DNA of 64,000 nt, taken from NCBI RefSeq assembly GCF_002080435.1, contig NZ_CP020539.1:62001-126000 (forward strand), written 5' to 3'. Origin of the DNA: Sphingobium herbicidovorans (GTDB taxonomy: Bacteria; Pseudomonadota; Alphaproteobacteria; Sphingomonadales; Sphingomonadaceae). The notes under the pieces are model-generated. The model had not been told where the DNA came from, searched no databases, and saw only the letters and a program-made list of their open reading frames with translations. Each line of letters begins with the position of its first letter. Position 1 is the first letter of the stretch. The position numbers were made by a program, and so were the translations under genes. Shown here one piece after another: positions 1 to 64,000 of this stretch.

Positions 1-1365
1 TCCGGCATAGGCGTCGATCGCCTGCTCGGCCAGGCGCGGGTCACCCGACACGGCGTAGGAAATCAGCATCTGCAGGCGGGTATCGCCGACATATTGAAGC
101 TGCTCCCAATAGGCTGTGTCCATGTAGGTTTCATGGGCATCGATCCGGGCGGTGCGCCAACCCACATCGAAAATCTGTTTCAGTTGAGGATCTTCGCTTT
201 CGAACCTGCCGATCTGCTTGAAGGGATAGCCGGTTTCAAACGCCCGCATCCCTTCCAGCACCAGCGGCTGATCCTTTGTCTCCACCGTTATTTCGGCATA
301 GCGCCACGTCCGCCACCACAGGGGCGCGAAGCTGCGTTTCTCGCCGTCGGCGACGAAACTGTCCCAGATGCCGATGGGCTTGCGATCCTCGATCAGGTCG
401 CGATCGCCCTTGCGGAAATTGGCGTCATAAAGCGCTTCGGCCCACAGCAGCTTGATCGTCGCGCCCTTGCCGCCGGAAACGTCCAGCTGCGGATAGGCCG
501 AAACCATCGCGTCCCGTTGCAGCAGCAAGGTCGCCTTGCTGTTCGGGGCGATGGTGATCGCACGCGCGGGAAAGCCCCTGGCGGCGGGCAAATCGGTGCG
601 GACGACCTTGCCGGGGGCGACGGGCGTGTAAAGCTGCTGCGGCAAGCGGTCGGGAACCAGCGTCCGTTTCGCCGCGTCCGGCGCAGCCACGGCATCCTGC
701 CAGCCTTGCCCCGTTTCCTGCGGACCAGCGGCATTGAAATCCGCTTTCGCTGCATCAATCGTCTCGGGATTGCTCGCGACATAATACCAGCGTTTGACCT
801 GCCGCCAGCCATTGCCAAAGCCACGGCCCTGATCGCGCTTGACGCGCCAGCCGGGCTGATCGGTCGAGATCGCCGCCGCTCCACCCTCGCCGATCAGGCG
901 AAAGCCCGTGGCGACGCTCTGCTGGAACAGGGGCGCTGTATTGGTGAACAATGAAGCACCCTGCGCCGCCGAAATCTGTTCCGGCGTCGGATTGTCGGGC
1001 AGCTTCAGCGGCTGCACGCCGTTCCATACCGTCGCCGCGATGACATTCCGGCCCCGCTTCAGATAGGGGGCAAGATCGATGCTCTCTTCACGCCAATGGT
1101 CGATATCGCCGGCCGATGGCCCGGCCGCAACGCGCGATCCATTCACCATCAGAATGAAGCGGTTATCCGCAGTCACTCGCACCGGATAGCTGCGCGGTTT
1201 GGCGGACAGGGCGACTGTACGGCGAAAGTGCAGCACGACCGGCCGGGCGGTCGGCCCCGCTTCGGCATGACTGATCCAGCCCTGGCTGGCGACGGGTTGC
1301 GCGATAGCGGCGGGGCTTCCGGCCAGCATCAACGATCCGGCTATCAATATACTGCCACGCATCAT
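1..1365 (-). CDS. GH78-type alpha-L-rhamnosidase, 5' part (runs off window)
   Basis: Secreted glycoside hydrolase expected to release terminal L-rhamnose from plant glycans or glycosides. Reading the minus strand from 1365 gives a hydrophobic signal sequence (about residues 3-24, ending AIA), a long beta-rich amino-terminal region, and close to the window edge the tract YWEQLQYVGDTR, which is typical of the catalytic barrel of GH78 enzymes. The frame stays open to base 1, so the carboxyl-terminal part lies outside the window. The start is an ATGATG doublet with GGAGG just upstream (1370-1374), and the first ATG overlaps the stop of the esterase gene, indicating translational coupling. It is the last visible gene of a minus-strand run GH3, GH106, esterase, GH78. 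Family assignment rests on the motif and the neighbours, not on a search. Confidence 0.8.
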   Translation of the reverse strand, partial: MMRGSILIAGSLMLAGSPAAIAQPVASQGWISHAEAGPTARPVVLHFRRTVALSAKPRSYPVRVTADNRFILMVNGSRVAAGPSAGDIDHWREESIDLAPYLKRGRNVIAATVWNGVQPLKLPDNPTPEQISAAQGASLFTNTAPLFQQSVATGFRLIGEGGAAAISTDQPGWRVKRDQGRGFGNGWRQVKRWYYVASNPETIDAAKADFNAAGPQETGQGWQDAVAAPDAAKRTLVPDRLPQQLYTPVAPGKVVRTDLPAARGFPARAITIAPNSKATLLLQRDAMVSAYPQLDVSGGKGATIKLLWAEALYDANFRKGDRDLIEDRKPIGIWDSFVADGEKRSFAPLWWRTWRYAEITVETKDQPLVLEGMRAFETGYPFKQIGRFESEDPQLKQIFDVGWRTARIDAHETYMDTAYWEQLQYVGDTRLQMLISYAVSGDPRLAEQAIDAYAG

Positions 1366-2366
1366 TTTTCCTCCGACGCAAGAGCGCGGGCCAGCGCGGC
1401 GTCCAGCGTCGCATTGAATTGTTGGGAGACAGCGGCCCGAGGCGCGAAAAACTGGAAGCCATGAAAAGCGCCGGGGACGACCAGAAGCTCGGTCGGCACG
1501 CCCGCATTGACGAGGCGGCGGGCGAATTCGATATCCTCTTCGGCGAAGAGATCGACGGACCCAACACCGATAAAGGTCGGCGGCAGTCCCTTCAGGTTGG
1601 CGACGCGCGCCGGGACGGACCCGGCAGGTTGGGTCGCTGCGCCAGCTTCACGGCCCAGCAGCGCCGTCCAGCCTTGCTTGTTGGACTTGGCCGTCCAGAT
1701 CAGCTGTCCGATATGGGGCGGCACGGGACGCGATGAACCGGTGCGGTCGTCCAGCATCGGATATACCAGCGCCTGATAGGCGACGGGAACTTCACCGCGA
1801 TCGCGGGCGGCAATCGTCAACATCGCCGCCAGGCCACCGCCCGCGCTTTCGCCCATCACGACGATCCTGGCGGGGTCGGCGCCCAGCGCGGCTGCATTGC
1901 CGTGCAGCCATTTCAGCCCCGCATAGGCATCCTCCAGCGGTCCGGGAAAGCGCGTCGCGGGTGCAAGGCGATATTGAACGGTCACGATCACGCAGTTCAG
2001 CCGCTCCGCCATCGCCTTGAGCGCGTGCAGATTTTGGCGCGCATCCCCGGCGACAAAGCCGCCGCCATGGATGAAATAGATCACGCCGCGCGGCGACGCC
2101 TCTGCGGTTCCGGCATTCACTATATAGAGTGGAACTGACGGATGTCCGCGCGATCCGGGCGCGTGCCGCTCCTCGACGCCAGCGGGCAGGGCTGCCGGCT
2201 TTGATGGAACGGATTGGATCCCCTTCCCTTGCGCCTTCAATATGGCGCGCGCCACTGGCCGCAGCTCCGGGTTGACCGGCGCCAGACCGGCCTCGGATAT
2301 GGTCGATGGGGGCGCCATGGCAAGCAAGGCAAACGACGCGATCGCCGTGGCAGCGGCACGCAGCAT
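1362..2366 (-). CDS. Secreted alpha/beta hydrolase, hormone-sensitive-lipase type esterase
   Basis: A 334-residue esterase of the HSL (alpha/beta hydrolase fold 3) family, probably removing acyl groups from rhamnosylated glycans or glycosides. Visible motifs: an amino-terminal signal sequence (about residues 1-20), the oxyanion-hole HGGG at 100-103, the nucleophile elbow GESAGG with Ser174, an acidic residue in the later VDLFAEED tract, and a carboxyl-terminal GAFHGF that supplies the catalytic His. A longer frame begins upstream at 2402, but the ATG at 2366 is preferred because it starts directly with the signal peptide and overlaps the GH106 stop in an ATGA arrangement. It also overlaps the GH78 start downstream. 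Its natural substrate is inferred only from its position between two rhamnosidase genes. Confidence 0.85.
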   Translation of the reverse strand: MLRAAATAIASFALLAMAPPSTISEAGLAPVNPELRPVARAILKAQGKGIQSVPSKPAALPAGVEERHAPGSRGHPSVPLYIVNAGTAEASPRGVIYFIHGGGFVAGDARQNLHALKAMAERLNCVIVTVQYRLAPATRFPGPLEDAYAGLKWLHGNAAALGADPARIVVMGESAGGGLAAMLTIAARDRGEVPVAYQALVYPMLDDRTGSSRPVPPHIGQLIWTAKSNKQGWTALLGREAGAATQPAGSVPARVANLKGLPPTFIGVGSVDLFAEEDIEFARRLVNAGVPTELLVVPGAFHGFQFFAPRAAVSQQFNATLDAALARALASEEK

Positions 2367-5236
2367 CAACGGCGCGCCTCCAACCGCGCGGGGCCTGACC
2401 AACCGGCTGGCGCCGGTTTCAGCTTCTTGTATGTCGGGTCCTTGGGGTCGATCATGCCATTATGCGGCACGTTCGCCACCGCGACGCTAAGGTCGTTCTT
2501 CCCGGCCCGCAGCAGGCCAGTCACATCGACGCGGAACGGTGCGCTGAACAGCGGCGGGAGGCTCTGGCCATTTACCGTCACCGTGGCGATGTCATGCACC
2601 TGCCCCAGGTCGAGCACAAGTTTCGTCCCCTTCGTCAGCCAGCCCGCATCGACATTGATCGACCGGCTGTAGGTGCCAGAACCAGCAAAGCGTGTCAGTT
2701 CAGGAACCTGTTGCCAATCTTTCAGCGTTGTCGATCCGAAATCATGGACATAAGGCTTGCGCGCCGCATGGCCATCCACGCGCAACCGCCACCCGTCGGC
2801 GGGCAGCGCCATGCTGTCGACGGCGACTGGAGTAGTGATCGTTTCCGGCTGCGTTTCAGGGTCCAGCACCAACAGGGCGCTTTCCCCGGCGGACAGGGTT
2901 AGCGGGGCCTCTGTCGCCTGCCCCACAGCCTTGGCCGAAACGGGCGCGATACTGCCATCCAACGCGTCCCAGCGCGTCACGCCGCCCATGCCCGGAAGCG
3001 CCACGGCAACCTGACGCTGCGCTTCGCCCCGGTTGTGAACGAAAGTGACCGTGCGTCCGTCGATGCGCCGCTGAACAAACACCAGATCGGCGGCATCGCC
3101 GGTGAAGCGCAGGTTGGCCGGGATCGCCGCCGTCCGCAGGTTGTCGGTGACCGACGCCGCGGGAACGATCTTCGCCCCCGCCTTCAACGCGGCGGCCACT
3201 GCCTTCCTCACGCGGGCATCGCGGCTGCGCGCCTGCGCCAAACCTTCGTCCCTGCTGGGCGCATGATCGGTGAAGAACACCGGCAGGCCAGCCTTGGCGA
3301 AACGGGCGATCGTTTCGGCGGTATCGGCGCGGATGCCATCTATCGGGGGCAGCACCAGCACCGGATAACGCTGGCCGCCCTTTGCCACGAGCTGCTTCTT
3401 CTCGACACGGGCGTTGGCAATTGAATCCGGGTTTATCCGGTCGAAATCATAGCCTCCCGCCAGGAACGCCTTTTCCGCCTCCTGCTTGGCCGCGCCCTTG
3501 TCCTCGATACCGACATAATAGCCGTAGCGGCCATAAAAATAAGCAACCGGCACCACCGCTTCGCCCGCCTGCATCACCGACTGAAGCCGTCCGATATAGG
3601 CGGCGAGCGGCTTGACCGCTGGCCAGATCGGATTGCTCTCATTGATCATGCTGGAAAAGCCGCCGGCGAAGGGGCTGGGCTGGAAAGCGTGCCAGCCGGG
3701 CCAATCCTCGGCATGGAAGCGGTAATTATAGCCATGCAGGATCATCGAGTTGACCCCGCCAGCCATCATCACATCGACCCTGCGCCGCATTTCGCTGGGG
3801 GTCACGTCAAAGGGACGGTCCTTCCAGACAAGGCTTTCCGCCGACACGATCGGACGGCCATAGAGATGCGCGCCCGATCGGGCGAACCGCATGAACAGGG
3901 GATCGCCCTCATGGGGAAGATCCTCGGTCTCGGGAATATCCGCTAGGCCATAGCCACGGATGATGTCGAAAGCGCCGCCATGGGCCTGGAACTTGGCTTT
4001 CAGGCCCATGGCGTGGTTCCACCCGACGAACGGCTGGATGAACCCTTCGATCATCATGTCGGAAACGGTGCGGCGGTAATCGGTACGCACCCGTTCGCCC
4101 AGGCCATTGCCCTGCGCATCGAAATAGGGCGGCGACCAATGCTCGTTCCACGCCTGCATCCATCCCGGCTGCACGACAAAGGGCAGATAGGGCGTCAAAT
4201 CATATCCGCGTCTTTTCTTGAATTCATTCAGTAGTTCAGGCCCCCACTGAATGTCCTGCATCAGTTCAAGGCTATCGACGAACGTCGACCTAATCCCGGC
4301 GGGATCCTTGCCCAGCGGATCGCCGACCCGCTCCGCGTGCGCCGCAAAGGCTTTGGGGTTCATATGATCCAGGATCAGCTGTGGCCCCTGCCCTGCCGCG
4401 CCCAGCACGCCCATGTCGGCGGCATATTGGCGGAACACCAGAACCTGCCAGTCGCCCGGCGGAGGCGTCCAGTCCAGCGTGCCGTCATCGCGCAGCTTGT
4501 CCGTCAACAAAATGCTGGTTGACGGATCCAGCGTGCCTGGAGTCACGACATCTCGCCACGGCGTCAGCGTCACACCCATGGCGCCGGGCGCCGATGGCTT
4601 GAGTGTTGGCGCGCCGCCCTTCACCGCAACCACGGCAACGGTACGCGCGCGCGCATCAAGGCGCTGGCTCCAATCGGCAACCTTGGGATCCTTGACCCGC
4701 GCGTCCAGGAAGTTGAGCGCGCCCAGCCTTCGGGTGCGCTTGGGAATGGTCACCTTGACCGGCCCCGCTTCGCCGCCTTTGACTTCGGTGCGGGCCATCG
4801 TCAGTTCGGTGAAGGCCAGTTCGGGCGGAATGGTAAAACCGCCGCCCGACGGCCAGGACGAACCAAGCGTATAGTCAAGGCTCAGGCCCAGCGACTTCGC
4901 GGTTTCCGCCGCGGTACGGACATGGCCGAAGAAGGACGGCTCGGCATATTGGTTGACCCGCAGCTTCTCGTCAGGCGTCAGCGTCACGAAATTGGGCGTG
5001 AAGGACTGTATCTCCGCGCCCGCAAAACCCGTGTCCGCCATAAGCTTGATCTCGCGGCGCAATTCTTCGTCCGTTACCGCATCACCCGGCCACCACCAGC
5101 GCAGCCGCGGACGCGCCTCCATCGGCGGGGCGCGAAAACCGTCCTCCAGGGGCCCCGCCACGGCGGGCGCGTTCGTCAGGCCAAGCATGGCCGTTGCCGC
5201 CAGCAGGCAGCTTCTCATGATCTGCTTCCTGTTCAT
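2366..5236 (-). CDS. GH106-type alpha-L-rhamnosidase
   Basis: A 956-residue secreted glycoside hydrolase. After a signal peptide (about residues 1-27, cut near AVAG) comes RPRLRWWWPGDAVTDEELRR, the characteristic start of the GH106 rhamnosidase catalytic domain. The carboxyl end has a galactose-binding-like beta domain (DLGQVHDIATVTVNG region). Length fits the family, which is usually 850-1100 residues. Start ATG at 5236 follows the GH3 stop by three bases, and its stop overlaps the esterase start, so the four enzymes appear to form one operon. Together with the GH78 and GH3 enzymes it suggests dismantling of a rhamnose- and glucose-containing glycoside such as a flavonoid glycoside, saponin or gellan-like polymer; the substrate is not visible in the sequence. 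Confidence 0.85.
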   Translation of the reverse strand: MNRKQIMRSCLLAATAMLGLTNAPAVAGPLEDGFRAPPMEARPRLRWWWPGDAVTDEELRREIKLMADTGFAGAEIQSFTPNFVTLTPDEKLRVNQYAEPSFFGHVRTAAETAKSLGLSLDYTLGSSWPSGGGFTIPPELAFTELTMARTEVKGGEAGPVKVTIPKRTRRLGALNFLDARVKDPKVADWSQRLDARARTVAVVAVKGGAPTLKPSAPGAMGVTLTPWRDVVTPGTLDPSTSILLTDKLRDDGTLDWTPPPGDWQVLVFRQYAADMGVLGAAGQGPQLILDHMNPKAFAAHAERVGDPLGKDPAGIRSTFVDSLELMQDIQWGPELLNEFKKRRGYDLTPYLPFVVQPGWMQAWNEHWSPPYFDAQGNGLGERVRTDYRRTVSDMMIEGFIQPFVGWNHAMGLKAKFQAHGGAFDIIRGYGLADIPETEDLPHEGDPLFMRFARSGAHLYGRPIVSAESLVWKDRPFDVTPSEMRRRVDVMMAGGVNSMILHGYNYRFHAEDWPGWHAFQPSPFAGGFSSMINESNPIWPAVKPLAAYIGRLQSVMQAGEAVVPVAYFYGRYGYYVGIEDKGAAKQEAEKAFLAGGYDFDRINPDSIANARVEKKQLVAKGGQRYPVLVLPPIDGIRADTAETIARFAKAGLPVFFTDHAPSRDEGLAQARSRDARVRKAVAAALKAGAKIVPAASVTDNLRTAAIPANLRFTGDAADLVFVQRRIDGRTVTFVHNRGEAQRQVAVALPGMGGVTRWDALDGSIAPVSAKAVGQATEAPLTLSAGESALLVLDPETQPETITTPVAVDSMALPADGWRLRVDGHAARKPYVHDFGSTTLKDWQQVPELTRFAGSGTYSRSINVDAGWLTKGTKLVLDLGQVHDIATVTVNGQSLPPLFSAPFRVDVTGLLRAGKNDLSVAVANVPHNGMIDPKDPTYKKLKPAPAGWSGPARLEARR

Positions 5237-5239
5237 GGC

Positions 5240-7459
5240 TCAGGGCTTCCGAACGAAGCGGTTCATTCTTACCGTGCCGGTCAGCACGGGATCCGCGGCG
5301 GAGGCGCCCACCTCGACCCGGACCTCCCCGGCGGGCAGCACCCAACGCTGCGCCTTGGCATCGAAATCAGCCAGCACGCGCAGGTCAGCGGTGACCGTGA
5401 CCTCCTTGCTCTCGCCGGGTTTCAGGTCGGGCTTGGCCCAGCCGATCAGGCGCTTGGCCTTGCCTGGTCGCGTGACATAAACCTGTGGGACATCGGCGCC
5501 AGCACGTGCGCCACTGTTCGACACCGTAAAGCGCACGGTCAGCGTCTTGCCCCCTGTCGCCTTCAGATCATCGTACCGAAACTGCGTATAGCTGAGCCCG
5601 TAGCCGAAGGGGAAAAGCGGCTTCAGGCCCTTTTTGTCAAACCAGCGATACCCGGCGTCTGAACCTTCCGGATAATGAATATCAAACGGTTTCGTACCTG
5701 CCTGAATGCCATAGATCGCACGCGTTTCCTTGTCCGCTGGCGGCGCGTCCGAGCCAGGAAGCACCGGGTTGGGCAGTTGATCCACGGAAGCCGGGAAGGT
5801 GACCGGCAAATGGCCGGAAGGGTTGACCTCGCCCGCCAGGACGCGGGCAATCGCCGCCCCGCCCCGCTGGCCGCCATACCATGCGGACAATATGGCGGGC
5901 ACCTTGTTCAGCCAGGGCATCAGCACCGGATTGCCTGTTTCCAGCACCACGATCGTCTTGCCGTTCGCGCTCGCTACCGCGTCGATCAATTCATCCTGCC
6001 CTTCGCCCAGCGACAGGTCCAGATGATCGACCGCTTCAGTGCTGTATTTTTCGGCAAAGACGATCACGACATCCGCGCCCTTGGCAGCCGTTGCTGCGGC
6101 CGCTGCATCCTTCCCGTCAAGATAGCTGACAGTGGCGCCGGGAAACTCTGCCCGCAGTGCATCCAGGGGAGCAGTGCCGACATAGCCGCGCCGGGCGAAA
6201 CCCGCGGCCGGGCCACTTTCGGCGCCTTTTGTCACGCGCTTCAACCCGCCCACGGGATTGACCTGGCTCGATCCGCCGCCCCCGGGGACGCCGACGTCCG
6301 CATTTCCGCCTACCACAAGGATCTTCTTCGCGGTTGTCGCAAGCGGCAGAATGCCGCCTTCATTGCGCAGCAGGACAATGCCTTGTTCCGCTGCGCGTTG
6401 CGCCACTTCAGCATGAGCATCATAGTCGATCGTCTGGCCCGGCTGGAGCGGATGATCGGCTACGCCATGCGCATAAATAGCATAGAGGACCCGCCCCGCA
6501 GCCTTATCAACGGCCGATTGCGGAATCTTGCCATCCTCAACAGCCTTGACCAGAAGGTCGGAAAAATAAGGCTTGCCATCAAGCTGCTCGCCGGATTGCT
6601 GGTCGAGACCGGCCAGGATCGCTTCCGTCGAATGGACCGCCCCCCAGTCGGACATGACGAAACCCTTGAAGCCCCAATCCCGGCGCAGCACATCGTTCAG
6701 CAGAAATGGATGCTCGCAGCTGTAAAGGCCCCCGACGCGATTATAAGCGCACATCACCGAACCGGGATTGCCCTTTTCAATGCCGATCTGGAAGGCGAGC
6801 AGATCGCTTTCCCGCATTGATGCTTCGTCCATTTCGACCGAAGCAACGTTCCGGCCCGTTTCTTGGTCATTCAGCGCGAAATGCTTGATCGTCCCGATGA
6901 TGGAGTTCGATTGCACGCCGTCAATCTGACCACCGACCAGTTCGCCAGCAAGCACGGGGTCTTCGCCAAGATATTCGAAATTACGGCCCGCCCGAGGATC
7001 CCGGATAAGGTTGACGCCGCCCACCAGCATGACGTTGAAGCCCTTGGCCCTGGCTTCCGATCCGATCATTGCCCCACCGGCACGCGCGAGTTCCGGGTCC
7101 CAGCTTGACGCCAGCGACAACCCGGACGGCAAAGCGGTCGCAACATCGCCCTTGCGCATTTCCATCAAGTTCGAGACGCCCAGGCTGGCGTCGCTTTCCA
7201 CCAGCATGGGCACGCCAAGGCGTTCGACCCCACGAATGAACCCCGCGCCTATAGCAACGTCCTTGGGCCGCTTGGAAGCCGCAAGGAGCATGGGCATCGG
7301 ACCGTGGAGAAGGCCGATCTTTTCCTCTTGAGTCATTTTCGCAAGCGTTTCGGCCGCGCGCCGTTCGGCCGTCCGCGCATCAGTTTTCGCTTGTCCGGCC
7401 AAGGGAGTCAGCATCGTGCACATCGCCGCAAGGCACAAAAGCGATGATGATTTTTTCAT
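5240..7459 (-). CDS. GH3 beta-glucosidase, secreted
   Basis: A 739-residue family 3 glycoside hydrolase that removes terminal beta-linked glucose (or xylose) units. A signal peptide (residues 1-24) is followed by the GH3 amino-terminal barrel with the KHF motif at 192-194 and the nucleophile in MSDWGAVHS (Asp271), then the GH3 carboxyl-terminal alpha/beta sandwich and a terminal fibronectin-III-like domain (LTVRFTVSNSGARAGADVPQVY region). An open frame continues upstream to 7579, but the ATG at 7459 is chosen because MKKSSSLLCL begins a normal signal peptide. It is the first gene of the minus-strand glycosidase operon and faces a divergent TetR gene, so it is probably under that regulator. 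Confidence 0.9.
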   Translation of the reverse strand: MKKSSSLLCLAAMCTMLTPLAGQAKTDARTAERRAAETLAKMTQEEKIGLLHGPMPMLLAASKRPKDVAIGAGFIRGVERLGVPMLVESDASLGVSNLMEMRKGDVATALPSGLSLASSWDPELARAGGAMIGSEARAKGFNVMLVGGVNLIRDPRAGRNFEYLGEDPVLAGELVGGQIDGVQSNSIIGTIKHFALNDQETGRNVASVEMDEASMRESDLLAFQIGIEKGNPGSVMCAYNRVGGLYSCEHPFLLNDVLRRDWGFKGFVMSDWGAVHSTEAILAGLDQQSGEQLDGKPYFSDLLVKAVEDGKIPQSAVDKAAGRVLYAIYAHGVADHPLQPGQTIDYDAHAEVAQRAAEQGIVLLRNEGGILPLATTAKKILVVGGNADVGVPGGGGSSQVNPVGGLKRVTKGAESGPAAGFARRGYVGTAPLDALRAEFPGATVSYLDGKDAAAAATAAKGADVVIVFAEKYSTEAVDHLDLSLGEGQDELIDAVASANGKTIVVLETGNPVLMPWLNKVPAILSAWYGGQRGGAAIARVLAGEVNPSGHLPVTFPASVDQLPNPVLPGSDAPPADKETRAIYGIQAGTKPFDIHYPEGSDAGYRWFDKKGLKPLFPFGYGLSYTQFRYDDLKATGGKTLTVRFTVSNSGARAGADVPQVYVTRPGKAKRLIGWAKPDLKPGESKEVTVTADLRVLADFDAKAQRWVLPAGEVRVEVGASAADPVLTGTVRMNRFVRKP

Positions 7460-7542
7460 GATACTGAGACCCTCTCCAACCGTGGACATATTCGAATTTT
7501 TGCCGAGGTTTTTATATACGGGACCATATGCGGCGTCAATAT

Positions 7543-7560
7543 TCGACCGATATCGTTCGA
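7543..7560. promoter_or_regulatory. Candidate TetR operator between GH3 and tetR
   Basis: An 18-bp near-perfect palindrome, TCGACCGATATCGTTCGA, lies in the 155-bp divergent intergenic region. Position and symmetry suit a TetR-family operator that would control both the glycosidase operon and the regulator. A second, differently spaced inverted repeat, CGTGC-N6-GCACG (8285-8300), precedes the small gene at 8324 and shares only the central CGATAT. Function is inferred. Confidence 0.5.
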
Positions 7561-7614
7561 TTGATTTCGGAACGACCATTGCGTCCTGTGCAGGCTTAAG
7601 CCAGAGGTAGCATT

Positions 7615-8265
7615 ATGTCTGCAACAAAGACCGAAAATGCCTTCACGCCCAAGCGCGGCCGGCCTAATGCGAAGCAGGTCGCAGCGATTGATCAGGCGAT
7701 CCTATCGACTGCAACCCGCATGTTCCTGGAGTCGGGCTATGATGCCGTGGCGATGGAAAACATCGCCACGGCGACCGGCGTGTCAAAGGGAACCCTTTAT
7801 GCACGCTATCCTTCAAAAGAAGCGTTGTTCATGAAGGTCATAAAGGCGCGGGTTGATGGCTGGGCCATCATATCCTCGCATGAAGACCATCTGCTGACCG
7901 ACGATATCGGCGAGCGGCTGCGCCATCACGCGCGCACCATCGCCCGGTCGTTGTTGCAGACGGAAGTCCGCGCCTTCGGCAGGCTGACACTTGCTCATCG
8001 CGAACGCTTTCCGGAACTTGCCAAGGCTTTGTACGAGTCGGGCTATCTGTATATCGTCCAGCTGATAAAGCGCGATATGGAGGAAGCCGGAACACGGGAC
8101 GGCATGCCCCCTCGCGATGCGGATGGCGCGGCCCGAATGCTGGTATCGGCGCTTGCAGGATGGGAAATGCAGGAAAGCGGCGCGGGCCCAATCTCGGAAA
8201 GCGAAATGCTCAAAGCCGCCGACAGGGCAGTGGATCTTTTTATGGCGGCCCGGTCCAGTTGGTGA
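7615..8265 (+). CDS. TetR/AcrR-family transcriptional regulator
   Basis: A 216-residue regulator. The amino-terminal helix-turn-helix is clear: a basic leader (RGRPNAKQ), then TRMFLESGYDAVAMENIATA and GVSKGTLYARYPSKEALF (about residues 35-70), matching the TetR DNA-binding domain. The remainder is an alpha-helical ligand-binding domain with no specific ligand signature. It is divergent from the glycosidase operon and upstream of a small exported protein, so it most likely represses the operon until a sugar or aglycone is bound. ATG at 7615 is the only sensible start because it precedes the basic leader directly. The domain is well supported; the regulated genes are inferred. Confidence 0.9.
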   Translation: MSATKTENAFTPKRGRPNAKQVAAIDQAILSTATRMFLESGYDAVAMENIATATGVSKGTLYARYPSKEALFMKVIKARVDGWAIISSHEDHLLTDDIGERLRHHARTIARSLLQTEVRAFGRLTLAHRERFPELAKALYESGYLYIVQLIKRDMEEAGTRDGMPPRDADGAARMLVSALAGWEMQESGAGPISESEMLKAADRAVDLFMAARSSW

Positions 8266-8323
8266 CTTGATTTTAGAACGACATCGTGCGATATAGCACG
8301 GGCTATAACGGAGGATTTCTGGA

Positions 8324-8632
8324 ATGCGCTTTTTGATTTTTGCAACAGCAGCTCTGGCCATTGCGACGCCCGCACTTGCGCAGGACGCCGCGAACCCGTC
8401 ATCTGCCGCCGCGACAGCCAAGTTCAGCACCGCGGAAACCGATCTGGGCACCTTGCTCGACAATCCCGCCGCCAAGGCAGTGGTTGAAAAGCATATCCCT
8501 GGCCTGACCACCAATGATCAGATCGAAATGGCACGTGGCATGACGCTGAAGGCGATCCAGCAATATGCTGGTGACGAAGTTACCGATGCTCGCCTGGCTG
8601 CGATCGACGCGGATCTGGCGAAGCTGCCCTAA
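8324..8632 (+). CDS. Small exported protein of unknown function
   Basis: A 102-residue protein with a clear Sec signal peptide (residues 1-19, cut after ALA) and a short acidic, alanine-rich mature region containing LDNPAAKAVVEKHIPGL and a helical MARGMTLKAIQQYAG tract. Similar small proteins accompany carbohydrate-active esterases and glycosidases in Sphingomonadales, but no function is known to me. GGAGG lies ten bases before the ATG. It follows tetR by 58 bp, has its own candidate operator and is closed by a strong hairpin at 8655-8682, so it is probably a separately transcribed, co-regulated gene. Confidence 0.75.
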   Translation: MRFLIFATAALAIATPALAQDAANPSSAAATAKFSTAETDLGTLLDNPAAKAVVEKHIPGLTTNDQIEMARGMTLKAIQQYAGDEVTDARLAAIDADLAKLP

Positions 8633-8654
8633 AGCTCAAAGCATTGGATCTTAA

Positions 8655-8682
8655 AGGAAAGGGCGCGAAAGCGCCCTTTCCT
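8655..8682 (+). terminator. Strong stem-loop terminator
   Basis: A perfect 12-bp stem with a GAAA tetraloop (AGGAAAGGGCGC / GCGCCCTTTCCT) begins 23 bp after the small-gene stop and is followed by ATTTGT. It fits an intrinsic terminator with a weak T tract. Confidence 0.8.
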
Positions 8683-8969
8683 ATTTGTGCAGAATTTAGA
8701 TTTCGGGATTGCATACCGACAACCCCCTCGGACAGCCCGGCTCTTGAATAGCCTGGTTTGTCTTACCCGTCCGCGTTTTTGACAAGCCCTGGAGGCCAGC
8801 GGAGTCGCCAATCACCCTTTCGGTTCCATCCCGCCATCGCCTCTGCCAGCGCGCTAACAGCGCATATCGTCACATCGTGGCTCGACTGCTCCGGAAACAA
8901 GAAAGGCCGACATGAAGCCGGCCCGTCAATGTTACACTAGCCAGGCGGCGTTTGGCCCACGCGTTCGAC
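8683..8969. other. Intergenic region without a recognised gene
   Basis: About 290 bp between two converging genes. No supported reading frame is seen. A weak inverted repeat (GGCCG / CGGCC, around 8907-8926) lies just past the stop of the minus-strand RND gene and could help end its transcript. Confidence 0.5.
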
Positions 8970-11845
8970 TCAAGATGCCGGGAACGGATCATCATCGCCC
9001 GGTTCGCGCGGCGTCACAAAGCGCGCTGCTCTGGGAGAAATCCAGCGTTCAATGCCTTCCACGATCTCGTAGATCACCGGCACGAAGATCAGCGACAAAG
9101 CTGTGGACGTAATCAGTCCGCCGATAACGGCGAGCGCCATCGGCTGACGGAACTCCGAACCCTCACCAATTCCCAGCGCGGTGGGAAGCATGCCCGCGGC
9201 CATTGCGACCGTCGTCATGACAATCGGCCTTGCGCGTTCGCGGCACGCATTGCGCAAGGCTTCGGTCATCGGCACACCCGCCCGCTCCTCCTCAATCGCA
9301 AATTCCACGAGCAGGATCGAATTTTTGGCACATAGCCCCAGCAACATCAGCAGGCCGATCATGGCAGGCAGGTCCAGCGTCTTGCCGAACAGAACCAGTG
9401 CAGCAAAAGCGCCAAGCAGTGACAAGGGAAGCGCAGCCAGAATCACCACTGGCTTGAAGAAACCCTTGAACAACAGGACGAGCACCGAAAATGTAAGGCC
9501 GATGCCTGCTGCGATGGCCATCATGAAGCCGCCGAACAGTTCTGCGATCGCTTCGGAATCGCCCTCTTTCGCCTGTTGCACGCCATCGGGAAGATTGCGC
9601 ATCACCGGAAGCGCGGCGACTTCCTCCAGCGCCTGTCCCAATGTCCGCCCCGCGATGAGATCGGCTTCCACCGAGACGCGCCTTTCCCGATCATAACGGA
9701 CGATCTTGCCGGGACCTGCCTTGAACTGAATATCGGCGACAGCCGCCAACGGCGTCGTCTTTCCGTCGATGGTCGGAACCCGCAGACTGGCGATAGATTC
9801 CAGATCCTGCCGCGATTGTTCGGGTAAGCGGACGCGTATCGGCACACGCTCGTCGCCGTCCGAATATTTCGCGACACTGGCATCGATATCGCCAATGGTT
9901 GCAACTCGCAGGACCTGCGCCAGCGTACGGCTATCCACGTTTAGGCGAGCAGCTTCTTCAGGACGCGGCGTCACGATCAGTTCGGGGCCAGCAGGCGGCG
10001 GGGCCGGTCGTGGATCGGAGATCGATGGCACACGGCGCATCTGGCGCAGCAACTCGATCTGCGTACGCTCCAGCGCCTGCCCATCTTCCCCAGCCAGCAC
10101 AATGTTCACCGATGCCGAACCGAATGAGCCTTGGTTGGACAGCCGGATATCTGGCACGTCGCGTAATTTGGGCCTTATGATCTGGCGAAACTCATCTGTA
10201 GTGACGTCCCTGTGCTTCTTCAGCACGACCGTCAATGTCCCCGATCTAAGGTCGTCACCGTCGCTAAATCCCCCGGACGTTGATCCGACCTGCGCAAAGA
10301 CGCGCTCCACAGCAGGTTCGGACAGCAGCAGCCGGGTGGCCCCGTTCACAGCGCGATCCATGTCGTCGCGCGTCGCACCGGGCGGGCCCTGAACAGCGAT
10401 GTAAAGATAGCCGGGATTGCCGATGGGCTGGAAACCGATAGGTGTCGTACTTGCGAGCAGCAAGGACAAGAGGAATATCCCTGCGCCGATCGCCATCGTC
10501 ATCCATCGATGCGCGAGGGCCCAATTCAGGATTCGGCCATATACCGGATTAACCGGCCGCTTTTCCCGATGCGTCCTGTCCTTCAGCGGCACCAGGAAAT
10601 AAGCCGCCATCAGCGGCGTAAGAAGACGCGCGACGACCAGAGAAAAAAGAACTGCCACGGCGACGGTAAGACCGAATTCGCGGAAAAACTGCCCCGCTTG
10701 TCCGGGAATCAGGGATACGGGCGCGAACACAGCAATAATCGTCGCAGTCGTAGCCATGACGGCCAGCCCGATGGAATCAGCGCCGATCAGTGCGGCGCGG
10801 TAGGGACTTTCGCCCGCCTCGATCCGCTTTTCGATATTCTCGACTTCCACGATTGCGTCGTCGACCAGAATGCCGATCACCAATGTCAACGCCAGCAGCG
10901 TGATGCTGTTGAGGCTGAAGCCCATTGCCGTCATCGCCACAAATGTCGGGATCAGTGACAGCGGCATGGCAACGGCGGCGATGAATGTCGCACGCCAGTT
11001 GCGCAGGAAGAGATAGACGACGAGAACGGCGAGGAAAATTCCCTCGATCAGCACATGCTGGGTCGAAGCGAAGCTGCGCCGCGTGGAATCCACGGTGGAA
11101 ACCAGCTTGGTGAAGGTTACGCCGCGATGATCCGCCTGTAGCTGCGCGATAGCCGCGAGGGCGCGATCCTCGACGCTGATGTCGCTCGCATCGCGCGTCT
11201 TGCTGATCTGGATGGCCGTGACCGGCCTTCCGTCCAACCGCGCGAAGCTCCGCTTCTCCGCCGCCCCGTCGCCAATCTCGGCAATGTCGGACAAACGCAC
11301 GTAGCGGCCCTGCACCGGGATCGAAAGGGCGCGTAACCGGTCTATCGTTGCGGATGATCCCAATACGCGGATCGTCTGTTCGACCGCGCCTACATCCGCG
11401 CGGCCGCCTGGATCATCGCTGCCGAACGCGGCGAGCGCGTTGTTCACCTGGGGCGCGGTGACGCCGAGCGCCGCCATACGTTGCGGGTCGAGCACGACAT
11501 TGATTTCCCGCTCTGCGCCGCCGATCCGTCGAACCTGCGCCACGCCCTGTTGGGCCTGCAAGGCGCGCGTTACGACCTTGTCGATAAAGCGGGACAATTC
11601 CGTGTCACCCATGGCGGGAGCGGTAACCGCATAGGTCAGGATGGGCGCACTATCGATGTCCAGTCGTTGCACCAGCGGCGGATCAATGCCTGGCGGCAAT
11701 TCCACGCGAACGCGTTCCACTGCCGTCCGGACATCGTCAGTCGCCTTCTGCATGTCGCTATGAAGTTCGAACTCTACCGTGGTCGTGGACGATCCGAGCA
11801 CCGCAGTCGAACTGATATGCTTGACGCCCGCAACCCCGCTCAGGG
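8970..11845 (-). pseudogene. RND efflux permease (HAE1/AcrB type), 5' end removed by IS6100-like copy 1
   Basis: Inner-membrane proton-driven multidrug exporter subunit. About 960 residues remain of a protein normally 1030-1060 long: the first transmembrane helix and early porter domain are missing because the insertion sequence begins at 11846. What remains is intact in frame: porter subdomains, the helix group starting HVLIEGIFLAVLVVYLFLR, the conserved GILVDDAIVEVENIEKR (transmembrane helix 4 proton-relay region), the second half with LLGLCAKNSILLVEFA, and a cytoplasmic tail. Without its start and first helix a functional pump is unlikely. No membrane fusion partner is visible; it would have lain upstream, on the side now replaced by the insertion. 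Confidence 0.9.
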
Positions 11846-12726
11846 GGCTCTGTTGCAAACTCTGACACGGTTTCCAAGATTGGGCTCATGTACTGTCAAG
11901 GTCAGTTGCGATGAACGATTTCAAAGGACGGCATTTTACCGGCGAGGTCATCCTATGGGCGGTGCGCTGGTATTGTCGATACGGCATCAGCTACCGTGAT
12001 CTCGAGGAAATGCTGTCCGAGCGTGGGATCGATGTCGATCATACGACGATCTATCGCTGGGTGCAGCGCTACGCGCCGGAGATGGAGAAGCGTCTCCGCT
12101 GGTTCTGGCGGCGCGGCTTTGATCCGAGCTGGCGTCTGGATGAGACCTACGTAAAGGTGCGGGGCAAATGGACCTACCTGTACCGGGCGGTCGACAAACG
12201 GGGCGACACGATTGATTTCTATCTGTCATCGACACGCAGCGCCAAAGCGGCGAAGCGCTTTCTGGGCAAAGCTCTTCGTGGCCTGAAGGACTGGGAAAAG
12301 CCGGCCAAACTCAATACCGACAAGGCACCCAGCTACGGCGCAGCAATCGCTGAGCTGAAACGCGAAGGCAAACTGGCGGCGGAAACCGAGCACCGGCAGG
12401 TGAAATATCTGAACAACGTGCTCGAGGCCGACCACGGCAAGCTGAAGATGCTGATCAAGCCGGTACGTGGCTTCAAGTCGATGCCAACGGCCTACGCCAC
12501 GATCAAGGGCTTCGAGGTCATGCGCGCCCTACGCAAAGGACAGGCCCAGGCATGGTGCCTGCAGCCAGGTATCATGGGGAGGTGCGCCTGGTTGAAAGAG
12601 CATTCGGAATTGGACCCTCGGCCCTGACCGAAACCATGATTATGCTCAATAAGCATTTCGCCAATGCTGCCTAATCCCCCAACTGGGTGACGCCGCGCGG
12701 CCGTGCCCCATGTTTGCAACAGAGCC
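11846..12726 (+). mobile_element. IS6-family element (IS6100-like), copy 1
   Basis: 881 bp bounded by 14-bp perfect terminal inverted repeats GGCTCTGTTGCAAA / TTTGCAACAGAGCC. It has one base fewer than copy 2 because of a missing G inside tnpA. The 8-bp flanks (GCTCAGGG left, CCCTTGTG right) do not match, so this is not a simple insertion; IS6-family elements move by cointegrate formation, and adjacent deletions are common. It separates sphingomonad DNA on the left from the IncP-1 remnant on the right and is in direct orientation with copy 2. Confidence 0.9.
11911..12674 (+). pseudogene. tnpA: IS6100-like transposase, frameshifted
   Basis: DDE transposase of the IS6 family, with Asp77, Asp137 and Glu172 in the expected D-x59-D-x34-E spacing. 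Compared with the intact copy at 48694, one G is missing from a run (ATGGGGAGG here, ATGGGGGAGG there) at about 12575. The frame shifts after residue 222 and ends early at 12627, replacing the last 32 residues. The catalytic triad lies before the shift, so residual activity cannot be excluded, and the missing base could be a sequencing error in a G run. Confidence 0.85.
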
Positions 12727-12797
12727 CCCTTGTGCATTGGAAAACTTCCTTCCTGGCGTCCGTTGAAATGGCCCGACCGAAGCCGGGCCGTGGCTTC

Positions 12798-13028
12798 CTA
12801 CCAGCGCACCCGCGCTTTGGCCCGCAGCACGTCCTTATCCGACCACTGCGCCCTTGCATCGCCTTCCAGCGTGCAGCCGGTGAAGTACGCCTTGGCCCGC
12901 AGTTCCTCGGCCTTGCGTACCAGCTCGGCCGCCTCGTCCAGCAGCGCCCCGATCTCGTCACGGCGAGCAGGGAAGTCGGTCTTTGCCGCCTCCGGCAACT
13001 CGTCAATCCACGGCATGATCTTGCTCAT
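12798..13028 (-). CDS. kleA: KleA, IncP-1 stable-inheritance operon protein
   Basis: A 76-residue highly charged, mostly helical protein recognised as KleA, the first gene of the kle operon of IncP-1 plasmids, which contributes to plasmid maintenance or host range by an unresolved mechanism. It begins MSKIMPWIDELPEAA at 13028; an in-frame ATG upstream (13073) lies at the promoter and is unlikely. The remaining kle genes should follow downstream, but IS6100-like copy 1 starts only 72 bp past the stop, so the operon is cut to its first gene. Expression is from the KorA/KorC-controlled promoter at 13079-13121. Confidence 0.85.
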   Translation of the reverse strand: MSKIMPWIDELPEAAKTDFPARRDEIGALLDEAAELVRKAEELRAKAYFTGCTLEGDARAQWSDKDVLRAKARVRW

Positions 13029-13078
13029 CGGAATTTCTCCGGTTTTGACCTGGACAACACGCCCGGCCTTCACTTGTA

Positions 13079-13121
13079 ATATTAGGGCAAATTGCCCTAG
13101 CTGTCAAGCGTTTTAGCTAAA
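13079..13121 (-). promoter_or_regulatory. kle promoter with KorC and KorA operators
   Basis: On the minus strand TTGACA (13102-13107) and TAATAT (13079-13084) are separated by exactly 17 bp. The KorC operator palindrome TAGGGCAAATTGCCCTA (13083-13099) fills the spacer, and the KorA operator core TTTAGCTAAA (13112-13121) sits just upstream of the -35. This is the classical dual-repressor layout of IncP-1 kle and klc promoters. A further palindrome, TTTAGCCGCTAAA, occurs at about 13157-13169. Confidence 0.9.
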
Positions 13122-13183
13122 CTTTATCCATTATATCCACTTTGTTTAGCTTGAGTTTAGCCGCTAAATTTTCCCCTTGGCGT

Positions 13184-13438
13184 TCAAACCTCTTTCCAAA
13201 TGACCCCCAAGCCGGCGAAGTCGCATAGCAGCGCCCACGCGGCATAAGGGATCATCGTTTCTTCACCGATCCAGCGCCTTACGGTGCGGTCGCCCTTGGC
13301 TCCAAGGCCCAACGCCTTCGCCGCTGCGCCGCCGGTGAATCCGGCCAGCCGCAGTACCTCCCGGATTTCTTCCCCGGTCGGCTGCTGCCAGCGGAACGCC
13401 GGGCGCAGGCATTCGAGCCTGATATTTGCCTCTGTCAT
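13184..13438 (-). CDS. korC: KorC transcriptional repressor
   Basis: An 84-residue helix-turn-helix repressor of the IncP-1 kilC/kilE regulon. It binds palindromes like the two seen at 13083-13099 and 14996-15012 and so represses kleA and its own klcA-klcB-korC operon. The HTH spans roughly residues 20-55 (EIREVLRLAGFTGGAAAKAL then KGDRTVRRWIGEE). The ATG at 13438 overlaps the klcB stop (ATGA), showing translational coupling; the open frame extends further upstream but only through klcB. Its regulatory sites are intact, so this small circuit may still operate even though the rest of the plasmid backbone is missing. Confidence 0.9.
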   Translation of the reverse strand: MTEANIRLECLRPAFRWQQPTGEEIREVLRLAGFTGGAAAKALGLGAKGDRTVRRWIGEETMIPYAAWALLCDFAGLGVIWKEV

Positions 13439-14466
13439 GACTTGTTTTCTCCTGGTGAACTCAAAAGCCGCAACTGGTCGAATCCGTAGCAGGATTGAAC
13501 ACAACGCGGGTCGTACTCGGTCACTTTCCGGCCGTTCCGATTGACGCGATACCGGGGCGGCCGGTCGTCATGCGCCCATACTTGGCGCGTGTCGTGGCTG
13601 ACCTTGGTAATGATGATTTTCTTGCCGACTTCTCCCTTGAAAGCGTGATGGTGAACGCTGACCACTTCGCACCTGGCACCGGGCCGGAAGCCGCCCGCCG
13701 CTTCTTCCTTGGCGTACAACTCGGCGGCCTCGGCCGCCTTGATCTTCGCCTTTGCCTCGGCCGCCCACTTGCGGGCGATGAACGCCCGATGCGCCGGCAG
13801 CACAACATCGACCAGGACAAAACCCGTGGGCACCTCCACGGTCGCCGGTTCCCGGCGTGCCGGCGGGATCAAGTCGGCCGTCCAGTCGGGCAGGGCATAG
13901 CCGGCCAGCCGGTCGCGGCTTTCCGGCTCGATCAGCTTGGGCCGCTTTTCCTTGAGGATGGCCGCGAAGATCGCGGCCGCCACGGCATCGACGGTCATGC
14001 CGCCGCGCAGCCGGTCGAAGTGCGAGCGGTAGCCGGTTTCCGAAATGAATGGCTTGTCCAGGTCAACGGCTTTGAACTCGAAATGGCTTCCCATGACGCC
14101 TACACCGCCACCAAAATCAACCAGGGCGCGCAGGCCCTCGACTTCGACCAGGAACTGGCCAGCCTGGCCCCAGCAAGGCACGTCACCAGGCGCGGCGCTG
14201 CAATGTCGGTCAATCACGCACCCAGCGGCCTCCGGGCCACCCTGGCAACCAAAAAACGTCCCACCATTGAGTTTCCAGGTCACGGCCTCGTAACGGGTCG
14301 TCGCCCGCTCGACCGCTGCATCGTCGCAGGCCATTACGCCGGCGTGCAGCTCGGCCACGGCGGCCCTGGCCAAGTCCAGCAGGCCAACCCGGTCAGTCGG
14401 CATCGAGGCGGCCAGCTCGGCCATCAATTCGTCGCGTTCATCGCGCTGTGATGTGGTTTTCTTCAT
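13435..14466 (-). CDS. klcB: KlcB, IncP-1 backbone protein of unknown function
   Basis: A 343-residue soluble protein recognised as KlcB from its position between klcA and korC and its IncP-1-typical sequence. Start ATG at 14466 (MKKTTSQRDERDEL); an upstream in-frame start at 14514 would overlap klcA and is less likely. It has an alanine/lysine-rich helix around residues 245-270 (AAEAKAKIKAAEAAELY) and a C-terminal segment resembling small beta-barrel domains (GEVGKKIIITKVSHDTRQVW). Its role is unknown; it is dispensable in some IncP-1 plasmids. It is coupled to korC by a 4-bp overlap. Confidence 0.8.
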   Translation of the reverse strand: MKKTTSQRDERDELMAELAASMPTDRVGLLDLARAAVAELHAGVMACDDAAVERATTRYEAVTWKLNGGTFFGCQGGPEAAGCVIDRHCSAAPGDVPCWGQAGQFLVEVEGLRALVDFGGGVGVMGSHFEFKAVDLDKPFISETGYRSHFDRLRGGMTVDAVAAAIFAAILKEKRPKLIEPESRDRLAGYALPDWTADLIPPARREPATVEVPTGFVLVDVVLPAHRAFIARKWAAEAKAKIKAAEAAELYAKEEAAGGFRPGARCEVVSVHHHAFKGEVGKKIIITKVSHDTRQVWAHDDRPPRYRVNRNGRKVTEYDPRCVQSCYGFDQLRLLSSPGENKS

Positions 14467-14506
14467 GGTATGAAGTGGCCCCGGCCGAAACCGGGGCCGC
14501 CCCTCA

Positions 14507-14941
14507 TCAGTCAATAGCGCGGTAAATCTGCGCCGCCTCGGCGTGCGTACCGGCGTACTCGCGCAACCAGTGGTAGCGGTCGATCAGAGCATCGCATTCG
14601 TCCGTGCCCTGGGTTTCGGCCGCAAGCTGGCCCAGCACGAACAAGGTGGCGACGATCCCGGCCGCATCAGCGGACATTTCGCCGCCGTAGCCGTTGCCAT
14701 CGACTTCCAGGCGCAGCCGGCCCAGCACCGGAGCCATGTAGAACCCGCCATTGGTCAGCGTGTAGTAGTTCCAGAACCCGCCGTTGTAGCCTTCGGCCAG
14801 TCGGCGCATCCAGCCATACACCAGGGCTTCGCCGCGCATCATCAGGCGCGGGCCAAAGTAGGTCGGCAGGAAGTCCAGGCGGTGTTCGTCGTCCACCAGG
14901 ACGGCGGCCAGCGGGATCAGTTCTTGAGCTTGGTTGTTCAT
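14507..14941 (-). CDS. klcA: KlcA antirestriction protein
   Basis: A 144-residue KlcA/ArdB-family protein that protects incoming plasmid DNA from host type I restriction. The family pattern is clear: DEHRLDFLPTYFGPRLMMRG near the start, NGGFWNYYTLTNGGFYMAP in the centre (about residues 51-69) and a terminal helical region with LIDRYHWLREYA. Start ATG at 14941; the frame continues upstream to 14986 into the operator zone, as in kleA. It heads the klcA-klcB-korC operon. Confidence 0.9.
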   Translation of the reverse strand: MNNQAQELIPLAAVLVDDEHRLDFLPTYFGPRLMMRGEALVYGWMRRLAEGYNGGFWNYYTLTNGGFYMAPVLGRLRLEVDGNGYGGEMSADAAGIVATLFVLGQLAAETQGTDECDALIDRYHWLREYAGTHAEAAQIYRAID

Positions 14942-14991
14942 CGGAAGTTCTCCGGTTTTGACCTGAGCAACATGCCCGGCCTTCATCTGTA

Positions 14992-15035
14992 ATATTAGGG
15001 CAAATTGCCCTAGCTGTCAAGTGTTTTTAGCTAAA
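14992..15035 (-). promoter_or_regulatory. klc promoter with KorC and KorA operators
   Basis: The architecture matches the kle promoter: -35 TTGACA (15015-15020) and -10 TAATAT (14992-14997) with a 17-bp spacer occupied by the KorC operator (14996-15012), and a KorA core TTTAGCTAAA at 15026-15035. An additional palindrome TTTAGCGGCTAAA follows at about 15041-15053. Confidence 0.9.
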
Positions 15036-15080
15036 CTTTTTTTAGCGGCTAAAAATGGTTTGCAGTGAACGGCCCGAAAT

Positions 15081-15098
15081 GTTATATTTAGATATAAC
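15081..15098. promoter_or_regulatory. Candidate autoregulatory operator of pemIK
   Basis: The inverted repeat GTTATAT-N4-ATATAAC lies 21 bp before pemI and next to its ribosome-binding site GAAAGGAG. Position and symmetry suit the autorepressor site of a MazE/PemI antitoxin. Confidence 0.55.
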
Positions 15099-15118
15099 TT
15101 TCTGAAAGGAGCATCACC

Positions 15119-15376
15119 ATGCACACAACGAATCTCCGCAAGGTCGGCGGATCGGTCATGTTGGCCGTCCCGCCGGCGATCCTCGATCTGCTGCAATTGC
15201 AGGCCGGGGCCACGGTCGGCGTAGCCGTTACCGATGGCCGCCTGGTAGTCGATCCCAGGCCCCAGCCGCGCTACACGATGGCCGAGCTGCTGGCCGCCTC
15301 GGACTATTCGCAGCCACAAACTGCGGAAGAACGGGAATGGGTCGATGCCCCGGCAGTGGGGCGTGAGCTGATATGA
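15119..15376 (+). CDS. pemI: PemI/MazE-type antitoxin
   Basis: An 85-residue antitoxin with an amino-terminal AbrB/SpoVT swapped-hairpin DNA-binding domain (LRKVGGSVMLAVPPAILDLL, residues 5-24) and a short acidic carboxyl-terminal tail that would wrap the toxin. AGGAG precedes the ATG. Its stop overlaps the expected start of pemK (ATATGA, 15371-15376). Such pemIK modules are found beside oriV in several IncP-1 plasmids and act as post-segregational killing systems. Confidence 0.9.
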   Translation: MHTTNLRKVGGSVMLAVPPAILDLLQLQAGATVGVAVTDGRLVVDPRPQPRYTMAELLAASDYSQPQTAEEREWVDAPAVGRELI

Positions 15377-15698
15377 GGCGGGGGACATTTACCTGGTGTC
15401 GCTTGATCCCACCGAAGGCCGTGAGCAACGCGGCAGCCGGCCGGTGCTGGTCGTATCGCCGGCCGAGTTCAACGCGGCAACGAAACTGCCGGTGTGCTTG
15501 CCGATCACGAACGGCGGCGATTTCGCCCGCCGGATCGGTTTCGCGGTGCCGATTTCCGGCATCAAGACAACCGGCGTCGTTCGCTGCGATCAACCCCGCG
15601 TGCTCGATCTTGCAGCGCGTACCGCTCGCAAGGTGGACACGCTCCCGGCTCCTATCCTTGATGAAGTGCTGGCCAAGGTCGCCACGCTGTTCCAGTAG
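15373..15698 (+). pseudogene. pemK: PemK/MazF-type endoribonuclease toxin, frameshifted at codon 3-4
   Basis: mRNA-interferase toxin of the PemK/MazF fold. The ATG at 15373 gives MRRG and then leaves frame, whereas the toxin frame reads GDIYLVSLDPTEGREQRGSR, the conserved MazF start, followed by RPVLVVSP, LPITNGGDFARRIGF and a VVRCDQPRVLDL tract. Six Gs after ATGAGGC would join the two frames; five are present (15380-15384). As written, translation would need the GTG at 15396, which omits the first beta-strand and the conserved GDIYLV. Either the toxin is inactive or one base was lost from a G run during sequencing. Confidence 0.75.
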
Positions 15699-16130
15699 TC
15701 AATCCGCGCCCTTCGGTGTGTTCTTAACACTTGAGGGGCGCTTTCCCTGGCCGTGTCGGCCGCCTTTTCTCCTTGGCGTAAAACCTGCTGCCTTCCAGTT
15801 CGCACCGATCTTCGATTAGTGCGCAGATGGTGGCTTCACTGCGGCCTTGACAGTCGGGGAGTCCAGAGGGGCGGTAGCCCCTTTGGGCATAGCGCAGCGT
15901 AAGCGCACAAAATTTGCTTCTTTCCAGGCGCTTGCGCCTGGTTCAACCGATGGCAGCGCCGTAGGCGCTCCATTTTTGGGGTGAGGACGCGCAGCGGCCG
16001 AGGGGCTTGCCCCTGGGGGATGGGAGGCCGCGCAGCGGCCGGGAGGGATCGAGAAGGGGGGCACCCCCTTCGGCGGCCGGTTCTTCCTCGCGCCGGTTTT
16101 TTTCCTGGCTTGTCGATTTTTTCGCCAGCC
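15699..16130. other. G+C-rich spacer before oriV with an inverted iteron
   Basis: No gene is supported. At 15725-15739 a single iteron in the opposite orientation (TAACACTTGAGGGGC) resembles the isolated iterons that flank oriV in IncP-1 plasmids and help control copy number. The rest is G+C-rich sequence with short repeats of GCAGCGGCC type around 15990-16040. Confidence 0.6.
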
Positions 16131-16662
16131 TGGTTATTCTTCTAGGTTATATATAAGGTTTAAAGATAGGTTAAAAGAAAGGTTAGAGGCCCTGAAAAAC
16201 GCTCGTAAGGCGTTGATACGCCAAGGGAAAGGTGAACAGGCCCGCCCCTCAAGTGTCAATGGATAAGCCCCTCAAGTGTCAGTAGTCGGCCCCTCAAGTG
16301 TTAGGAAAGCCGCCCCTCAAGTGTTAGCAGGCCCGCCCCTCAAGTGTCAGTAGGGAAGGGCACTTGCTAACAGGGTTATCCACAATTCCTGTGGAAAACT
16401 TCCCCGAAATCAGCCGGATACGTGCCATGAAACGCGGTCTCGGGTGGCGATCTGGCCAAAATCGACCGTAGCCCCTCAAGTGTCAGTAGTGCGCCGGCAT
16501 GGTCGGCCCCTCAAGTGTTAACAACGGCCCTTCAAGTGTCATCGTCGGCCGAGTTGTCCCAAAACTATCCACACCGTCGCCGGTATCCAGGCGGCCGGTG
16601 GTCGCCGGCACTTCCTGGCTTCCGGTCGGCTCGTGGAAGGGCCACAAGGCCCGCAGGCAGGC
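16131..16662. other. oriV: IncP-1 vegetative replication origin, oriV (copy A)
   Basis: Origin bound by the TrfA initiator. An A+T-rich tract (about 16136-16186) is followed by five iterons of the form GCCCCTCAAGTGTYA at 16244, 16267, 16289, 16312 and 16335, spaced 22-23 bp so that they share one helix face. Next come a perfect DnaA box TTATCCACA (16376-16384) and an inverted one, TGTGGAAAA (16390-16398). A second group of three iterons lies at 16471, 16506 and 16527. This order (A+T tract, five iterons, DnaA boxes) is that of RK2-type oriV. No trfA is present in the window. Confidence 0.9.
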
Positions 16663-17144
16663 GGTTAGAGGCCCTGAAAAACGCTCGTAAGGCGTTGATA
16701 CGCCAAGGGAAAGGTGAACAGGCCCGCCCCTCAAGTGTCAATGGATAAGCCCCTCAAGTGTCAGTAGTCGGCCCCTCAAGTGTTAGGAAAGCCGCCCCTC
16801 AAGTGTTAGCAGGCCCGCCCCTCAAGTGTCAGTAGGGAAGGGCACTTGCTAACAGGGTTATCCACAATTCCTGTGGAAAACTTCCCCGAAATCAGCCGGA
16901 TACGTGCCATGAAACGCGGTCTCGGGTGGCGATCTGGCCAAAATCGACCGTAGCCCCTCAAGTGTCAGTAGTGCGCCGGCATGGTCGGCCCCTCAAGTGT
17001 TAACAACGGCCCTTCAAGTGTCATCGTCGGCCGAGTTGTCCCAAAACTATCCACACCGTCGCCGGTATCCAGGCGGCCGGTGGTCGCCGGCACTTCCTGG
17101 CTTCCGGTCGGCTCGTGGAAGGGCCACAAGGCCCGCAGGCAGGC
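16181..17144 (+). repeat. 482-bp perfect tandem direct repeat in oriV
   Basis: Two head-to-tail copies, 16181-16662 and 16663-17144, each starting GGTTAGAGGCCCTGAAAAAC and ending CCGCAGGCAGGC. Copy A is preceded by the A+T-rich tract; copy B runs into the normal downstream sequence. Confidence 0.95.
16663..17144. other. oriV core, tandem duplicate (copy B)
   Basis: A direct repeat of 16181-16662 with an offset of 482 bp and no difference noticed on reading. It contains another eight iterons and the DnaA boxes but begins at the inner edge of the A+T-rich tract, so it lacks the strand-opening region. The extra iterons could still titrate TrfA and take part in handcuffing. Confidence 0.9.
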
Positions 17145-17190
17145 CGCAAGCCCAGCGGCTAGGGCCATAGGCCCGGTGAGCGTCGGAAAG

Positions 17191-17962
17191 GGGGTCTCCT
17201 CGTTTTCAGTGCAATAAGTGACGGTACGCAAAGCTAGCACTGGCGCGGGGGTGGTCTGGGTAGACCGTTGATTTCATTGACTTTCCTGTTCGCTTTGTAA
17301 ACGGGTATGGTGGCCTCCCACTTTTGAGGTTCACGATGCAGGGTTGGCACACAACGTTTTTGGGGATGCGTGGGCTCCCCCGCGATATCAGCGACTTCGA
17401 GATGAAGGCATTTTTCACCTTCGATGGTGCCGAGCGCGACGCAATCAATGCACGCCGAGGTGATTCCCACAAGCTTGGTCTGGCGCTCCATATTGGTTTC
17501 CTGCGCATGAGTGGGCGTTTGCTCGGTGCCTTTCGGGTAATTCCAGTAGCCTTGTGGCGCCACCTTGGCAACGAGCTTGGCATTGCAGCACCAGAAGTCG
17601 CCTCGCTGAGAGCCATGTATGAACGCGGGCGCACGCTATTCGATCACCAACAAGTAGCCTGCACGGTCCTTGGATTCCAGTGGATGAGCGAGCACCAGCG
17701 CCGCTCACTGGTACGTGAACTGCGCGACGAAGTGGCGCGCTGCGCCGACCGCGATCAGCTACTCGTGCGGGCGCGTCAATGGCTGTACAAGAACAAGCTG
17801 GTGATCGTGCACGAGCGGGCAATTCGGACACTGATTGCGGCGGCACTTGCCCAGCTTGAAGTTGAAACAGGCACCGCCATCGCCGCCAGCGTTGATCCAG
17901 CAACACTTGATCGCTGGCGAGCCTCAGTTTCAGAGCTGCGCCCAGATGGACAAACCCAGCAG
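17191..17962 (+). mobile_element. IS1071, left end only
   Basis: The terminal repeat GGGGTCTCCTCGTTTTCAGT starts at 17191 and continues with the long IS1071 end sequence, followed by the start of its transposase gene. The element is cut at about 17962, where IS91-like sequence begins. IS1071 is a Tn3-family element that commonly brackets catabolic genes inserted between oriV and trfA of IncP-1 plasmids. Only one partial copy is present here, so the composite transposon has lost its mobility. Confidence 0.9.
17336..17962 (+). pseudogene. tnpA: IS1071 TnpA, amino-terminal fragment
   Basis: About 209 residues of a Tn3-family transposase normally near 970 residues. The fragment starts MQGWHTTFLGMRGLPRDI and covers the amino-terminal DNA-binding region only; the DDE catalytic core is absent. 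After position 17962 the frame runs out of phase through IS91-like DNA and ends at 18037, adding about 24 unrelated residues. Confidence 0.9.
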
Positions 17963-19344
17963 ATCTTGAGTGCGGCATCTTTGCCCATGGCTTTGCCCGC
18001 GCTCGCTGCGGCGACTGTGGGCACGACTACTTTGTAGCCTTCTCCTGCAAAGGCCGGGGAGTCTGCCCCTCGTGCACCACGCGGCGGATGGTGGAGACGG
18101 CGGCACACCTGAGCGACCACGTTTTCCCCCGCCTGCCGGTGCGCCAGTGGGTGCTCTCCGTGCCCAAGAGGTTGCGGTACTTCATGCAACGCGACGGAGC
18201 GGTGCTGAGCATGGTGCTGCGCATCTTTCTGCGGGTGATCGCACAAACTCTGCAGACCCACAGCCCCGGTGCGGCCCATATGGACAAGGCAGGCCTGCAC
18301 ATCGGTGCCATCGCCTTCATTCACCGATTCGGCTCCAGCCTCAATGAACACGTCCACTTCCACGTTTGTGTGGTGGACGGGGTGTTTGAGGAAGTGGAGG
18401 GCGAGGGCGATGCTGATGCGACCCCTCGAATCTCATCGCCGGGTGTCATCTTTCACGCGGCCACCGGCATCGATGCGGCTACCGTGGCCCCAGTGCAGAC
18501 CACACTGCAAAAACGCATCCTGCGCGCCTTCGTTGCTCGGGGCCTGCTGGAGAACTGTGACGCCAAAGACATGCTGGGCTACAAACACAGCGGCTTCTCG
18601 GTGGACGCCGGTGTCTGCATCGAAGCCCACGACCGCGCTGCGCTGGAGCGGCTGCTGCGCTATTGCGCGCGTCCACCGTTTTCCATCGAGCGCCTACGCA
18701 AAGAGGGAAGCAAACTGGTGTACCGCTGTGCCAAACAGCGCAGCGAGCCCACCAGTGACAAGCGCGGTGCCAAGGTTGATGAGCTGCACCTCACACCGCT
18801 GGAGCTGATCGACCGCATTGCCGCGCTGGTTCCCCCGCCACGCACCCACCGGCACCGCTATTTTGGCGTGTTGGCACCCAACTCGCCGCTCAGGGCTGCG
18901 GTGACGGCGCTGGCGACACCGGCGCAAGCCGCTCCCGTGCTGGGCGCGTCGATCAGCACGGGGGAGTGCGCGCCTGGTGTGGTACCGATGAGCAGCGCGC
19001 TGCCATCCCAGAGCGAGCCGGTGCTGCCCAAGCGTGCAGCGCACTACCTGTGGGCGGTGCTGATCGCCCGCATCTACGAGGTGTTCCCCCTCTTGTGTCC
19101 GCTGTGTGGCGGGCATATGCGCATCATCGCGTTCATTACGCACAGCGCTGACATCCGGCACATCCTGGACCACATCGGGGCAGATTCAGAGCCACCCCGC
19201 ATCTCCCCGGCGCGCGGGCCACCGCTGTGGGATGACTGTAGTGATGCGCAGATGGATGACGGGGCGCAAACCGAGCCAGCAGACTGGGACCTAGCGGCGC
19301 AACCGGCACCGGACTTTGAGGTCGATCAGCGCATCAGTTGGTGA
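17963..19344 (+). pseudogene. tnpA: IS91-family transposase, first 59 codons missing
   Basis: The remaining frame keeps the zinc-binding cysteines, the HUH metal-binding motif (HVHFH) and the catalytic Tyr region LLRYCARPPFSIERL. The last third differs from the complete copies: the proline/alanine linker is shorter and of different sequence (TPAQAAPVLGAS), and the end reads FEVDQRISW instead of EVDQRVNW. An internal ATG at 18088 could start a 418-residue product lacking the zinc finger. No normal start remains. Confidence 0.85.
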
Positions 19345-19529
19345 ATGAACAAAGCGGCGATTTTGACTTGCCGCGAACTGGCTCTGCGCCCGGTACACGC
19401 CGAGCGCCGCAAATCACTCTCCTGAACGCCAAACCCTGGTGGTGAACCTGACACCTGGGCGGGAAAATCGAGTGTCTCAGCCGGCTTGATGGCGCTTCCG
19501 CGGTGCGATACTTGGCCTCATGCGGTTAA
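17963..19529 (+). mobile_element. IS91-like element, 5'-truncated and with a diverged 3' half
   Basis: Starts inside the transposase gene (matching 26720 of the complete copy) and ends near the conserved terminus ATACTTGGCCTCATGCGGTT (19508-19527). The 5' part is almost identical to the complete copies at 26542 and 37546, while from about 18900 onward the coding and downstream sequences differ strongly, so this is a relative or a recombinant of that element. IS91-family elements move by rolling-circle replication and often leave one-sided truncations. Confidence 0.8.
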
Positions 19530-19534
19530 AACGC

Positions 19535-19835
19535 CTATCCGTCGGGCGCCAGCACGAAGTCCCAGTCCACGCGCCAGAACGGCGCTTGCATGCCGTGGCG
19601 GCGGGCCTCTTCGGGATTGTCCAGGAAGTCAGGAAACGGATCGCGGCCAGCCACTCCTGGTGCGTGGGCTCGACCTCCTTGACGGCCGCATGCAGGTGCG
19701 CACTAGCGCGGCCATGCCCTGCTGGAGGCGCGGCGAGGCGTCCTCGCCCATGCGGGCGTTGACGACCTCGGCCGAGCTGTCTTCGGCGAAGTACGCGAGG
19801 CCACCGCGGTCGCTGTCGGATGGGGGCTGTGGCAT
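19535..19835 (-). pseudogene. Intradiol (hydroxyquinol-type) dioxygenase, internally deleted
   Basis: Reading from ATG at 19835 gives MPQPPSDSDRGGLAYFAEDS, then RMGEDASPRLQQGMAALVR. After one missing base near 19698 it continues HLHAAVKEVEPTHQEWLAAI-RFLT, the amino-terminal domain of hydroxyquinol 1,2-dioxygenase-like enzymes. After RFLT the sequence jumps to DFLDNPEEARRHGMQAPFWR-VDWDFVLAPDG-stop, the carboxyl end of the same family. About 190 residues, including the iron ligands, are missing. The junction lies in a short repeat (TTCCTGAC/TTCCTGGAC), suggesting a slippage deletion. The enzyme would have made maleylacetate, the substrate of the reductase encoded at 21974, which supports an ancestral hydroxyquinol pathway cluster. 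Confidence 0.75.
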
Positions 19836-19886
19836 GGAGTCTCCTGTTCGTGGCGGTGGCGGGCGCCCTGCCCGCCGGGCGGCGGC

Positions 19887-20863
19887 TCAGGCCTGGGCGA
19901 CGTCATGCCGGCACGGCGTCCGCTGCAGCACCGGCCCGCGGGCCTGCGGCTCCACGCCCCACCCAACAGCCGCCGCGCCGATGCTGTGCAGCAGGTGCTC
20001 CGTGAAGGCACGCACCTTGGCATTGCCTTGCCGCTGGGCCGCAGCAGGTGGATGCCGCTGACCTCGGCCGGCGGCGCGTCCTTCCAGCTGCAGCGCCACG
20101 ATGCGCCGGCCGCCAGGTCTTCGCCGATGGCCCAGTTGGGCATCAGTGCGATGCCCAGGCCGCGCGCCGCGCACAGGCGCCGCGTGTCGCAGTCGTTGCT
20201 CTCCAGCGCCACCTGCGGCGGCTGACGCCAGTCGATGCCGGCCAGCTCGCGCCAGCCACGCACGCTGGTGCTGTGCTGGCGGTCGATCAGCCGGTGCTGC
20301 GCCAGATCGGCCATGCAGCGCGGCGTGCCGTGGCGGCGCAGGTAGGCCGGCGAGGCGCACATCACATAGCGCTGGCTGCCGATGCGCCGGCTGACCAGCG
20401 CGCTGTCGGGCTGGTCGCCGATGCGGATCACGAGGTCGAAGCGCTCGGCCACCGGATCGACCACGCGCTCGGTCAGCTCCAGCTCGACATTCAAGGCTGG
20501 ATAGCGGTCGAACAGCGTGGGCAGGTGCGGGGCCACATGGCGGCGGCCGAACGCGGGCACACAGCTCACGCGCAGCAGGCCCTGCACGCTGCCGTCCAGC
20601 GCCACCACCTCGCTGCGCGTGTCCATGAGCTCGTGCAGGATCTTCAGCGCGCGCTCGTACAACAGCGCACCGGCCTCGGTCAGCGCCAGCGCGCGGGTCG
20701 ATCGCGTGAGCAGCGGCACCTGCATCTCGCGCTCCAGCGCGTCGATCTGCCGGGCCACGGACGAGGCCGCTAGGCCGCGGCGCCGCGCGGCGGCGGAAAA
20801 GCTCTTGTCCTGCACCACGTCGACGAACAGGGAAAGGCTTTCGGCAAAACCCAGGGGATTCAT
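19887..20863 (-). pseudogene. LysR-family regulator, unit 1 (native 3' end, three 1-bp indels)
   Basis: LysR-type activator with an amino-terminal winged helix (FVDVVQDKSFSAAARRRGLA, residues 13-32) and a substrate-binding domain. Compared with units 2 and 3 there are three single-base differences in the 3' third: a C missing near 20027, an extra C near 20082 and a C missing near 20108. Net loss is one base, so the native end (GWGVEPQARGPVLQR...RHDVAQA, stop at 19887) is out of frame and translation would end at 19703. This is the only unit with the natural 3' end (325 residues if repaired). It is divergent from the Bug-receptor operon it probably controls, with 100 bp between starts. The indels may be assembly errors. 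Confidence 0.75.
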
Positions 20864-20963
20864 CTGTGCACCTCACGCAAAGGCGTTTGACCCGCGGGCG
20901 GCATTCCGCTCGCGTGGCGCAAAGAATAGCATCGGCCGCCTCATCCGACCGAGCCTTCACGCC

Positions 20964-21977
20964 ATGCACACACACGAGACACCACGCGCCCACGGGTGCA
21001 TTCCCGCAACAACCCTGCGCCGACGCCAGGCGCTGCTGGGTGCGGCCGCGGCGCTGCTGCTGGCCGGCCCAGGACCGGCGCGTGCCGACGACTACCCCAG
21101 CCGCATGCTCACGCTGATCGTGCCCTTCGCTGCTGGCGGCACCGTGGACAAGGTGGCCCGCATGCTGCAGGAGCCGCTGCGCGAGCGGCTGGGCCAACAG
21201 GTGGTGGTGGACAACCGCGGCGGCGCCGGCGGCACCATCGGCATGGCCCAACTGGCCAAAGGCGCGCCCGACGGCTACACGGTGGCCATGGTGTTCGACT
21301 CCTACGCGACCGAGCAGCACATCCACCGCAAGCTGCCCTACGAGACGCTGCGCGACTTCGCTGGCGTCTCCTATGCCGTGCGCTCGCCCATGGTGCTGGT
21401 GGTGCCCGCGGCTTCTCCCTACAAGACCGTGCAGGACTACGTGGCCGCCGCGCGCCAGCGCGAAGTGACCTACGCCTCGGTGGGCGCTGGCAGCTCTAAC
21501 CACCTGGCGGCCGAGCTGTTCCACGAGACCGCCGGCAGCCGCGGCCTGCACGTGCCCTACAAAGGCGGCGGCCCGGCCATCGCCGACCTGCTGGGCGGCC
21601 ATGTCGATTCGATGATCGCCAGCCTGCCACTGGTGCTGCCGCACGTGCAGGCCGGCAAGCTGCGTGCGCTGGCCGTGACCTCGCAGGCGCGCAGCGCCGC
21701 ACTGCCCCAGGTGCCGGCCGTGGCCGAGGCGCACAAGGGCTTCGAGATCTACTCCTGGGTCGGCATGGTGGCGCCGGCCAAGACGCCCGCGCCGGTGCTG
21801 GACAAGCTCTCGGTGGCGATGGCGGCCACGCTGCGCGACCCGGCGCTGGCGCGCCGCATGGCCGACAACGGCTTCGAGGTGGTGGCCGGCGACCGCGCCG
21901 CCATGGACCAGCTGGTGCAGCGCGAGAGCCAGCGCTGGGGCGAGCTCATCGCCAAGCGCAAGATCAGCGTGGAGTGA
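20964..21977 (+). CDS. Bug/TctC-family periplasmic solute receptor (unit 1)
   Basis: A 337-residue periplasmic binding protein of the Bug (TctC) family, which captures carboxylates or aromatic acids. A Tat-like signal sequence (TLRRRQALLGAAAALLLAG, cut near ARA) is followed by the family start YPSRMLTLIVPFAAGGTVDK, and the ligand-loop tract KGAPDGYTVAM is conserved. These receptors are greatly expanded in Burkholderiales, supporting a betaproteobacterial origin. No TctA/TctB membrane partners are seen, so it may work with a distant permease or as a sensor. ATG at 20964 is chosen over a longer frame from 20517 because it begins the signal peptide. Its stop overlaps the reductase start (GTGA). 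Confidence 0.88.
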   Translation: MHTHETPRAHGCIPATTLRRRQALLGAAAALLLAGPGPARADDYPSRMLTLIVPFAAGGTVDKVARMLQEPLRERLGQQVVVDNRGGAGGTIGMAQLAKGAPDGYTVAMVFDSYATEQHIHRKLPYETLRDFAGVSYAVRSPMVLVVPAASPYKTVQDYVAAARQREVTYASVGAGSSNHLAAELFHETAGSRGLHVPYKGGGPAIADLLGGHVDSMIASLPLVLPHVQAGKLRALAVTSQARSAALPQVPAVAEAHKGFEIYSWVGMVAPAKTPAPVLDKLSVAMAATLRDPALARRMADNGFEVVAGDRAAMDQLVQRESQRWGELIAKRKISVE

Positions 21978-23098
21978 GCGCCGTGCAGAACCAGCCCTTC
22001 ACCTACGAGAGCCGGGCGCAGCGTGTGCTGTTCGGCGCCGGCACGCTGGCGCAGGCGCCGGCCGAGCTGGAGCGGATGGGCGCGCACAAGGCCCTGGTGC
22101 TGTGCACCGCGCCGCAGCGTGCCCAGGCCGAAGCCGTGGCGGCCCTGCTCGGGCCGCGCGCCGCCGGCATCTTCGACGGGGCGGTGATGCACGTGCCCAT
22201 GGCCAGCGCCGAGGCCGCGCGCGCTGCGGCAGCACAGGCCGGCGCCAATGCGCTGGTGGCCGTGGGCGGCGGCTCCACCGTAGGCCTGGCCAAGGCGATT
22301 GCGCTGGTCTCGCCGTTGCCGGTGCTGGCCATCCCCACCACCTACGCGGGCTCGGAGATGACGCCCATCTACGGGCTGACCGAGAACGGCCTCAAGCGCA
22401 CCGGCCGCGACGTGCGCGTGCTGCCGCGCAGCGTGCTGTACGACCCCGAACTCACGTTGGCACTGCCGGTGGGCCTGTCGGTGGTGAGCGGCATCAACGC
22501 CATCGCGCACGCGGCCGAGGGCCTGTACGCGGCCGACGGCAACCCGGTCATGGGCCTGATGGCGGCCGAGGGCATCGCCGCGCTGGGCCGCGCGCTGCCC
22601 GCGCTGCACGCCGCGCCGCACGACCTGCACGCGCGCAGCGATGCGCTGTACGGCGCCTGGCTGTGCGGCCTGGTGCTGGGCAGCGTGTCCATGGCCCTGC
22701 ACCACAAGCTGTGCCACACGCTGGGCGGCAGCTTCAACCTGCCGCACGCCGAGCTGCACACCGTGGTGCTGCCGCACGTGCTGGCCTACAACGCCAAGGC
22801 GGCGCCGCACGCCATGCAGCGCATCGCCGCCGCGCTGGGAACCGCCGATGCCGCGCTGGGCGTGCACACGCTGGCGCGGCGACTGGGCGCACCCACCGCG
22901 CTACGCGACATCGGCATGCGGGAAGAAGACCTGGACAAGGCGTGCGCGCTGGCCCTGCGCGACGCCTACCCCAATCCACGGCCGATCGAGGCTGCGCCGC
23001 TGCGGAACTTGCTGCAGGAGGCGTTCGAAGGTGCGGCGCCGCGGCCGCCAAACCTCTCAACAACACCGACGCAACAAACGACGGAGACGACCCCATGA
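21974..23098 (+). CDS. Maleylacetate reductase (unit 1)
   Basis: A 374-residue iron-containing-alcohol-dehydrogenase-family enzyme that reduces maleylacetate to 3-oxoadipate with NADH, the final step joining chlorocatechol, hydroxyquinol and related pathways to the tricarboxylic acid cycle. The nucleotide-binding GGGSTVGLAKA (residues 98-108), the PTTYAGSEMTPIYGLTE block, the helix INAIAHAAEGLYA, the HHKLCHTLGG tract and the terminal YPNPRP are typical of TfdF/MacA/ClcE-type reductases. GTG start at 21974 overlaps the receptor stop, and the stop overlaps the next ATG, so the three genes are translationally coupled. It could serve herbicide chlorophenol degradation or hydroxyquinol turnover; the dioxygenase remnant at 19535 favours the latter origin. 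Confidence 0.9.
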   Translation: MSAVQNQPFTYESRAQRVLFGAGTLAQAPAELERMGAHKALVLCTAPQRAQAEAVAALLGPRAAGIFDGAVMHVPMASAEAARAAAAQAGANALVAVGGGSTVGLAKAIALVSPLPVLAIPTTYAGSEMTPIYGLTENGLKRTGRDVRVLPRSVLYDPELTLALPVGLSVVSGINAIAHAAEGLYAADGNPVMGLMAAEGIAALGRALPALHAAPHDLHARSDALYGAWLCGLVLGSVSMALHHKLCHTLGGSFNLPHAELHTVVLPHVLAYNAKAAPHAMQRIAAALGTADAALGVHTLARRLGAPTALRDIGMREEDLDKACALALRDAYPNPRPIEAAPLRNLLQEAFEGAAPRPPNLSTTPTQQTTETTP

Positions 23099-24021
23099 CA
23101 CGTCTACAAACCTGCATCGCCGCAGGCGGCTCCGGCACGCCGCCAGAGCGCACTGTGCAGGCGCGCGTCGTCGCCCAGCAGTCTGGCCCCTCCTTCCTCG
23201 AAAGCATCGCCGAGGGCCCGGACCGCGCCTTGTATGTCACCGACTTCCACAACCGCCAGCTGTTGCGCTACGTGGACGACAAGGGATTCAGCGTGCACGC
23301 CCGGCTCGACGTCCATCCATGGGGCATGGTGTTCGACAGCGATGGCACGCTGTACTTCGGTGCGGCCGAGCGCGGCATCGTGGACAAGACCTCGCCGCCC
23401 ACGCAGTGGGTCTGGCGCCAACGCCGCGGCGAGGCACCGCAACCCTTTCTGAAGATCGAGCAGGCACGCGCGCTGAACGGCATGACCCTGCTCGCGCCAG
23501 GCCGCATCCTGATCGCCGACGGCCGCGGCGGCACGGTATGGCTGCTCGATGTCGCCGCCCGCAGCGCCAGCCCCTTCGTGCGCGACGCGCTACTGGATGT
23601 GCCACCCGGCTTCGCGCTGCCCACACCGGCCGCGAACGGCCTGAAGATCCACGCCGGGCACCTGTACGTTTCCAACACGGCGCGCGTGGCCATGTTGCGC
23701 ATTCCGCTCGGTGCCGACTTGCGGCCCGGCGCCGTGCAGGTCTTCGTGGAACCGCTGCGCGCGGACGACTTCGCTTTCTCCCCGAGCGGCAACCTGTATG
23801 TCACCACGCACCGGCGCGAAATCCTGCGCGTCACCCCTGAGGGACGCGTCTCGGAGGTGCCAGGCATCGGACCCGAACTGGTGGGCAGCACTGCCATGGT
23901 CTGGCGCAGCGGCGAACACAGCGCCTACGCCATCAACGATGGCGGCTTCATCGGCTTCCACTGGTACGGGGGCTCCACGCCCACGGCCTCGAACCTGGTG
24001 CGGCTCGACGGGCTGGACTGA
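23095..24021 (+). CDS. SMP-30/gluconolactonase-like beta-propeller protein (unit 1)
   Basis: A 308-residue protein with repeating blade motifs (GPDRALYVTDFHNRQLLRYV, FDSDGTLYFGAAE, GRILIADGRGGTVWLLD, SPSGNLYVTTHRREILRVT) characteristic of six-bladed SMP-30/strictosidine-synthase-like propellers, which include lactonases. No signal peptide is seen, so it is probably cytoplasmic. As the third gene of the coupled operon it might hydrolyse a lactone intermediate or be a structural relative with another role; the exact reaction is unknown. The ATG at 23095 overlaps the reductase stop (ATGA). Confidence 0.75.
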   Translation: MTRLQTCIAAGGSGTPPERTVQARVVAQQSGPSFLESIAEGPDRALYVTDFHNRQLLRYVDDKGFSVHARLDVHPWGMVFDSDGTLYFGAAERGIVDKTSPPTQWVWRQRRGEAPQPFLKIEQARALNGMTLLAPGRILIADGRGGTVWLLDVAARSASPFVRDALLDVPPGFALPTPAANGLKIHAGHLYVSNTARVAMLRIPLGADLRPGAVQVFVEPLRADDFAFSPSGNLYVTTHRREILRVTPEGRVSEVPGIGPELVGSTAMVWRSGEHSAYAINDGGFIGFHWYGGSTPTASNLVRLDGLD

Positions 24022-24110
24022 GCGGTTGTGCATCTCTGGCGGGCCCTGACGCCAAGGTGGCATGCCCCACCCTCGCTGTTCCATGCGGAGAACACCCCAG
24101 CCGGCCCGCA

Positions 24111-24896
24111 TCAGCGCCCCAGAAAGTCAGGCTTTTGGCGCGCGAAGAACGCGTCCACGCCGGTGCGGAAATCGTCCGTCGCGGCGCACACCTGGAACGC
24201 CGCCGACTCCGCATCAAGCTGCTCGGGCAGCGCGCGGTCAAAGCTCGCGCGCATGAGCCGGCGCAGCTGGCCCAGCGCCACCGTCGGGCCATTGGCCAGC
24301 CGCTGCGCCAGCGCCATGGCTTCGCCCGCCAGCGCATCGGCCGGCACCACGCGGTTGACCAGGCCCATGCGCTCGGCCGCCGCCGCGTCGAGCATGTCGC
24401 CCAGCATGGCGATCTCCAGCGCACGGCGCAGGCCGACCCAGCGCGGCAGCGCCCAGGAGGCACCCACGTCGCAGCTCGTGCCGATGTTCACGTAGGCCAG
24501 GTTGAAGCGCGTGCCCTCGGCCGCGAGCACGAAGTCGGCCTGCAGCATGAGCGACAGGCCGGCGCCGGCCGCCACGCCGTGCACCTGGGCCACCACGGGC
24601 GCATCGATGCCGGCCAGCACCACCAGCGCCTCGTGCAGCGGGCCGATCAGCGCCTTGGCGCCGCCCTGCGGATCGGCCTGCAGCACCGCCAGGTCGCCGC
24701 CGGCCATGAAGCCCTTGCCGCTGCCCGACAGCAGCACGGCGCGCACGCTGCTGTCGGCGGCGATGTCGCGCACGGCCGCGAGAAAGCCCTCGGCCATGGG
24801 CACGTCCAGCGCATTGAGCGTGGCCGGGCGGTTGAAGCGCAGCGTGGCGACCGCGCCTTCGCGGCCGATCTGCAGGGGGGCGTCGTCTTGCGTCAT
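24111..24896 (-). CDS. Enoyl-CoA hydratase/isomerase-family protein (unit 1)
   Basis: A 261-residue crotonase-fold enzyme acting on a CoA thioester. The two oxyanion-hole segments are visible (SGSGKGFMAGGDL, residues 57-69; VHGVAAGAGLSLMLQADF, residues 105-122). At the usual catalytic position the sequence is NIGTSCDVGASWALPR, with Asp143 rather than Glu as the obvious acid, so it may be an isomerase or a ring-cleaving hydrolase rather than a classical hydratase. It converges with the propeller gene and overlaps the end of the upstream tetR remnant by 4 bp. The start at 24896 follows that ATGA overlap; longer frames upstream belong to tetR DNA. Confidence 0.85.
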   Translation of the reverse strand: MTQDDAPLQIGREGAVATLRFNRPATLNALDVPMAEGFLAAVRDIAADSSVRAVLLSGSGKGFMAGGDLAVLQADPQGGAKALIGPLHEALVVLAGIDAPVVAQVHGVAAGAGLSLMLQADFVLAAEGTRFNLAYVNIGTSCDVGASWALPRWVGLRRALEIAMLGDMLDAAAAERMGLVNRVVPADALAGEAMALAQRLANGPTVALGQLRRLMRASFDRALPEQLDAESAAFQVCAATDDFRTGVDAFFARQKPDFLGR

Positions 24897-25449
24897 GCGG
24901 GGCTCTTTCGTGGTGCGCGCCGGCCCGGTTGGCGGGTGGCGGCAGCTGGGGGAACAGGGGGAACGGCGGGAACGGGGGCGAGCACGCCGCCCAGCAGCAG
25001 CGCAATGCCCTGCTCGGCGATCTGCTCGGGCGCCATGGCGCCGTCGGGCCGGTACCAGCGGCCGATCCAGCTCAGCGCGCCGGCCAGCATGAAGGCCGCC
25101 AGCTTGGGATCGCAGGGCTGCAGCGAGCCTTCGGCAATGCCCTCTTCGACCAGCCGGCGGAACTCGTGGTCGATGCCGGCCTTGAGCCGGCGCAGCTCCT
25201 TGCGCAGCGGCGGCGGCAGCGGGTCTTCGCCGATGCGGATCACGCACTGGCCGAAGTCGTCCATCACGATGGCCGCGTAGCTGCGCATGCAGGCCTGCAG
25301 CTGGTCCAGCGCGCGGCCGCCCTGCTGGCGCACCTCGGCAATGCCCTCCTGCATCATGGCCAGCGCCGCGCGCACGCATTCGAGCAGGATGTCGTCCTTG
25401 CTCTTGACGTAGTAGTACAGCGTGGGCTTGCTCACATGGAGCTTCTTAT
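24893..25449 (-). pseudogene. TetR-family regulator, 5' end replaced by IS1595-element DNA (unit 1)
   Basis: From the HTH recognition helix onward (LHVSKPTLYYYVKSKDDILL) the protein is a normal TetR-type regulator with a helical ligand domain and a proline-rich tail. The first half of the HTH is missing, because sequence upstream of about 25449 belongs to the insertion element. The frame stays open through the element end to an ATG at 25492, so a 199-residue hybrid starting MLDEITVSMGLLELNKK could be made, but it lacks the helix preceding the recognition helix and probably does not bind the original operator. It overlaps the crotonase gene, which it may once have controlled. Confidence 0.8.
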
Positions 25450-26514
25450 TTAGCTCCAGCAGCCCCATTGATACTGTGATTTCATCCAGCAATGGTATCC
25501 GATTGGCTCTCCCCGGTGTTCTTGCTCACGACATCCCCATACGTCACTGGCGGCGTAACCACCGCTTGCTGCAGCAAGCGGTAAAACAGCATCCCGCGTG
25601 AGCTGGATGTGCGCCGGTTGAAACGGAACACGAATTCATCGAGATAGGCGTCCAGGTGGTCTGGCTGTACAGAGCCATGATGTGTTCCCAGCACCCAGCG
25701 CTGTACCAGTGAGGCGACCCGGTGCACTCCCGCCATGGAGACATGGGCAGGTACGCCTGAGCCGAGCATGACGGTGCGCTGGTGGGTGTAACCCAGTTCT
25801 CCCAGAGCGCGGTATGCCGCCGAACCATCCGTGCGTACCTGGGCTCCAGGCTCGACCACCTCCTGCACAAAGGGGATTACGTGGGTGGCGGCGTCTCGGT
25901 CAATGCGGCGTAACCGGATGCGCCCAAACCCCTTGGGCTCCACGATCTCCACCGCCATGACCATCAACACTTTGGTGGTGCTGCTCTTGCGCCCTGCAGG
26001 GGTGGCGGGATTCTTGCGATCCGTGATGGACAGGTACGTTTCATCCACCTCCACAAGCCCCTTGAGCTTGTCCCGGCCCGGGCGGACCATGGCACGTCGA
26101 AACCGGTGCAGCATGGTCCAGGCGGTCTGGTAGCTCCCCAAACCCAATACGCGCTGCAGCCCCAGGGCGCTCACGCCTTGTTTCTGATTGGTCAGGTACC
26201 AAGCTGCAGCCAGCCAGACACGCAGCGGTGTGCGCGTCTTGTCAAAGATGGTTCCAGATGTCACTGTGCCTTGGTACTGGCATGAGCGGCACATCAGGCG
26301 GGTGCGGCTGGCGCGGTACACATCGCCAGCGTTGCCGCAACGCGGGCAGACGAAGCCTTGGGGCCACCGAAGCTTCTCCAGGAACGCCTGGCAAGCCTCT
26401 TCGGTGGCAAACCAGTCAAGAAATTCGTTCCAGGTGCGGGGGTAGTCCCCTCCAGGAGTTGGCGTTAGCATCTGGGTTTCCATCCAGCTATTCTCACGTC
26501 ACTGGAGCTAAATA
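25447..26514 (-). mobile_element. IS1595-family insertion element (unit 1)
   Basis: About 1.07 kb bounded by a 13-bp inverted repeat (TATTTAGCTCCAG at 25447-25459, its complement at 26502-26514) and containing one IS1595-type transposase gene. The exact ends are uncertain: the outer GGAGCTAAATAGATACC also appears at 29342 next to IS91-like DNA without this element, so part of the repeat may belong to the neighbouring element. Confidence 0.75.
25482..26483 (-). CDS. tnpA: IS1595-family transposase (unit 1)
   Basis: A 333-residue DDE-type transposase. An amino-terminal zinc ribbon (CPRCG at 46-50 and CRSCQ at 65-69) precedes the IS1595/ISXO2 catalytic domain, with Asp137 in GLVEVDETYLS and Asp209 in VRTDGSAAY, then the family tract LGTHHGSVQPDHLDAYLDEF ending FRFNRR. 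Length and order fit the family. ATG at 26483 is followed at once by a plausible start. It is read away from the adjacent IS91-like element. Confidence 0.9.
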   Translation of the reverse strand: METQMLTPTPGGDYPRTWNEFLDWFATEEACQAFLEKLRWPQGFVCPRCGNAGDVYRASRTRLMCRSCQYQGTVTSGTIFDKTRTPLRVWLAAAWYLTNQKQGVSALGLQRVLGLGSYQTAWTMLHRFRRAMVRPGRDKLKGLVEVDETYLSITDRKNPATPAGRKSSTTKVLMVMAVEIVEPKGFGRIRLRRIDRDAATHVIPFVQEVVEPGAQVRTDGSAAYRALGELGYTHQRTVMLGSGVPAHVSMAGVHRVASLVQRWVLGTHHGSVQPDHLDAYLDEFVFRFNRRTSSSRGMLFYRLLQQAVVTPPVTYGDVVSKNTGESQSDTIAG

Positions 26515-28280
26515 GATACCCCTTGCATTTGTACAGTATTCATGTCAGCCACTTCCAAGCCCAAGCTCTACAACCCACGCCACCCCGAACGCACGCTGCT
26601 CTACCAAACGGTAGCCGAGCACTACGAGACCTGGCTAGAGTTGGCCAGCGCGGGTCAGTTCGACGGCCAGGGCGACCACCACACCCCCAAGCCCTTCGTG
26701 CGCAAAGCGTTTGCCAAGTATCTTGAGTGCGGCATCTTTGCCCATGGCTTTGCCCGCGCTCGCTGCGGCGACTGTGGGCACGACTACTTTGTAGCCTTCT
26801 CCTGCAAAGGCCGGGGAGTCTGCCCCTCGTGCACCACGCGGCGGATGGTGGAGACGGCGGCACACCTGAGCGACCACGTTTTCCCCCGCCTGCCGGTGCG
26901 CCAGTGGGTGCTGTCCGTGCCCAAGCGGCTTCGGTACTTCATGCAACGCGACGGAGCGGTGCTGAGCATGGTGCTGCGCATCTTTCTGCGGGTGATCGCA
27001 CAAACTCTGCAGACCCACAGCCCCGGTGCGGCCCATATGGACAAGGCAGGCCTGCACATCGGTGCCATCGCCTTCATTCACCGATTCGGCTCCGGCCTCA
27101 ATGAACACGTCCACTTCCACGTTTGTGTGGTGGACGGGGTGTTTGAGGAAGTGGAGGGCGAGGGCGATGCTGATGCGACCCCTCGAATCTCATCGCCGGG
27201 TGTCATCTTTCACGCGGCCACCGGCATCGATGCGGCTACCGTGGCCCCAGTGCAGACCACACTGCAAAAACGTATCCTGCGCGCCTTCGTTGCTCGGGGC
27301 CTGCTGGAGAACTGTGACGCCAAAGACATGCTGGGCTACAAACACAGCGGCTTCTCGGTGGACGCCGGTGTCTGCATCGAAGCCCACGACCGCGCTGCGC
27401 TGGAGCGGCTGCTGCGCTATTGCGCGCGTCCACCATTTTCCATCGAGCGCCTACGCAAAGAGGGAAGCAAACTGGTGTACCGCTGTGCCAAACAGCGCAG
27501 CGAGCCCACCAGTGACAAGCGTGGTGCCAAGGCAGATGAGCTGCACCTCACACCGCTGGAACTGATCGACCGCATCGCCGCGCTGGTGCCACCGCCACGC
27601 ACCCACCGGCACCGCTACTTTGGTGTGCTGGCACCAAACTCGCCGCTGAGAGCGGCGGTAACGGCGCTGGCTCAGCCTGCTGCGTCGCAACCAGCCACGG
27701 TGGAGACTGCACAACCTGGCGCGGGCGTACCTGGGGTGGCGGCGCCGGGCAACGCGGCCACACCCACACCCGAACCTGAAGCACGCCCGAAGCGAGCGGC
27801 GCATTACTTGTGGGCGGTGCTGATTGCCCGCATCTACGAGGCATTTCCGCTGCTGTGCCCCATGTGCGGTGGGCAGATGCGCATCATTGCCTTCATCACC
27901 CACAGCGCCGAAATCCGCCACATCCTGAACCACATCGGGGTGGAGTCTGCCCCCCCGCACATCACCCCGGCACGCGGGCCACCGCTGTGGGAGGGCTGCG
28001 ACGCGCCGGTGGATGATGGTGCGCAAGGCGAGCCGGATTGGGATCTGGCAGCTCAACCCGACGAGGTAGACCAGCGCGTCAATTGGTGACCCAGTGAAGC
28101 GGCGGTATCCATCGCTGCGGGGAAGCAGCTGCGCGCGCGCCAGGCCCAAATGCATACTGCCTCCCAAGCTCTTGCCATTGAGCGGCAAGCGAGCGCTCAA
28201 CCTTCCTTGGCCGAACGTGTTTCGAGGCCCAAAACTCGTGCCATACTTGGCCTCATGCGGTTGAATTTCCTATCTGGATT
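26504..28280 (+). mobile_element. IS91-like rolling-circle element, complete copy (unit 1)
   Basis: Runs from GGAGCTAAATAGATACC (26504), through an intact transposase gene and about 190 bp of 3' sequence, to the terminus CATGCGGTTGAATTTCCTATCTGGATT at 28280 (quoted in part: GCGGTTGAATTTCC). The 3' terminal tract is shared with the other copies. No inverted repeats are expected for this family. Confidence 0.8.
26542..28089 (+). CDS. tnpA: IS91-family transposase, intact (unit 1)
   Basis: A 515-residue HUH-type replicative transposase. An amino-terminal zinc finger (Cys63, Cys75, Cys78, Cys88, Cys94, Cys97) is followed by the HUH metal motif His179-x-His181-x-His183, and a candidate catalytic Tyr273 in LLRYCARPPFSIERL. 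A proline/alanine-rich linker (about 350-395) joins a carboxyl-terminal CPMCGGQMRIIAFI segment. Only one obvious catalytic tyrosine in the motif resembles ISCR-type relatives more than classical two-tyrosine IS91. Rolling-circle transposition of this type can mobilise adjacent DNA, a plausible route by which sdpA reached this locus. Confidence 0.9.
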   Translation: MSATSKPKLYNPRHPERTLLYQTVAEHYETWLELASAGQFDGQGDHHTPKPFVRKAFAKYLECGIFAHGFARARCGDCGHDYFVAFSCKGRGVCPSCTTRRMVETAAHLSDHVFPRLPVRQWVLSVPKRLRYFMQRDGAVLSMVLRIFLRVIAQTLQTHSPGAAHMDKAGLHIGAIAFIHRFGSGLNEHVHFHVCVVDGVFEEVEGEGDADATPRISSPGVIFHAATGIDAATVAPVQTTLQKRILRAFVARGLLENCDAKDMLGYKHSGFSVDAGVCIEAHDRAALERLLRYCARPPFSIERLRKEGSKLVYRCAKQRSEPTSDKRGAKADELHLTPLELIDRIAALVPPPRTHRHRYFGVLAPNSPLRAAVTALAQPAASQPATVETAQPGAGVPGVAAPGNAATPTPEPEARPKRAAHYLWAVLIARIYEAFPLLCPMCGGQMRIIAFITHSAEIRHILNHIGVESAPPHITPARGPPLWEGCDAPVDDGAQGEPDWDLAAQPDEVDQRVNW

Positions 28281-29341
28281 CACCGGCATCGATGCGGCTA
28301 CCGTGGCCCCAGTGCAGACCACACTGCAAAAACGTATCCTGCGCGCCTTCGTTGCTCGGGGCCTGCTGGAGAACTGTGACGCCAAAGACATGCTGGGCTA
28401 CAAACACAGCGGCTTCTCGGTGGACGCCGGTGTCTGCATCGAAGCCCACGACCGCGCTGCGCTGGAGCGGCTGCTGCGCTATTGCGCGCGTCCACCATTT
28501 TCCATCGAGCGCCTACGCAAAGAGGGAAGCAAACTGGTGTACCGCTGTGCCAAACAGCGCAGCGAGCCCACCAGTGACAAGCGTGGTGCCAAGGCAGATG
28601 AGCTGCACCTCACACCGCTGGAACTGATCGACCGCATCGCCGCGCTGGTGCCACCGCCACGCACCCACCGGCACCGCTACTTTGGTGTGCTGGCACCAAA
28701 CTCGCCGCTGAGAGCGGCGGTAACGGCGCTGGCTCAGCCTGCTGCGTCGCAACCAGCCACGGTGGAGACTGCACAACCTGGCGCGGGCGTACCTGGGGTG
28801 GCGGCGCCGGGCAACGCGGCCACACCCACACCCGAACCTGAAGCACGCCCGAAGCGAGCGGCGCATTACTTGTGGGCGGTGCTGATTGCCCGCATCTACG
28901 AGGCATTTCCGCTGCTGTGCCCCATGTGCGGTGGGCAGATGCGCATCATTGCCTTCATCACCCACAGCGCCGAAATCCGCCACATCCTGAACCACATCGG
29001 GGTGGAGTCTGCCCCCCGCACATCACCCCGGCACGCGGGCCACCGCTGTGGGAGGGCTGCGACGCGCCGGTGGATGATGGTGCGCAAGGCGAGCCGGATT
29101 GGGATCTGGCAGCTCAACCCGACGAGGTAGACCAGCGCGTCAATTGGTGACCCAGTGAAGCGGCGGTATCCATCGCTGCGGGGAAGCAGCTGCGCGCGCG
29201 CCAGGCCCAAATGCATACTGCCTCCCAAGCTCTTGCCATTGAGCGGCAAGCGAGCGCTCAACCTTCCTTGGCCGAACGTGTTTCGAGGCCCAAAACTCGT
29301 GCCATACTTGGCCTCATGCGGTTGAATTTCCTATCTGGATT
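28281..29341 (+). pseudogene. IS91-like 3' half, partial tandem duplicate (unit 1)
   Basis: Repeats 27219-28280 directly after the complete copy (offset 1,062 bp), from GACACCGGCATCGATGCGG-type sequence to the element terminus. It encodes transposase residues from about 229 onward and lacks the zinc finger and HUH motif. One C is missing from a C run near 29015 relative to the unit 2 counterpart, which shifts the last 45 codons. The element's 3' noncoding end joins in frame to this fragment, creating an apparent gene from 28150 (MHTASQALAIERQ). Confidence 0.85.
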
Positions 29342-29421
29342 GGAGCTAAATAGATACCCCTTGCATTTGTACAGTATTCATGTCAGCCACTTCCAAGCCC
29401 AAGCTCTACAACCCACGCCAC
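29342..29421 (+). mobile_element. IS91-like 5' end scrap before sdpA (unit 1)
   Basis: The first 80 bp of the IS91-like element (its presumed promoter region and the first 13 codons of tnpA) are fused to sdpA upstream DNA at about 29421 (CACGCCAC then TACACTGG). Any promoter reading into tnpA would now read into sdpA, 32 bp downstream. Confidence 0.8.
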
Positions 29422-29452
29422 TACACTGGCGAAAACGATCAGGAGGATTCGC

Positions 29453-30316
29453 ATGTCACCCGCCTTCGACATCGCCCCGCTCGACGCCACGTTCGGCGCC
29501 GTCGTCACCGGCGTGAAGCTCGCCGATCTCGATGATGCCGGATGGCTCGACCTGCAGGCTGCCTGGCTCGAGTACGCACTCCTCGTTTTCCCCGATCAGC
29601 ATCTCACGCGCGAGCAGCAGATCGCCTTTGCCCGTCGCTTCGGGCCACTCGAGTTCGAGATGGCCGCGATCAGCAACGTGCGGCCCGACGGCAGCCTGCG
29701 GGTCGAGAGCGACAACGACGACATGATGAAGATCCTGAAGGGCAACATGGGCTGGCATGCCGACAGCACCTACATGCCGGTCCAGGCCAAGGGCGCGGTG
29801 TTCAGTGCCGAAGTGGTTCCTAGCGTCGGCGGCCAGACCGGCTTCGCCGACATGCGCGCGGCCTACGACGCGCTCGACGAGGATCTGAAGGCGCGCGTCG
29901 AGACGCTGCAGGCCCGGCACTCGCTGCATTACAGCCAGTCGAAGCTCGGCCACCAGACCAAGGCGGCCGACGGTGAATATAGCGGCTACGGGCTGCATGA
30001 CGGGCCGGTGCCGCTGCGGCCGCTGGTGAAGATCCATCCCGAGACCGGCCGCAAGTCGCTGCTGATCGGCCGCCACGCCCACGCCATTCCCGGCTTGGAG
30101 CCAGCCGAGTCCGAACGCTTGCTGCAGCAGCTGATCGACTTCGCCTGCCAGCCGCCGCGAATCTATCATCACGACTGGGCGCCGGGCGACGCCGTGCTGT
30201 GGGACAATCGCTGCCTGCTGCACCAGGCGACGCCGTGGGACATGACCCAGAAGCGCATCATGTGGCACAGCCGCATCGCCGGCGACCCGGCCAGCGAGAC
30301 CGCGCTGGCGCATTGA
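29453..30316 (+). CDS. sdpA: SdpA-type alpha-ketoglutarate-dependent phenoxypropionate dioxygenase (unit 1)
   Basis: A 287-residue non-haem Fe(II) dioxygenase of the TauD/TfdA family. It couples decarboxylation of 2-oxoglutarate to cleavage of the ether bond of (S)-phenoxypropionate herbicides such as dichlorprop and mecoprop, giving a chlorophenol and pyruvate. The iron ligands are His102 and Asp104 (GWHADSTYMPV) with His257 (NRCLLHQATPWD), and Arg268 lies 11 residues later where the family anchors 2-oxoglutarate. The sequence is recognised as that of SdpA from Sphingobium herbicidovorans (family also known as AAD-13), from memory and not by search. AGGAGG lies six bases before the ATG. Upstream is an IS91-like scrap, downstream a truncated receptor gene. 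Confidence 0.9.
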   Translation: MSPAFDIAPLDATFGAVVTGVKLADLDDAGWLDLQAAWLEYALLVFPDQHLTREQQIAFARRFGPLEFEMAAISNVRPDGSLRVESDNDDMMKILKGNMGWHADSTYMPVQAKGAVFSAEVVPSVGGQTGFADMRAAYDALDEDLKARVETLQARHSLHYSQSKLGHQTKAADGEYSGYGLHDGPVPLRPLVKIHPETGRKSLLIGRHAHAIPGLEPAESERLLQQLIDFACQPPRIYHHDWAPGDAVLWDNRCLLHQATPWDMTQKRIMWHSRIAGDPASETALAH

Positions 30317-30330
30317 CGTATCATCGGCGC

Positions 30331-30650
30331 ATGAAGCTGGCCCGACGCGACGCGTTGCGAGGAACGGCGGCGATGGCCGTCGCAGGGCTGATCGGCGGCC
30401 GAGCCCATGCCGCCACGGAGGCGGTCCGCCTGATCTGCGGCTTCGGCGTCGGCAACCCGACAGACCTCTGCGCCCAGCTGATCCAGGACGGCTTCTCGGC
30501 CGCGCTCAACGAGCCCGTCGAGTTCGACTATACGCTGGGCCAGGCTGGACGCCGGGCCGCCCTCCAGGTGATCGACGCCGAGCCCGACGGGCGGATGCTG
30601 TTGATCGCCGAAATCCTGAACCTGGTATTGCAGGAGACGCCGGCCGAGCT
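30331..30650 (+). pseudogene. Second Bug/TctC-like receptor, 3' truncated (unit 1)
   Basis: Starts 14 bp after sdpA with MKLARRDALRGTAAMAVAGL, a twin-arginine-like signal sequence, and then EAVRLICGFGVGNPTDLCAQ, a distant match to the Bug receptor start. After about 106 residues it is cut by IS1595-element DNA at about 30648; the frame runs on through that DNA to 30801, giving a 156-residue hybrid. The intact gene probably formed an operon with sdpA and may have bound the herbicide or its product. Confidence 0.75.
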
Positions 30651-30997
30651 GCTCTTGCGCCCTGCAGGGGTGGCGGGATTCTTGCGATCCGTGATGGACA
30701 GGTACGTTTCATCCACCTCCACAAGCCCCTTGAGCTTGTCCCGGCCCGGGCGGACCATGGCACGTCGAAACCGGTGCAGCATGGTCCAGGCGGTCTGGTA
30801 GCTCCCCAAACCCAATACGCGCTGCAGCCCCAGGGCGCTCACGCCTTGTTTCTGATTGGTCAGGTACCAAGCTGCAGCCAGCCAGACACGCAGCGGTGTG
30901 CGCGTCTTGTCAAAGATGGTTCCAGATGTCACTGTGCCTTGGTACTGGCATGAGCGGCACATCAGGCGGGTGCGGCTGGCGCGGTACACATCGCCAG
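30648..30997 (-). mobile_element. Internal 350-bp fragment of the IS1595 element (unit 1/2 junction)
   Basis: Identical on reading to 25980-26329 of the complete element (offset 4,668 bp). Its left edge lies in the receptor remnant and its right edge, at the shared CAG, joins lysR. It is the substrate for the recombination that removed sdpA from unit 3. Confidence 0.9.
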
Positions 30998-31867
30998 GTG
31001 CTCCGTGAAGGCACGCACCTTGGCATTCGCCTTGCCGCTGGGCCGCAGCAGGTGGATGCCGCTGACCTCGGCCGGCGGCGCGTCTTCCAGCTGCAGCGCC
31101 ACGATGCGCCCGGCCGCCAGGTCTTCGCCGATGGCCCAGTTGGGCATCAGTGCGATGCCCAGGCCGCGCGCCGCGCACAGGCGCCGCGTGTCGCAGTCGT
31201 TGCTCTCCAGCGCCACCTGCGGCGGCTGACGCCAGTCGATGCCGGCCAGCTCGCGCCAGCCACGCACGCTGGTGCTGTGCTGGCGGTCGATCAGCCGGTG
31301 CTGCGCCAGATCGGCCATGCAGCGCGGCGTGCCGTGGCGGCGCAGGTAGGCCGGCGAGGCGCACATCACATAGCGCTGGCTGCCGATGCGCCGGCTGACC
31401 AGCGCGCTGTCGGGCTGGTCGCCGATGCGGATCACGAGGTCGAAGCGCTCGGCCACCGGATCGACCACGCGCTCGGTCAGCTCCAGCTCGACATTCAAGG
31501 CTGGATAGCGGTCGAACAGCGTGGGCAGGTGCGGGGCCACATGGCGGCGGCCGAACGCGGGCACACAGCTCACGCGCAGCAGGCCCTGCACGCTGCCGTC
31601 CAGCGCCACCACCTCGCTGCGCGTGTCCATGAGCTCGTGCAGGATCTTCAGCGCGCGCTCGTACAACAGCGCACCGGCCTCGGTCAGCGCCAGCGCGCGG
31701 GTCGATCGCGTGAGCAGCGGCACCTGCATCTCGCGCTCCAGCGCGTCGATCTGCCGGGCCACGGACGAGGCCGCTAGGCCGCGGCGCCGCGCGGCGGCGG
31801 AAAAGCTCTTGTCCTGCACCACGTCGACGAACAGGGAAAGGCTTTCGGCAAAACCCAGGGGATTCAT
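30962..31867 (-). CDS. LysR-family regulator with chimeric carboxyl end (unit 2)
   Basis: The same regulator as in unit 1, but free of the small indels. The natural last 37 or so residues are replaced by about 11 residues (AMCTAPAAPA) read from antisense IS1595-element DNA beyond 30998, giving 301 residues. The DNA-binding domain and most of the effector-binding domain remain (to KVRAFTEHL), so it might still bind DNA with altered effector response. Divergent from the receptor gene at 31968. Confidence 0.8.
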   Translation of the reverse strand: MNPLGFAESLSLFVDVVQDKSFSAAARRRGLAASSVARQIDALEREMQVPLLTRSTRALALTEAGALLYERALKILHELMDTRSEVVALDGSVQGLLRVSCVPAFGRRHVAPHLPTLFDRYPALNVELELTERVVDPVAERFDLVIRIGDQPDSALVSRRIGSQRYVMCASPAYLRRHGTPRCMADLAQHRLIDRQHSTSVRGWRELAGIDWRQPPQVALESNDCDTRRLCAARGLGIALMPNWAIGEDLAAGRIVALQLEDAPPAEVSGIHLLRPSGKANAKVRAFTEHLAMCTAPAAPA

Positions 31868-31967
31868 CTGTGCACCTCACGCAAAGGCGTTTGACCCGCG
31901 GGCGGCATTCCGCTCGCGTGGCGCAAAGAATAGCATCGGCCGCCTCATCCGACCGAGCCTTCACGCC

Positions 31968-32981
31968 ATGCACACACACGAGACACCACGCGCCCACGGG
32001 TGCATTCCCGCAACAACCCTGCGCCGACGCCAGGCGCTGCTGGGTGCGGCCGCGGCGCTGCTGCTGGCCGGCCCAGGACCGGCGCGTGCCGACGACTACC
32101 CCAGCCGCATGCTCACGCTGATCGTGCCCTTCGCTGCTGGCGGCACCGTGGACAAGGTGGCCCGCATGCTGCAGGAGCCGCTGCGCGAGCGGCTGGGCCA
32201 ACAGGTGGTGGTGGACAACCGCGGCGGCGCCGGCGGCACCATCGGCATGGCCCAACTGGCCAAAGGCGCGCCCGACGGCTACACGGTGGCCATGGTGTTC
32301 GACTCCTACGCGACCGAGCAGCACATCCACCGCAAGCTGCCCTACGAGACGCTGCGCGACTTCGCTGGCGTCTCCTATGCCGTGCGCTCGCCCATGGTGC
32401 TGGTGGTGCCCGCGGCTTCTCCCTACAAGACCGTGCAGGACTACGTGGCCGCCGCGCGCCAGCGCGAAGTGACCTACGCCTCGGTGGGCGCTGGCAGCTC
32501 TAACCACCTGGCGGCCGAGCTGTTCCACGAGACCGCCGGCAGCCGCGGCCTGCACGTGCCCTACAAAGGCGGCGGCCCGGCCATCGCCGACCTGCTGGGC
32601 GGCCATGTCGATTCGATGATCGCCAGCCTGCCACTGGTGCTGCCGCACGTGCAGGCCGGCAAGCTGCGTGCGCTGGCCGTGACCTCGCAGGCGCGCAGCG
32701 CCGCACTGCCCCAGGTGCCGGCCGTGGCCGAGGCGCACAAGGGCTTCGAGATCTACTCCTGGGTCGGCATGGTGGCGCCGGCCAAGACGCCCGCGCCGGT
32801 GCTGGACAAGCTCTCGGTGGCGATGGCGGCCACGCTGCGCGACCCGGCGCTGGCGCGCCGCATGGCCGACAACGGCTTCGAGGTGGTGGCCGGCGACCGC
32901 GCCGCCATGGACCAGCTGGTGCAGCGCGAGAGCCAGCGCTGGGGCGAGCTCATCGCCAAGCGCAAGATCAGCGTGGAGTGA
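31968..32981 (+). CDS. Bug/TctC-family periplasmic solute receptor (unit 2)
   Basis: Second copy of the unit 1 receptor (offset 11,004 bp), same length and sequence on reading. Coupled to the reductase gene by a GTGA overlap. Confidence 0.88.
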   Translation: MHTHETPRAHGCIPATTLRRRQALLGAAAALLLAGPGPARADDYPSRMLTLIVPFAAGGTVDKVARMLQEPLRERLGQQVVVDNRGGAGGTIGMAQLAKGAPDGYTVAMVFDSYATEQHIHRKLPYETLRDFAGVSYAVRSPMVLVVPAASPYKTVQDYVAAARQREVTYASVGAGSSNHLAAELFHETAGSRGLHVPYKGGGPAIADLLGGHVDSMIASLPLVLPHVQAGKLRALAVTSQARSAALPQVPAVAEAHKGFEIYSWVGMVAPAKTPAPVLDKLSVAMAATLRDPALARRMADNGFEVVAGDRAAMDQLVQRESQRWGELIAKRKISVE

Positions 32982-34102
32982 GCGCCGTGCAGAACCAGCC
33001 CTTCACCTACGAGAGCCGGGCGCAGCGTGTGCTGTTCGGCGCCGGCACGCTGGCGCAGGCGCCGGCCGAGCTGGAGCGGATGGGCGCGCACAAGGCCCTG
33101 GTGCTGTGCACCGCGCCGCAGCGTGCCCAGGCCGAAGCCGTGGCGGCCCTGCTCGGGCCGCGCGCCGCCGGCATCTTCGACGGGGCGGTGATGCACGTGC
33201 CCATGGCCAGCGCCGAGGCCGCGCGCGCTGCGGCAGCACAGGCCGGCGCCAATGCGCTGGTGGCCGTGGGCGGCGGCTCCACCGTAGGCCTGGCCAAGGC
33301 GATTGCGCTGGTCTCGCCGTTGCCGGTGCTGGCCATCCCCACCACCTACGCGGGCTCGGAGATGACGCCCATCTACGGGCTGACCGAGAACGGCCTCAAG
33401 CGCACCGGCCGCGACGTGCGCGTGCTGCCGCGCAGCGTGCTGTACGACCCCGAACTCACGTTGGCACTGCCGGTGGGCCTGTCGGTGGTGAGCGGCATCA
33501 ACGCCATCGCGCACGCGGCCGAGGGCCTGTACGCGGCCGACGGCAACCCGGTCATGGGCCTGATGGCGGCCGAGGGCATCGCCGCGCTGGGCCGCGCGCT
33601 GCCCGCGCTGCACGCCGCGCCGCACGACCTGCACGCGCGCAGCGATGCGCTGTACGGCGCCTGGCTGTGCGGCCTGGTGCTGGGCAGCGTGTCCATGGCC
33701 CTGCACCACAAGCTGTGCCACACGCTGGGCGGCAGCTTCAACCTGCCGCACGCCGAGCTGCACACCGTGGTGCTGCCGCACGTGCTGGCCTACAACGCCA
33801 AGGCGGCGCCGCACGCCATGCAGCGCATCGCCGCCGCGCTGGGAACCGCCGATGCCGCGCTGGGCGTGCACACGCTGGCGCGGCGACTGGGCGCACCCAC
33901 CGCGCTACGCGACATCGGCATGCGGGAAGAAGACCTGGACAAGGCGTGCGCGCTGGCCCTGCGCGACGCCTACCCCAATCCACGGCCGATCGAGGCTGCG
34001 CCGCTGCGGAACTTGCTGCAGGAGGCGTTCGAAGGTGCGGCGCCGCGGCCGCCAAACCTCTCAACAACACCGACGCAACAAACGACGGAGACGACCCCAT
34101 GA
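32978..34102 (+). CDS. Maleylacetate reductase (unit 2)
   Basis: Intact second copy, 374 residues, no difference from unit 1 noticed. With unit 1 it is one of two apparently functional reductase genes in the array. Confidence 0.9.
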   Translation: MSAVQNQPFTYESRAQRVLFGAGTLAQAPAELERMGAHKALVLCTAPQRAQAEAVAALLGPRAAGIFDGAVMHVPMASAEAARAAAAQAGANALVAVGGGSTVGLAKAIALVSPLPVLAIPTTYAGSEMTPIYGLTENGLKRTGRDVRVLPRSVLYDPELTLALPVGLSVVSGINAIAHAAEGLYAADGNPVMGLMAAEGIAALGRALPALHAAPHDLHARSDALYGAWLCGLVLGSVSMALHHKLCHTLGGSFNLPHAELHTVVLPHVLAYNAKAAPHAMQRIAAALGTADAALGVHTLARRLGAPTALRDIGMREEDLDKACALALRDAYPNPRPIEAAPLRNLLQEAFEGAAPRPPNLSTTPTQQTTETTP

Positions 34103-35025
34103 CACGTCTACAAACCTGCATCGCCGCAGGCGGCTCCGGCACGCCGCCAGAGCGCACTGTGCAGGCGCGCGTCGTCGCCCAGCAGTCTGGCCCCTCCTTC
34201 CTCGAAAGCATCGCCGAGGGCCCGGACCGCGCCTTGTATGTCACCGACTTCCACAACCGCCAGCTGTTGCGCTACGTGGACGACAAGGGATTCAGCGTGC
34301 ACGCCCGGCTCGACGTCCATCCATGGGGCATGGTGTTCGACAGCGATGGCACGCTGTACTTCGGTGCGGCCGAGCGCGGCATCGTGGACAAGACCTCGCC
34401 GCCCACGCAGTGGGTCTGGCGCCAACGCCGCGGCGAGGCACCGCAACCCTTTCTGAAGATCGAGCAGGCACGCGCGCTGAACGGCATGACCCTGCTCGCG
34501 CCAGGCCGCATCCTGATCGCCGACGGCCGCGGCGGCACGGTATGGCTGCTCGATGTCGCCGCCCGCAGCGCCAGCCCCTTCGTGCGCGACGCGCTACTGG
34601 ATGTGCCACCCGGCTTCGCGCTGCCCACACCGGCCGCGAACGGCCTGAAGATCCACGCCGGGCACCTGTACGTTTCCAACACGGCGCGCGTGGCCATGTT
34701 GCGCATTCCGCTCGGTGCCGACTTGCGGCCCGGCGCCGTGCAGGTCTTCGTGGAACCGCTGCGCGCGGACGACTTCGCTTTCTCCCCGAGCGGCAACCTG
34801 TATGTCACCACGCACCGGCGCGAAATCCTGCGCGTCACCCCTGAGGGACGCGTCTCGGAGGTGCCAGGCATCGGACCCGAACTGGTGGGCAGCACTGCCA
34901 TGGTCTGGCGCAGCGGCGAACACAGCGCCTACGCCATCAACGATGGCGGCTTCATCGGCTTCCACTGGTACGGGGGCTCCACGCCCACGGCCTCGAACCT
35001 GGTGCGGCTCGACGGGCTGGACTGA
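34099..35025 (+). CDS. SMP-30/gluconolactonase-like beta-propeller protein (unit 2)
   Basis: Intact second copy, 308 residues, starting at the ATGA overlap with the reductase gene. Confidence 0.75.
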   Translation: MTRLQTCIAAGGSGTPPERTVQARVVAQQSGPSFLESIAEGPDRALYVTDFHNRQLLRYVDDKGFSVHARLDVHPWGMVFDSDGTLYFGAAERGIVDKTSPPTQWVWRQRRGEAPQPFLKIEQARALNGMTLLAPGRILIADGRGGTVWLLDVAARSASPFVRDALLDVPPGFALPTPAANGLKIHAGHLYVSNTARVAMLRIPLGADLRPGAVQVFVEPLRADDFAFSPSGNLYVTTHRREILRVTPEGRVSEVPGIGPELVGSTAMVWRSGEHSAYAINDGGFIGFHWYGGSTPTASNLVRLDGLD

Positions 35026-35114
35026 GCGGTTGTGCATCTCTGGCGGGCCCTGACGCCAAGGTGGCATGCCCCACCCTCGCTGTTCCATGCGGAGAACACC
35101 CCAGCCGGCCCGCA

Positions 35115-35900
35115 TCAGCGCCCCAGAAAGTCAGGCTTTTGGCGCGCGAAGAACGCGTCCACGCCGGTGCGGAAATCGTCCGTCGCGGCGCACACCTGGA
35201 ACGCCGCCGACTCCGCATCAAGCTGCTCGGGCAGCGCGCGGTCAAAGCTCGCGCGCATGAGCCGGCGCAGCTGGCCCAGCGCCACCGTCGGGCCATTGGC
35301 CAGCCGCTGCGCCAGCGCCATGGCTTCGCCCGCCAGCGCATCGGCCGGCACCACGCGGTTGACCAGGCCCATGCGCTCGGCCGCCGCCGCGTCGAGCATG
35401 TCGCCCAGCATGGCGATCTCCAGCGCACGGCGCAGGCCGACCCAGCGCGGCAGCGCCCAGGAGGCACCCACGTCGCAGCTCGTGCCGATGTTCACGTAGG
35501 CCAGGTTGAAGCGCGTGCCCTCGGCCGCGAGCACGAAGTCGGCCTGCAGCATGAGCGACAGGCCGGCGCCGGCCGCCACGCCGTGCACCTGGGCCACCAC
35601 GGGCGCATCGATGCCGGCCAGCACCACCAGCGCCTCGTGCAGCGGGCCGATCAGCGCCTTGGCGCCGCCCTGCGGATCGGCCTGCAGCACCGCCAGGTCG
35701 CCGCCGGCCATGAAGCCCTTGCCGCTGCCCGACAGCAGCACGGCGCGCACGCTGCTGTCGGCGGCGATGTCGCGCACGGCCGCGAGAAAGCCCTCGGCCA
35801 TGGGCACGTCCAGCGCATTGAGCGTGGCCGGGCGGTTGAAGCGCAGCGTGGCGACCGCGCCTTCGCGGCCGATCTGCAGGGGGGCGTCGTCTTGCGTCAT
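35115..35900 (-). CDS. Enoyl-CoA hydratase/isomerase-family protein (unit 2)
   Basis: Intact second copy, 261 residues, same arrangement with the tetR remnant as in unit 1. Confidence 0.85.
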   Translation of the reverse strand: MTQDDAPLQIGREGAVATLRFNRPATLNALDVPMAEGFLAAVRDIAADSSVRAVLLSGSGKGFMAGGDLAVLQADPQGGAKALIGPLHEALVVLAGIDAPVVAQVHGVAAGAGLSLMLQADFVLAAEGTRFNLAYVNIGTSCDVGASWALPRWVGLRRALEIAMLGDMLDAAAAERMGLVNRVVPADALAGEAMALAQRLANGPTVALGQLRRLMRASFDRALPEQLDAESAAFQVCAATDDFRTGVDAFFARQKPDFLGR

Positions 35901-36453
35901 GCGGGGCTCTTTCGTGGTGCGCGCCGGCCCGGTTGGCGGGTGGCGGCAGCTGGGGGAACAGGGGGAACGGCGGGAACGGGGGCGAGCACGCCGCCCAGCA
36001 GCAGCGCAATGCCCTGCTCGGCGATCTGCTCGGGCGCCATGGCGCCGTCGGGCCGGTACCAGCGGCCGATCCAGCTCAGCGCGCCGGCCAGCATGAAGGC
36101 CGCCAGCTTGGGATCGCAGGGCTGCAGCGAGCCTTCGGCAATGCCCTCTTCGACCAGCCGGCGGAACTCGTGGTCGATGCCGGCCTTGAGCCGGCGCAGC
36201 TCCTTGCGCAGCGGCGGCGGCAGCGGGTCTTCGCCGATGCGGATCACGCACTGGCCGAAGTCGTCCATCACGATGGCCGCGTAGCTGCGCATGCAGGCCT
36301 GCAGCTGGTCCAGCGCGCGGCCGCCCTGCTGGCGCACCTCGGCAATGCCCTCCTGCATCATGGCCAGCGCCGCGCGCACGCATTCGAGCAGGATGTCGTC
36401 CTTGCTCTTGACGTAGTAGTACAGCGTGGGCTTGCTCACATGGAGCTTCTTAT
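35897..36453 (-). pseudogene. TetR-family regulator, 5' end missing (unit 2)
   Basis: Second copy of the beheaded regulator, with the same hybrid start in insertion-element DNA (open to 36496). Confidence 0.8.
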
Positions 36454-37518
36454 TTAGCTCCAGCAGCCCCATTGATACTGTGATTTCATCCAGCAATGGT
36501 ATCCGATTGGCTCTCCCCGGTGTTCTTGCTCACGACATCCCCATACGTCACTGGCGGCGTAACCACCGCTTGCTGCAGCAAGCGGTAAAACAGCATCCCG
36601 CGTGAGCTGGATGTGCGCCGGTTGAAACGGAACACGAATTCATCGAGATAGGCGTCCAGGTGGTCTGGCTGTACAGAGCCATGATGTGTTCCCAGCACCC
36701 AGCGCTGTACCAGTGAGGCGACCCGGTGCACTCCCGCCATGGAGACATGGGCAGGTACGCCTGAGCCGAGCATGACGGTGCGCTGGTGGGTGTAACCCAG
36801 TTCTCCCAGAGCGCGGTATGCCGCCGAACCATCCGTGCGTACCTGGGCTCCAGGCTCGACCACCTCCTGCACAAAGGGGATTACGTGGGTGGCGGCGTCT
36901 CGGTCAATGCGGCGTAACCGGATGCGCCCAAACCCCTTGGGCTCCACGATCTCCACCGCCATGACCATCAACACTTTGGTGGTGCTGCTCTTGCGCCCTG
37001 CAGGGGTGGCGGGATTCTTGCGATCCGTGATGGACAGGTACGTTTCATCCACCTCCACAAGCCCCTTGAGCTTGTCCCGGCCCGGGCGGACCATGGCACG
37101 TCGAAACCGGTGCAGCATGGTCCAGGCGGTCTGGTAGCTCCCCAAACCCAATACGCGCTGCAGCCCCAGGGCGCTCACGCCTTGTTTCTGATTGGTCAGG
37201 TACCAAGCTGCAGCCAGCCAGACACGCAGCGGTGTGCGCGTCTTGTCAAAGATGGTTCCAGATGTCACTGTGCCTTGGTACTGGCATGAGCGGCACATCA
37301 GGCGGGTGCGGCTGGCGCGGTACACATCGCCAGCGTTGCCGCAACGCGGGCAGACGAAGCCTTGGGGCCACCGAAGCTTCTCCAGGAACGCCTGGCAAGC
37401 CTCTTCGGTGGCAAACCAGTCAAGAAATTCGTTCCAGGTGCGGGGGTAGTCCCCTCCAGGAGTTGGCGTTAGCATCTGGGTTTCCATCCAGCTATTCTCA
37501 CGTCACTGGAGCTAAATA
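36451..37518 (-). mobile_element. IS1595-family insertion element (unit 2)
   Basis: Second complete copy, bounded by the same 13-bp inverted repeat (36451-36463 and 37506-37518). Confidence 0.75.
36486..37487 (-). CDS. tnpA: IS1595-family transposase (unit 2)
   Basis: Intact 333-residue transposase, same as at 25482. Confidence 0.9.
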   Translation of the reverse strand: METQMLTPTPGGDYPRTWNEFLDWFATEEACQAFLEKLRWPQGFVCPRCGNAGDVYRASRTRLMCRSCQYQGTVTSGTIFDKTRTPLRVWLAAAWYLTNQKQGVSALGLQRVLGLGSYQTAWTMLHRFRRAMVRPGRDKLKGLVEVDETYLSITDRKNPATPAGRKSSTTKVLMVMAVEIVEPKGFGRIRLRRIDRDAATHVIPFVQEVVEPGAQVRTDGSAAYRALGELGYTHQRTVMLGSGVPAHVSMAGVHRVASLVQRWVLGTHHGSVQPDHLDAYLDEFVFRFNRRTSSSRGMLFYRLLQQAVVTPPVTYGDVVSKNTGESQSDTIAG

Positions 37519-39284
37519 GATACCCCTTGCATTTGTACAGTATTCATGTCAGCCACTTCCAAGCCCAAGCTCTACAACCCACGCCACCCCGAACGCACGC
37601 TGCTCTACCAAACGGTAGCCGAGCACTACGAGACCTGGCTAGAGTTGGCCAGCGCGGGTCAGTTCGACGGCCAGGGCGACCACCACACCCCCAAGCCCTT
37701 CGTGCGCAAAGCGTTTGCCAAGTATCTTGAGTGCGGCATCTTTGCCCATGGCTTTGCCCGCGCTCGCTGCGGCGACTGTGGGCACGACTACTTTGTAGCC
37801 TTCTCCTGCAAAGGCCGGGGAGTCTGCCCCTCGTGCACCACGCGGCGGATGGTGGAGACGGCGGCACACCTGAGCGACCACGTTTTCCCCCGCCTGCCGG
37901 TGCGCCAGTGGGTGCTGTCCGTGCCCAAGCGGCTTCGGTACTTCATGCAACGCGACGGAGCGGTGCTGAGCATGGTGCTGCGCATCTTTCTGCGGGTGAT
38001 CGCACAAACTCTGCAGACCCACAGCCCCGGTGCGGCCCATATGGACAAGGCAGGCCTGCACATCGGTGCCATCGCCTTCATTCACCGATTCGGCTCCGGC
38101 CTCAATGAACACGTCCACTTCCACGTTTGTGTGGTGGACGGGGTGTTTGAGGAAGTGGAGGGCGAGGGCGATGCTGATGCGACCCCTCGAATCTCATCGC
38201 CGGGTGTCATCTTTCACGCGGCCACCGGCATCGATGCGGCTACCGTGGCCCCAGTGCAGACCACACTGCAAAAACGTATCCTGCGCGCCTTCGTTGCTCG
38301 GGGCCTGCTGGAGAACTGTGACGCCAAAGACATGCTGGGCTACAAACACAGCGGCTTCTCGGTGGACGCCGGTGTCTGCATCGAAGCCCACGACCGCGCT
38401 GCGCTGGAGCGGCTGCTGCGCTATTGCGCGCGTCCACCATTTTCCATCGAGCGCCTACGCAAAGAGGGAAGCAAACTGGTGTACCGCTGTGCCAAACAGC
38501 GCAGCGAGCCCACCAGTGACAAGCGTGGTGCCAAGGCAGATGAGCTGCACCTCACACCGCTGGAACTGATCGACCGCATCGCCGCGCTGGTGCCACCGCC
38601 ACGCACCCACCGGCACCGCTACTTTGGTGTGCTGGCACCAAACTCGCCGCTGAGAGCGGCGGTAACGGCGCTGGCTCAGCCTGCTGCGTCGCAACCAGCC
38701 ACGGTGGAGACTGCACAACCTGGCGCGGGCGTACCTGGGGTGGCGGCGCCGGGCAACGCGGCCACACCCACACCCGAACCTGAAGCACGCCCGAAGCGAG
38801 CGGCGCATTACTTGTGGGCGGTGCTGATTGCCCGCATCTACGAGGCATTTCCGCTGCTGTGCCCCATGTGCGGTGGGCAGATGCGCATCATTGCCTTCAT
38901 CACCCACAGCGCCGAAATCCGCCACATCCTGAACCACATCGGGGTGGAGTCTGCCCCCCCGCACATCACCCCGGCACGCGGGCCACCGCTGTGGGAGGGC
39001 TGCGACGCGCCGGTGGATGATGGTGCGCAAGGCGAGCCGGATTGGGATCTGGCAGCTCAACCCGACGAGGTAGACCAGCGCGTCAATTGGTGACCCAGTG
39101 AAGCGGCGGTATCCATCGCTGCGGGGAAGCAGCTGCGCGCGCGCCAGGCCCAAATGCATACTGCCTCCCAAGCTCTTGCCATTGAGCGGCAAGCGAGCGC
39201 TCAACCTTCCTTGGCCGAACGTGTTTCGAGGCCCAAAACTCGTGCCATACTTGGCCTCATGCGGTTGAATTTCCTATCTGGATT
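37508..39284 (+). mobile_element. IS91-like element, complete copy (unit 2)
   Basis: Second complete copy with the same ends as at 26504-28280. Confidence 0.8.
37546..39093 (+). CDS. tnpA: IS91-family transposase, intact (unit 2)
   Basis: 515 residues, same motifs as the copy at 26542. Confidence 0.9.
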   Translation: MSATSKPKLYNPRHPERTLLYQTVAEHYETWLELASAGQFDGQGDHHTPKPFVRKAFAKYLECGIFAHGFARARCGDCGHDYFVAFSCKGRGVCPSCTTRRMVETAAHLSDHVFPRLPVRQWVLSVPKRLRYFMQRDGAVLSMVLRIFLRVIAQTLQTHSPGAAHMDKAGLHIGAIAFIHRFGSGLNEHVHFHVCVVDGVFEEVEGEGDADATPRISSPGVIFHAATGIDAATVAPVQTTLQKRILRAFVARGLLENCDAKDMLGYKHSGFSVDAGVCIEAHDRAALERLLRYCARPPFSIERLRKEGSKLVYRCAKQRSEPTSDKRGAKADELHLTPLELIDRIAALVPPPRTHRHRYFGVLAPNSPLRAAVTALAQPAASQPATVETAQPGAGVPGVAAPGNAATPTPEPEARPKRAAHYLWAVLIARIYEAFPLLCPMCGGQMRIIAFITHSAEIRHILNHIGVESAPPHITPARGPPLWEGCDAPVDDGAQGEPDWDLAAQPDEVDQRVNW

Positions 39285-40346
39285 CACCGGCATCGATGCG
39301 GCTACCGTGGCCCCAGTGCAGACCACACTGCAAAAACGTATCCTGCGCGCCTTCGTTGCTCGGGGCCTGCTGGAGAACTGTGACGCCAAAGACATGCTGG
39401 GCTACAAACACAGCGGCTTCTCGGTGGACGCCGGTGTCTGCATCGAAGCCCACGACCGCGCTGCGCTGGAGCGGCTGCTGCGCTATTGCGCGCGTCCACC
39501 ATTTTCCATCGAGCGCCTACGCAAAGAGGGAAGCAAACTGGTGTACCGCTGTGCCAAACAGCGCAGCGAGCCCACCAGTGACAAGCGTGGTGCCAAGGCA
39601 GATGAGCTGCACCTCACACCGCTGGAACTGATCGACCGCATCGCCGCGCTGGTGCCACCGCCACGCACCCACCGGCACCGCTACTTTGGTGTGCTGGCAC
39701 CAAACTCGCCGCTGAGAGCGGCGGTAACGGCGCTGGCTCAGCCTGCTGCGTCGCAACCAGCCACGGTGGAGACTGCACAACCTGGCGCGGGCGTACCTGG
39801 GGTGGCGGCGCCGGGCAACGCGGCCACACCCACACCCGAACCTGAAGCACGCCCGAAGCGAGCGGCGCATTACTTGTGGGCGGTGCTGATTGCCCGCATC
39901 TACGAGGCATTTCCGCTGCTGTGCCCCATGTGCGGTGGGCAGATGCGCATCATTGCCTTCATCACCCACAGCGCCGAAATCCGCCACATCCTGAACCACA
40001 TCGGGGTGGAGTCTGCCCCCCCGCACATCACCCCGGCACGCGGGCCACCGCTGTGGGAGGGCTGCGACGCGCCGGTGGATGATGGTGCGCAAGGCGAGCC
40101 GGATTGGGATCTGGCAGCTCAACCCGACGAGGTAGACCAGCGCGTCAATTGGTGACCCAGTGAAGCGGCGGTATCCATCGCTGCGGGGAAGCAGCTGCGC
40201 GCGCGCCAGGCCCAAATGCATACTGCCTCCCAAGCTCTTGCCATTGAGCGGCAAGCGAGCGCTCAACCTTCCTTGGCCGAACGTGTTTCGAGGCCCAAAA
40301 CTCGTGCCATACTTGGCCTCATGCGGTTGAATTTCCTATCTGGATT
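39285..40346 (+). pseudogene. IS91-like 3' half, partial tandem duplicate (unit 2)
   Basis: The 1,062-bp duplicate without the missing C seen in unit 1, so the hybrid frame from 39154 stays open to the natural transposase stop at 40155 (333 residues). It lacks the zinc finger and HUH motif and should be inactive. Confidence 0.85.
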
Positions 40347-40426
40347 GGAGCTAAATAGATACCCCTTGCATTTGTACAGTATTCATGTCAGCCACTTCCA
40401 AGCCCAAGCTCTACAACCCACGCCAC
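40347..40426 (+). mobile_element. IS91-like 5' end scrap before sdpA (unit 2)
   Basis: Same fusion of the first 80 bp of the IS91-like element to sdpA upstream DNA as at 29342. Confidence 0.8.
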
Positions 40427-40457
40427 TACACTGGCGAAAACGATCAGGAGGATTCGC

Positions 40458-41321
40458 ATGTCACCCGCCTTCGACATCGCCCCGCTCGACGCCACGTTCG
40501 GCGCCGTCGTCACCGGCGTGAAGCTCGCCGATCTCGATGATGCCGGATGGCTCGACCTGCAGGCTGCCTGGCTCGAGTACGCACTCCTCGTTTTCCCCGA
40601 TCAGCATCTCACGCGCGAGCAGCAGATCGCCTTTGCCCGTCGCTTCGGGCCACTCGAGTTCGAGATGGCCGCGATCAGCAACGTGCGGCCCGACGGCAGC
40701 CTGCGGGTCGAGAGCGACAACGACGACATGATGAAGATCCTGAAGGGCAACATGGGCTGGCATGCCGACAGCACCTACATGCCGGTCCAGGCCAAGGGCG
40801 CGGTGTTCAGTGCCGAAGTGGTTCCTAGCGTCGGCGGCCAGACCGGCTTCGCCGACATGCGCGCGGCCTACGACGCGCTCGACGAGGATCTGAAGGCGCG
40901 CGTCGAGACGCTGCAGGCCCGGCACTCGCTGCATTACAGCCAGTCGAAGCTCGGCCACCAGACCAAGGCGGCCGACGGTGAATATAGCGGCTACGGGCTG
41001 CATGACGGGCCGGTGCCGCTGCGGCCGCTGGTGAAGATCCATCCCGAGACCGGCCGCAAGTCGCTGCTGATCGGCCGCCACGCCCACGCCATTCCCGGCT
41101 TGGAGCCAGCCGAGTCCGAACGCTTGCTGCAGCAGCTGATCGACTTCGCCTGCCAGCCGCCGCGAATCTATCATCACGACTGGGCGCCGGGCGACGCCGT
41201 GCTGTGGGACAATCGCTGCCTGCTGCACCAGGCGACGCCGTGGGACATGACCCAGAAGCGCATCATGTGGCACAGCCGCATCGCCGGCGACCCGGCCAGC
41301 GAGACCGCGCTGGCGCATTGA
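40458..41321 (+). CDS. sdpA: SdpA-type phenoxypropionate dioxygenase (unit 2)
   Basis: Second intact copy, 287 residues, same iron and 2-oxoglutarate ligands and the same AGGAGG ribosome-binding site as the copy at 29453. Its presence doubles the dosage of the first herbicide-cleaving step. Confidence 0.9.
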   Translation: MSPAFDIAPLDATFGAVVTGVKLADLDDAGWLDLQAAWLEYALLVFPDQHLTREQQIAFARRFGPLEFEMAAISNVRPDGSLRVESDNDDMMKILKGNMGWHADSTYMPVQAKGAVFSAEVVPSVGGQTGFADMRAAYDALDEDLKARVETLQARHSLHYSQSKLGHQTKAADGEYSGYGLHDGPVPLRPLVKIHPETGRKSLLIGRHAHAIPGLEPAESERLLQQLIDFACQPPRIYHHDWAPGDAVLWDNRCLLHQATPWDMTQKRIMWHSRIAGDPASETALAH

Positions 41322-41335
41322 CGTATCATCGGCGC

Positions 41336-41655
41336 ATGAAGCTGGCCCGACGCGACGCGTTGCGAGGAACGGCGGCGATGGCCGTCGCAGGGCTGATCGG
41401 CGGCCGAGCCCATGCCGCCACGGAGGCGGTCCGCCTGATCTGCGGCTTCGGCGTCGGCAACCCGACAGACCTCTGCGCCCAGCTGATCCAGGACGGCTTC
41501 TCGGCCGCGCTCAACGAGCCCGTCGAGTTCGACTATACGCTGGGCCAGGCTGGACGCCGGGCCGCCCTCCAGGTGATCGACGCCGAGCCCGACGGGCGGA
41601 TGCTGTTGATCGCCGAAATCCTGAACCTGGTATTGCAGGAGACGCCGGCCGAGCT
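41336..41655 (+). pseudogene. Second Bug/TctC-like receptor, 3' truncated (unit 2)
   Basis: Repeat of the truncated gene at 30331, with the same fusion to IS1595-element DNA. Confidence 0.75.
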
Positions 41656-42002
41656 GCTCTTGCGCCCTGCAGGGGTGGCGGGATTCTTGCGATCCGTGAT
41701 GGACAGGTACGTTTCATCCACCTCCACAAGCCCCTTGAGCTTGTCCCGGCCCGGGCGGACCATGGCACGTCGAAACCGGTGCAGCATGGTCCAGGCGGTC
41801 TGGTAGCTCCCCAAACCCAATACGCGCTGCAGCCCCAGGGCGCTCACGCCTTGTTTCTGATTGGTCAGGTACCAAGCTGCAGCCAGCCAGACACGCAGCG
41901 GTGTGCGCGTCTTGTCAAAGATGGTTCCAGATGTCACTGTGCCTTGGTACTGGCATGAGCGGCACATCAGGCGGGTGCGGCTGGCGCGGTACACATCGCC
42001 AG
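41653..42002 (-). mobile_element. Internal 350-bp fragment of the IS1595 element (unit 2/3 junction)
   Basis: Same fragment and same CAG junction with lysR as at 30648-30997. Confidence 0.9.
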
Positions 42003-42872
42003 GTGCTCCGTGAAGGCACGCACCTTGGCATTCGCCTTGCCGCTGGGCCGCAGCAGGTGGATGCCGCTGACCTCGGCCGGCGGCGCGTCTTCCAGCTGCA
42101 GCGCCACGATGCGCCCGGCCGCCAGGTCTTCGCCGATGGCCCAGTTGGGCATCAGTGCGATGCCCAGGCCGCGCGCCGCGCACAGGCGCCGCGTGTCGCA
42201 GTCGTTGCTCTCCAGCGCCACCTGCGGCGGCTGACGCCAGTCGATGCCGGCCAGCTCGCGCCAGCCACGCACGCTGGTGCTGTGCTGGCGGTCGATCAGC
42301 CGGTGCTGCGCCAGATCGGCCATGCAGCGCGGCGTGCCGTGGCGGCGCAGGTAGGCCGGCGAGGCGCACATCACATAGCGCTGGCTGCCGATGCGCCGGC
42401 TGACCAGCGCGCTGTCGGGCTGGTCGCCGATGCGGATCACGAGGTCGAAGCGCTCGGCCACCGGATCGACCACGCGCTCGGTCAGCTCCAGCTCGACATT
42501 CAAGGCTGGATAGCGGTCGAACAGCGTGGGCAGGTGCGGGGCCACATGGCGGCGGCCGAACGCGGGCACACAGCTCACGCGCAGCAGGCCCTGCACGCTG
42601 CCGTCCAGCGCCACCACCTCGCTGCGCGTGTCCATGAGCTCGTGCAGGATCTTCAGCGCGCGCTCGTACAACAGCGCACCGGCCTCGGTCAGCGCCAGCG
42701 CGCGGGTCGATCGCGTGAGCAGCGGCACCTGCATCTCGCGCTCCAGCGCGTCGATCTGCCGGGCCACGGACGAGGCCGCTAGGCCGCGGCGCCGCGCGGC
42801 GGCGGAAAAGCTCTTGTCCTGCACCACGTCGACGAACAGGGAAAGGCTTTCGGCAAAACCCAGGGGATTCAT
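41967..42872 (-). CDS. LysR-family regulator with chimeric carboxyl end (unit 3)
   Basis: Same 301-residue hybrid as at 30962, again ending in residues translated from antisense IS1595-element DNA. Confidence 0.8.
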   Translation of the reverse strand: MNPLGFAESLSLFVDVVQDKSFSAAARRRGLAASSVARQIDALEREMQVPLLTRSTRALALTEAGALLYERALKILHELMDTRSEVVALDGSVQGLLRVSCVPAFGRRHVAPHLPTLFDRYPALNVELELTERVVDPVAERFDLVIRIGDQPDSALVSRRIGSQRYVMCASPAYLRRHGTPRCMADLAQHRLIDRQHSTSVRGWRELAGIDWRQPPQVALESNDCDTRRLCAARGLGIALMPNWAIGEDLAAGRIVALQLEDAPPAEVSGIHLLRPSGKANAKVRAFTEHLAMCTAPAAPA

Positions 42873-42972
42873 CTGTGCACCTCACGCAAAGGCGTTTGAC
42901 CCGCGGGCGGCATTCCGCTCGCGTGGCGCAAAGAATAGCATCGGCCGCCTCATCCGACCGAGCCTTCACGCC

Positions 42973-43986
42973 ATGCACACACACGAGACACCACGCGCCC
43001 ACGGGTGCATTCCCGCAACAACCCTGCGCCGACGCCAGGCGCTGCTGGGTGCGGCCGCGGCGCTGCTGCTGGCCGGCCCAGGACCGGCGCGTGCCGACGA
43101 CTACCCCAGCCGCATGCTCACGCTGATCGTGCCCTTCGCTGCTGGCGGCACCGTGGACAAGGTGGCCCGCATGCTGCAGGAGCCGCTGCGCGAGCGGCTG
43201 GGCCAACAGGTGGTGGTGGACAACCGCGGCGGCGCCGGCGGCACCATCGGCATGGCCCAACTGGCCAAAGGCGCGCCCGACGGCTACACGGTGGCCATGG
43301 TGTTCGACTCCTACGCGACCGAGCAGCACATCCACCGCAAGCTGCCCTACGAGACGCTGCGCGACTTCGCTGGCGTCTCCTATGCCGTGCGCTCGCCCAT
43401 GGTGCTGGTGGTGCCCGCGGCTTCTCCCTACAAGACCGTGCAGGACTACGTGGCCGCCGCGCGCCAGCGCGAAGTGACCTACGCCTCGGTGGGCGCTGGC
43501 AGCTCTAACCACCTGGCGGCCGAGCTGTTCCACGAGACCGCCGGCAGCCGCGGCCTGCACGTGCCCTACAAAGGCGGCGGCCCGGCCATCGCCGACCTGC
43601 TGGGCGGCCATGTCGATTCGATGATCGCCAGCCTGCCACTGGTGCTGCCGCACGTGCAGGCCGGCAAGCTGCGTGCGCTGGCCGTGACCTCGCAGGCGCG
43701 CAGCGCCGCACTGCCCCAGGTGCCGGCCGTGGCCGAGGCGCACAAGGGCTTCGAGATCTACTCCTGGGTCGGCATGGTGGCGCCGGCCAAGACGCCCGCG
43801 CCGGTGCTGGACAAGCTCTCGGTGGCGATGGCGGCCACGCTGCGCGACCCGGCGCTGGCGCGCCGCATGGCCGACAACGGCTTCGAGGTGGTGGCCGGCG
43901 ACCGCGCCGCCATGGACCAGCTGGTGCAGCGCGAGAGCCAGCGCTGGGGCGAGCTCATCGCCAAGCGCAAGATCAGCGTGGAGTGA
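42973..43986 (+). CDS. Bug/TctC-family periplasmic solute receptor (unit 3)
   Basis: Third intact copy of the receptor (offset 22,009 bp from unit 1), 337 residues. Confidence 0.88.
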   Translation: MHTHETPRAHGCIPATTLRRRQALLGAAAALLLAGPGPARADDYPSRMLTLIVPFAAGGTVDKVARMLQEPLRERLGQQVVVDNRGGAGGTIGMAQLAKGAPDGYTVAMVFDSYATEQHIHRKLPYETLRDFAGVSYAVRSPMVLVVPAASPYKTVQDYVAAARQREVTYASVGAGSSNHLAAELFHETAGSRGLHVPYKGGGPAIADLLGGHVDSMIASLPLVLPHVQAGKLRALAVTSQARSAALPQVPAVAEAHKGFEIYSWVGMVAPAKTPAPVLDKLSVAMAATLRDPALARRMADNGFEVVAGDRAAMDQLVQRESQRWGELIAKRKISVE

Positions 43987-45103
43987 GCGCCGTGCAGAAC
44001 CAGCCCTTCACCTACGAGAGCCGGGCGCAGCGTGTGCTGTTCGGCGCCGGCACGCTGGCGCAGGCGCCGGCCGAGCTGGAGCGGATGGGCGCGCACAAGG
44101 CCCTGGTGCTGTGCACCGCGCCGCAGCGTGCCCAGGCCGAAGCCGTGGCGGCCCTGCTCGGGCCGCGCGCCGCCGGCATCTTCGACGGGGCGGTGATGCA
44201 CGTGCCCATGGCCAGCGCCGAGGCCGCGCGCGCTGCGGCAGCACAGGCCGGCGCCAATGCGCTGGTGGCCGTGGGCGGCGGCTCCACCGTAGGCCTGGCC
44301 AAGGCGATTGCGCTGGTCTCGCCGTTGCCGGTGCTGGCCATCCCACCTACGCGGGCTCGGAGATGACGCCCATCTACGGGCTGACCGAGAACGGCCTCAA
44401 GCGCACCGGCCGCGACGTGCGCGTGCTGCCGCGCAGCGTGCTGTACGACCCCGAACTCACGTTGGCACTGCCGGTGGGCCTGTCGGTGGTGAGCGGCATC
44501 AACGCCATCGCGCACGCGGCCGAGGGCCTGTACGCGGCCGACGGCAACCCGGTCATGGGCCTGATGGCGGCCGAGGGCATCGCCGCGCTGGGCCGCGCGC
44601 TGCCCGCGCTGCACGCCGCGCCGCACGACCTGCACGCGCGCAGCGATGCGCTGTACGGCGCCTGGCTGTGCGGCCTGGTGCTGGGCAGCGTGTCCATGGC
44701 CCTGCACCACAAGCTGTGCCACACGCTGGGCGGCAGCTTCAACCTGCCGCACGCCGAGCTGCACACCGTGGTGCTGCCGCACGTGCTGGCCTACAACGCC
44801 AAGGCGGCGCCGCACGCCATGCAGCGCATCGCCGCCGCGCTGGGAACCGCCGATGCCGCGCTGGGCGTGCACACGCTGGCGCGGCGACTGGGCGCACCCA
44901 CCGCGCTACGCGACATCGGCATGCGGGAAGAAGACCTGGACAAGGCGTGCGCGCTGGCCCTGCGCGACGCCTACCCCAATCCACGGCCGATCGAGGCTGC
45001 GCCGCTGCGGAACTTGCTGCAGGAGGCGTTCGAAGGTGCGGCGCCGCGGCCGCCAAACCTCTCAACAACACCGACGCAACAAACGACGGAGACGACCCCA
45101 TGA
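43983..45103 (+). pseudogene. Maleylacetate reductase, 4-bp deletion (unit 3)
   Basis: Compared with units 1 and 2, four bases are lost at about 44343 (GGCCATCCCACCTACGCGGG here, four bases longer there), so the frame breaks after residue 121 in the tract LAIPTTYAGSEM. Translation from the normal start ends at 44366 (127 residues). The remainder of the gene is otherwise identical on reading. Confidence 0.85.
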
Positions 45104-46022
45104 CACGTCTACAAACCTGCATCGCCGCAGGCGGCTCCGGCACGCCGCCAGAGCGCACTGTGCAGGCGCGCGTCGTCGCCCAGCAGTCTGGCCCCTCCTT
45201 CCTCGAAAGCATCGCCGAGGGCCCGGACCGCGCCTTGTATGTCACCGACTTCCACAACCGCCAGCTGTTGCGCTACGTGGACGACAAGGGATTCAGCGTG
45301 CACGCCCGGCTCGACGTCCATCCATGGGGCATGGTGTTCGACAGCGATGGCACGCTGTACTTCGGTGCGGCCGAGCGCGGCATCGTGGACAAGACCTCGC
45401 CGCCCACGCAGTGGGTCTGGCGCCAACGCCGCGGCGAGGCACCGCAACCCTTTCTGAAGATCGAGCAGGCACGCGCGCTGAACGGCATGACCCTGCTCGC
45501 GCCAGGCCGCATCCTGATCGCCGACGGCCGCGGCGGCACGGTATGGCTGCTCGATGTCGCCGCCCGCAGCGCCAGCCCCTTCGTGCGCGACGCGCTACTG
45601 GATGTGCCACCCGGCTTCGCGCTGCCCACACCGGCCGCGAACGGCCTGAAGATCCACGCCGGGCACCTGTACGTTTCCAACACGCGCGCGTGGCCATGTT
45701 GCGCATTCCGCTCGGTGCCGACTTGCGGCCCGGCGCCGTGCAGGTCTTCGTGGAACCGCTGCGCGCGGACGACTTCGCTTTCCCCGAGCGGCAACCTGTA
45801 TGTCACCACGCACCGGCGCGAAATCCTGCGCGTCACCCCTGAGGGACGCGTCTCGGAGGTGCCAGGCATCGGACCCGAACTGGTGGGCAGCACTGCCATG
45901 GTCTGGCGCAGCGGCGAACACAGCGCCTACGCCATCAACGATGGCGGCTTCATCGGCTTCCACTGGTACGGGGGCTCACGCCCACGGCCTCGAACCTGGT
46001 GCGGCTCGACGGGCTGGACTGA
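45100..46022 (+). pseudogene. SMP-30-like beta-propeller gene, several small deletions (unit 3)
   Basis: Three lesions relative to units 1 and 2: one base near 45683 (CAACACGCGCGCG), two bases near 45780 (GCTTTCCCCGAGC) and one base near 45977 (GGCTCACGCC). The frame is lost in the last third. Another single base is missing in the following noncoding DNA near 46072. Such clustering suggests decay or poor consensus quality. Confidence 0.85.
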
Positions 46023-46110
46023 GCGGTTGTGCATCTCTGGCGGGCCCTGACGCCAAGGTGGCATGCCCCACCTCGCTGTTCCATGCGGAGAACACCCCAG
46101 CCGGCCCGCA

Positions 46111-46896
46111 TCAGCGCCCCAGAAAGTCAGGCTTTTGGCGCGCGAAGAACGCGTCCACGCCGGTGCGGAAATCGTCCGTCGCGGCGCACACCTGGAACGC
46201 CGCCGACTCCGCATCAAGCTGCTCGGGCAGCGCGCGGTCAAAGCTCGCGCGCATGAGCCGGCGCAGCTGGCCCAGCGCCACCGTCGGGCCATTGGCCAGC
46301 CGCTGCGCCAGCGCCATGGCTTCGCCCGCCAGCGCATCGGCCGGCACCACGCGGTTGACCAGGCCCATGCGCTCGGCCGCCGCCGCGTCGAGCATGTCGC
46401 CCAGCATGGCGATCTCCAGCGCACGGCGCAGGCCGACCCAGCGCGGCAGCGCCCAGGAGGCACCCACGTCGCAGCTCGTGCCGATGTTCACGTAGGCCAG
46501 GTTGAAGCGCGTGCCCTCGGCCGCGAGCACGAAGTCGGCCTGCAGCATGAGCGACAGGCCGGCGCCGGCCGCCACGCCGTGCACCTGGGCCACCACGGGC
46601 GCATCGATGCCGGCCAGCACCACCAGCGCCTCGTGCAGCGGGCCGATCAGCGCCTTGGCGCCGCCCTGCGGATCGGCCTGCAGCACCGCCAGGTCGCCGC
46701 CGGCCATGAAGCCCTTGCCGCTGCCCGACAGCAGCACGGCGCGCACGCTGCTGTCGGCGGCGATGTCGCGCACGGCCGCGAGAAAGCCCTCGGCCATGGG
46801 CACGTCCAGCGCATTGAGCGTGGCCGGGCGGTTGAAGCGCAGCGTGGCGACCGCGCCTTCGCGGCCGATCTGCAGGGGGGCGTCGTCTTGCGTCAT
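46111..46896 (-). CDS. Enoyl-CoA hydratase/isomerase-family protein (unit 3)
   Basis: Third intact copy, 261 residues. Confidence 0.85.
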   Translation of the reverse strand: MTQDDAPLQIGREGAVATLRFNRPATLNALDVPMAEGFLAAVRDIAADSSVRAVLLSGSGKGFMAGGDLAVLQADPQGGAKALIGPLHEALVVLAGIDAPVVAQVHGVAAGAGLSLMLQADFVLAAEGTRFNLAYVNIGTSCDVGASWALPRWVGLRRALEIAMLGDMLDAAAAERMGLVNRVVPADALAGEAMALAQRLANGPTVALGQLRRLMRASFDRALPEQLDAESAAFQVCAATDDFRTGVDAFFARQKPDFLGR

Positions 46897-47449
46897 GCGG
46901 GGCTCTTTCGTGGTGCGCGCCGGCCCGGTTGGCGGGTGGCGGCAGCTGGGGGAACAGGGGGAACGGCGGGAACGGGGGCGAGCACGCCGCCCAGCAGCAG
47001 CGCAATGCCCTGCTCGGCGATCTGCTCGGGCGCCATGGCGCCGTCGGGCCGGTACCAGCGGCCGATCCAGCTCAGCGCGCCGGCCAGCATGAAGGCCGCC
47101 AGCTTGGGATCGCAGGGCTGCAGCGAGCCTTCGGCAATGCCCTCTTCGACCAGCCGGCGGAACTCGTGGTCGATGCCGGCCTTGAGCCGGCGCAGCTCCT
47201 TGCGCAGCGGCGGCGGCAGCGGGTCTTCGCCGATGCGGATCACGCACTGGCCGAAGTCGTCCATCACGATGGCCGCGTAGCTGCGCATGCAGGCCTGCAG
47301 CTGGTCCAGCGCGCGGCCGCCCTGCTGGCGCACCTCGGCAATGCCCTCCTGCATCATGGCCAGCGCCGCGCGCACGCATTCGAGCAGGATGTCGTCCTTG
47401 CTCTTGACGTAGTAGTACAGCGTGGGCTTGCTCACATGGAGCTTCTTAT
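46893..47449 (-). pseudogene. TetR-family regulator, 5' end missing (unit 3)
   Basis: Third copy of the beheaded regulator, with the same open hybrid frame to 47492. Confidence 0.8.
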
Positions 47450-48329
47450 TTAGCTCCAGCAGCCCCATTGATACTGTGATTTCATCCAGCAATGGTATCC
47501 GATTGGCTCTCCCCGGTGTTCTTGCTCACGACATCCCCATACGTCACTGGCGGCGTAACCACCGCTTGCTGCAGCAAGCGGTAAAACAGCATCCCGCGTG
47601 AGCTGGATGTGCGCCGGTTGAAACGGAACACGAATTCATCGAGATAGGCGTCCAGGTGGTCTGGCTGTACAGAGCCATGATGTGTTCCCAGCACCCAGCG
47701 CTGTACCAGTGAGGCGACCCGGTGCACTCCCGCCATGGAGACATGGGCAGGTACGCCTGAGCCGAGCATGACGGTGCGCTGGTGGGTGTAACCCAGTTCT
47801 CCCAGAGCGCGGTATGCCGCCGAACCATCCGTGCGTACCTGGGCTCCAGGCTCGACCACCTCCTGCACAAAGGGGATTACGTGGGTGGCGGCGTCTCGGT
47901 CAATGCGGCGTAACCGGATGCGCCCAAACCCCTTGGGCTCCACGATCTCCACCGCCATGACCATCAACACTTTGGTGGTGCTGCTCTTGCGCCCTGCAGG
48001 GGTGGCGGGATTCTTGCGATCCGTGATGGACAGGTACGTTTCATCCACCTCCACAAGCCCCTTGAGCTTGTCCCGGCCCGGGCGGACCATGGCACGTCGA
48101 AACCGGTGCAGCATGGTCCAGGCGGTCTGGTAGCTCCCCAAACCCAATACGCGCTGCAGCCCCAGGGCGCTCACGCCTTGTTTCTGATTGGTCAGGTACC
48201 AAGCTGCAGCCAGCCAGACACGCAGCGGTGTGCGCGTCTTGTCAAAGATGGTTCCAGATGTCACTGTGCCTTGGTACTGGCATGAGCGGCACATCAGGCG
48301 GGTGCGGCTGGCGCGGTACACATCGCCAG
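47447..48329 (-). mobile_element. IS1595-family element, 5' part of tnpA deleted (unit 3)
   Basis: Identical to the complete element up to the CAG at 48327-48329, where lysR DNA follows directly. The piece between 47980 and 48329 corresponds to the 350-bp fragment found at the other unit junctions, exactly as expected if homologous recombination between the complete element and the fragment deleted everything between them. Confidence 0.9.
47482..48329 (-). pseudogene. tnpA: IS1595 transposase lacking its amino terminus, fused to lysR antisense (unit 3)
   Basis: Transposase residues from about 52 (GDVYRASRTRL) to the normal end are present, with half of the zinc ribbon lost. The frame remains open through 48330 into lysR DNA and on into IS6100-like copy 2 (to 48672), an accidental 396-codon frame. 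Confidence 0.85.
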
Positions 48330-48628
48330 GTGCTCCGTGAAGGCACGCACCTTGGCATTCGCCTTGCCGCTGGGCCGCAGCAGGTGGATGCCGCTGACCT
48401 CGGCCGGCGGCGCGTCTTCCAGCTGCAGCGCCACGATGCGCCCGGCCGCCAGGTCTTCGCCGATGGCCCAGTTGGGCATCAGTGCGATGCCCAGGCCGCG
48501 CGCCGCGCACAGGCGCCGCGTGTCGCAGTCGTTGCTCTCCAGCGCCACCTGCGGCGGCTGACGCCAGTCGATGCCGGCCAGCTCGCGCCAGCCACGCACG
48601 CTGGTGCTGTGCTGGCGGTCGATCAGCC
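48330..48628 (-). pseudogene. LysR 3' fragment cut by IS6100-like copy 2 (unit 4)
   Basis: 299 bp of lysR, from the unit boundary to GCGGTCGATCAGCC where the insertion sequence begins. It shows that at least one further unit existed to the right before an IS6100-adjacent deletion. Confidence 0.9.
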
Positions 48629-49510
48629 GGCTCTGTTGCAAACTCTGACACGGTTTCCAAGATTGGGCTCATGTACTGTCAAGGTCAGTTGCGATGAACG
48701 ATTTCAAAGGACGGCATTTTACCGGCGAGGTCATCCTATGGGCGGTGCGCTGGTATTGTCGATACGGCATCAGCTACCGTGATCTCGAGGAAATGCTGTC
48801 CGAGCGTGGGATCGATGTCGATCATACGACGATCTATCGCTGGGTGCAGCGCTACGCGCCGGAGATGGAGAAGCGTCTCCGCTGGTTCTGGCGGCGCGGC
48901 TTTGATCCGAGCTGGCGTCTGGATGAGACCTACGTAAAGGTGCGGGGCAAATGGACCTACCTGTACCGGGCGGTCGACAAACGGGGCGACACGATTGATT
49001 TCTATCTGTCATCGACACGCAGCGCCAAAGCGGCGAAGCGCTTTCTGGGCAAAGCTCTTCGTGGCCTGAAGGACTGGGAAAAGCCGGCCAAACTCAATAC
49101 CGACAAGGCACCCAGCTACGGCGCAGCAATCGCTGAGCTGAAACGCGAAGGCAAACTGGCGGCGGAAACCGAGCACCGGCAGGTGAAATATCTGAACAAC
49201 GTGCTCGAGGCCGACCACGGCAAGCTGAAGATGCTGATCAAGCCGGTACGTGGCTTCAAGTCGATGCCAACGGCCTACGCCACGATCAAGGGCTTCGAGG
49301 TCATGCGCGCCCTACGCAAAGGACAGGCCCAGGCATGGTGCCTGCAGCCAGGTATCATGGGGGAGGTGCGCCTGGTTGAAAGAGCATTCGGAATTGGACC
49401 CTCGGCCCTGACCGAAACCATGATTATGCTCAATAAGCATTTCGCCAATGCTGCCTAATCCCCCAACTGGGTGACGCCGCGCGGCCGTGCCCCATGTTTG
49501 CAACAGAGCC
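48629..49510 (+). mobile_element. IS6-family element (IS6100-like), copy 2
   Basis: 882 bp with perfect 14-bp terminal inverted repeats, same orientation as copy 1. Flanks GATCAGCC (left) and ATATTCAG (right) are not a target duplication and do not match the flanks of copy 1. Left neighbour is amplified catabolic DNA, right neighbour is the sphingomonad chrC gene. Confidence 0.92.
48694..49458 (+). CDS. tnpA: IS6100-like transposase, intact
   Basis: A 254-residue IS6-family DDE transposase. An amino-terminal HTH-like region ([20 protein letters not shown]) is followed by the triad Asp77 (RLDETYVKV), Asp137 (LNTDKAPSY) and Glu172 (LEADHGKLK). It is closely related to, but clearly different from, the IS6100 transposase I remember (for example [13 protein letters not shown] at the start). 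This copy is the reference that reveals the missing base in copy 1. Confidence 0.92.
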
Positions 49511-49758
49511 ATATTCAGGGCCTTGACCGAGCCCGCATAATTGTTCTCGTGGTGCGATGTGATCAGCCTTTCGGAGAGGCCGTGAAGCCTGGCGGGATTG
49601 AACCTGAGCGGCTTGACCTGATGATTTCCGGCAAAGGCGGGGACAGCCGCCGGCGCTGCGGCCGGCGTCTGCGCAGAGGCTTCGTTGATAGTCATGGCGG
49701 CGGCTCCGATGCCAAGAGTTGCGATTGCACTGCGTCGGGAAAGATGGTCGATCGTCAC
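49511..49758 (-). pseudogene. chrC: Fe/Mn superoxide dismutase of a chromate operon, 3' truncated
   Basis: The GTG start at 49758 with AGGAG upstream gives a twin-arginine leader ([17 protein letters not shown]) followed by [20 protein letters not shown], the amino-terminal helix of iron superoxide dismutases with its metal-ligand His region. After about 83 residues the gene is cut by IS6100-like copy 2, removing most ligands. It begins 11 bp after chrA, matching the chrB-chrA-chrC order of known chromate-resistance operons, in which ChrC is a superoxide dismutase. Confidence 0.85.
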
Positions 49759-49769
49759 GCGTCACTCCT

Positions 49770-51167
49770 TCAGATGATCATTACATATGCGGCCCCGAGG
49801 ACCGAGCAGACGCCGAGCACCGGCAGCATGCCGGCCTTGAACCGGAACATGGCGAGTATCGCACCCACCGCGAGCGCCAGCGCCGGCCAGTTGACGGACG
49901 TTAGGACTGGGAGATCGATGGTGCCGGCTGCGAACGGCACTTCGCGGACTTGCTCGAACAGAGTGTGGATACCAAACCAGACCGCCAGATTGAGGATCAC
50001 GCCGACCACTGCGGCGGTGATCGCCGAAAGCGCGGCCGACAATGCGCGGTTGCCGCGCAGCCGCTCGATGAATGGCGCGCCGGCGAAGATCCACAGGAAG
50101 CATGGCAGGAAGGTAACCCAGGTGGTGAGGATTGCGCCGAAGGTCGCGGCGACGAGCGGCGGCAGCCCGGTCGCTTCGCGGAAGGCCGCGAGGAAGCCGA
50201 CGAACTGCGTCACCATGATCAGCGGCCCGGGCGTGGTCTCGGCCATGCCGAGCCCGTCGAGCATCTCGCCGGGCTGGAGCCAGCCATAGGTCTCGACTGC
50301 CTCCTGCGCGACATAGGCGAGCACCGCATAGGCGCCGCCGAAGGTCACCACCGCCATCTGGCTGAAGAAGGTGGCGATGCGGCTGAACACGTCGTCGGGG
50401 CCGAACGCGAACAGCAGCGCTGCGACCGGCCCGAGCCAGAGCAGCAGCAGGACGCCGGAGATGCGCAGCGACCAAGAGAGGTTCGGCCGGGCATGGTCGG
50501 GAAGGCCCTCGCCAAGAGCGGTGTCGCGGTCGTGGATTATCTCAGCGCCGGCGGGACCATGTCCGCCGCCGCCCTTGAATGCGGCGTAACCAGCGCGGCC
50601 ACCGAAGAAGCCGATCAGCGCGGCGGCAAGCACGATCAGCGGGAAGGGCACGTCGAGCACGAAGATCGCGACGAACGCCAGCGCGGCAAAACCGCGCATG
50701 ACGTTGTTCTTCAAGGCACGCGAACCCACCCGGACCACCGCCTGTAGCACCACCGCCAGCACGGCGGCCTTCAATCCGAAGAACAATCCCTCGACCAGCG
50801 CCACTTCGCCGAGCAGCACATAGACATAGCTGAGCCCTAAAATCGCGAGGAAGCCGGGCAGCACGAATAGCGCGCCCGCGACCAGGCCGCCCTTGGTCTT
50901 ATGGAGCAACCAGCCAATATAGACAGCTAGCTGTTGCGCTTCAGGGCCGGGCAGCAGCATGCAATAGTTGAGCGCGTGGAGGAACCGCTCCTCGCCGATC
51001 CAGCGCTTCTCCTCGACCAGGATGCGATGCATCACCGCTATCTGGCCCGCCGGTCCGCCGAAGCTGAGCAGCGCGACCCTGATCCAGACGCGCACCGCCT
51101 CGCCAAAGCTGATGCCGTGCTCGTGCAGCGTCTCGACTGCGATTTCAGCGCGTGCGCTGGCCTCCAT
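49770..51167 (-). CDS. chrA: Chromate transporter ChrA
   Basis: A 465-residue inner-membrane chromate exporter of the CHR superfamily, long two-domain form. The amino-terminal CHR domain shows FGGPAGQIAVMHRILVEEKR and LLPGPEAQQLAVYIGW; the second shows TFGGAYAVLAYVAQEAVE and TTPGPLIMVTQFVGFLAAFR, with roughly ten to twelve hydrophobic segments overall. The glycines and the PGPEAQQL motif needed for transport are present. It follows chrB closely (3 bp) and precedes chrC, so it is the middle gene of the operon and appears functional. Confidence 0.95.
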   Translation of the reverse strand: MEASARAEIAVETLHEHGISFGEAVRVWIRVALLSFGGPAGQIAVMHRILVEEKRWIGEERFLHALNYCMLLPGPEAQQLAVYIGWLLHKTKGGLVAGALFVLPGFLAILGLSYVYVLLGEVALVEGLFFGLKAAVLAVVLQAVVRVGSRALKNNVMRGFAALAFVAIFVLDVPFPLIVLAAALIGFFGGRAGYAAFKGGGGHGPAGAEIIHDRDTALGEGLPDHARPNLSWSLRISGVLLLLWLGPVAALLFAFGPDDVFSRIATFFSQMAVVTFGGAYAVLAYVAQEAVETYGWLQPGEMLDGLGMAETTPGPLIMVTQFVGFLAAFREATGLPPLVAATFGAILTTWVTFLPCFLWIFAGAPFIERLRGNRALSAALSAITAAVVGVILNLAVWFGIHTLFEQVREVPFAAGTIDLPVLTSVNWPALALAVGAILAMFRFKAGMLPVLGVCSVLGAAYVMII

Positions 51168-51169
51168 CT

Positions 51170-52120
51170 TTAGTCCTCTTTTCGCCGGGTGAAGTGAGCA
51201 TAGAATCCGTCGAGCGCGGTCGATCCGCGCGCGATCCGCTCCTCGTCGTCGTCGGTGCCGGCACAGATGCCGGCGATAAGCGCGCTCACTCCCGGAGTTT
51301 CCGGGCGCTCGAACCGAGCATCGGCAATATCAAGGTCGTGAACAATTTCGCCGAGCGCCCGCAGCGCGGGGTCGGTCTCGAGACCGGTGAGGAACACCAA
51401 GGTCTCGAAGGAGCAGCGGTCGCCTTCGTGGGTGAACTCAGCGTCCGCCATGTCGAACCTCAGTTCGTCAGGCTCCGGCACATATCCTTTGCCCTCGACG
51501 AACTTGAAGCTCGCCTCGGGGTCGATGAAGCGGCGAATGAGCCAGGCGGACGCGATGCGATCGACATGGACATGGCGGCGCGTCACCCAAACGCGGCGCT
51601 TTAGCTCCGCCGGGGTCAGCTCGGGCGCACCGGGGCCGCTCACATCGGGATGTTGGTGAGAGCGGCGGTCCGCCTCGGTGATGGCGGCCTGTGCCGCCTG
51701 CCGACCATGCGCACCGAAAAAGTCGATCGCGGCGACCTCGTTCAGGCGTTTGCGCAGGCGGCCCACATCCGCCGCCGCGACATACTCGCCCTCACACAGC
51801 GCGCGCGCCTCGCGTGCCAACTCCTCATAGTCGGCGTCACGCGCAGCGTCGAACACTCCGCGCAGCTCCGCATCGCCCATGCCGCCGACAAGGCGCGCTT
51901 CGAGGATCAGCGCCTCGCCGCCATTTTCGGTGATCTCGCGATGCAGTTCTTCGAACAGCGCGCGCGTGTCCTCGCGATTGGGGAGCGCATGGACGGCGTT
52001 CTTGAGCGGCGCGGCCCCGATCGCCTGCAAACGCCGCCAGACCTTCACCCGCAAATAGGCAGGCTTAGCCGGAAGCTGCGGGATCAGGAGCAACCAAGGG
52101 GAAGCTTGTGTGTTTGTCAT
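51170..52120 (-). CDS. chrB: Chromate resistance regulator/sensor ChrB
   Basis: A 316-residue ChrB protein. The amino-terminal part (WLLLIPQLPAKPAYLRVKVW, with RLQAIGAAPLKNAVHALPNR) is the ChrB DNA-binding-like domain, and the carboxyl-terminal domain starts RRVWVTRRHVHVDRIASAWL, with FTHEGDRCSFETLV, typical of the ChrB C-terminal family. ChrB represses the operon and senses chromate. It is the first gene of chrB-chrA-chrC' and is divergent from the DUF1259 gene with a 168-bp intergenic region that should hold both promoters. Confidence 0.92.
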   Translation of the reverse strand: MTNTQASPWLLLIPQLPAKPAYLRVKVWRRLQAIGAAPLKNAVHALPNREDTRALFEELHREITENGGEALILEARLVGGMGDAELRGVFDAARDADYEELAREARALCEGEYVAAADVGRLRKRLNEVAAIDFFGAHGRQAAQAAITEADRRSHQHPDVSGPGAPELTPAELKRRVWVTRRHVHVDRIASAWLIRRFIDPEASFKFVEGKGYVPEPDELRFDMADAEFTHEGDRCSFETLVFLTGLETDPALRALGEIVHDLDIADARFERPETPGVSALIAGICAGTDDDEERIARGSTALDGFYAHFTRRKED

Positions 52121-52288
52121 AGTTGTATCGTCACTAGCCTACAAGTGTAAGGGTTGCATCACAAGCCTCATGAACATAGGACTGCTTATCCCGAAGAAAG
52201 AAACCGGAGCGCAATGTCGCGGCTCGCCGGCGGCGCGCTCGCATGACGTGAGGCTTTCCGTGTCGAGTGCGCTGATGAAGGATCAATT

Positions 52289-53179
52289 ATGCTGAAAAAG
52301 ACCATCGCCTTGGGATTCGCCAGCCTCCTGCTGGCAAGCCCGGCATGGGCAGCGCCGGACTGGTCGGCTGTCGACCGGGCGATAGGACGAGCGGGGGCCG
52401 AACAGCCGGGGGGCGTTCACCGCTACAGCTTCCCGCGTTCGGACCTGAGCGTCACGCTGGATGGGGTGACGATCAAGCCCTCCCTCGCGCTCGGCTCTTG
52501 GGCGGCGTTTCAGCCGATGGGCGACGAGGCGATGGTGATGGGCGATCTCGTGCTGACCCACGACGAGGTGAACCCCGTTTTGAGCCGCCTGCTCGCAAGC
52601 GGTTTTACGATCACCGCGCTCCACAATCACCTGCTCCGCTCTTCGCCTGCGACCATGTACATGCACATTGCCGGCCACGGCGACCCGGTGAAGCTCGCGG
52701 CCGCGCTCCGGCAAGCGCTATCAGCCAGTCGGACCCCGCTCGCCGCGCCGCAATCGCCTTCGGCCAGCGCAGCCGCATCGCGGCTCGACCTCGATGTGGC
52801 CGCGCTCAACCGGTTGATGGGCGGTGAGGGCAAGACGGCCGGTGGCATCCTCCAATACAGCTTTCCGCGCGCCGAGCGGCTGATGGACGGCGATATGGAG
52901 ACTCCGCCGACGATGGGCACGGCGACCGCGATCAACTTTCAGCCAACCGGGGACGGCCGAGCCGCCATCACCGGCGATTTCGTACTTGTCGCAAACGAGG
53001 TCGATCCGGTCCTGCGCGTGCTGCGGACGAACGGGATCGAGGTCACGGCGCTGCATAATCATATGCTAAACGACGAGCCGCGGCTGTTCTTCATGCACTT
53101 CTGGGCCAACGACGACGCAGCCAAGCTCGCCCGTGGGCTGCGCGCGGCGCTCGACAGGATGAACAATCAGAGGAGTTGA
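52289..53179 (+). CDS. Periplasmic DUF1259 (LppY/LpqO-like) protein, two tandem domains
   Basis: A 296-residue exported protein with a signal peptide (residues 1-21, cut after AWA). Two similar domains follow, each with a VHRYSFPR/ILQYSFPR strand, a GD(L/F)VL strand followed by EVNPVL/EVDPVL, and a TALHNH(L/M)L motif with conserved His pairs (about residues 111-114 and 253-256), then MHIAGHG/MHFWAND. DUF1259 proteins often sit beside chromate operons in Proteobacteria; a metal- or sulfonate-binding role is possible but unproven. ATG with no strong ribosome-binding site; divergent from chrB. Confidence 0.85.
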   Translation: MLKKTIALGFASLLLASPAWAAPDWSAVDRAIGRAGAEQPGGVHRYSFPRSDLSVTLDGVTIKPSLALGSWAAFQPMGDEAMVMGDLVLTHDEVNPVLSRLLASGFTITALHNHLLRSSPATMYMHIAGHGDPVKLAAALRQALSASRTPLAAPQSPSASAAASRLDLDVAALNRLMGGEGKTAGGILQYSFPRAERLMDGDMETPPTMGTATAINFQPTGDGRAAITGDFVLVANEVDPVLRVLRTNGIEVTALHNHMLNDEPRLFFMHFWANDDAAKLARGLRAALDRMNNQRS

Positions 53180-53256
53180 ACTCGGACGACGGCTCATTGG
53201 GCCGTAACCGCCGCCCGCCCGACCCCACGGCCCTTATGCAGGAAGTGGAATGGAAC

Positions 53257-53580
53257 ATGGCTAGCAAACGAACTCTCACTGTTGTCGCAGGCGTGGGCGC
53301 GGCCGCGCTGGCGATCGCGGGCGTGGCGATCGCGCAAAACCACGAGGCGAACGAAAACCGGATAATCGGCAAGCACAGCGAACGAGACATCCCGCTTGCT
53401 CAGGTGCCCGAGGCCGCGATGAACGCGGCACGCGCGCAACTCGCGTCAATAAGCAAAGCGGAGCAAGTCACCCGAAAGGCGGACGGAAGCACGCTCTATG
53501 AAATCAAGGGCAAGAACAGCGACGGAAAGACGATCGAACTGTTCGTCACGCCCGAAGGCCAGGTGCTCGGCCGCGAATGA
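53257..53580 (+). CDS. Small periplasmic PepSY-like protein
   Basis: A 107-residue protein with a signal sequence (residues 1-24, ending VAIA) and a single beta-alpha-beta segment (PEAAMNAARAQLASISKAEQ, followed by LYEIKGKNSDGKTIELFVTP) of the PepSY/BON-like type that usually occurs in the periplasm. An alternative start lies at 53236. It is 77 bp after the DUF1259 gene on the same strand and may be part of the same transcript. Role unknown. Confidence 0.75.
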   Translation: MASKRTLTVVAGVGAAALAIAGVAIAQNHEANENRIIGKHSERDIPLAQVPEAAMNAARAQLASISKAEQVTRKADGSTLYEIKGKNSDGKTIELFVTPEGQVLGRE

Positions 53581-53591
53581 TGGATCAGCAC

Positions 53592-53622
53592 GGGGCGCCG
53601 GCCGTCGAGGGCCGTGCGCCCC
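53592..53622 (+). terminator. Stem-loop after the PepSY-like gene
   Basis: GGGGCGC / GCGCCCC arms with an inner GGCC/GGCC pairing, 11 bp past the stop. No T tract follows, so it may be only a partial terminator or an mRNA-stabilising hairpin. Confidence 0.5.
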
Positions 53623-53655
53623 TTCCGAAATGATACTGCGGAATAGGAGACGAAA

Positions 53656-53982
53656 ATGCGGCCAAGGCGATGGATATTGTTATGCGCCGCTTTGGCCGCC
53701 CTGCCTGATAGTGCGATCGGCCAAACCGAACCCGCGTCGGCGACGGGCTCGGCGTTGTTCGTAAGCTGTCAAGCGAATGAGCCGCGATGCGGCGCTTACC
53801 TCCAAGGCGTGCTCGACATGATGATCGTCGCGCGAAAAGCGGAATGCCGCGCTCCACGCTATGACCGATCGGCGCTGCGCGCGGCATATTTACGCTGGGC
53901 GGAGCAGAATAGCTATTTTATGAGTGTTCATATGGTGGCCGGAGCTGAACGCTCGTTAGCGAAGGCTTGGCCATGTCAGTAG
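53656..53982 (+). CDS. Rap1a/Tai-immunity-like exported protein
   Basis: A 108-residue protein with a signal peptide (residues 1-22) and four cysteines in the mature part (SCQANEPRCGAYLQG, AECRAP, WPCQ), with the central helix YLQGVLDMMIVA. This pattern resembles the Rap1a/Tai family, which includes immunity proteins against Tae amidase toxins, but many members have other roles and no cognate toxin is nearby. AGGAGA precedes the ATG by five bases. A GCCTGCCC/GGGCAGGC hairpin follows at 54002-54032. Confidence 0.65.
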   Translation: MRPRRWILLCAALAALPDSAIGQTEPASATGSALFVSCQANEPRCGAYLQGVLDMMIVARKAECRAPRYDRSALRAAYLRWAEQNSYFMSVHMVAGAERSLAKAWPCQ

Positions 53983-54109
53983 CATCGTACCCCGCGGCGT
54001 AGCCTGCCCGGCGGCTGCCTTTGAGGGCAGGCGGAGCGTCCGCCTGGCGGTGAATTCCGCCAGCTCAACGATCCCATGTCGCGCCTCAAGCTCGCTAATT
54101 AGCCGATGT

Positions 54110-54488
54110 TCGCATTATGTCTGCCAAATCGTTGTCTGGCGCACAAACCTTGAGGTGACGCCATTTGGGTCCAAGTTCGGCCATGACGTTGATACTCGCC
54201 CTAAATGAGCTGGCGACCAACGCGGTAAAGTATGGCGCCTTCTCCAACGAGATCGGGACGGTAGAACTGACCTGGCAGATTGTGGAGGTAGGCGACGCAC
54301 CGCAGCTTTGGCTCCAGTGGACAGAGCGGGGAGGACCACCGGTGCGGAAGCCTGAGCGCCAAGGCTTTGGAAGTCGGTTGATCAGTACTGCTGCCGGTCG
54401 GAGCCTTCGCGGACGAGCAGAGATCGACTTCCCACAGTCTGGCGTGACCTGGACGCTCGTCGCTCCGTTAGCAGCGCTTCGCGCCTGA
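54110..54488 (+). pseudogene. HWE-family histidine kinase, carboxyl-terminal remnant
   Basis: ATP-binding end of an HWE sensor kinase: LALNELATNAVKYGAFSN (N box), WLQWTERGGPPVRKPERQGF and GSRLISTAAGRSLRGRAEID are hallmark tracts. The upstream sequence contains an in-frame TGA at 54156-54158 just before the N box, and no sensor or phosphoacceptor domain is present, so only a degraded 3' piece remains. A TTG at 54165 could start a 107-residue fragment. Confidence 0.75.
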
Positions 54489-54611
54489 TCTGAGGCGCTG
54501 CTCAAGCCCGGATCATCCGATTGGGAGCCTGACAACCATGTTTCAGCCAGGCCGGCAACACTGAATTCAAGATAGCTGGGGATCTATAGCGCGGCCTGAC
54601 GGCGCTGCGGT

Positions 54612-54983
54612 TCAATCGGCATTCGCGCTGAGTGCGACGCGATTGCCCTCGCTGTCCTGAATTTCGGCGACATAGCCTGCGTCGCCGAGATGCTTTTTCG
54701 GGTAGAGGATCACGGCACCCAGCTTGCGCGCGCGGTCGAGCACGGGGTCGATGTCTGGCACGTCGAAGTAGATGATGGAACCGTTCTTCGACGGTACGTA
54801 AACGTCACCCTTCGCGAGTGCGCCGCTTGCGCCGGGAGCGCAATCGGTGCGTGGGAAGAAGGCCATCTCGTACCCGTCCACCGTTCGGCGGCGCAGCTTG
54901 TAGCCGATCACGGCTTCGTAGAAGGCGACTGCCCGGTCCATGTCGATCACGGGAATCTCGAAGTGAAAGACGGGATTCATCAT
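54612..54983 (-). CDS. VOC/glyoxalase-family protein
   Basis: A 123-residue single-domain vicinal-oxygen-chelate protein (FHFEIPVIDMDRAVAFYEAV, later YFDVPDIDPVLDRARKLGAV, ending EIQDSEGNRVALS), the size of small glyoxalase or bleomycin-resistance-like proteins. The paired beta-alpha-beta-beta-beta modules are evident, and Glu in the EIQDSEGN tract is a usual metal ligand. Start at the first of two ATGs with CAGGAG eight bases upstream. Function unspecified. Confidence 0.85.
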   Translation of the reverse strand: MMNPVFHFEIPVIDMDRAVAFYEAVIGYKLRRRTVDGYEMAFFPRTDCAPGASGALAKGDVYVPSKNGSIIYFDVPDIDPVLDRARKLGAVILYPKKHLGDAGYVAEIQDSEGNRVALSANAD

Positions 54984-55058
54984 CTTGAGCAACTCCTGCT
55001 TTGCAGGTTTTGATGAAACGGCACTTCCGCAACCGGCCTCCTAACGCATTGCTGGGTA

Positions 55059-55451
55059 TCAAGCTTCGAGAGGGGAAACACGCCGCGGTCGCCTATCATC
55101 GCCGATCGCCACGAAGATAAATCGAGCTTGAGTAACACGGCAAGCTTCGCTCGTGTGACGACCGCGTCGCCATGCCTCGACCTCGATCGTCATGGATGTC
55201 GTGCCTGTAGCGATAAGGCGAGCATGAACAGATACTTCGTCGCCGACGAACACCGGTCGGTGGAACTGCATACCGTCGACCGCGATGGTGACTGCTCGCC
55301 CACCACAATGACGTGACGCCACCGAACCGGCCGCTAAGTCCATTTGCGCCATCATCCATCCGCCGAACATGTCGCCGTACGGGTTCACATCGGCCGGCAT
55401 GGCCGTGACCCGGATAACGGGTGCGTCAGCTGGCGGTTGTTCGTCGGTCAT
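55059..55451 (-). CDS. Acyl-CoA thioesterase, YciA-type hotdog protein
   Basis: A 130-residue hotdog-fold protein with MPADVNPYGDMFGGWMMAQM (residues 17-36), the conserved substrate-binding helix start of YciA/BACH thioesterases, followed by RAVTIAVDGMQFHRPVFVGD and an EVEAWRR strand. It hydrolyses acyl-CoA to free acid and CoA. Start ATG at 55451 (MTDEQPPADA); the frame continues upstream to 55487 without a better start. Confidence 0.88.
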   Translation of the reverse strand: MTDEQPPADAPVIRVTAMPADVNPYGDMFGGWMMAQMDLAAGSVASRHCGGRAVTIAVDGMQFHRPVFVGDEVSVHARLIATGTTSMTIEVEAWRRGRHTSEACRVTQARFIFVAIGDDRRPRRVSPLEA

Positions 55452-55483
55452 CTTATATCCTGTGGTGCGCGCAGGCGCAGTTC

Positions 55484-56173
55484 TCAAAAGCGAGCGAAGA
55501 TGTTGGCGGCCAGGATGTGGTTCACCCGCTCAGGTCCGATCCGGAACACGGTCTGATTGAGGTAGCCAGGCTCGACGGTTACATCGTCAGCAATAGGCAG
55601 GCTGGCACCTACGAACGTCCGGACCTGGTCGACACCGTCATGCCGGTCCCAAGCCGTCGTGTTCAGGCCGATGAAGGTCTCGTTCCAGACGACGGCGCGC
55701 ACCGGGTTGCCTCGCCCTAACGGTAGTTGTGCGCGCACCTGCTGCCGCAACCGCCAACCCACGCCGTCCGCGTCAGGTCGGAAGCGTTGCTCGACACGAG
55801 TCCTGCCGGTGATCGCCAGGCCCGTCACAGCGTTGGCTGCCAGGGTGTAGCCGATTTGCTGCCAGCTACGGTGCTCGTCATTAGCGGCGGTGTTCTCGAA
55901 GCGAGTGCGGACATAGACGTAACCCGCTGTGACCGACCAACCGCGTGGCAACTTGTATGTCACGCTGGGCCGGATCAGTACCTGACCCACCCGGGAGACG
56001 TCGTCGGTATAGCGGCTGTGCAGTTCAAGCGTGGTATCGACCTTGGGCGACAAGGCGGTGGTGGCGGTAGCCGAGGTCCAGACCTGCTCGTCATGGTCTG
56101 ACGCGCTCGCCGGCGCTGCCGCGATCAGACCGGCAGCGACGGACGAGAAACATGCCGTGGGGATGCGCCTCAT
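55484..56173 (-). CDS. DUF2490 outer-membrane beta-barrel protein
   Basis: A 229-residue protein with a signal peptide (cut after ASA near residue 24) and alternating amphipathic strands (TTLELHSRYTDDVSRVGQVL, WSVTAGYVYVRTRFEN) ending in an aromatic residue (FARF), typical of outer-membrane barrels. It fits DUF2490. Its start overlaps the stop of the carbonic anhydrase gene by 4 bp, so the two are probably co-transcribed. Function unknown. Confidence 0.8.
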   Translation of the reverse strand: MRRIPTACFSSVAAGLIAAAPASASDHDEQVWTSATATTALSPKVDTTLELHSRYTDDVSRVGQVLIRPSVTYKLPRGWSVTAGYVYVRTRFENTAANDEHRSWQQIGYTLAANAVTGLAITGRTRVEQRFRPDADGVGWRLRQQVRAQLPLGRGNPVRAVVWNETFIGLNTTAWDRHDGVDQVRTFVGASLPIADDVTVEPGYLNQTVFRIGPERVNHILAANIFARF

Positions 56174-56922
56174 CGCGGCATGTCGAAGAAGTCGACGCGG
56201 CCTGTGCCGAGCTCGTAATAGGCGCCGACCACCTTGAGCTTGCCCTCAGCTTGCGGCTCCATCAGCAGCGGATCGCTTCGCTTACGCAAGTTGGTGACGA
56301 CGCGCCGGACGTTCTGCCGAATAGCTGCCTCCGTCGCATCACCAGACGCGCCGCGAGCCTCGAGCACGGCCGGAATGATCGGCTCGATCATCGCGTCAAT
56401 TGCGCCAGGGAAGCGCGCGTTCTTGTTCACGACATCCATGGCCGCCTTGACGGCGCCGCAGGCCTCATGACCCATCACCACCACCAGCGGCACGCCCAGC
56501 ACCGCCACAGCGAATTCGATCGAGCCCTTCGCAACGGTGTCGACCGTGTTGCCAGCATTCCGCACGATGAAGAGCTCGCCCAGACCGCGGCCGAACAGCA
56601 GCTCAGGCGGCACTCTGCTGTCGGAGCAGGACACATATGCGACGAAGGGGGCTTGGCCGCGCGCCAGATCCAGACGGCGCTGCACTGAAAGGTCCGGGTC
56701 CATTATCTCACCCCGGAGGAACGCCGCATTGCCGTCCTTCAGCAACTGCAGCGCTTGATCCGGATTGAGGGCAGACTTGCCGTCCCGTGTAGGGGCAGGA
56801 GGGACAACGCGCGCGAACCCCTGACCACGTGCAACTTGTGCAGCCGCTGGTGCTGCAGCGAGGGCGGTGACGGTTGCCGCACCCGTGAATAGGGCACGAC
56901 GTGAAAGGTTGATCTCACACAT
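56170..56922 (-). CDS. Beta-carbonic anhydrase with Tat-type leader
   Basis: A 250-residue exported carbonic anhydrase interconverting CO2 and bicarbonate. A twin-arginine-like leader (LSRRALFTGAATVTALAAAP, cut near AAA at 28) precedes the enzyme. Zinc ligands Cys99 (SCSDSRVPPE), His152 and Cys155 (GHEACGA), with the Asp101-Arg103 dyad, are all present. ATG at 56922 is chosen because it starts the leader; the frame is open to 57036. Translationally coupled to the DUF2490 gene. Confidence 0.92.
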   Translation of the reverse strand: MCEINLSRRALFTGAATVTALAAAPAAAQVARGQGFARVVPPAPTRDGKSALNPDQALQLLKDGNAAFLRGEIMDPDLSVQRRLDLARGQAPFVAYVSCSDSRVPPELLFGRGLGELFIVRNAGNTVDTVAKGSIEFAVAVLGVPLVVVMGHEACGAVKAAMDVVNKNARFPGAIDAMIEPIIPAVLEARGASGDATEAAIRQNVRRVVTNLRKRSDPLLMEPQAEGKLKVVGAYYELGTGRVDFFDMPR

Positions 56923-56953
56923 GAAATAGGTCCTAAGGCGAAAGCTGGTCTGA

Positions 56954-57172
56954 TCAGGCGAAGGTGCGCTTGGTGCGTGCGATGATGCGGAGTGCCATGG
57001 CCAGCGTCGACCCGGTCGCAGGCTGGTGCCGCGCAAGCCGGTCTTTCAGCGCGAGGCGCTCCTTCTTGAGCCTGCTCAATCGCTGCTGGTCAGGGAAGCG
57101 GCGCTTACGCTCGCGCATGACTTCGCGGCTAATGACGCGATAGGCGCTTAGCAAGAGATCACGGGCGTTCAT
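56954..57172 (-). CDS. Small DUF465/YdcH-like coiled protein
   Basis: A 72-residue basic, helical protein with RLSRLKKERLALKDRLARHQ, which resembles the DUF465 (YdcH) family of short coiled-coil proteins. It lies 31 bp before the carbonic anhydrase start on the same strand, so may head that operon. No function known. Confidence 0.65.
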   Translation of the reverse strand: MNARDLLLSAYRVISREVMRERKRRFPDQQRLSRLKKERLALKDRLARHQPATGSTLAMALRIIARTKRTFA

Positions 57173-57494
57173 CTAATCTGTCCTCTCATTTGCTGTCGAA
57201 CGACGCCTTGCGGGAAAAGCGTCGTGAGTGGTCCGACATCGCAGCGACCTTTCCAGTCGTGCCAGAGGGGCCCGGGCCACGTCTGAGAGCTAGTCAAAGA
57301 GAGTTGGGAGGAACAATCGAAAGAACCGTCATGGTTCGATAGGCTGGCACTATATGTATGCTGCCAAAGAGACGATTGTGATCAGGCAGGCCTGCCAATT
57401 GCGACGCGATGCGCTGAACCGTTACAAGCCGTTCCCATTTCGTTCTTTCCCGCGTTATGAAGGCCCGCGAAGGGAATCTCTGACGCTGCCTGCG
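57173..57494. promoter_or_regulatory. Intergenic region upstream of umuD, with candidate operator
   Basis: About 320 bp without a convincing gene. It contains the inverted repeat GAAC-N7-GTTC (57323-57337). Alphaproteobacterial LexA boxes are usually direct repeats GTTC-N7-GTTC, so this is only a tentative SOS-type or other repressor site for the umuDC genes downstream. The umuD frame is open upstream to an ATG at 57354. Confidence 0.4.
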
Positions 57495-57914
57495 ATGCAA
57501 CCGGTCCCGGTCGCCGCGGTGCCACGGGGAACTGTCCTTTGCATCGTCGGCGCGGCCGACGCCGGCTTTCCAAGCCCGGCCCAAGATTAGGAAGACGACG
57601 CGATAAGCCTGATCGAGTTGCTGCGCCTCGATCGGGCTGCCTCGTTCGTGTTCAGGATCAGCAGCAACAGCATGATTGAGGCAGGAATCTACGACAACGA
57701 CGTGGTGGTGGTGGATCGCGACACGCGCCCTGCAAAAGGGCATATCGTAATCGCGATTGTCGATGGCGGCTTCGTGTGCCGCCAGCTCGTGCGACGCCGC
57801 GGCGCCGCCTTCCTCGAAGCGCGCAACAGCCAGTAATGCTACGAACCTACCTCGGTCGAAGGCGTCGAGATATGGGGCGTCGTGCGGACCGGCGTACGCG
57901 ACTATCGGCGCTAG
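57495..57914 (+). pseudogene. umuD: UmuD-like protein, full length but with two in-frame stops
   Basis: Read through its stops this is a 139-codon UmuD, the same length as the E. coli protein: GFPSPAQ near the cleavage region, ISSNSMIEAGIYDNDVVVVD with the active-site Ser, then GHIVIAIVDGGFVCRQL and VEIWGVVRTGVRDYRR at the end. TAG at 57588-57590 stands where UmuD usually has Tyr (AQD-stop-EDD), and TAA at 57834-57836 follows NSQ. There is no frameshift. The usual catalytic Lys (VKKL in E. coli) is Arg here (VCRQL), so self-cleavage would be impaired even if translated. It is followed at 4 bp by umuC. Confidence 0.85.
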
Positions 57915-57917
57915 GCC

Positions 57918-59180
57918 GTGTCCTGGGCGATCGTCGACGTCACCAATTTCTATCTCTCGGCCGAACGCCTGTTCAACCCGAGCCTGCGGGGCGTACCGGT
58001 CATCGTCCTGTCGAACAACGACGGCTGTGCGGTCGCCCGCTCGGAAGAGGCGAAGGCGCTGCACGTCCGCATGGGCGAGCCGGTGTTCAAGATTCGCGAC
58101 CGCATCAAGTGGCACGGTATCCAGCTCCGATCGAGCAACTATGAGCTGTATGCCGACCTCAACCGGCGCTTCAACGCGGTCATCGCCGATCACTCCGAAA
58201 CAGTCGAAATCTACTCGATTGACGAAAGTTTCTTCCGCCTGCCGGTACTGCCCTCCGGCCTGGGCGATGTCGCGACCGCGCACACGCTACGCGAGGACAT
58301 TGCCCGATCTGTCGGGCTTCCGACCCGGATTGGCTTGGGTCTGACCCCCACGCTGTCCAAGGTTGCGAACGCCTTGGCGAAGGCGACCGAAAAGGTGTGG
58401 GGCGGGGTGATCGACCTTCACTACGTCGAGCGGCACCGGCGTCTGTTCGACCAATGGCCGGTCGGGGAAGTGTGGGCCATCGGGGATGCGCTCGAAGCGC
58501 GGCTCCGGCTCCTCGGCGTCAAGACGACGGCGGACCTGGCTGCGTTGCCTCCGGCGGTCGCGCGCGACGTGGGAACGGTGGTGTTGGAACGGCTCGTGCG
58601 CGAGCTGGGCGGGATCGAGTGCGACGACTTCAAGGTGGCGCCCGAACCGCTCAAGGCGACCGCAGTAACGCGGCAATTTGGCGCGCCCGTTTCCGATTTT
58701 GCCGAGCTGCGCGAGGCGATGGCGCGCCGCGCAACGCGCGCGGCCGAGAAAATACGTGTGCAAGGACTGGCGGCAAGCCGATTGATCGCCTTCGCACATG
58801 GCTCGCGCTATCGCCCTAACCCGCCTTCGGATTCCTGATCGGCGCGGCTGTCCCCGCCGACCAACGATCCGCACATCATCGTGGGAATCGCGGGAAAGAT
58901 GATGGAAGCTATGTTTCAGCCGGGAGGCGTCTATACCAAATGCGGTGTCTTGCTGGAAGATCTGACCTCGGAAGGGGCAGGGCAAGCTGACCTGTTTGCG
59001 GCAGCCGATCCCAAGGCACCCGCGCTGATGGCGGCAATGGATGGTCTCAATAGCCGATTTGGACGAAACACGATCATCTTGGCGGCGCAGGGATGCGGCG
59101 CGCGGTCGTTCGATACGAAGCGATCACAAAAGAGTCCTGCCTAGACGACCCGGATCGGGGAGATACCCGTTGCGCAATGA
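57918..59180 (+). pseudogene. umuC: UmuC-like translesion polymerase, full length but with two in-frame stops
   Basis: A 420-codon Y-family DNA polymerase frame with Asp7 in AIVDVTNFYLSAERLF and the catalytic Asp102-Glu103 in YSIDESFFRL. The palm and thumb are intact up to TGA at 58836-58838 (after PNPPSDS). Beyond it the same frame continues through the little-finger domain (MMEAMFQPGGVYTKCGVLLE, DLFAAADPKAPALMAAMDG) to SPA-TAG-TTRIGEIPVAQ, where TAG at 59142-59144 replaces the Tyr of the usual SPRYTTR ending. The true stop is 59178-59180. The upstream product would be 306 residues without the little finger. GTG start at 57918. Confidence 0.85.
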
Positions 59181-59185
59181 AGCTG

Positions 59186-60475
59186 TCAGCGGCTCCGGTC
59201 CTTATCGCGCGGCGCGGGTGCCTGCACCTGCGCCGCGCGACCAATCTCGCCGTCCAGTGACCCGCCAACCTTGATCCGATTGGCGACAAGCTGGCGCGTC
59301 GATTCCCGGATCGTTGCGACCATGCGAGCGCTTTCGCCGCGGTCGATGGCCGTCTTTATGGCGGCATCGACAATCCCTTGCGCGGGCGAAAGACGCGGAT
59401 CGGCGTGGTTCTTCTCGGGCGTGTTTTTCATGAAAAGCTCGGCTAGCCGCTCCTGCCCGGGGGAATGGCCGGGGGGCAGGATCGGCCGCTCGAGCGCCTG
59501 CACGGCGCGCTGAAGCTGTGCCGATCGCTGACCGTTGATCTGGACGCCCAGAGCGGCCCCGATCTCACGAACACGCTCAAGGGGCGTTTGTTGAGCAGTA
59601 ACGACGGCATCAACCTGCCGCACGCCGAGATATGTCAAAAGATGGGACTGGTAGATCGGCCCCTTGGCGTGCCGAACATAGGCAAGCTCGGTTCGAGCAT
59701 TCGCGATGGCAGCGGATGGCGCGCTCTCCCCTATCAATTCACGCAACCGTTCGGCCGCCTGCTGTCGGGCGGCGGGCAGGTAGCGTTCCAGTTCTTCGCG
59801 CGCCTTGGCGAGGGTGACGCGATAGCGTTGCCCCTCGGGTGGGGCGCGGTTGGGAAGCATAGCGATTCCGGCGGGACCGATGCGCGCCTCGGGCGCGAGG
59901 TCGCGCTTGACTGCCGCTGCGGATAGAACCGCGGCCATGCCGAGATGATCGCCCGTTAGAAAGCCGTGGCGGGATGCCTCCATCCACTTGTCTTTGTCGA
60001 TCGCAGCAATGCGGATCGGGTGTCCAGCTTCGCGCGCGAGCTGCGCCGCGTGGTGGCGCATGGTGCGCCCATTGCCTTCGCGGAAAGGATGGATGGCGTT
60101 GATCTCGTTGATGTGATCGCCGAGCCGGTCGAAAAACTCGTCTCGAGGAAGTCCGCGAAAGCCAATTTGCGCGCCCATGTCGGCAAACCACTTGTCGAGT
60201 TCACGCGCGACATAGGGCACCGCTGCGAAGCTCGAACCGCCCTTGGCGATGTTGACGGTTCGGTCCTGCCCCGCCCAATTATAGAGGTCTTGAAACAGTT
60301 GCTTGTGAAGCGCGCGATAGCCGTCGGCCGTTGCTGGAAAAGTCAGGCGCGCGGCCTCTGCGCCGCGCGCCTGCGTTAGTCGCCGCTCAGCTTCGACAAG
60401 CGTCTTTTCATCGGTGATGCCGAGCCGGTTTCGAAGCGTCTCAGTGCCGGGATAGGTGTAGGGATCGCTTGCCAA
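59186..60475 (-). CDS. Fic-domain protein (putative AMPylating toxin)
   Basis: A 429-residue protein with an intact Fic motif HPFREGNGRTMR (residues 129-140) and the flap region GGSSFAAVPYVARELDKWF (about 79-97). Fic enzymes transfer AMP to target proteins; in the VbhT/BepA type the Fic domain is followed by a conjugation-related tail. Here the carboxyl half is helical and rich in basic residues (RQQAAERLRELIG, QLQRAVQALERP), resembling BID-containing or relaxase-associated Fic proteins without a clear BID match. The small gene immediately upstream is its likely antitoxin (2 bp gap). Confidence 0.88.
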   Translation of the reverse strand: MASDPYTYPGTETLRNRLGITDEKTLVEAERRLTQARGAEAARLTFPATADGYRALHKQLFQDLYNWAGQDRTVNIAKGGSSFAAVPYVARELDKWFADMGAQIGFRGLPRDEFFDRLGDHINEINAIHPFREGNGRTMRHHAAQLAREAGHPIRIAAIDKDKWMEASRHGFLTGDHLGMAAVLSAAAVKRDLAPEARIGPAGIAMLPNRAPPEGQRYRVTLAKAREELERYLPAARQQAAERLRELIGESAPSAAIANARTELAYVRHAKGPIYQSHLLTYLGVRQVDAVVTAQQTPLERVREIGAALGVQINGQRSAQLQRAVQALERPILPPGHSPGQERLAELFMKNTPEKNHADPRLSPAQGIVDAAIKTAIDRGESARMVATIRESTRQLVANRIKVGGSLDGEIGRAAQVQAPAPRDKDRSR

Positions 60476-60477
60476 TG

Positions 60478-60735
60478 TCAGGCAGCGATCTGGCGGGTTC
60501 CGGGCGGATAGAGACTAAGGATGATCGAGGGCATGAGTGCGGGCGGCACACCCTCGTCGAGCATCATCGCGAACATCGCGTCTTCATCGATGGTCGGCGT
60601 CATGTCTTCAATCACGAGATTGGCGCGGGACTCCGCGACATCCTCGCGCCAGAGCGCGATCTGTTCGGGAGTGCCGCGCTCGAAATCCATTTGGCGGATG
60701 CGCTCGCGCAGTGCTTCAAGATCGATCTGGGCCAT
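60478..60735 (-). CDS. VbhA-like antitoxin candidate for the Fic protein
   Basis: An 85-residue acidic protein directly upstream of the Fic gene, the order seen in vbhA-vbhT. The central AESRANLVIEDMTPT aligns with the VbhA inhibitory helix, but the canonical [S/T]xxxE[G/N] reads NxxxED here (NLVIED), so inhibition may use a variant residue. A carboxyl-terminal helix FAMMLDEGVPPALMPSIILS follows, as in the antitoxin-VbhA domain. Confidence 0.75.
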   Translation of the reverse strand: MAQIDLEALRERIRQMDFERGTPEQIALWREDVAESRANLVIEDMTPTIDEDAMFAMMLDEGVPPALMPSIILSLYPPGTRQIAA

Positions 60736-60861
60736 CGCGTCATCCTTTCTTTCTTAACCTTACTCTCCCCGGCGCGATTCCTCAACAAATCACTCGACGC
60801 GGCAGTCATTCGATCCACCATATCCTGCGCCCGTTCGGGCGCAGGATCGTCGGCGCAACCA

Positions 60862-61248
60862 TCAGTATTCATTGGCTAACATGATGGTTAGCACGCGCTT
60901 AGTCTGCTGCTCATCCCACGGCGCTTCGCTGCCATAGGTGAGCGTGTTGTCGTAGTAATCCACTTTCCAGAAGACTGTTTCGGCAATCGCCTTCTCGTCA
61001 CAAGGCCCCTCCTGCGTCCACGTGCCCGTTACGAGCCGATAGACCGCTCCGAAATCATGCTCACCGTAGGGGTCGTTCTCACCGTCGAATTTCGAGAAAG
61101 ACACAATGGTCGCCAGCGCCGCAAAGCGGTCGGCATCGGGTAGGGACTGAAACCCTAGCGTGACATTGGCAATGCAATCGGTGCCGGGATTGCTCCGGGC
61201 CGCATCGTTCAGACGACGGATGGTCTCGAGTTGTTCAGGGCTGCGCAT
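60862..61248 (-). CDS. DUF3768 protein
   Basis: A 128-residue soluble protein with the DUF3768 pattern: IRRLNDAARSNPG at the start, then NDPYGEHDFGAVYRL, VFWKVDYYDNTLTYGSEAP and the terminal RVLTIMLANEY. DUF3768 genes are frequent on alphaproteobacterial plasmids and function is unknown. Start ATG at 61248; the frame is open further to 61293. Confidence 0.85.
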   Translation of the reverse strand: MRSPEQLETIRRLNDAARSNPGTDCIANVTLGFQSLPDADRFAALATIVSFSKFDGENDPYGEHDFGAVYRLVTGTWTQEGPCDEKAIAETVFWKVDYYDNTLTYGSEAPWDEQQTKRVLTIMLANEY

Positions 61249-61548
61249 ATCTGATCCTCTTGCTGCATGGGCCGCAAGGCCGCTCGGCCTCACGGCCCTG
61301 CCTGTCCGGCGAGGACGGGATGGGGAGGGGGAGCGAGAATCTACCGCTGGCGCGGGCGAGCCGCCCTAGCGCGGTCGGCGCTGAGCGCCGGGTGCCGTGC
61401 TTGGCGGGTTACACGGGCGGTCGATTGTCGTTCGGGAACGAAAGGGCGGCGGCCTTGGTGTTCCCCTCGCGCCGGTCGCGCGATGCGCGGGCGGCGAAGG
61501 AAGCACGGTGCGGATCTACGCACCCCATTTTTGCGCGCAATCGCGCCG
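61249..61548. other. Intergenic region without a recognised gene
   Basis: 300 bp between two minus-strand genes. Long frames exist on both strands but have compositions expected by chance in G+C-rich DNA. It likely holds the promoter of the DUF3768 gene. Confidence 0.4.
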
Positions 61549-61848
61549 TCACGACGGCGCGTTGCGTGCATCACGAGCAGCGATCACCAGTTCGACGATC
61601 CGTGGCTGATGGAAAAGCTCGCCGCGCTCGACGACGGCAAGGCCAGGACCATCCAGCACGTCACGGATACGATCTTGCACCACATCCTCGAGTTCACCGG
61701 CAAGAACCCAGAAATGGATCGGGTCGCGCTCGCAGCCAACGGCGCGAAACTGGTCGCTCTCGGCGACGGCCTGGGCCAGCGCATTGAGCGCGGCCATCCC
61801 AAGCGCACGCTCGAAGGCGAGCTGCGCGAACAGGCGATAATGGGACAT
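61549..61848 (-). CDS. Conserved plasmid protein of unknown function
   Basis: A 99-residue protein (MSHYRLFAQLAFERALGMAA, later CERDPIHFWVLAGELEDVVQ) preceded by CGGAGG six bases before the ATG, the best ribosome-binding site in this area, which favours this strand over the long plus-strand frame that overlaps it. It is not recognised as a named family. Mostly helical and acidic; no membrane segment. Confidence 0.6.
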   Translation of the reverse strand: MSHYRLFAQLAFERALGMAALNALAQAVAESDQFRAVGCERDPIHFWVLAGELEDVVQDRIRDVLDGPGLAVVERGELFHQPRIVELVIAARDARNAPS

Positions 61849-61887
61849 GGAAAACCTCCGTATTGCCGTGATTGGCGACGACAGCGG

Positions 61888-62010
61888 GAGGGGCGCGGAA
61901 CGCCGGGTCACAGGACCACAAAGTGGCCGGTTTGCCGGGCAGCGGGGGAACCGATTTACCCAGTAAATTGGGGGGACCGCTGATCCTTGAGGCGGCGTTC
62001 CGCGTCCCTC
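61888..62010. repeat. Long-armed inverted repeat with internal hairpin
   Basis: Arms GAGGGGCGCGGAACGCC (61888-61904) and GGCGTTCCGCGTCCCTC (61994-62010) match at 16 of 17 positions when one is inverted, separated by 89 bp. Inside lies a second palindrome, TTTACCCAGTAAA. The structure is in the 5' region of the minus-strand gene at 61549-61848. Confidence 0.7.
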
Positions 62011-62122
62011 ACGATGGGAGGAGACTGACGGACAGCCCTACCAAACAGCGCCCGCCCACCAAGGCGGTCCACCAGGCGATTTTCTGCTTTCGTTCTCGTT
62101 CCCGCTGACTCATAGAATCTTC

Positions 62123-62611
62123 ATGCCGATCATGGCCGAACATCGCTGGCTTTACCCGATCGACTGGCCCGAGCTGTCGAGGGCCATTCGCTTCGGCCGC
62201 GCCAAGGGGCGGTGCGAGCATTGCTGCCGCCCGCATGGTCAGCGCATATTCCACTTGGGCGATGGACGGTGGTGGGACATGGATCGCCGGCAGTGGCGAG
62301 ACGGGCGGGGAAAGCGGATCAGGATCGGAGCAATCGACCTTGCGGCGAGCATCCGTATTACGAGGGTCTATATCGCCTGCGCCCACCTCAACCATGATCC
62401 GACCGACAATGCGCCGCGCAACCTGGCCGCACTCTGCCAAAGGTGTCACATGATCCACGATGCGGCCGAGCATCGGCGCCGTCGATGGCTCAATGCCTAT
62501 CGCCGTCGCGCAGTCGCCGACCTGTTCGCGTGGTTCGAGGCGCGCTCGATCCGGGGTATGGAGAGTGTGCCACGTGGCACACCTGCGCGACCACTGAACT
62601 TGCGACAATAG
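62123..62611 (+). CDS. HNH-endonuclease-like protein
   Basis: A 162-residue basic protein starting HRWLYPIDWPELSRAIRFGR, with metal-site residues in GRCEHCCRPHG and the HNH-like block CAHLNHDPTDNAPRNLAALC followed by QRCHMIHDAAEH. The spacing CxxC ... HLNHD ... N ... CxxCH matches HNH nucleases common on phages and plasmids. An internal start at 62132 is also possible. Role in DNA processing is inferred. Confidence 0.8.
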   Translation: MPIMAEHRWLYPIDWPELSRAIRFGRAKGRCEHCCRPHGQRIFHLGDGRWWDMDRRQWRDGRGKRIRIGAIDLAASIRITRVYIACAHLNHDPTDNAPRNLAALCQRCHMIHDAAEHRRRRWLNAYRRRAVADLFAWFEARSIRGMESVPRGTPARPLNLRQ

Positions 62612-62768
62612 CCGCTATCGCGCCGCCCGTCCCTTGTGGGCGGGCGGCGCGCGCTGACCTGCAAGGGCAGCGGGCGCGACGGCCATGCGGGGCATGGCTG
62701 TCGCGCCGGCGGCGGGGCTGCTGGGGGCGGAAGGAAGGGGGCCGAATATCACCGGCCCCCCGATCAGA

Positions 62769-63224
62769 TCAGGCCATTTCGTCGTCGGCAAATTCACCGC
62801 GATCCATGTCCTCGTTCTCGATCCCGTCACCGTCCATGTCGGTGTCGAAATCCTCCGGTTCGGCCTCGGGTTGATCGAACGCGCCGATCTTCATGGGGGC
62901 AGGTAGCCACCCTCCCGGAAGCCGTCCCGACACATTGACGGCAAGATCACCCTTCTTCTTGATCGTCGCGCAATTTTCGGCGCTGGAAGCACCGCATTCC
63001 TCGCGCAACAGGTCGATCAGGGCCGCACGGCGCATCTTGTCGAACAGGGCGATGGGGGCTTGCCAGCGGGTCGCAATGTCCACGCCGGTAGCGCGGGCCA
63101 CCTCCTCGAAGTGATGGTGACGCGCACCGGGGGCACCGCCCGCGAACACCGTGCCGTCAACGGTCATGGCGACAAGGCCCGCCAGCAATGCCATCTTGTC
63201 ATCGTGGCTCATGGCGCGAATAAC
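62769..63224 (-). pseudogene. ParB-like partition protein, 3' end only
   Basis: About 150 carboxyl-terminal residues (from AVIRAMSHDDKMALLAGLVA to an acidic tail DEDFDTDMDGDGIENEDMD-like end) of the large ParB/nuclease-domain proteins carried by sphingomonad plasmids; the tract LFDKMRRAALIDLLREECG and DLAVNVSGRLPGGWLPAPMK are typical. The 5' part is cut off by IS6100-like copy 3 at 63225. The HTH and ParB nuclease domain are missing. Confidence 0.65.
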
Positions 63225-64000
63225 GGCTCTGTTGCAAACATGGGGCACGGCCGCGCGGCGTCACCCAGTTGGGGGATTAGGCAGCATTGGCGAAATGCTT
63301 ATTGAGCATAATCATGGTTTCGGTCAGGGCCGAGGGTCCAATTCCGAATGCTCTTTCAACCAGGCGCACCTCCCCCATGATACCTGGCTGCAGGCACCAT
63401 GCCTGGGCCTGTCCTTTGCGTAGGGCGCGCATGACCTCGAAGCCCTTGATCGTGGCGTAGGCCGTTGGCATCGACTTGAAGCCACGTACCGGCTTGATCA
63501 GCATCTTCAGCTTGCCGTGGTCGGCCTCGAGCACGTTGTTCAGATATTTCACCTGCCGGTGCTCGGTTTCCGCCGCCAGTTTGCCTTCGCGTTTCAGCTC
63601 AGCGATTGCTGCGCCGTAGCTGGGTGCCTTGTCGGTATTGAGTTTGGCCGGCTTTTCCCAGTCCTTCAGGCCACGAAGAGCTTTGCCCAGAAAGCGCTTC
63701 GCCGCTTTGGCGCTGCGTGTCGATGACAGATAGAAATCAATCGTGTCGCCCCGTTTGTCGACCGCCCGGTACAGGTAGGTCCATTTGCCCCGCACCTTTA
63801 CGTAGGTCTCATCCAGACGCCAGCTCGGATCAAAGCCGCGCCGCCAGAACCAGCGGAGACGCTTCTCCATCTCCGGCGCGTAGCGCTGCACCCAGCGATA
63901 GATCGTCGTATGATCGACATCGATCCCACGCTCGGACAGCATTTCCTCGAGATCACGGTAGCTGATGCCGTATCGACAATACCAGCGCACCGCCCATAGG
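63225..64000 (-). mobile_element. IS6-family element (IS6100-like), copy 3, continues past window
   Basis: Starts with GGCTCTGTTGCAAA at 63225 and is inverted relative to copies 1 and 2. About 100 bp, including the far inverted repeat, lies outside the window. It interrupts the parB-like gene. Confidence 0.92.
63277..64000 (-). CDS. tnpA: IS6100-like transposase, 5' end outside window
   Basis: Same transposase as at 48694 with the full-length carboxyl end ([20 protein letters not shown]), so no frameshift in this copy. The catalytic Asp77, Asp137 and Glu172 are all inside the window; the first 13 codons are not. Confidence 0.92.
   Translation of the reverse strand, partial: LWAVRWYCRYGISYRDLEEMLSERGIDVDHTTIYRWVQRYAPEMEKRLRWFWRRGFDPSWRLDETYVKVRGKWTYLYRAVDKRGDTIDFYLSSTRSAKAAKRFLGKALRGLKDWEKPAKLNTDKAPSYGAAIAELKREGKLAAETEHRQVKYLNNVLEADHGKLKMLIKPVRGFKSMPTAYATIKGFEVMRALRKGQAQAWCLQPGIMGEVRLVERAFGIGPSALTETMIMLNKHFANAA

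Follow-up and report, generated by a model that had tools for sequence, protein, structure and literature searches.

Tandem repetition of genes is a known route to an extra gene dose. RecA-dependent duplication and amplification in bacteria is exemplified by the atzB arrays of Pseudomonas sp. ADP and the tfd duplications of pJP4. Elements of the IS6 family are likewise able to make tandem arrays, in which one copy of the IS (for example IS26) is expected at every joint between adjacent units. In an array made by rolling-circle transposition of an IS91-like element, the unit joint is expected at the terminus of that element. In sphingomonads, catabolic segments bracketed by IS6100 are known for the lin genes. 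Finally, the IncP-1 soil plasmids pAKD16 and pAKD34 (JN106167, JN106175) carry a catabolic block with the order lysR-receptor-alcohol dehydrogenase-hypothetical-crotonase-(tetR)-ISCsp2-ISPps1-sdpA, which is annotated once in these plasmids.

The same block order is found in the DNA of Sphingobium herbicidovorans analyzed here, a stretch of 64,000 nucleotides that is called the window. In contrast to pAKD16 and pAKD34, which possess a transfer and replication backbone, the window contains the block as an array and with a different sdpA. The array shares with RecA-dependent amplifications the head-to-tail identical units, the single novel joint, the catabolic cargo and the likely loss of DNA by recombination between repeats. 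It differs in that the founding joint looks illegitimate (3 bp) and does not lie between IS copies, and in that the block is part of a captured plasmid fragment. As in the known IS6100-bracketed segments, two direct copies of an element, which we take to be IS6100, surround catabolic DNA; here, however, the cargo is an IncP-1 fragment, and no matching target duplication accompanies the piece with sdpA. No prior account of the array was found in titles or the opening parts of abstracts, which is not proof of absence. A description of the genome and mobilome of S. herbicidovorans MH, reportedly by Nielsen et al. in 2017, may already cover the array region.

Anatomy of the array

Self-BLAST resolved positions 19992–48630 of the window as a head-to-tail array of two full 11.0-kb units, a shortened third and a fragment of a fourth, the number of units being that of the assembly. 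Positions 19992–37333 equal 30995–48329 over 17,345 columns with 0 mismatches and 9 gaps; furthermore, 19992–26329 recurs at 42000–48329, and 19992–20294 at 48327–48630. A search of the complete genome located all copies in one place on contig C2 (959,196 bp). All features listed below are given for the + strand. Unit 1 (19992–30997, ~11.0 kb), whose first 3 bp are a microhomology, contains in this order lysR, a receptor gene, Fe-ADH, an NHL-type gene, crotonase, tetR, ISCsp2, ISPps1, sdpA, a truncated receptor gene and a piece of ISCsp2. Unit 2 (30998–42002, 11,005 bp) is also full, and of all copies it agrees best with pAKD34. The 3' part of ISPps1 (1,062 bp) is present twice in tandem at 27219–29341 (38223–40346 in unit 2), and both copies have the same right end. 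It is followed by an 81-bp ISCsp2/ISPps1 left-end piece ahead of sdpA (29341–29421), which is identical to 26503–26583.

A sequence-only reading had proposed two complete units and parts of two more. The head-to-tail arrangement was borne out by self-BLAST and by the joint word found at every unit boundary, and two units are indeed full; the two partial units need a more precise description. Unit 3 (42003–48329) is without the equivalent of 26330–30997, i.e. 4,668 bp with ISPps1 and sdpA: its sequence enters ISCsp2 and then directly meets the joint. The 4,668-bp gap lies between two direct repeats of 350 bp. This ISCsp2 stretch (25980–26329) is exactly repeated at 30648–30997, 36984–37333, 41653–42002 and 47980–48329, and these repeats are the likely substrate of the deletion. 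Unit 4 (48330–48630) comprises 301 bp of the 3' half of lysR, cut by the right-hand IS6100 copy with a 2-bp overlap (GG). The same reading had correctly counted two copies of sdpA. Its three lysR-receptor-crotonase sets hold for receptor and crotonase, which are intact in three units, and not for lysR: in units 2 and 3 the gene keeps 290 of 321 residues and reads its tail residues from ISCsp2, and in unit 1 a frameshift lies close to its end. As the sequence stands, unit 3 carries frameshifts in its Fe-ADH and NHL-type genes. The start had been placed at 19995; the array begins at 19992, and the enclosing plasmid fragment at 12727, well to the left.

Instead of the few single-base differences reported previously, we counted 9 indels of 1–4 nt and not one substitution between the units over 17.3 kb. 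The odd copy is unit 1 at four of these sites and unit 3 at five. Eight indels were judged directly against pAKD34; for the one at 29012, the remaining copies of that 1,062-bp ISPps1 piece served as the reference. Compared with pAKD34, ten indel events cluster at 19624–20106, seven of them to the left of the array, and unit 3 has five private indels at 44343–46071; these clusters are a sign of a weak consensus at the left edge and in unit 3. As unit 2 agrees with pAKD34, the indels between units are probably consensus errors. Evolved divergence was set aside, because all nine differences are indels and unit 2 matches an outside reference. All three units have a 9-bp deletion relative to pAKD34 in common, as expected for copies of one template. 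Together with the lack of substitutions and the common joint, this deletion gives good support to the earlier view that the amplification is recent.

Differences that are exclusively indels and occur in patches also resemble poorly polished gap filling, so that an assembler might have expanded a repeat with fewer units, or with one. We consider such an artefact quite unlikely, since the units exist in three different forms and the array has unique anchors on both sides, namely native IncP-1 sequence on the left and IS6100 on the right. Moreover, the joint word is absent from the native single-copy order; therefore at least one duplication joint is real unless it is chimeric.

The joint between units

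The novel joint (30978–31017) connects the interior of ISCsp2 with the 3' end of lysR and has a 3-bp microhomology (CAG). Each of the three unit boundaries has the 40-mer that spans 30997/30998 (at 30978, 41983 and 48310), and the native left edge of the array occurs once. The joint lies within ISCsp2 and at no IS end; this location and the 3 bp in common argue against arrays of the IS6 type and of the rolling-circle type. The bracketing of the region by IS6100 would be in line with an amplification of IS26-like translocatable units. In the window, however, IS6100 is found only at 11846, 48629 and 63225 (the last copy runs past the end) and never between units, which makes this mechanism extremely improbable. 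For a rolling-circle transposition by the IS91-like ISPps1 one can cite its presence in each full unit and the tandem repetition of its 3' part with an exact right end. As the units are joined inside ISCsp2 and not at an end of ISPps1, it is very improbable that the 11-kb array originated in this way, and both types of array were set aside. The 1,062-bp repeat, and the way in which modules were assembled, may be due to rolling-circle activity of ISPps1. According to our own estimate, a 3-bp overlap is expected by chance at ~5% of random joints and is thus weak evidence for a mechanism. Judged from the sequences, an illegitimate duplication that was followed by homologous exchange fits best.

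IncP-1 origin and IS6100 copies

The array is contained in an IncP-1 fragment that is near-identical to pAKD34 and pAKD16 and lies between two directly oriented copies of IS6100. Positions 12727–28175 are colinear with pAKD34 at 99.82% (1 mismatch, 13 gap openings). According to this colinearity and to the annotation, the remnant at 12727–19991 has preserved the native order up to the array; it comprises the kle-klc region, toxin/antitoxin-type genes, an IS1071-family piece and a variant of ISPps1. Comparison of three plasmid stretches with the window gave no match to the right of 48630. The part of pAKD34 outside the window-like region was compared with the S. herbicidovorans genome for 67,722 of 70,964 bp (queries of 12,763, 18,000, 20,000 and 16,959 bp; 3,242 bp were left out), considering the best 40 candidates per query. 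The matches were a second IncP-1 piece with an rdpA homologue, shared IS DNA, sdpA at 70%, 685 bp on contig C3 at 84%, and weaker ones. Plasmid transfer or replication genes had no close match among these best 40 candidates for each query of the 67,722 bp. The IncP-1 origin, the IS6100 brackets and the consensus-error appearance of the small differences do not feature in the sequence-only reading.

The genome contains nine near-full copies of the IS6100-like element and two diverged partial matches. Copy A (11846–12726, with 14-bp terminal repeats at 11846 and 12713–12726) is the left bracket and copy B (48629–49510), whose transposase matches DDE_Tnp_IS240, the right one; both are in + orientation around the cargo. 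Their 8-bp flanks do not match each other, and thus there is no sign that the sdpA piece was captured by one cointegration. Instead, the left flank of copy A matches the copy at C2:57863, and the arrangement of the two is of the inversion type. The rdpA homologue is located ~0.26 kb past the window in the second IncP-1 piece (C2:126107–131344), which adjoins IS6100 copies C and D. An identical 8-bp sequence (CCGAGGAA) stands at either end of this piece; about 0.002 chance matches are expected among the flank comparisons. If the ends of this piece are joined, the resulting 80-mer is contiguous in pAKD34. Both observations are expected if the target of IS6100 was a circular molecule. The rdpA piece further has an ISPps1-kefB joint of its own, which is at no IS end.

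At the time IS6100 joined it, the rdpA piece was probably circular, either by itself or within a circular plasmid. By analogy, an excised 11-kb circle, in which the ISCsp2 piece is joined to lysR, could have recombined by homology into the resident block once or repeatedly and would have produced the same final array. This route is unlikely: such a circle was not seen, a simple tandem duplication takes fewer steps, and whole-plasmid integration with a subsequent deletion accounts for the rdpA piece equally well.

Taken as a whole, the following history, which includes the illegitimate duplication and homologous exchange, appears rather probable to us. This sphingomonad would have received a conjugative herbicide plasmid of the IncP-1 group, closely similar to pAKD16/pAKD34, and pieces of the plasmid would have been kept in the 959-kb replicon between IS6100 copies. 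The 11-kb accessory block from lysR to sdpA, including ISCsp2 and ISPps1, would then have been duplicated when the interior of an ISCsp2 copy became joined to lysR, at its 3' end, through a 3-bp stretch common to both. The resulting long direct repeats would have allowed a RecA-type unequal exchange to add further units, and an exchange between 350-bp ISCsp2 repeats to remove ISPps1 and sdpA from unit 3. The insertion of copy B that cut the fourth unit would have come after joint formation. That the endpoints of the array and of the deletion are at exact repeats was counted in favor of this history. The order of events and the role of RecA are inferred, as is the benefit: an extra dose would help growth on 2-aryloxypropionates. 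The dosage of sdpA is not favored as the sole driver, because unit 3 has kept everything except this portion and because the repeated joint truncates lysR. The proposed history suggests how herbicide genes of a broad-host-range plasmid may become fixed in a sphingomonad step by step: fragments are kept between IS6100 copies, the backbone is lost and a block is amplified. The event is of a known kind, yet it is unusually legible, as the stitching steps can be read in the sequence.

Identity and possible origin of sdpA

The sdpA gene (copy 1 at 29453–30316, copy 2 at 40458–41321) codes for a protein of 287 residues from the TauD/TfdA family (PF02668, E 8.4e-64). The residues H102, D104 and H257 (HxD...H), which presumably bind the metal, are invariant among six aligned sequences. 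The protein is 64% identical to the annotated SdpA of pAKD34, and among solved structures a chain of a 2,4-D dioxygenase is the best hit (E 4.4e-46). Three NCBIfam models match, none of them at its cut-off (best: taurine dioxygenase, 153.9 versus 313 bits). By homology, sdpA is a probable gene for a herbicide-degrading enzyme, an (S)-2-aryloxypropionate dioxygenase. The suggested link of the module to herbicides is reasonable on the same grounds, given the similarity to SdpA of pAKD34 and the nearby rdpA homologue.

Inheritance of this sdpA from a pAKD-like plasmid was ruled out by the DNA match of 70%. Of 397 genomes of the family, which were taken from a larger group, 141 had some match to the sdpA segment at E <= 0.001; this match was full-length in the own genome only, and the best match elsewhere covers 95 bp at 75%. 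A scan of 29200–31100 for sigma-70 promoters gave 0 promoter-like sites (0.3 are expected in shuffled sequences). Of 119 aligned sequences, 81 are close homologues, and at eight positions SdpA has residues that fewer than 10% of these contain. None of the eight rare residues is in common with SdpA of the pAKD plasmids, and no convergent pattern was seen; adaptive change in SdpA was set aside.

The segment at 29421–30647, which consists of ~32 bp upstream of sdpA, sdpA and the start of a receptor gene, matches loci of the Reyranella type. Its DNA is 95.4% identical over 890 columns and 93.2% over 354 columns to one such locus (L025), and 91.1% over 1,249 columns to another (L027). One may tentatively assume, although we regard it as doubtful, that the allele comes from a Reyranella-like chromosome and was picked up as a scrap of 1.23 kb, which brought along only ~32 bp of native upstream DNA. 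It would have been placed behind an end of ISPps1 on an IncP-1 plasmid, at the site that is occupied in pAKD16 and pAKD34 by a different sdpA, whose relatives look betaproteobacterial. Two unrelated donors would then have supplied the same function at one docking site, and the incoming allele, with little native promoter sequence, would have been amplified afterwards. Reyranella-type chromosomes are a plausible natural source of the allele, and its original substrate becomes a testable question.

Structure and gene content of the array

In a comparison of the window with itself, 19992-37333 equals 30995-48329 with no mismatches and nine gaps, 42000-48329 equals 19992-26329, and a further unit begins at 48327-48630. 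The word spanning the joint 30997/30998 occurs at three sites (30978, 41983 and 48310), that of the native left edge at one. All copies of the array are located on C2, the replicon of 959,196 bp that contains the window; elsewhere in the genome (4.24 Mb in total here) only partial or IS-type matches were found among the 40 of 205 candidates that were scored. These three results establish that the array is present in the assembly, well above chance. The repeat is head to tail, as the sequence-only reading had claimed, and its count of two complete units and parts of two more was confirmed. Units 1 (19992-30997) and 2 (30998-42002) have the full length of 11.0 kb, unit 3 (42003-48329) lacks 4,668 bp that comprise ISPps1 and sdpA, and unit 4 (48330-48630) consists of 301 bp and is interrupted by IS6100 copy B (48629-49510). 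Overall, the array truly exists in the assembly; it is of an ordinary kind, and its details are informative.

A full unit contains genes for LysR, a tripartite-tricarboxylate receptor, an Fe-containing alcohol dehydrogenase (Fe-ADH), an NHL-type protein (weak match), a crotonase, TetR and a TauD/TfdA dioxygenase, plus ISCsp2 (IS1595 type) and ISPps1 (IS91 type). The reading frames of receptor, crotonase and TetR are intact in three units. Of the 321 LysR residues, units 2 and 3 retain 290; in the sequence as given, unit 1 LysR and the Fe-ADH and NHL-type genes of unit 3 are frameshifted. The three lysR-receptor-crotonase sets proposed previously thus hold for receptor and crotonase, but not for a complete lysR. 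The 3' part of ISPps1 forms a 1,062-bp tandem repeat at 27219-29341 and 38223-40346, and the exact right end closes each copy.

Formation of the array and differences between units

The joint connects the interior of ISCsp2 with that of lysR, and the two have 3 bp in common there; no shared word of more than 10 bp was found within 500 bp on either side. This favours an illegitimate joint as the first step, followed by exchange between the long repeats. Arrays of IS6-type units are expected to leave an IS at each joint; this origin was ruled against, because the unit joints contain none. Unit 3 runs through a repeated 350-bp stretch of ISCsp2 and then directly into the joint. As these 350-bp repeats are exact, its loss of 4,668 bp can be explained by one exchange; with sdpA missing from unit 3, loss also occurs in the array. 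The DNA cut by IS6100 copy B sits behind a joint, from which we infer that the joint predates this cut. Selection for herbicide use is a plausible cause of the array.

Instead of the few single-base differences noted originally, the units differ by nine indels and no substitution. Eight sites were judged directly against the IncP-1 plasmid pAKD34, and site 29012 against the remaining copies of the ISPps1 piece in which it lies; the odd unit is unit 1 at four sites and unit 3 at five. Over 30995-39179, the only deviations of unit 2 from pAKD34 are two gaps, of 9 and 2 bp, both common to all three units. Compared to the related plasmid pAKD16 it has no mismatches and a single gap; the column count identifies this gap as the one of 9 bp. 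Between window and pAKD34, one gap and one mismatch were found in 12727-19623, and ten indel events in 19624-20106, of which seven lie to the left of the array. The chromate region flanking the array is 100.0% identical over 4.65 kb to one Sphingopyxis plasmid. The indel clusters are probably consensus errors.

Origin of the IncP-1 fragment and of sdpA

The stretch 12727-28175 is colinear with pAKD34 (1 mismatch, 13 gap openings) and matches pAKD16 in two pieces without mismatch. Both plasmids are described as IncP-1 epsilon plasmids from soils polluted with mercury or 2,4-D (PMC7728920). The fragment with the array is flanked by IS6100 copies A (11846-12726) and B. For the pAKD34 genes of transfer and replication, only weak partial matches and no close one were found in the genome (67,722 of the 70,964 bp of this plasmid that lie beyond its window-like part were searched; 40 candidates scored per search). 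The remnant also contains a 482-bp perfect tandem repeat (16181-17144), which is double in pAKD34 and single in pAKD16.

The name sdpA for the putative dioxygenase gene of the window (29453-30316 and 40458-41321) rests on homology. The best solved relative of its product is a 2,4-D dioxygenase, and none of the NCBIfam models matched at its cut-off. Identity to the pAKD sdpA is 70% for DNA and 64% for protein. The exact right end of ISPps1 precedes both alleles, with an additional 81-bp IS piece at the window allele. Among the matches listed, at least 11 of 64 public loci encoding sdpA relatives show a DNA alignment that starts at 29421-29433, continues across the next gene and ends at 30653-30667, with 80-95% identity; their titles name Reyranella (6), Rhodospirillales (3) and Rhodospirillaceae (2). 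In all three aligning loci tested, the next gene encodes a tripartite-tricarboxylate receptor; the window retains only its start, which alone has no Pfam match. In the protein search with the window SdpA, a minority of the 120 rows carry an organism name, and those of them that rank near the top belong to Reyranella. These findings suggest a Reyranella-type donor of the segment; as the best identity is 95%, the actual donor may be an unsampled one. The donor of the pAKD34 sdpA is less certain, because organism names occur on only 3 of 120 rows (all Burkholderiales or Burkholderiaceae, 67-81%) and the nearest relatives, at 89-90%, are not among these.

IS6100 copies and flanking regions

Just right of the window, a second IncP-1 fragment (C2:126107-131344) with an rdpA homologue lies between IS6100 copies C and D; it also carries ISPps1 and a kefB fragment. 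Among the flanks of nine IS6100 copies there are two 8-bp matches. One links C with D: this segment of 5,238 bp has the duplication CCGAGGAA at both ends, and its ends, when joined, give a word contiguous in pAKD34. Both observations indicate that the target was a circular molecule, either the whole plasmid, reduced later, or a small circle. The other links the left flank of copy A with the copy at C2:57863-58744. This match has an inverted arrangement and suggests that IS6100 made an inversion of about 15 kb to the left of the array.

With eleven Sphingobium replicons among the matches listed, the left flank shares 78-81% identity, which indicates a sphingomonad. A region with a chromate transporter and ChrB (49511-54163) has 99.8-100% identity on 9 of 20 plasmid records among the matches listed. 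A Fic-domain protein is encoded at 59186-60475, between IS6100 copies B and C. Right of copy D, positions 7848-17193 of the adjoining locus L015 comprise genes of Fe-ADH, muconate-cycloisomerase-like, AraC-type and ferredoxin-reductase-like proteins and TonB receptor parts in two ORFs, perhaps a chlorocatechol cluster.
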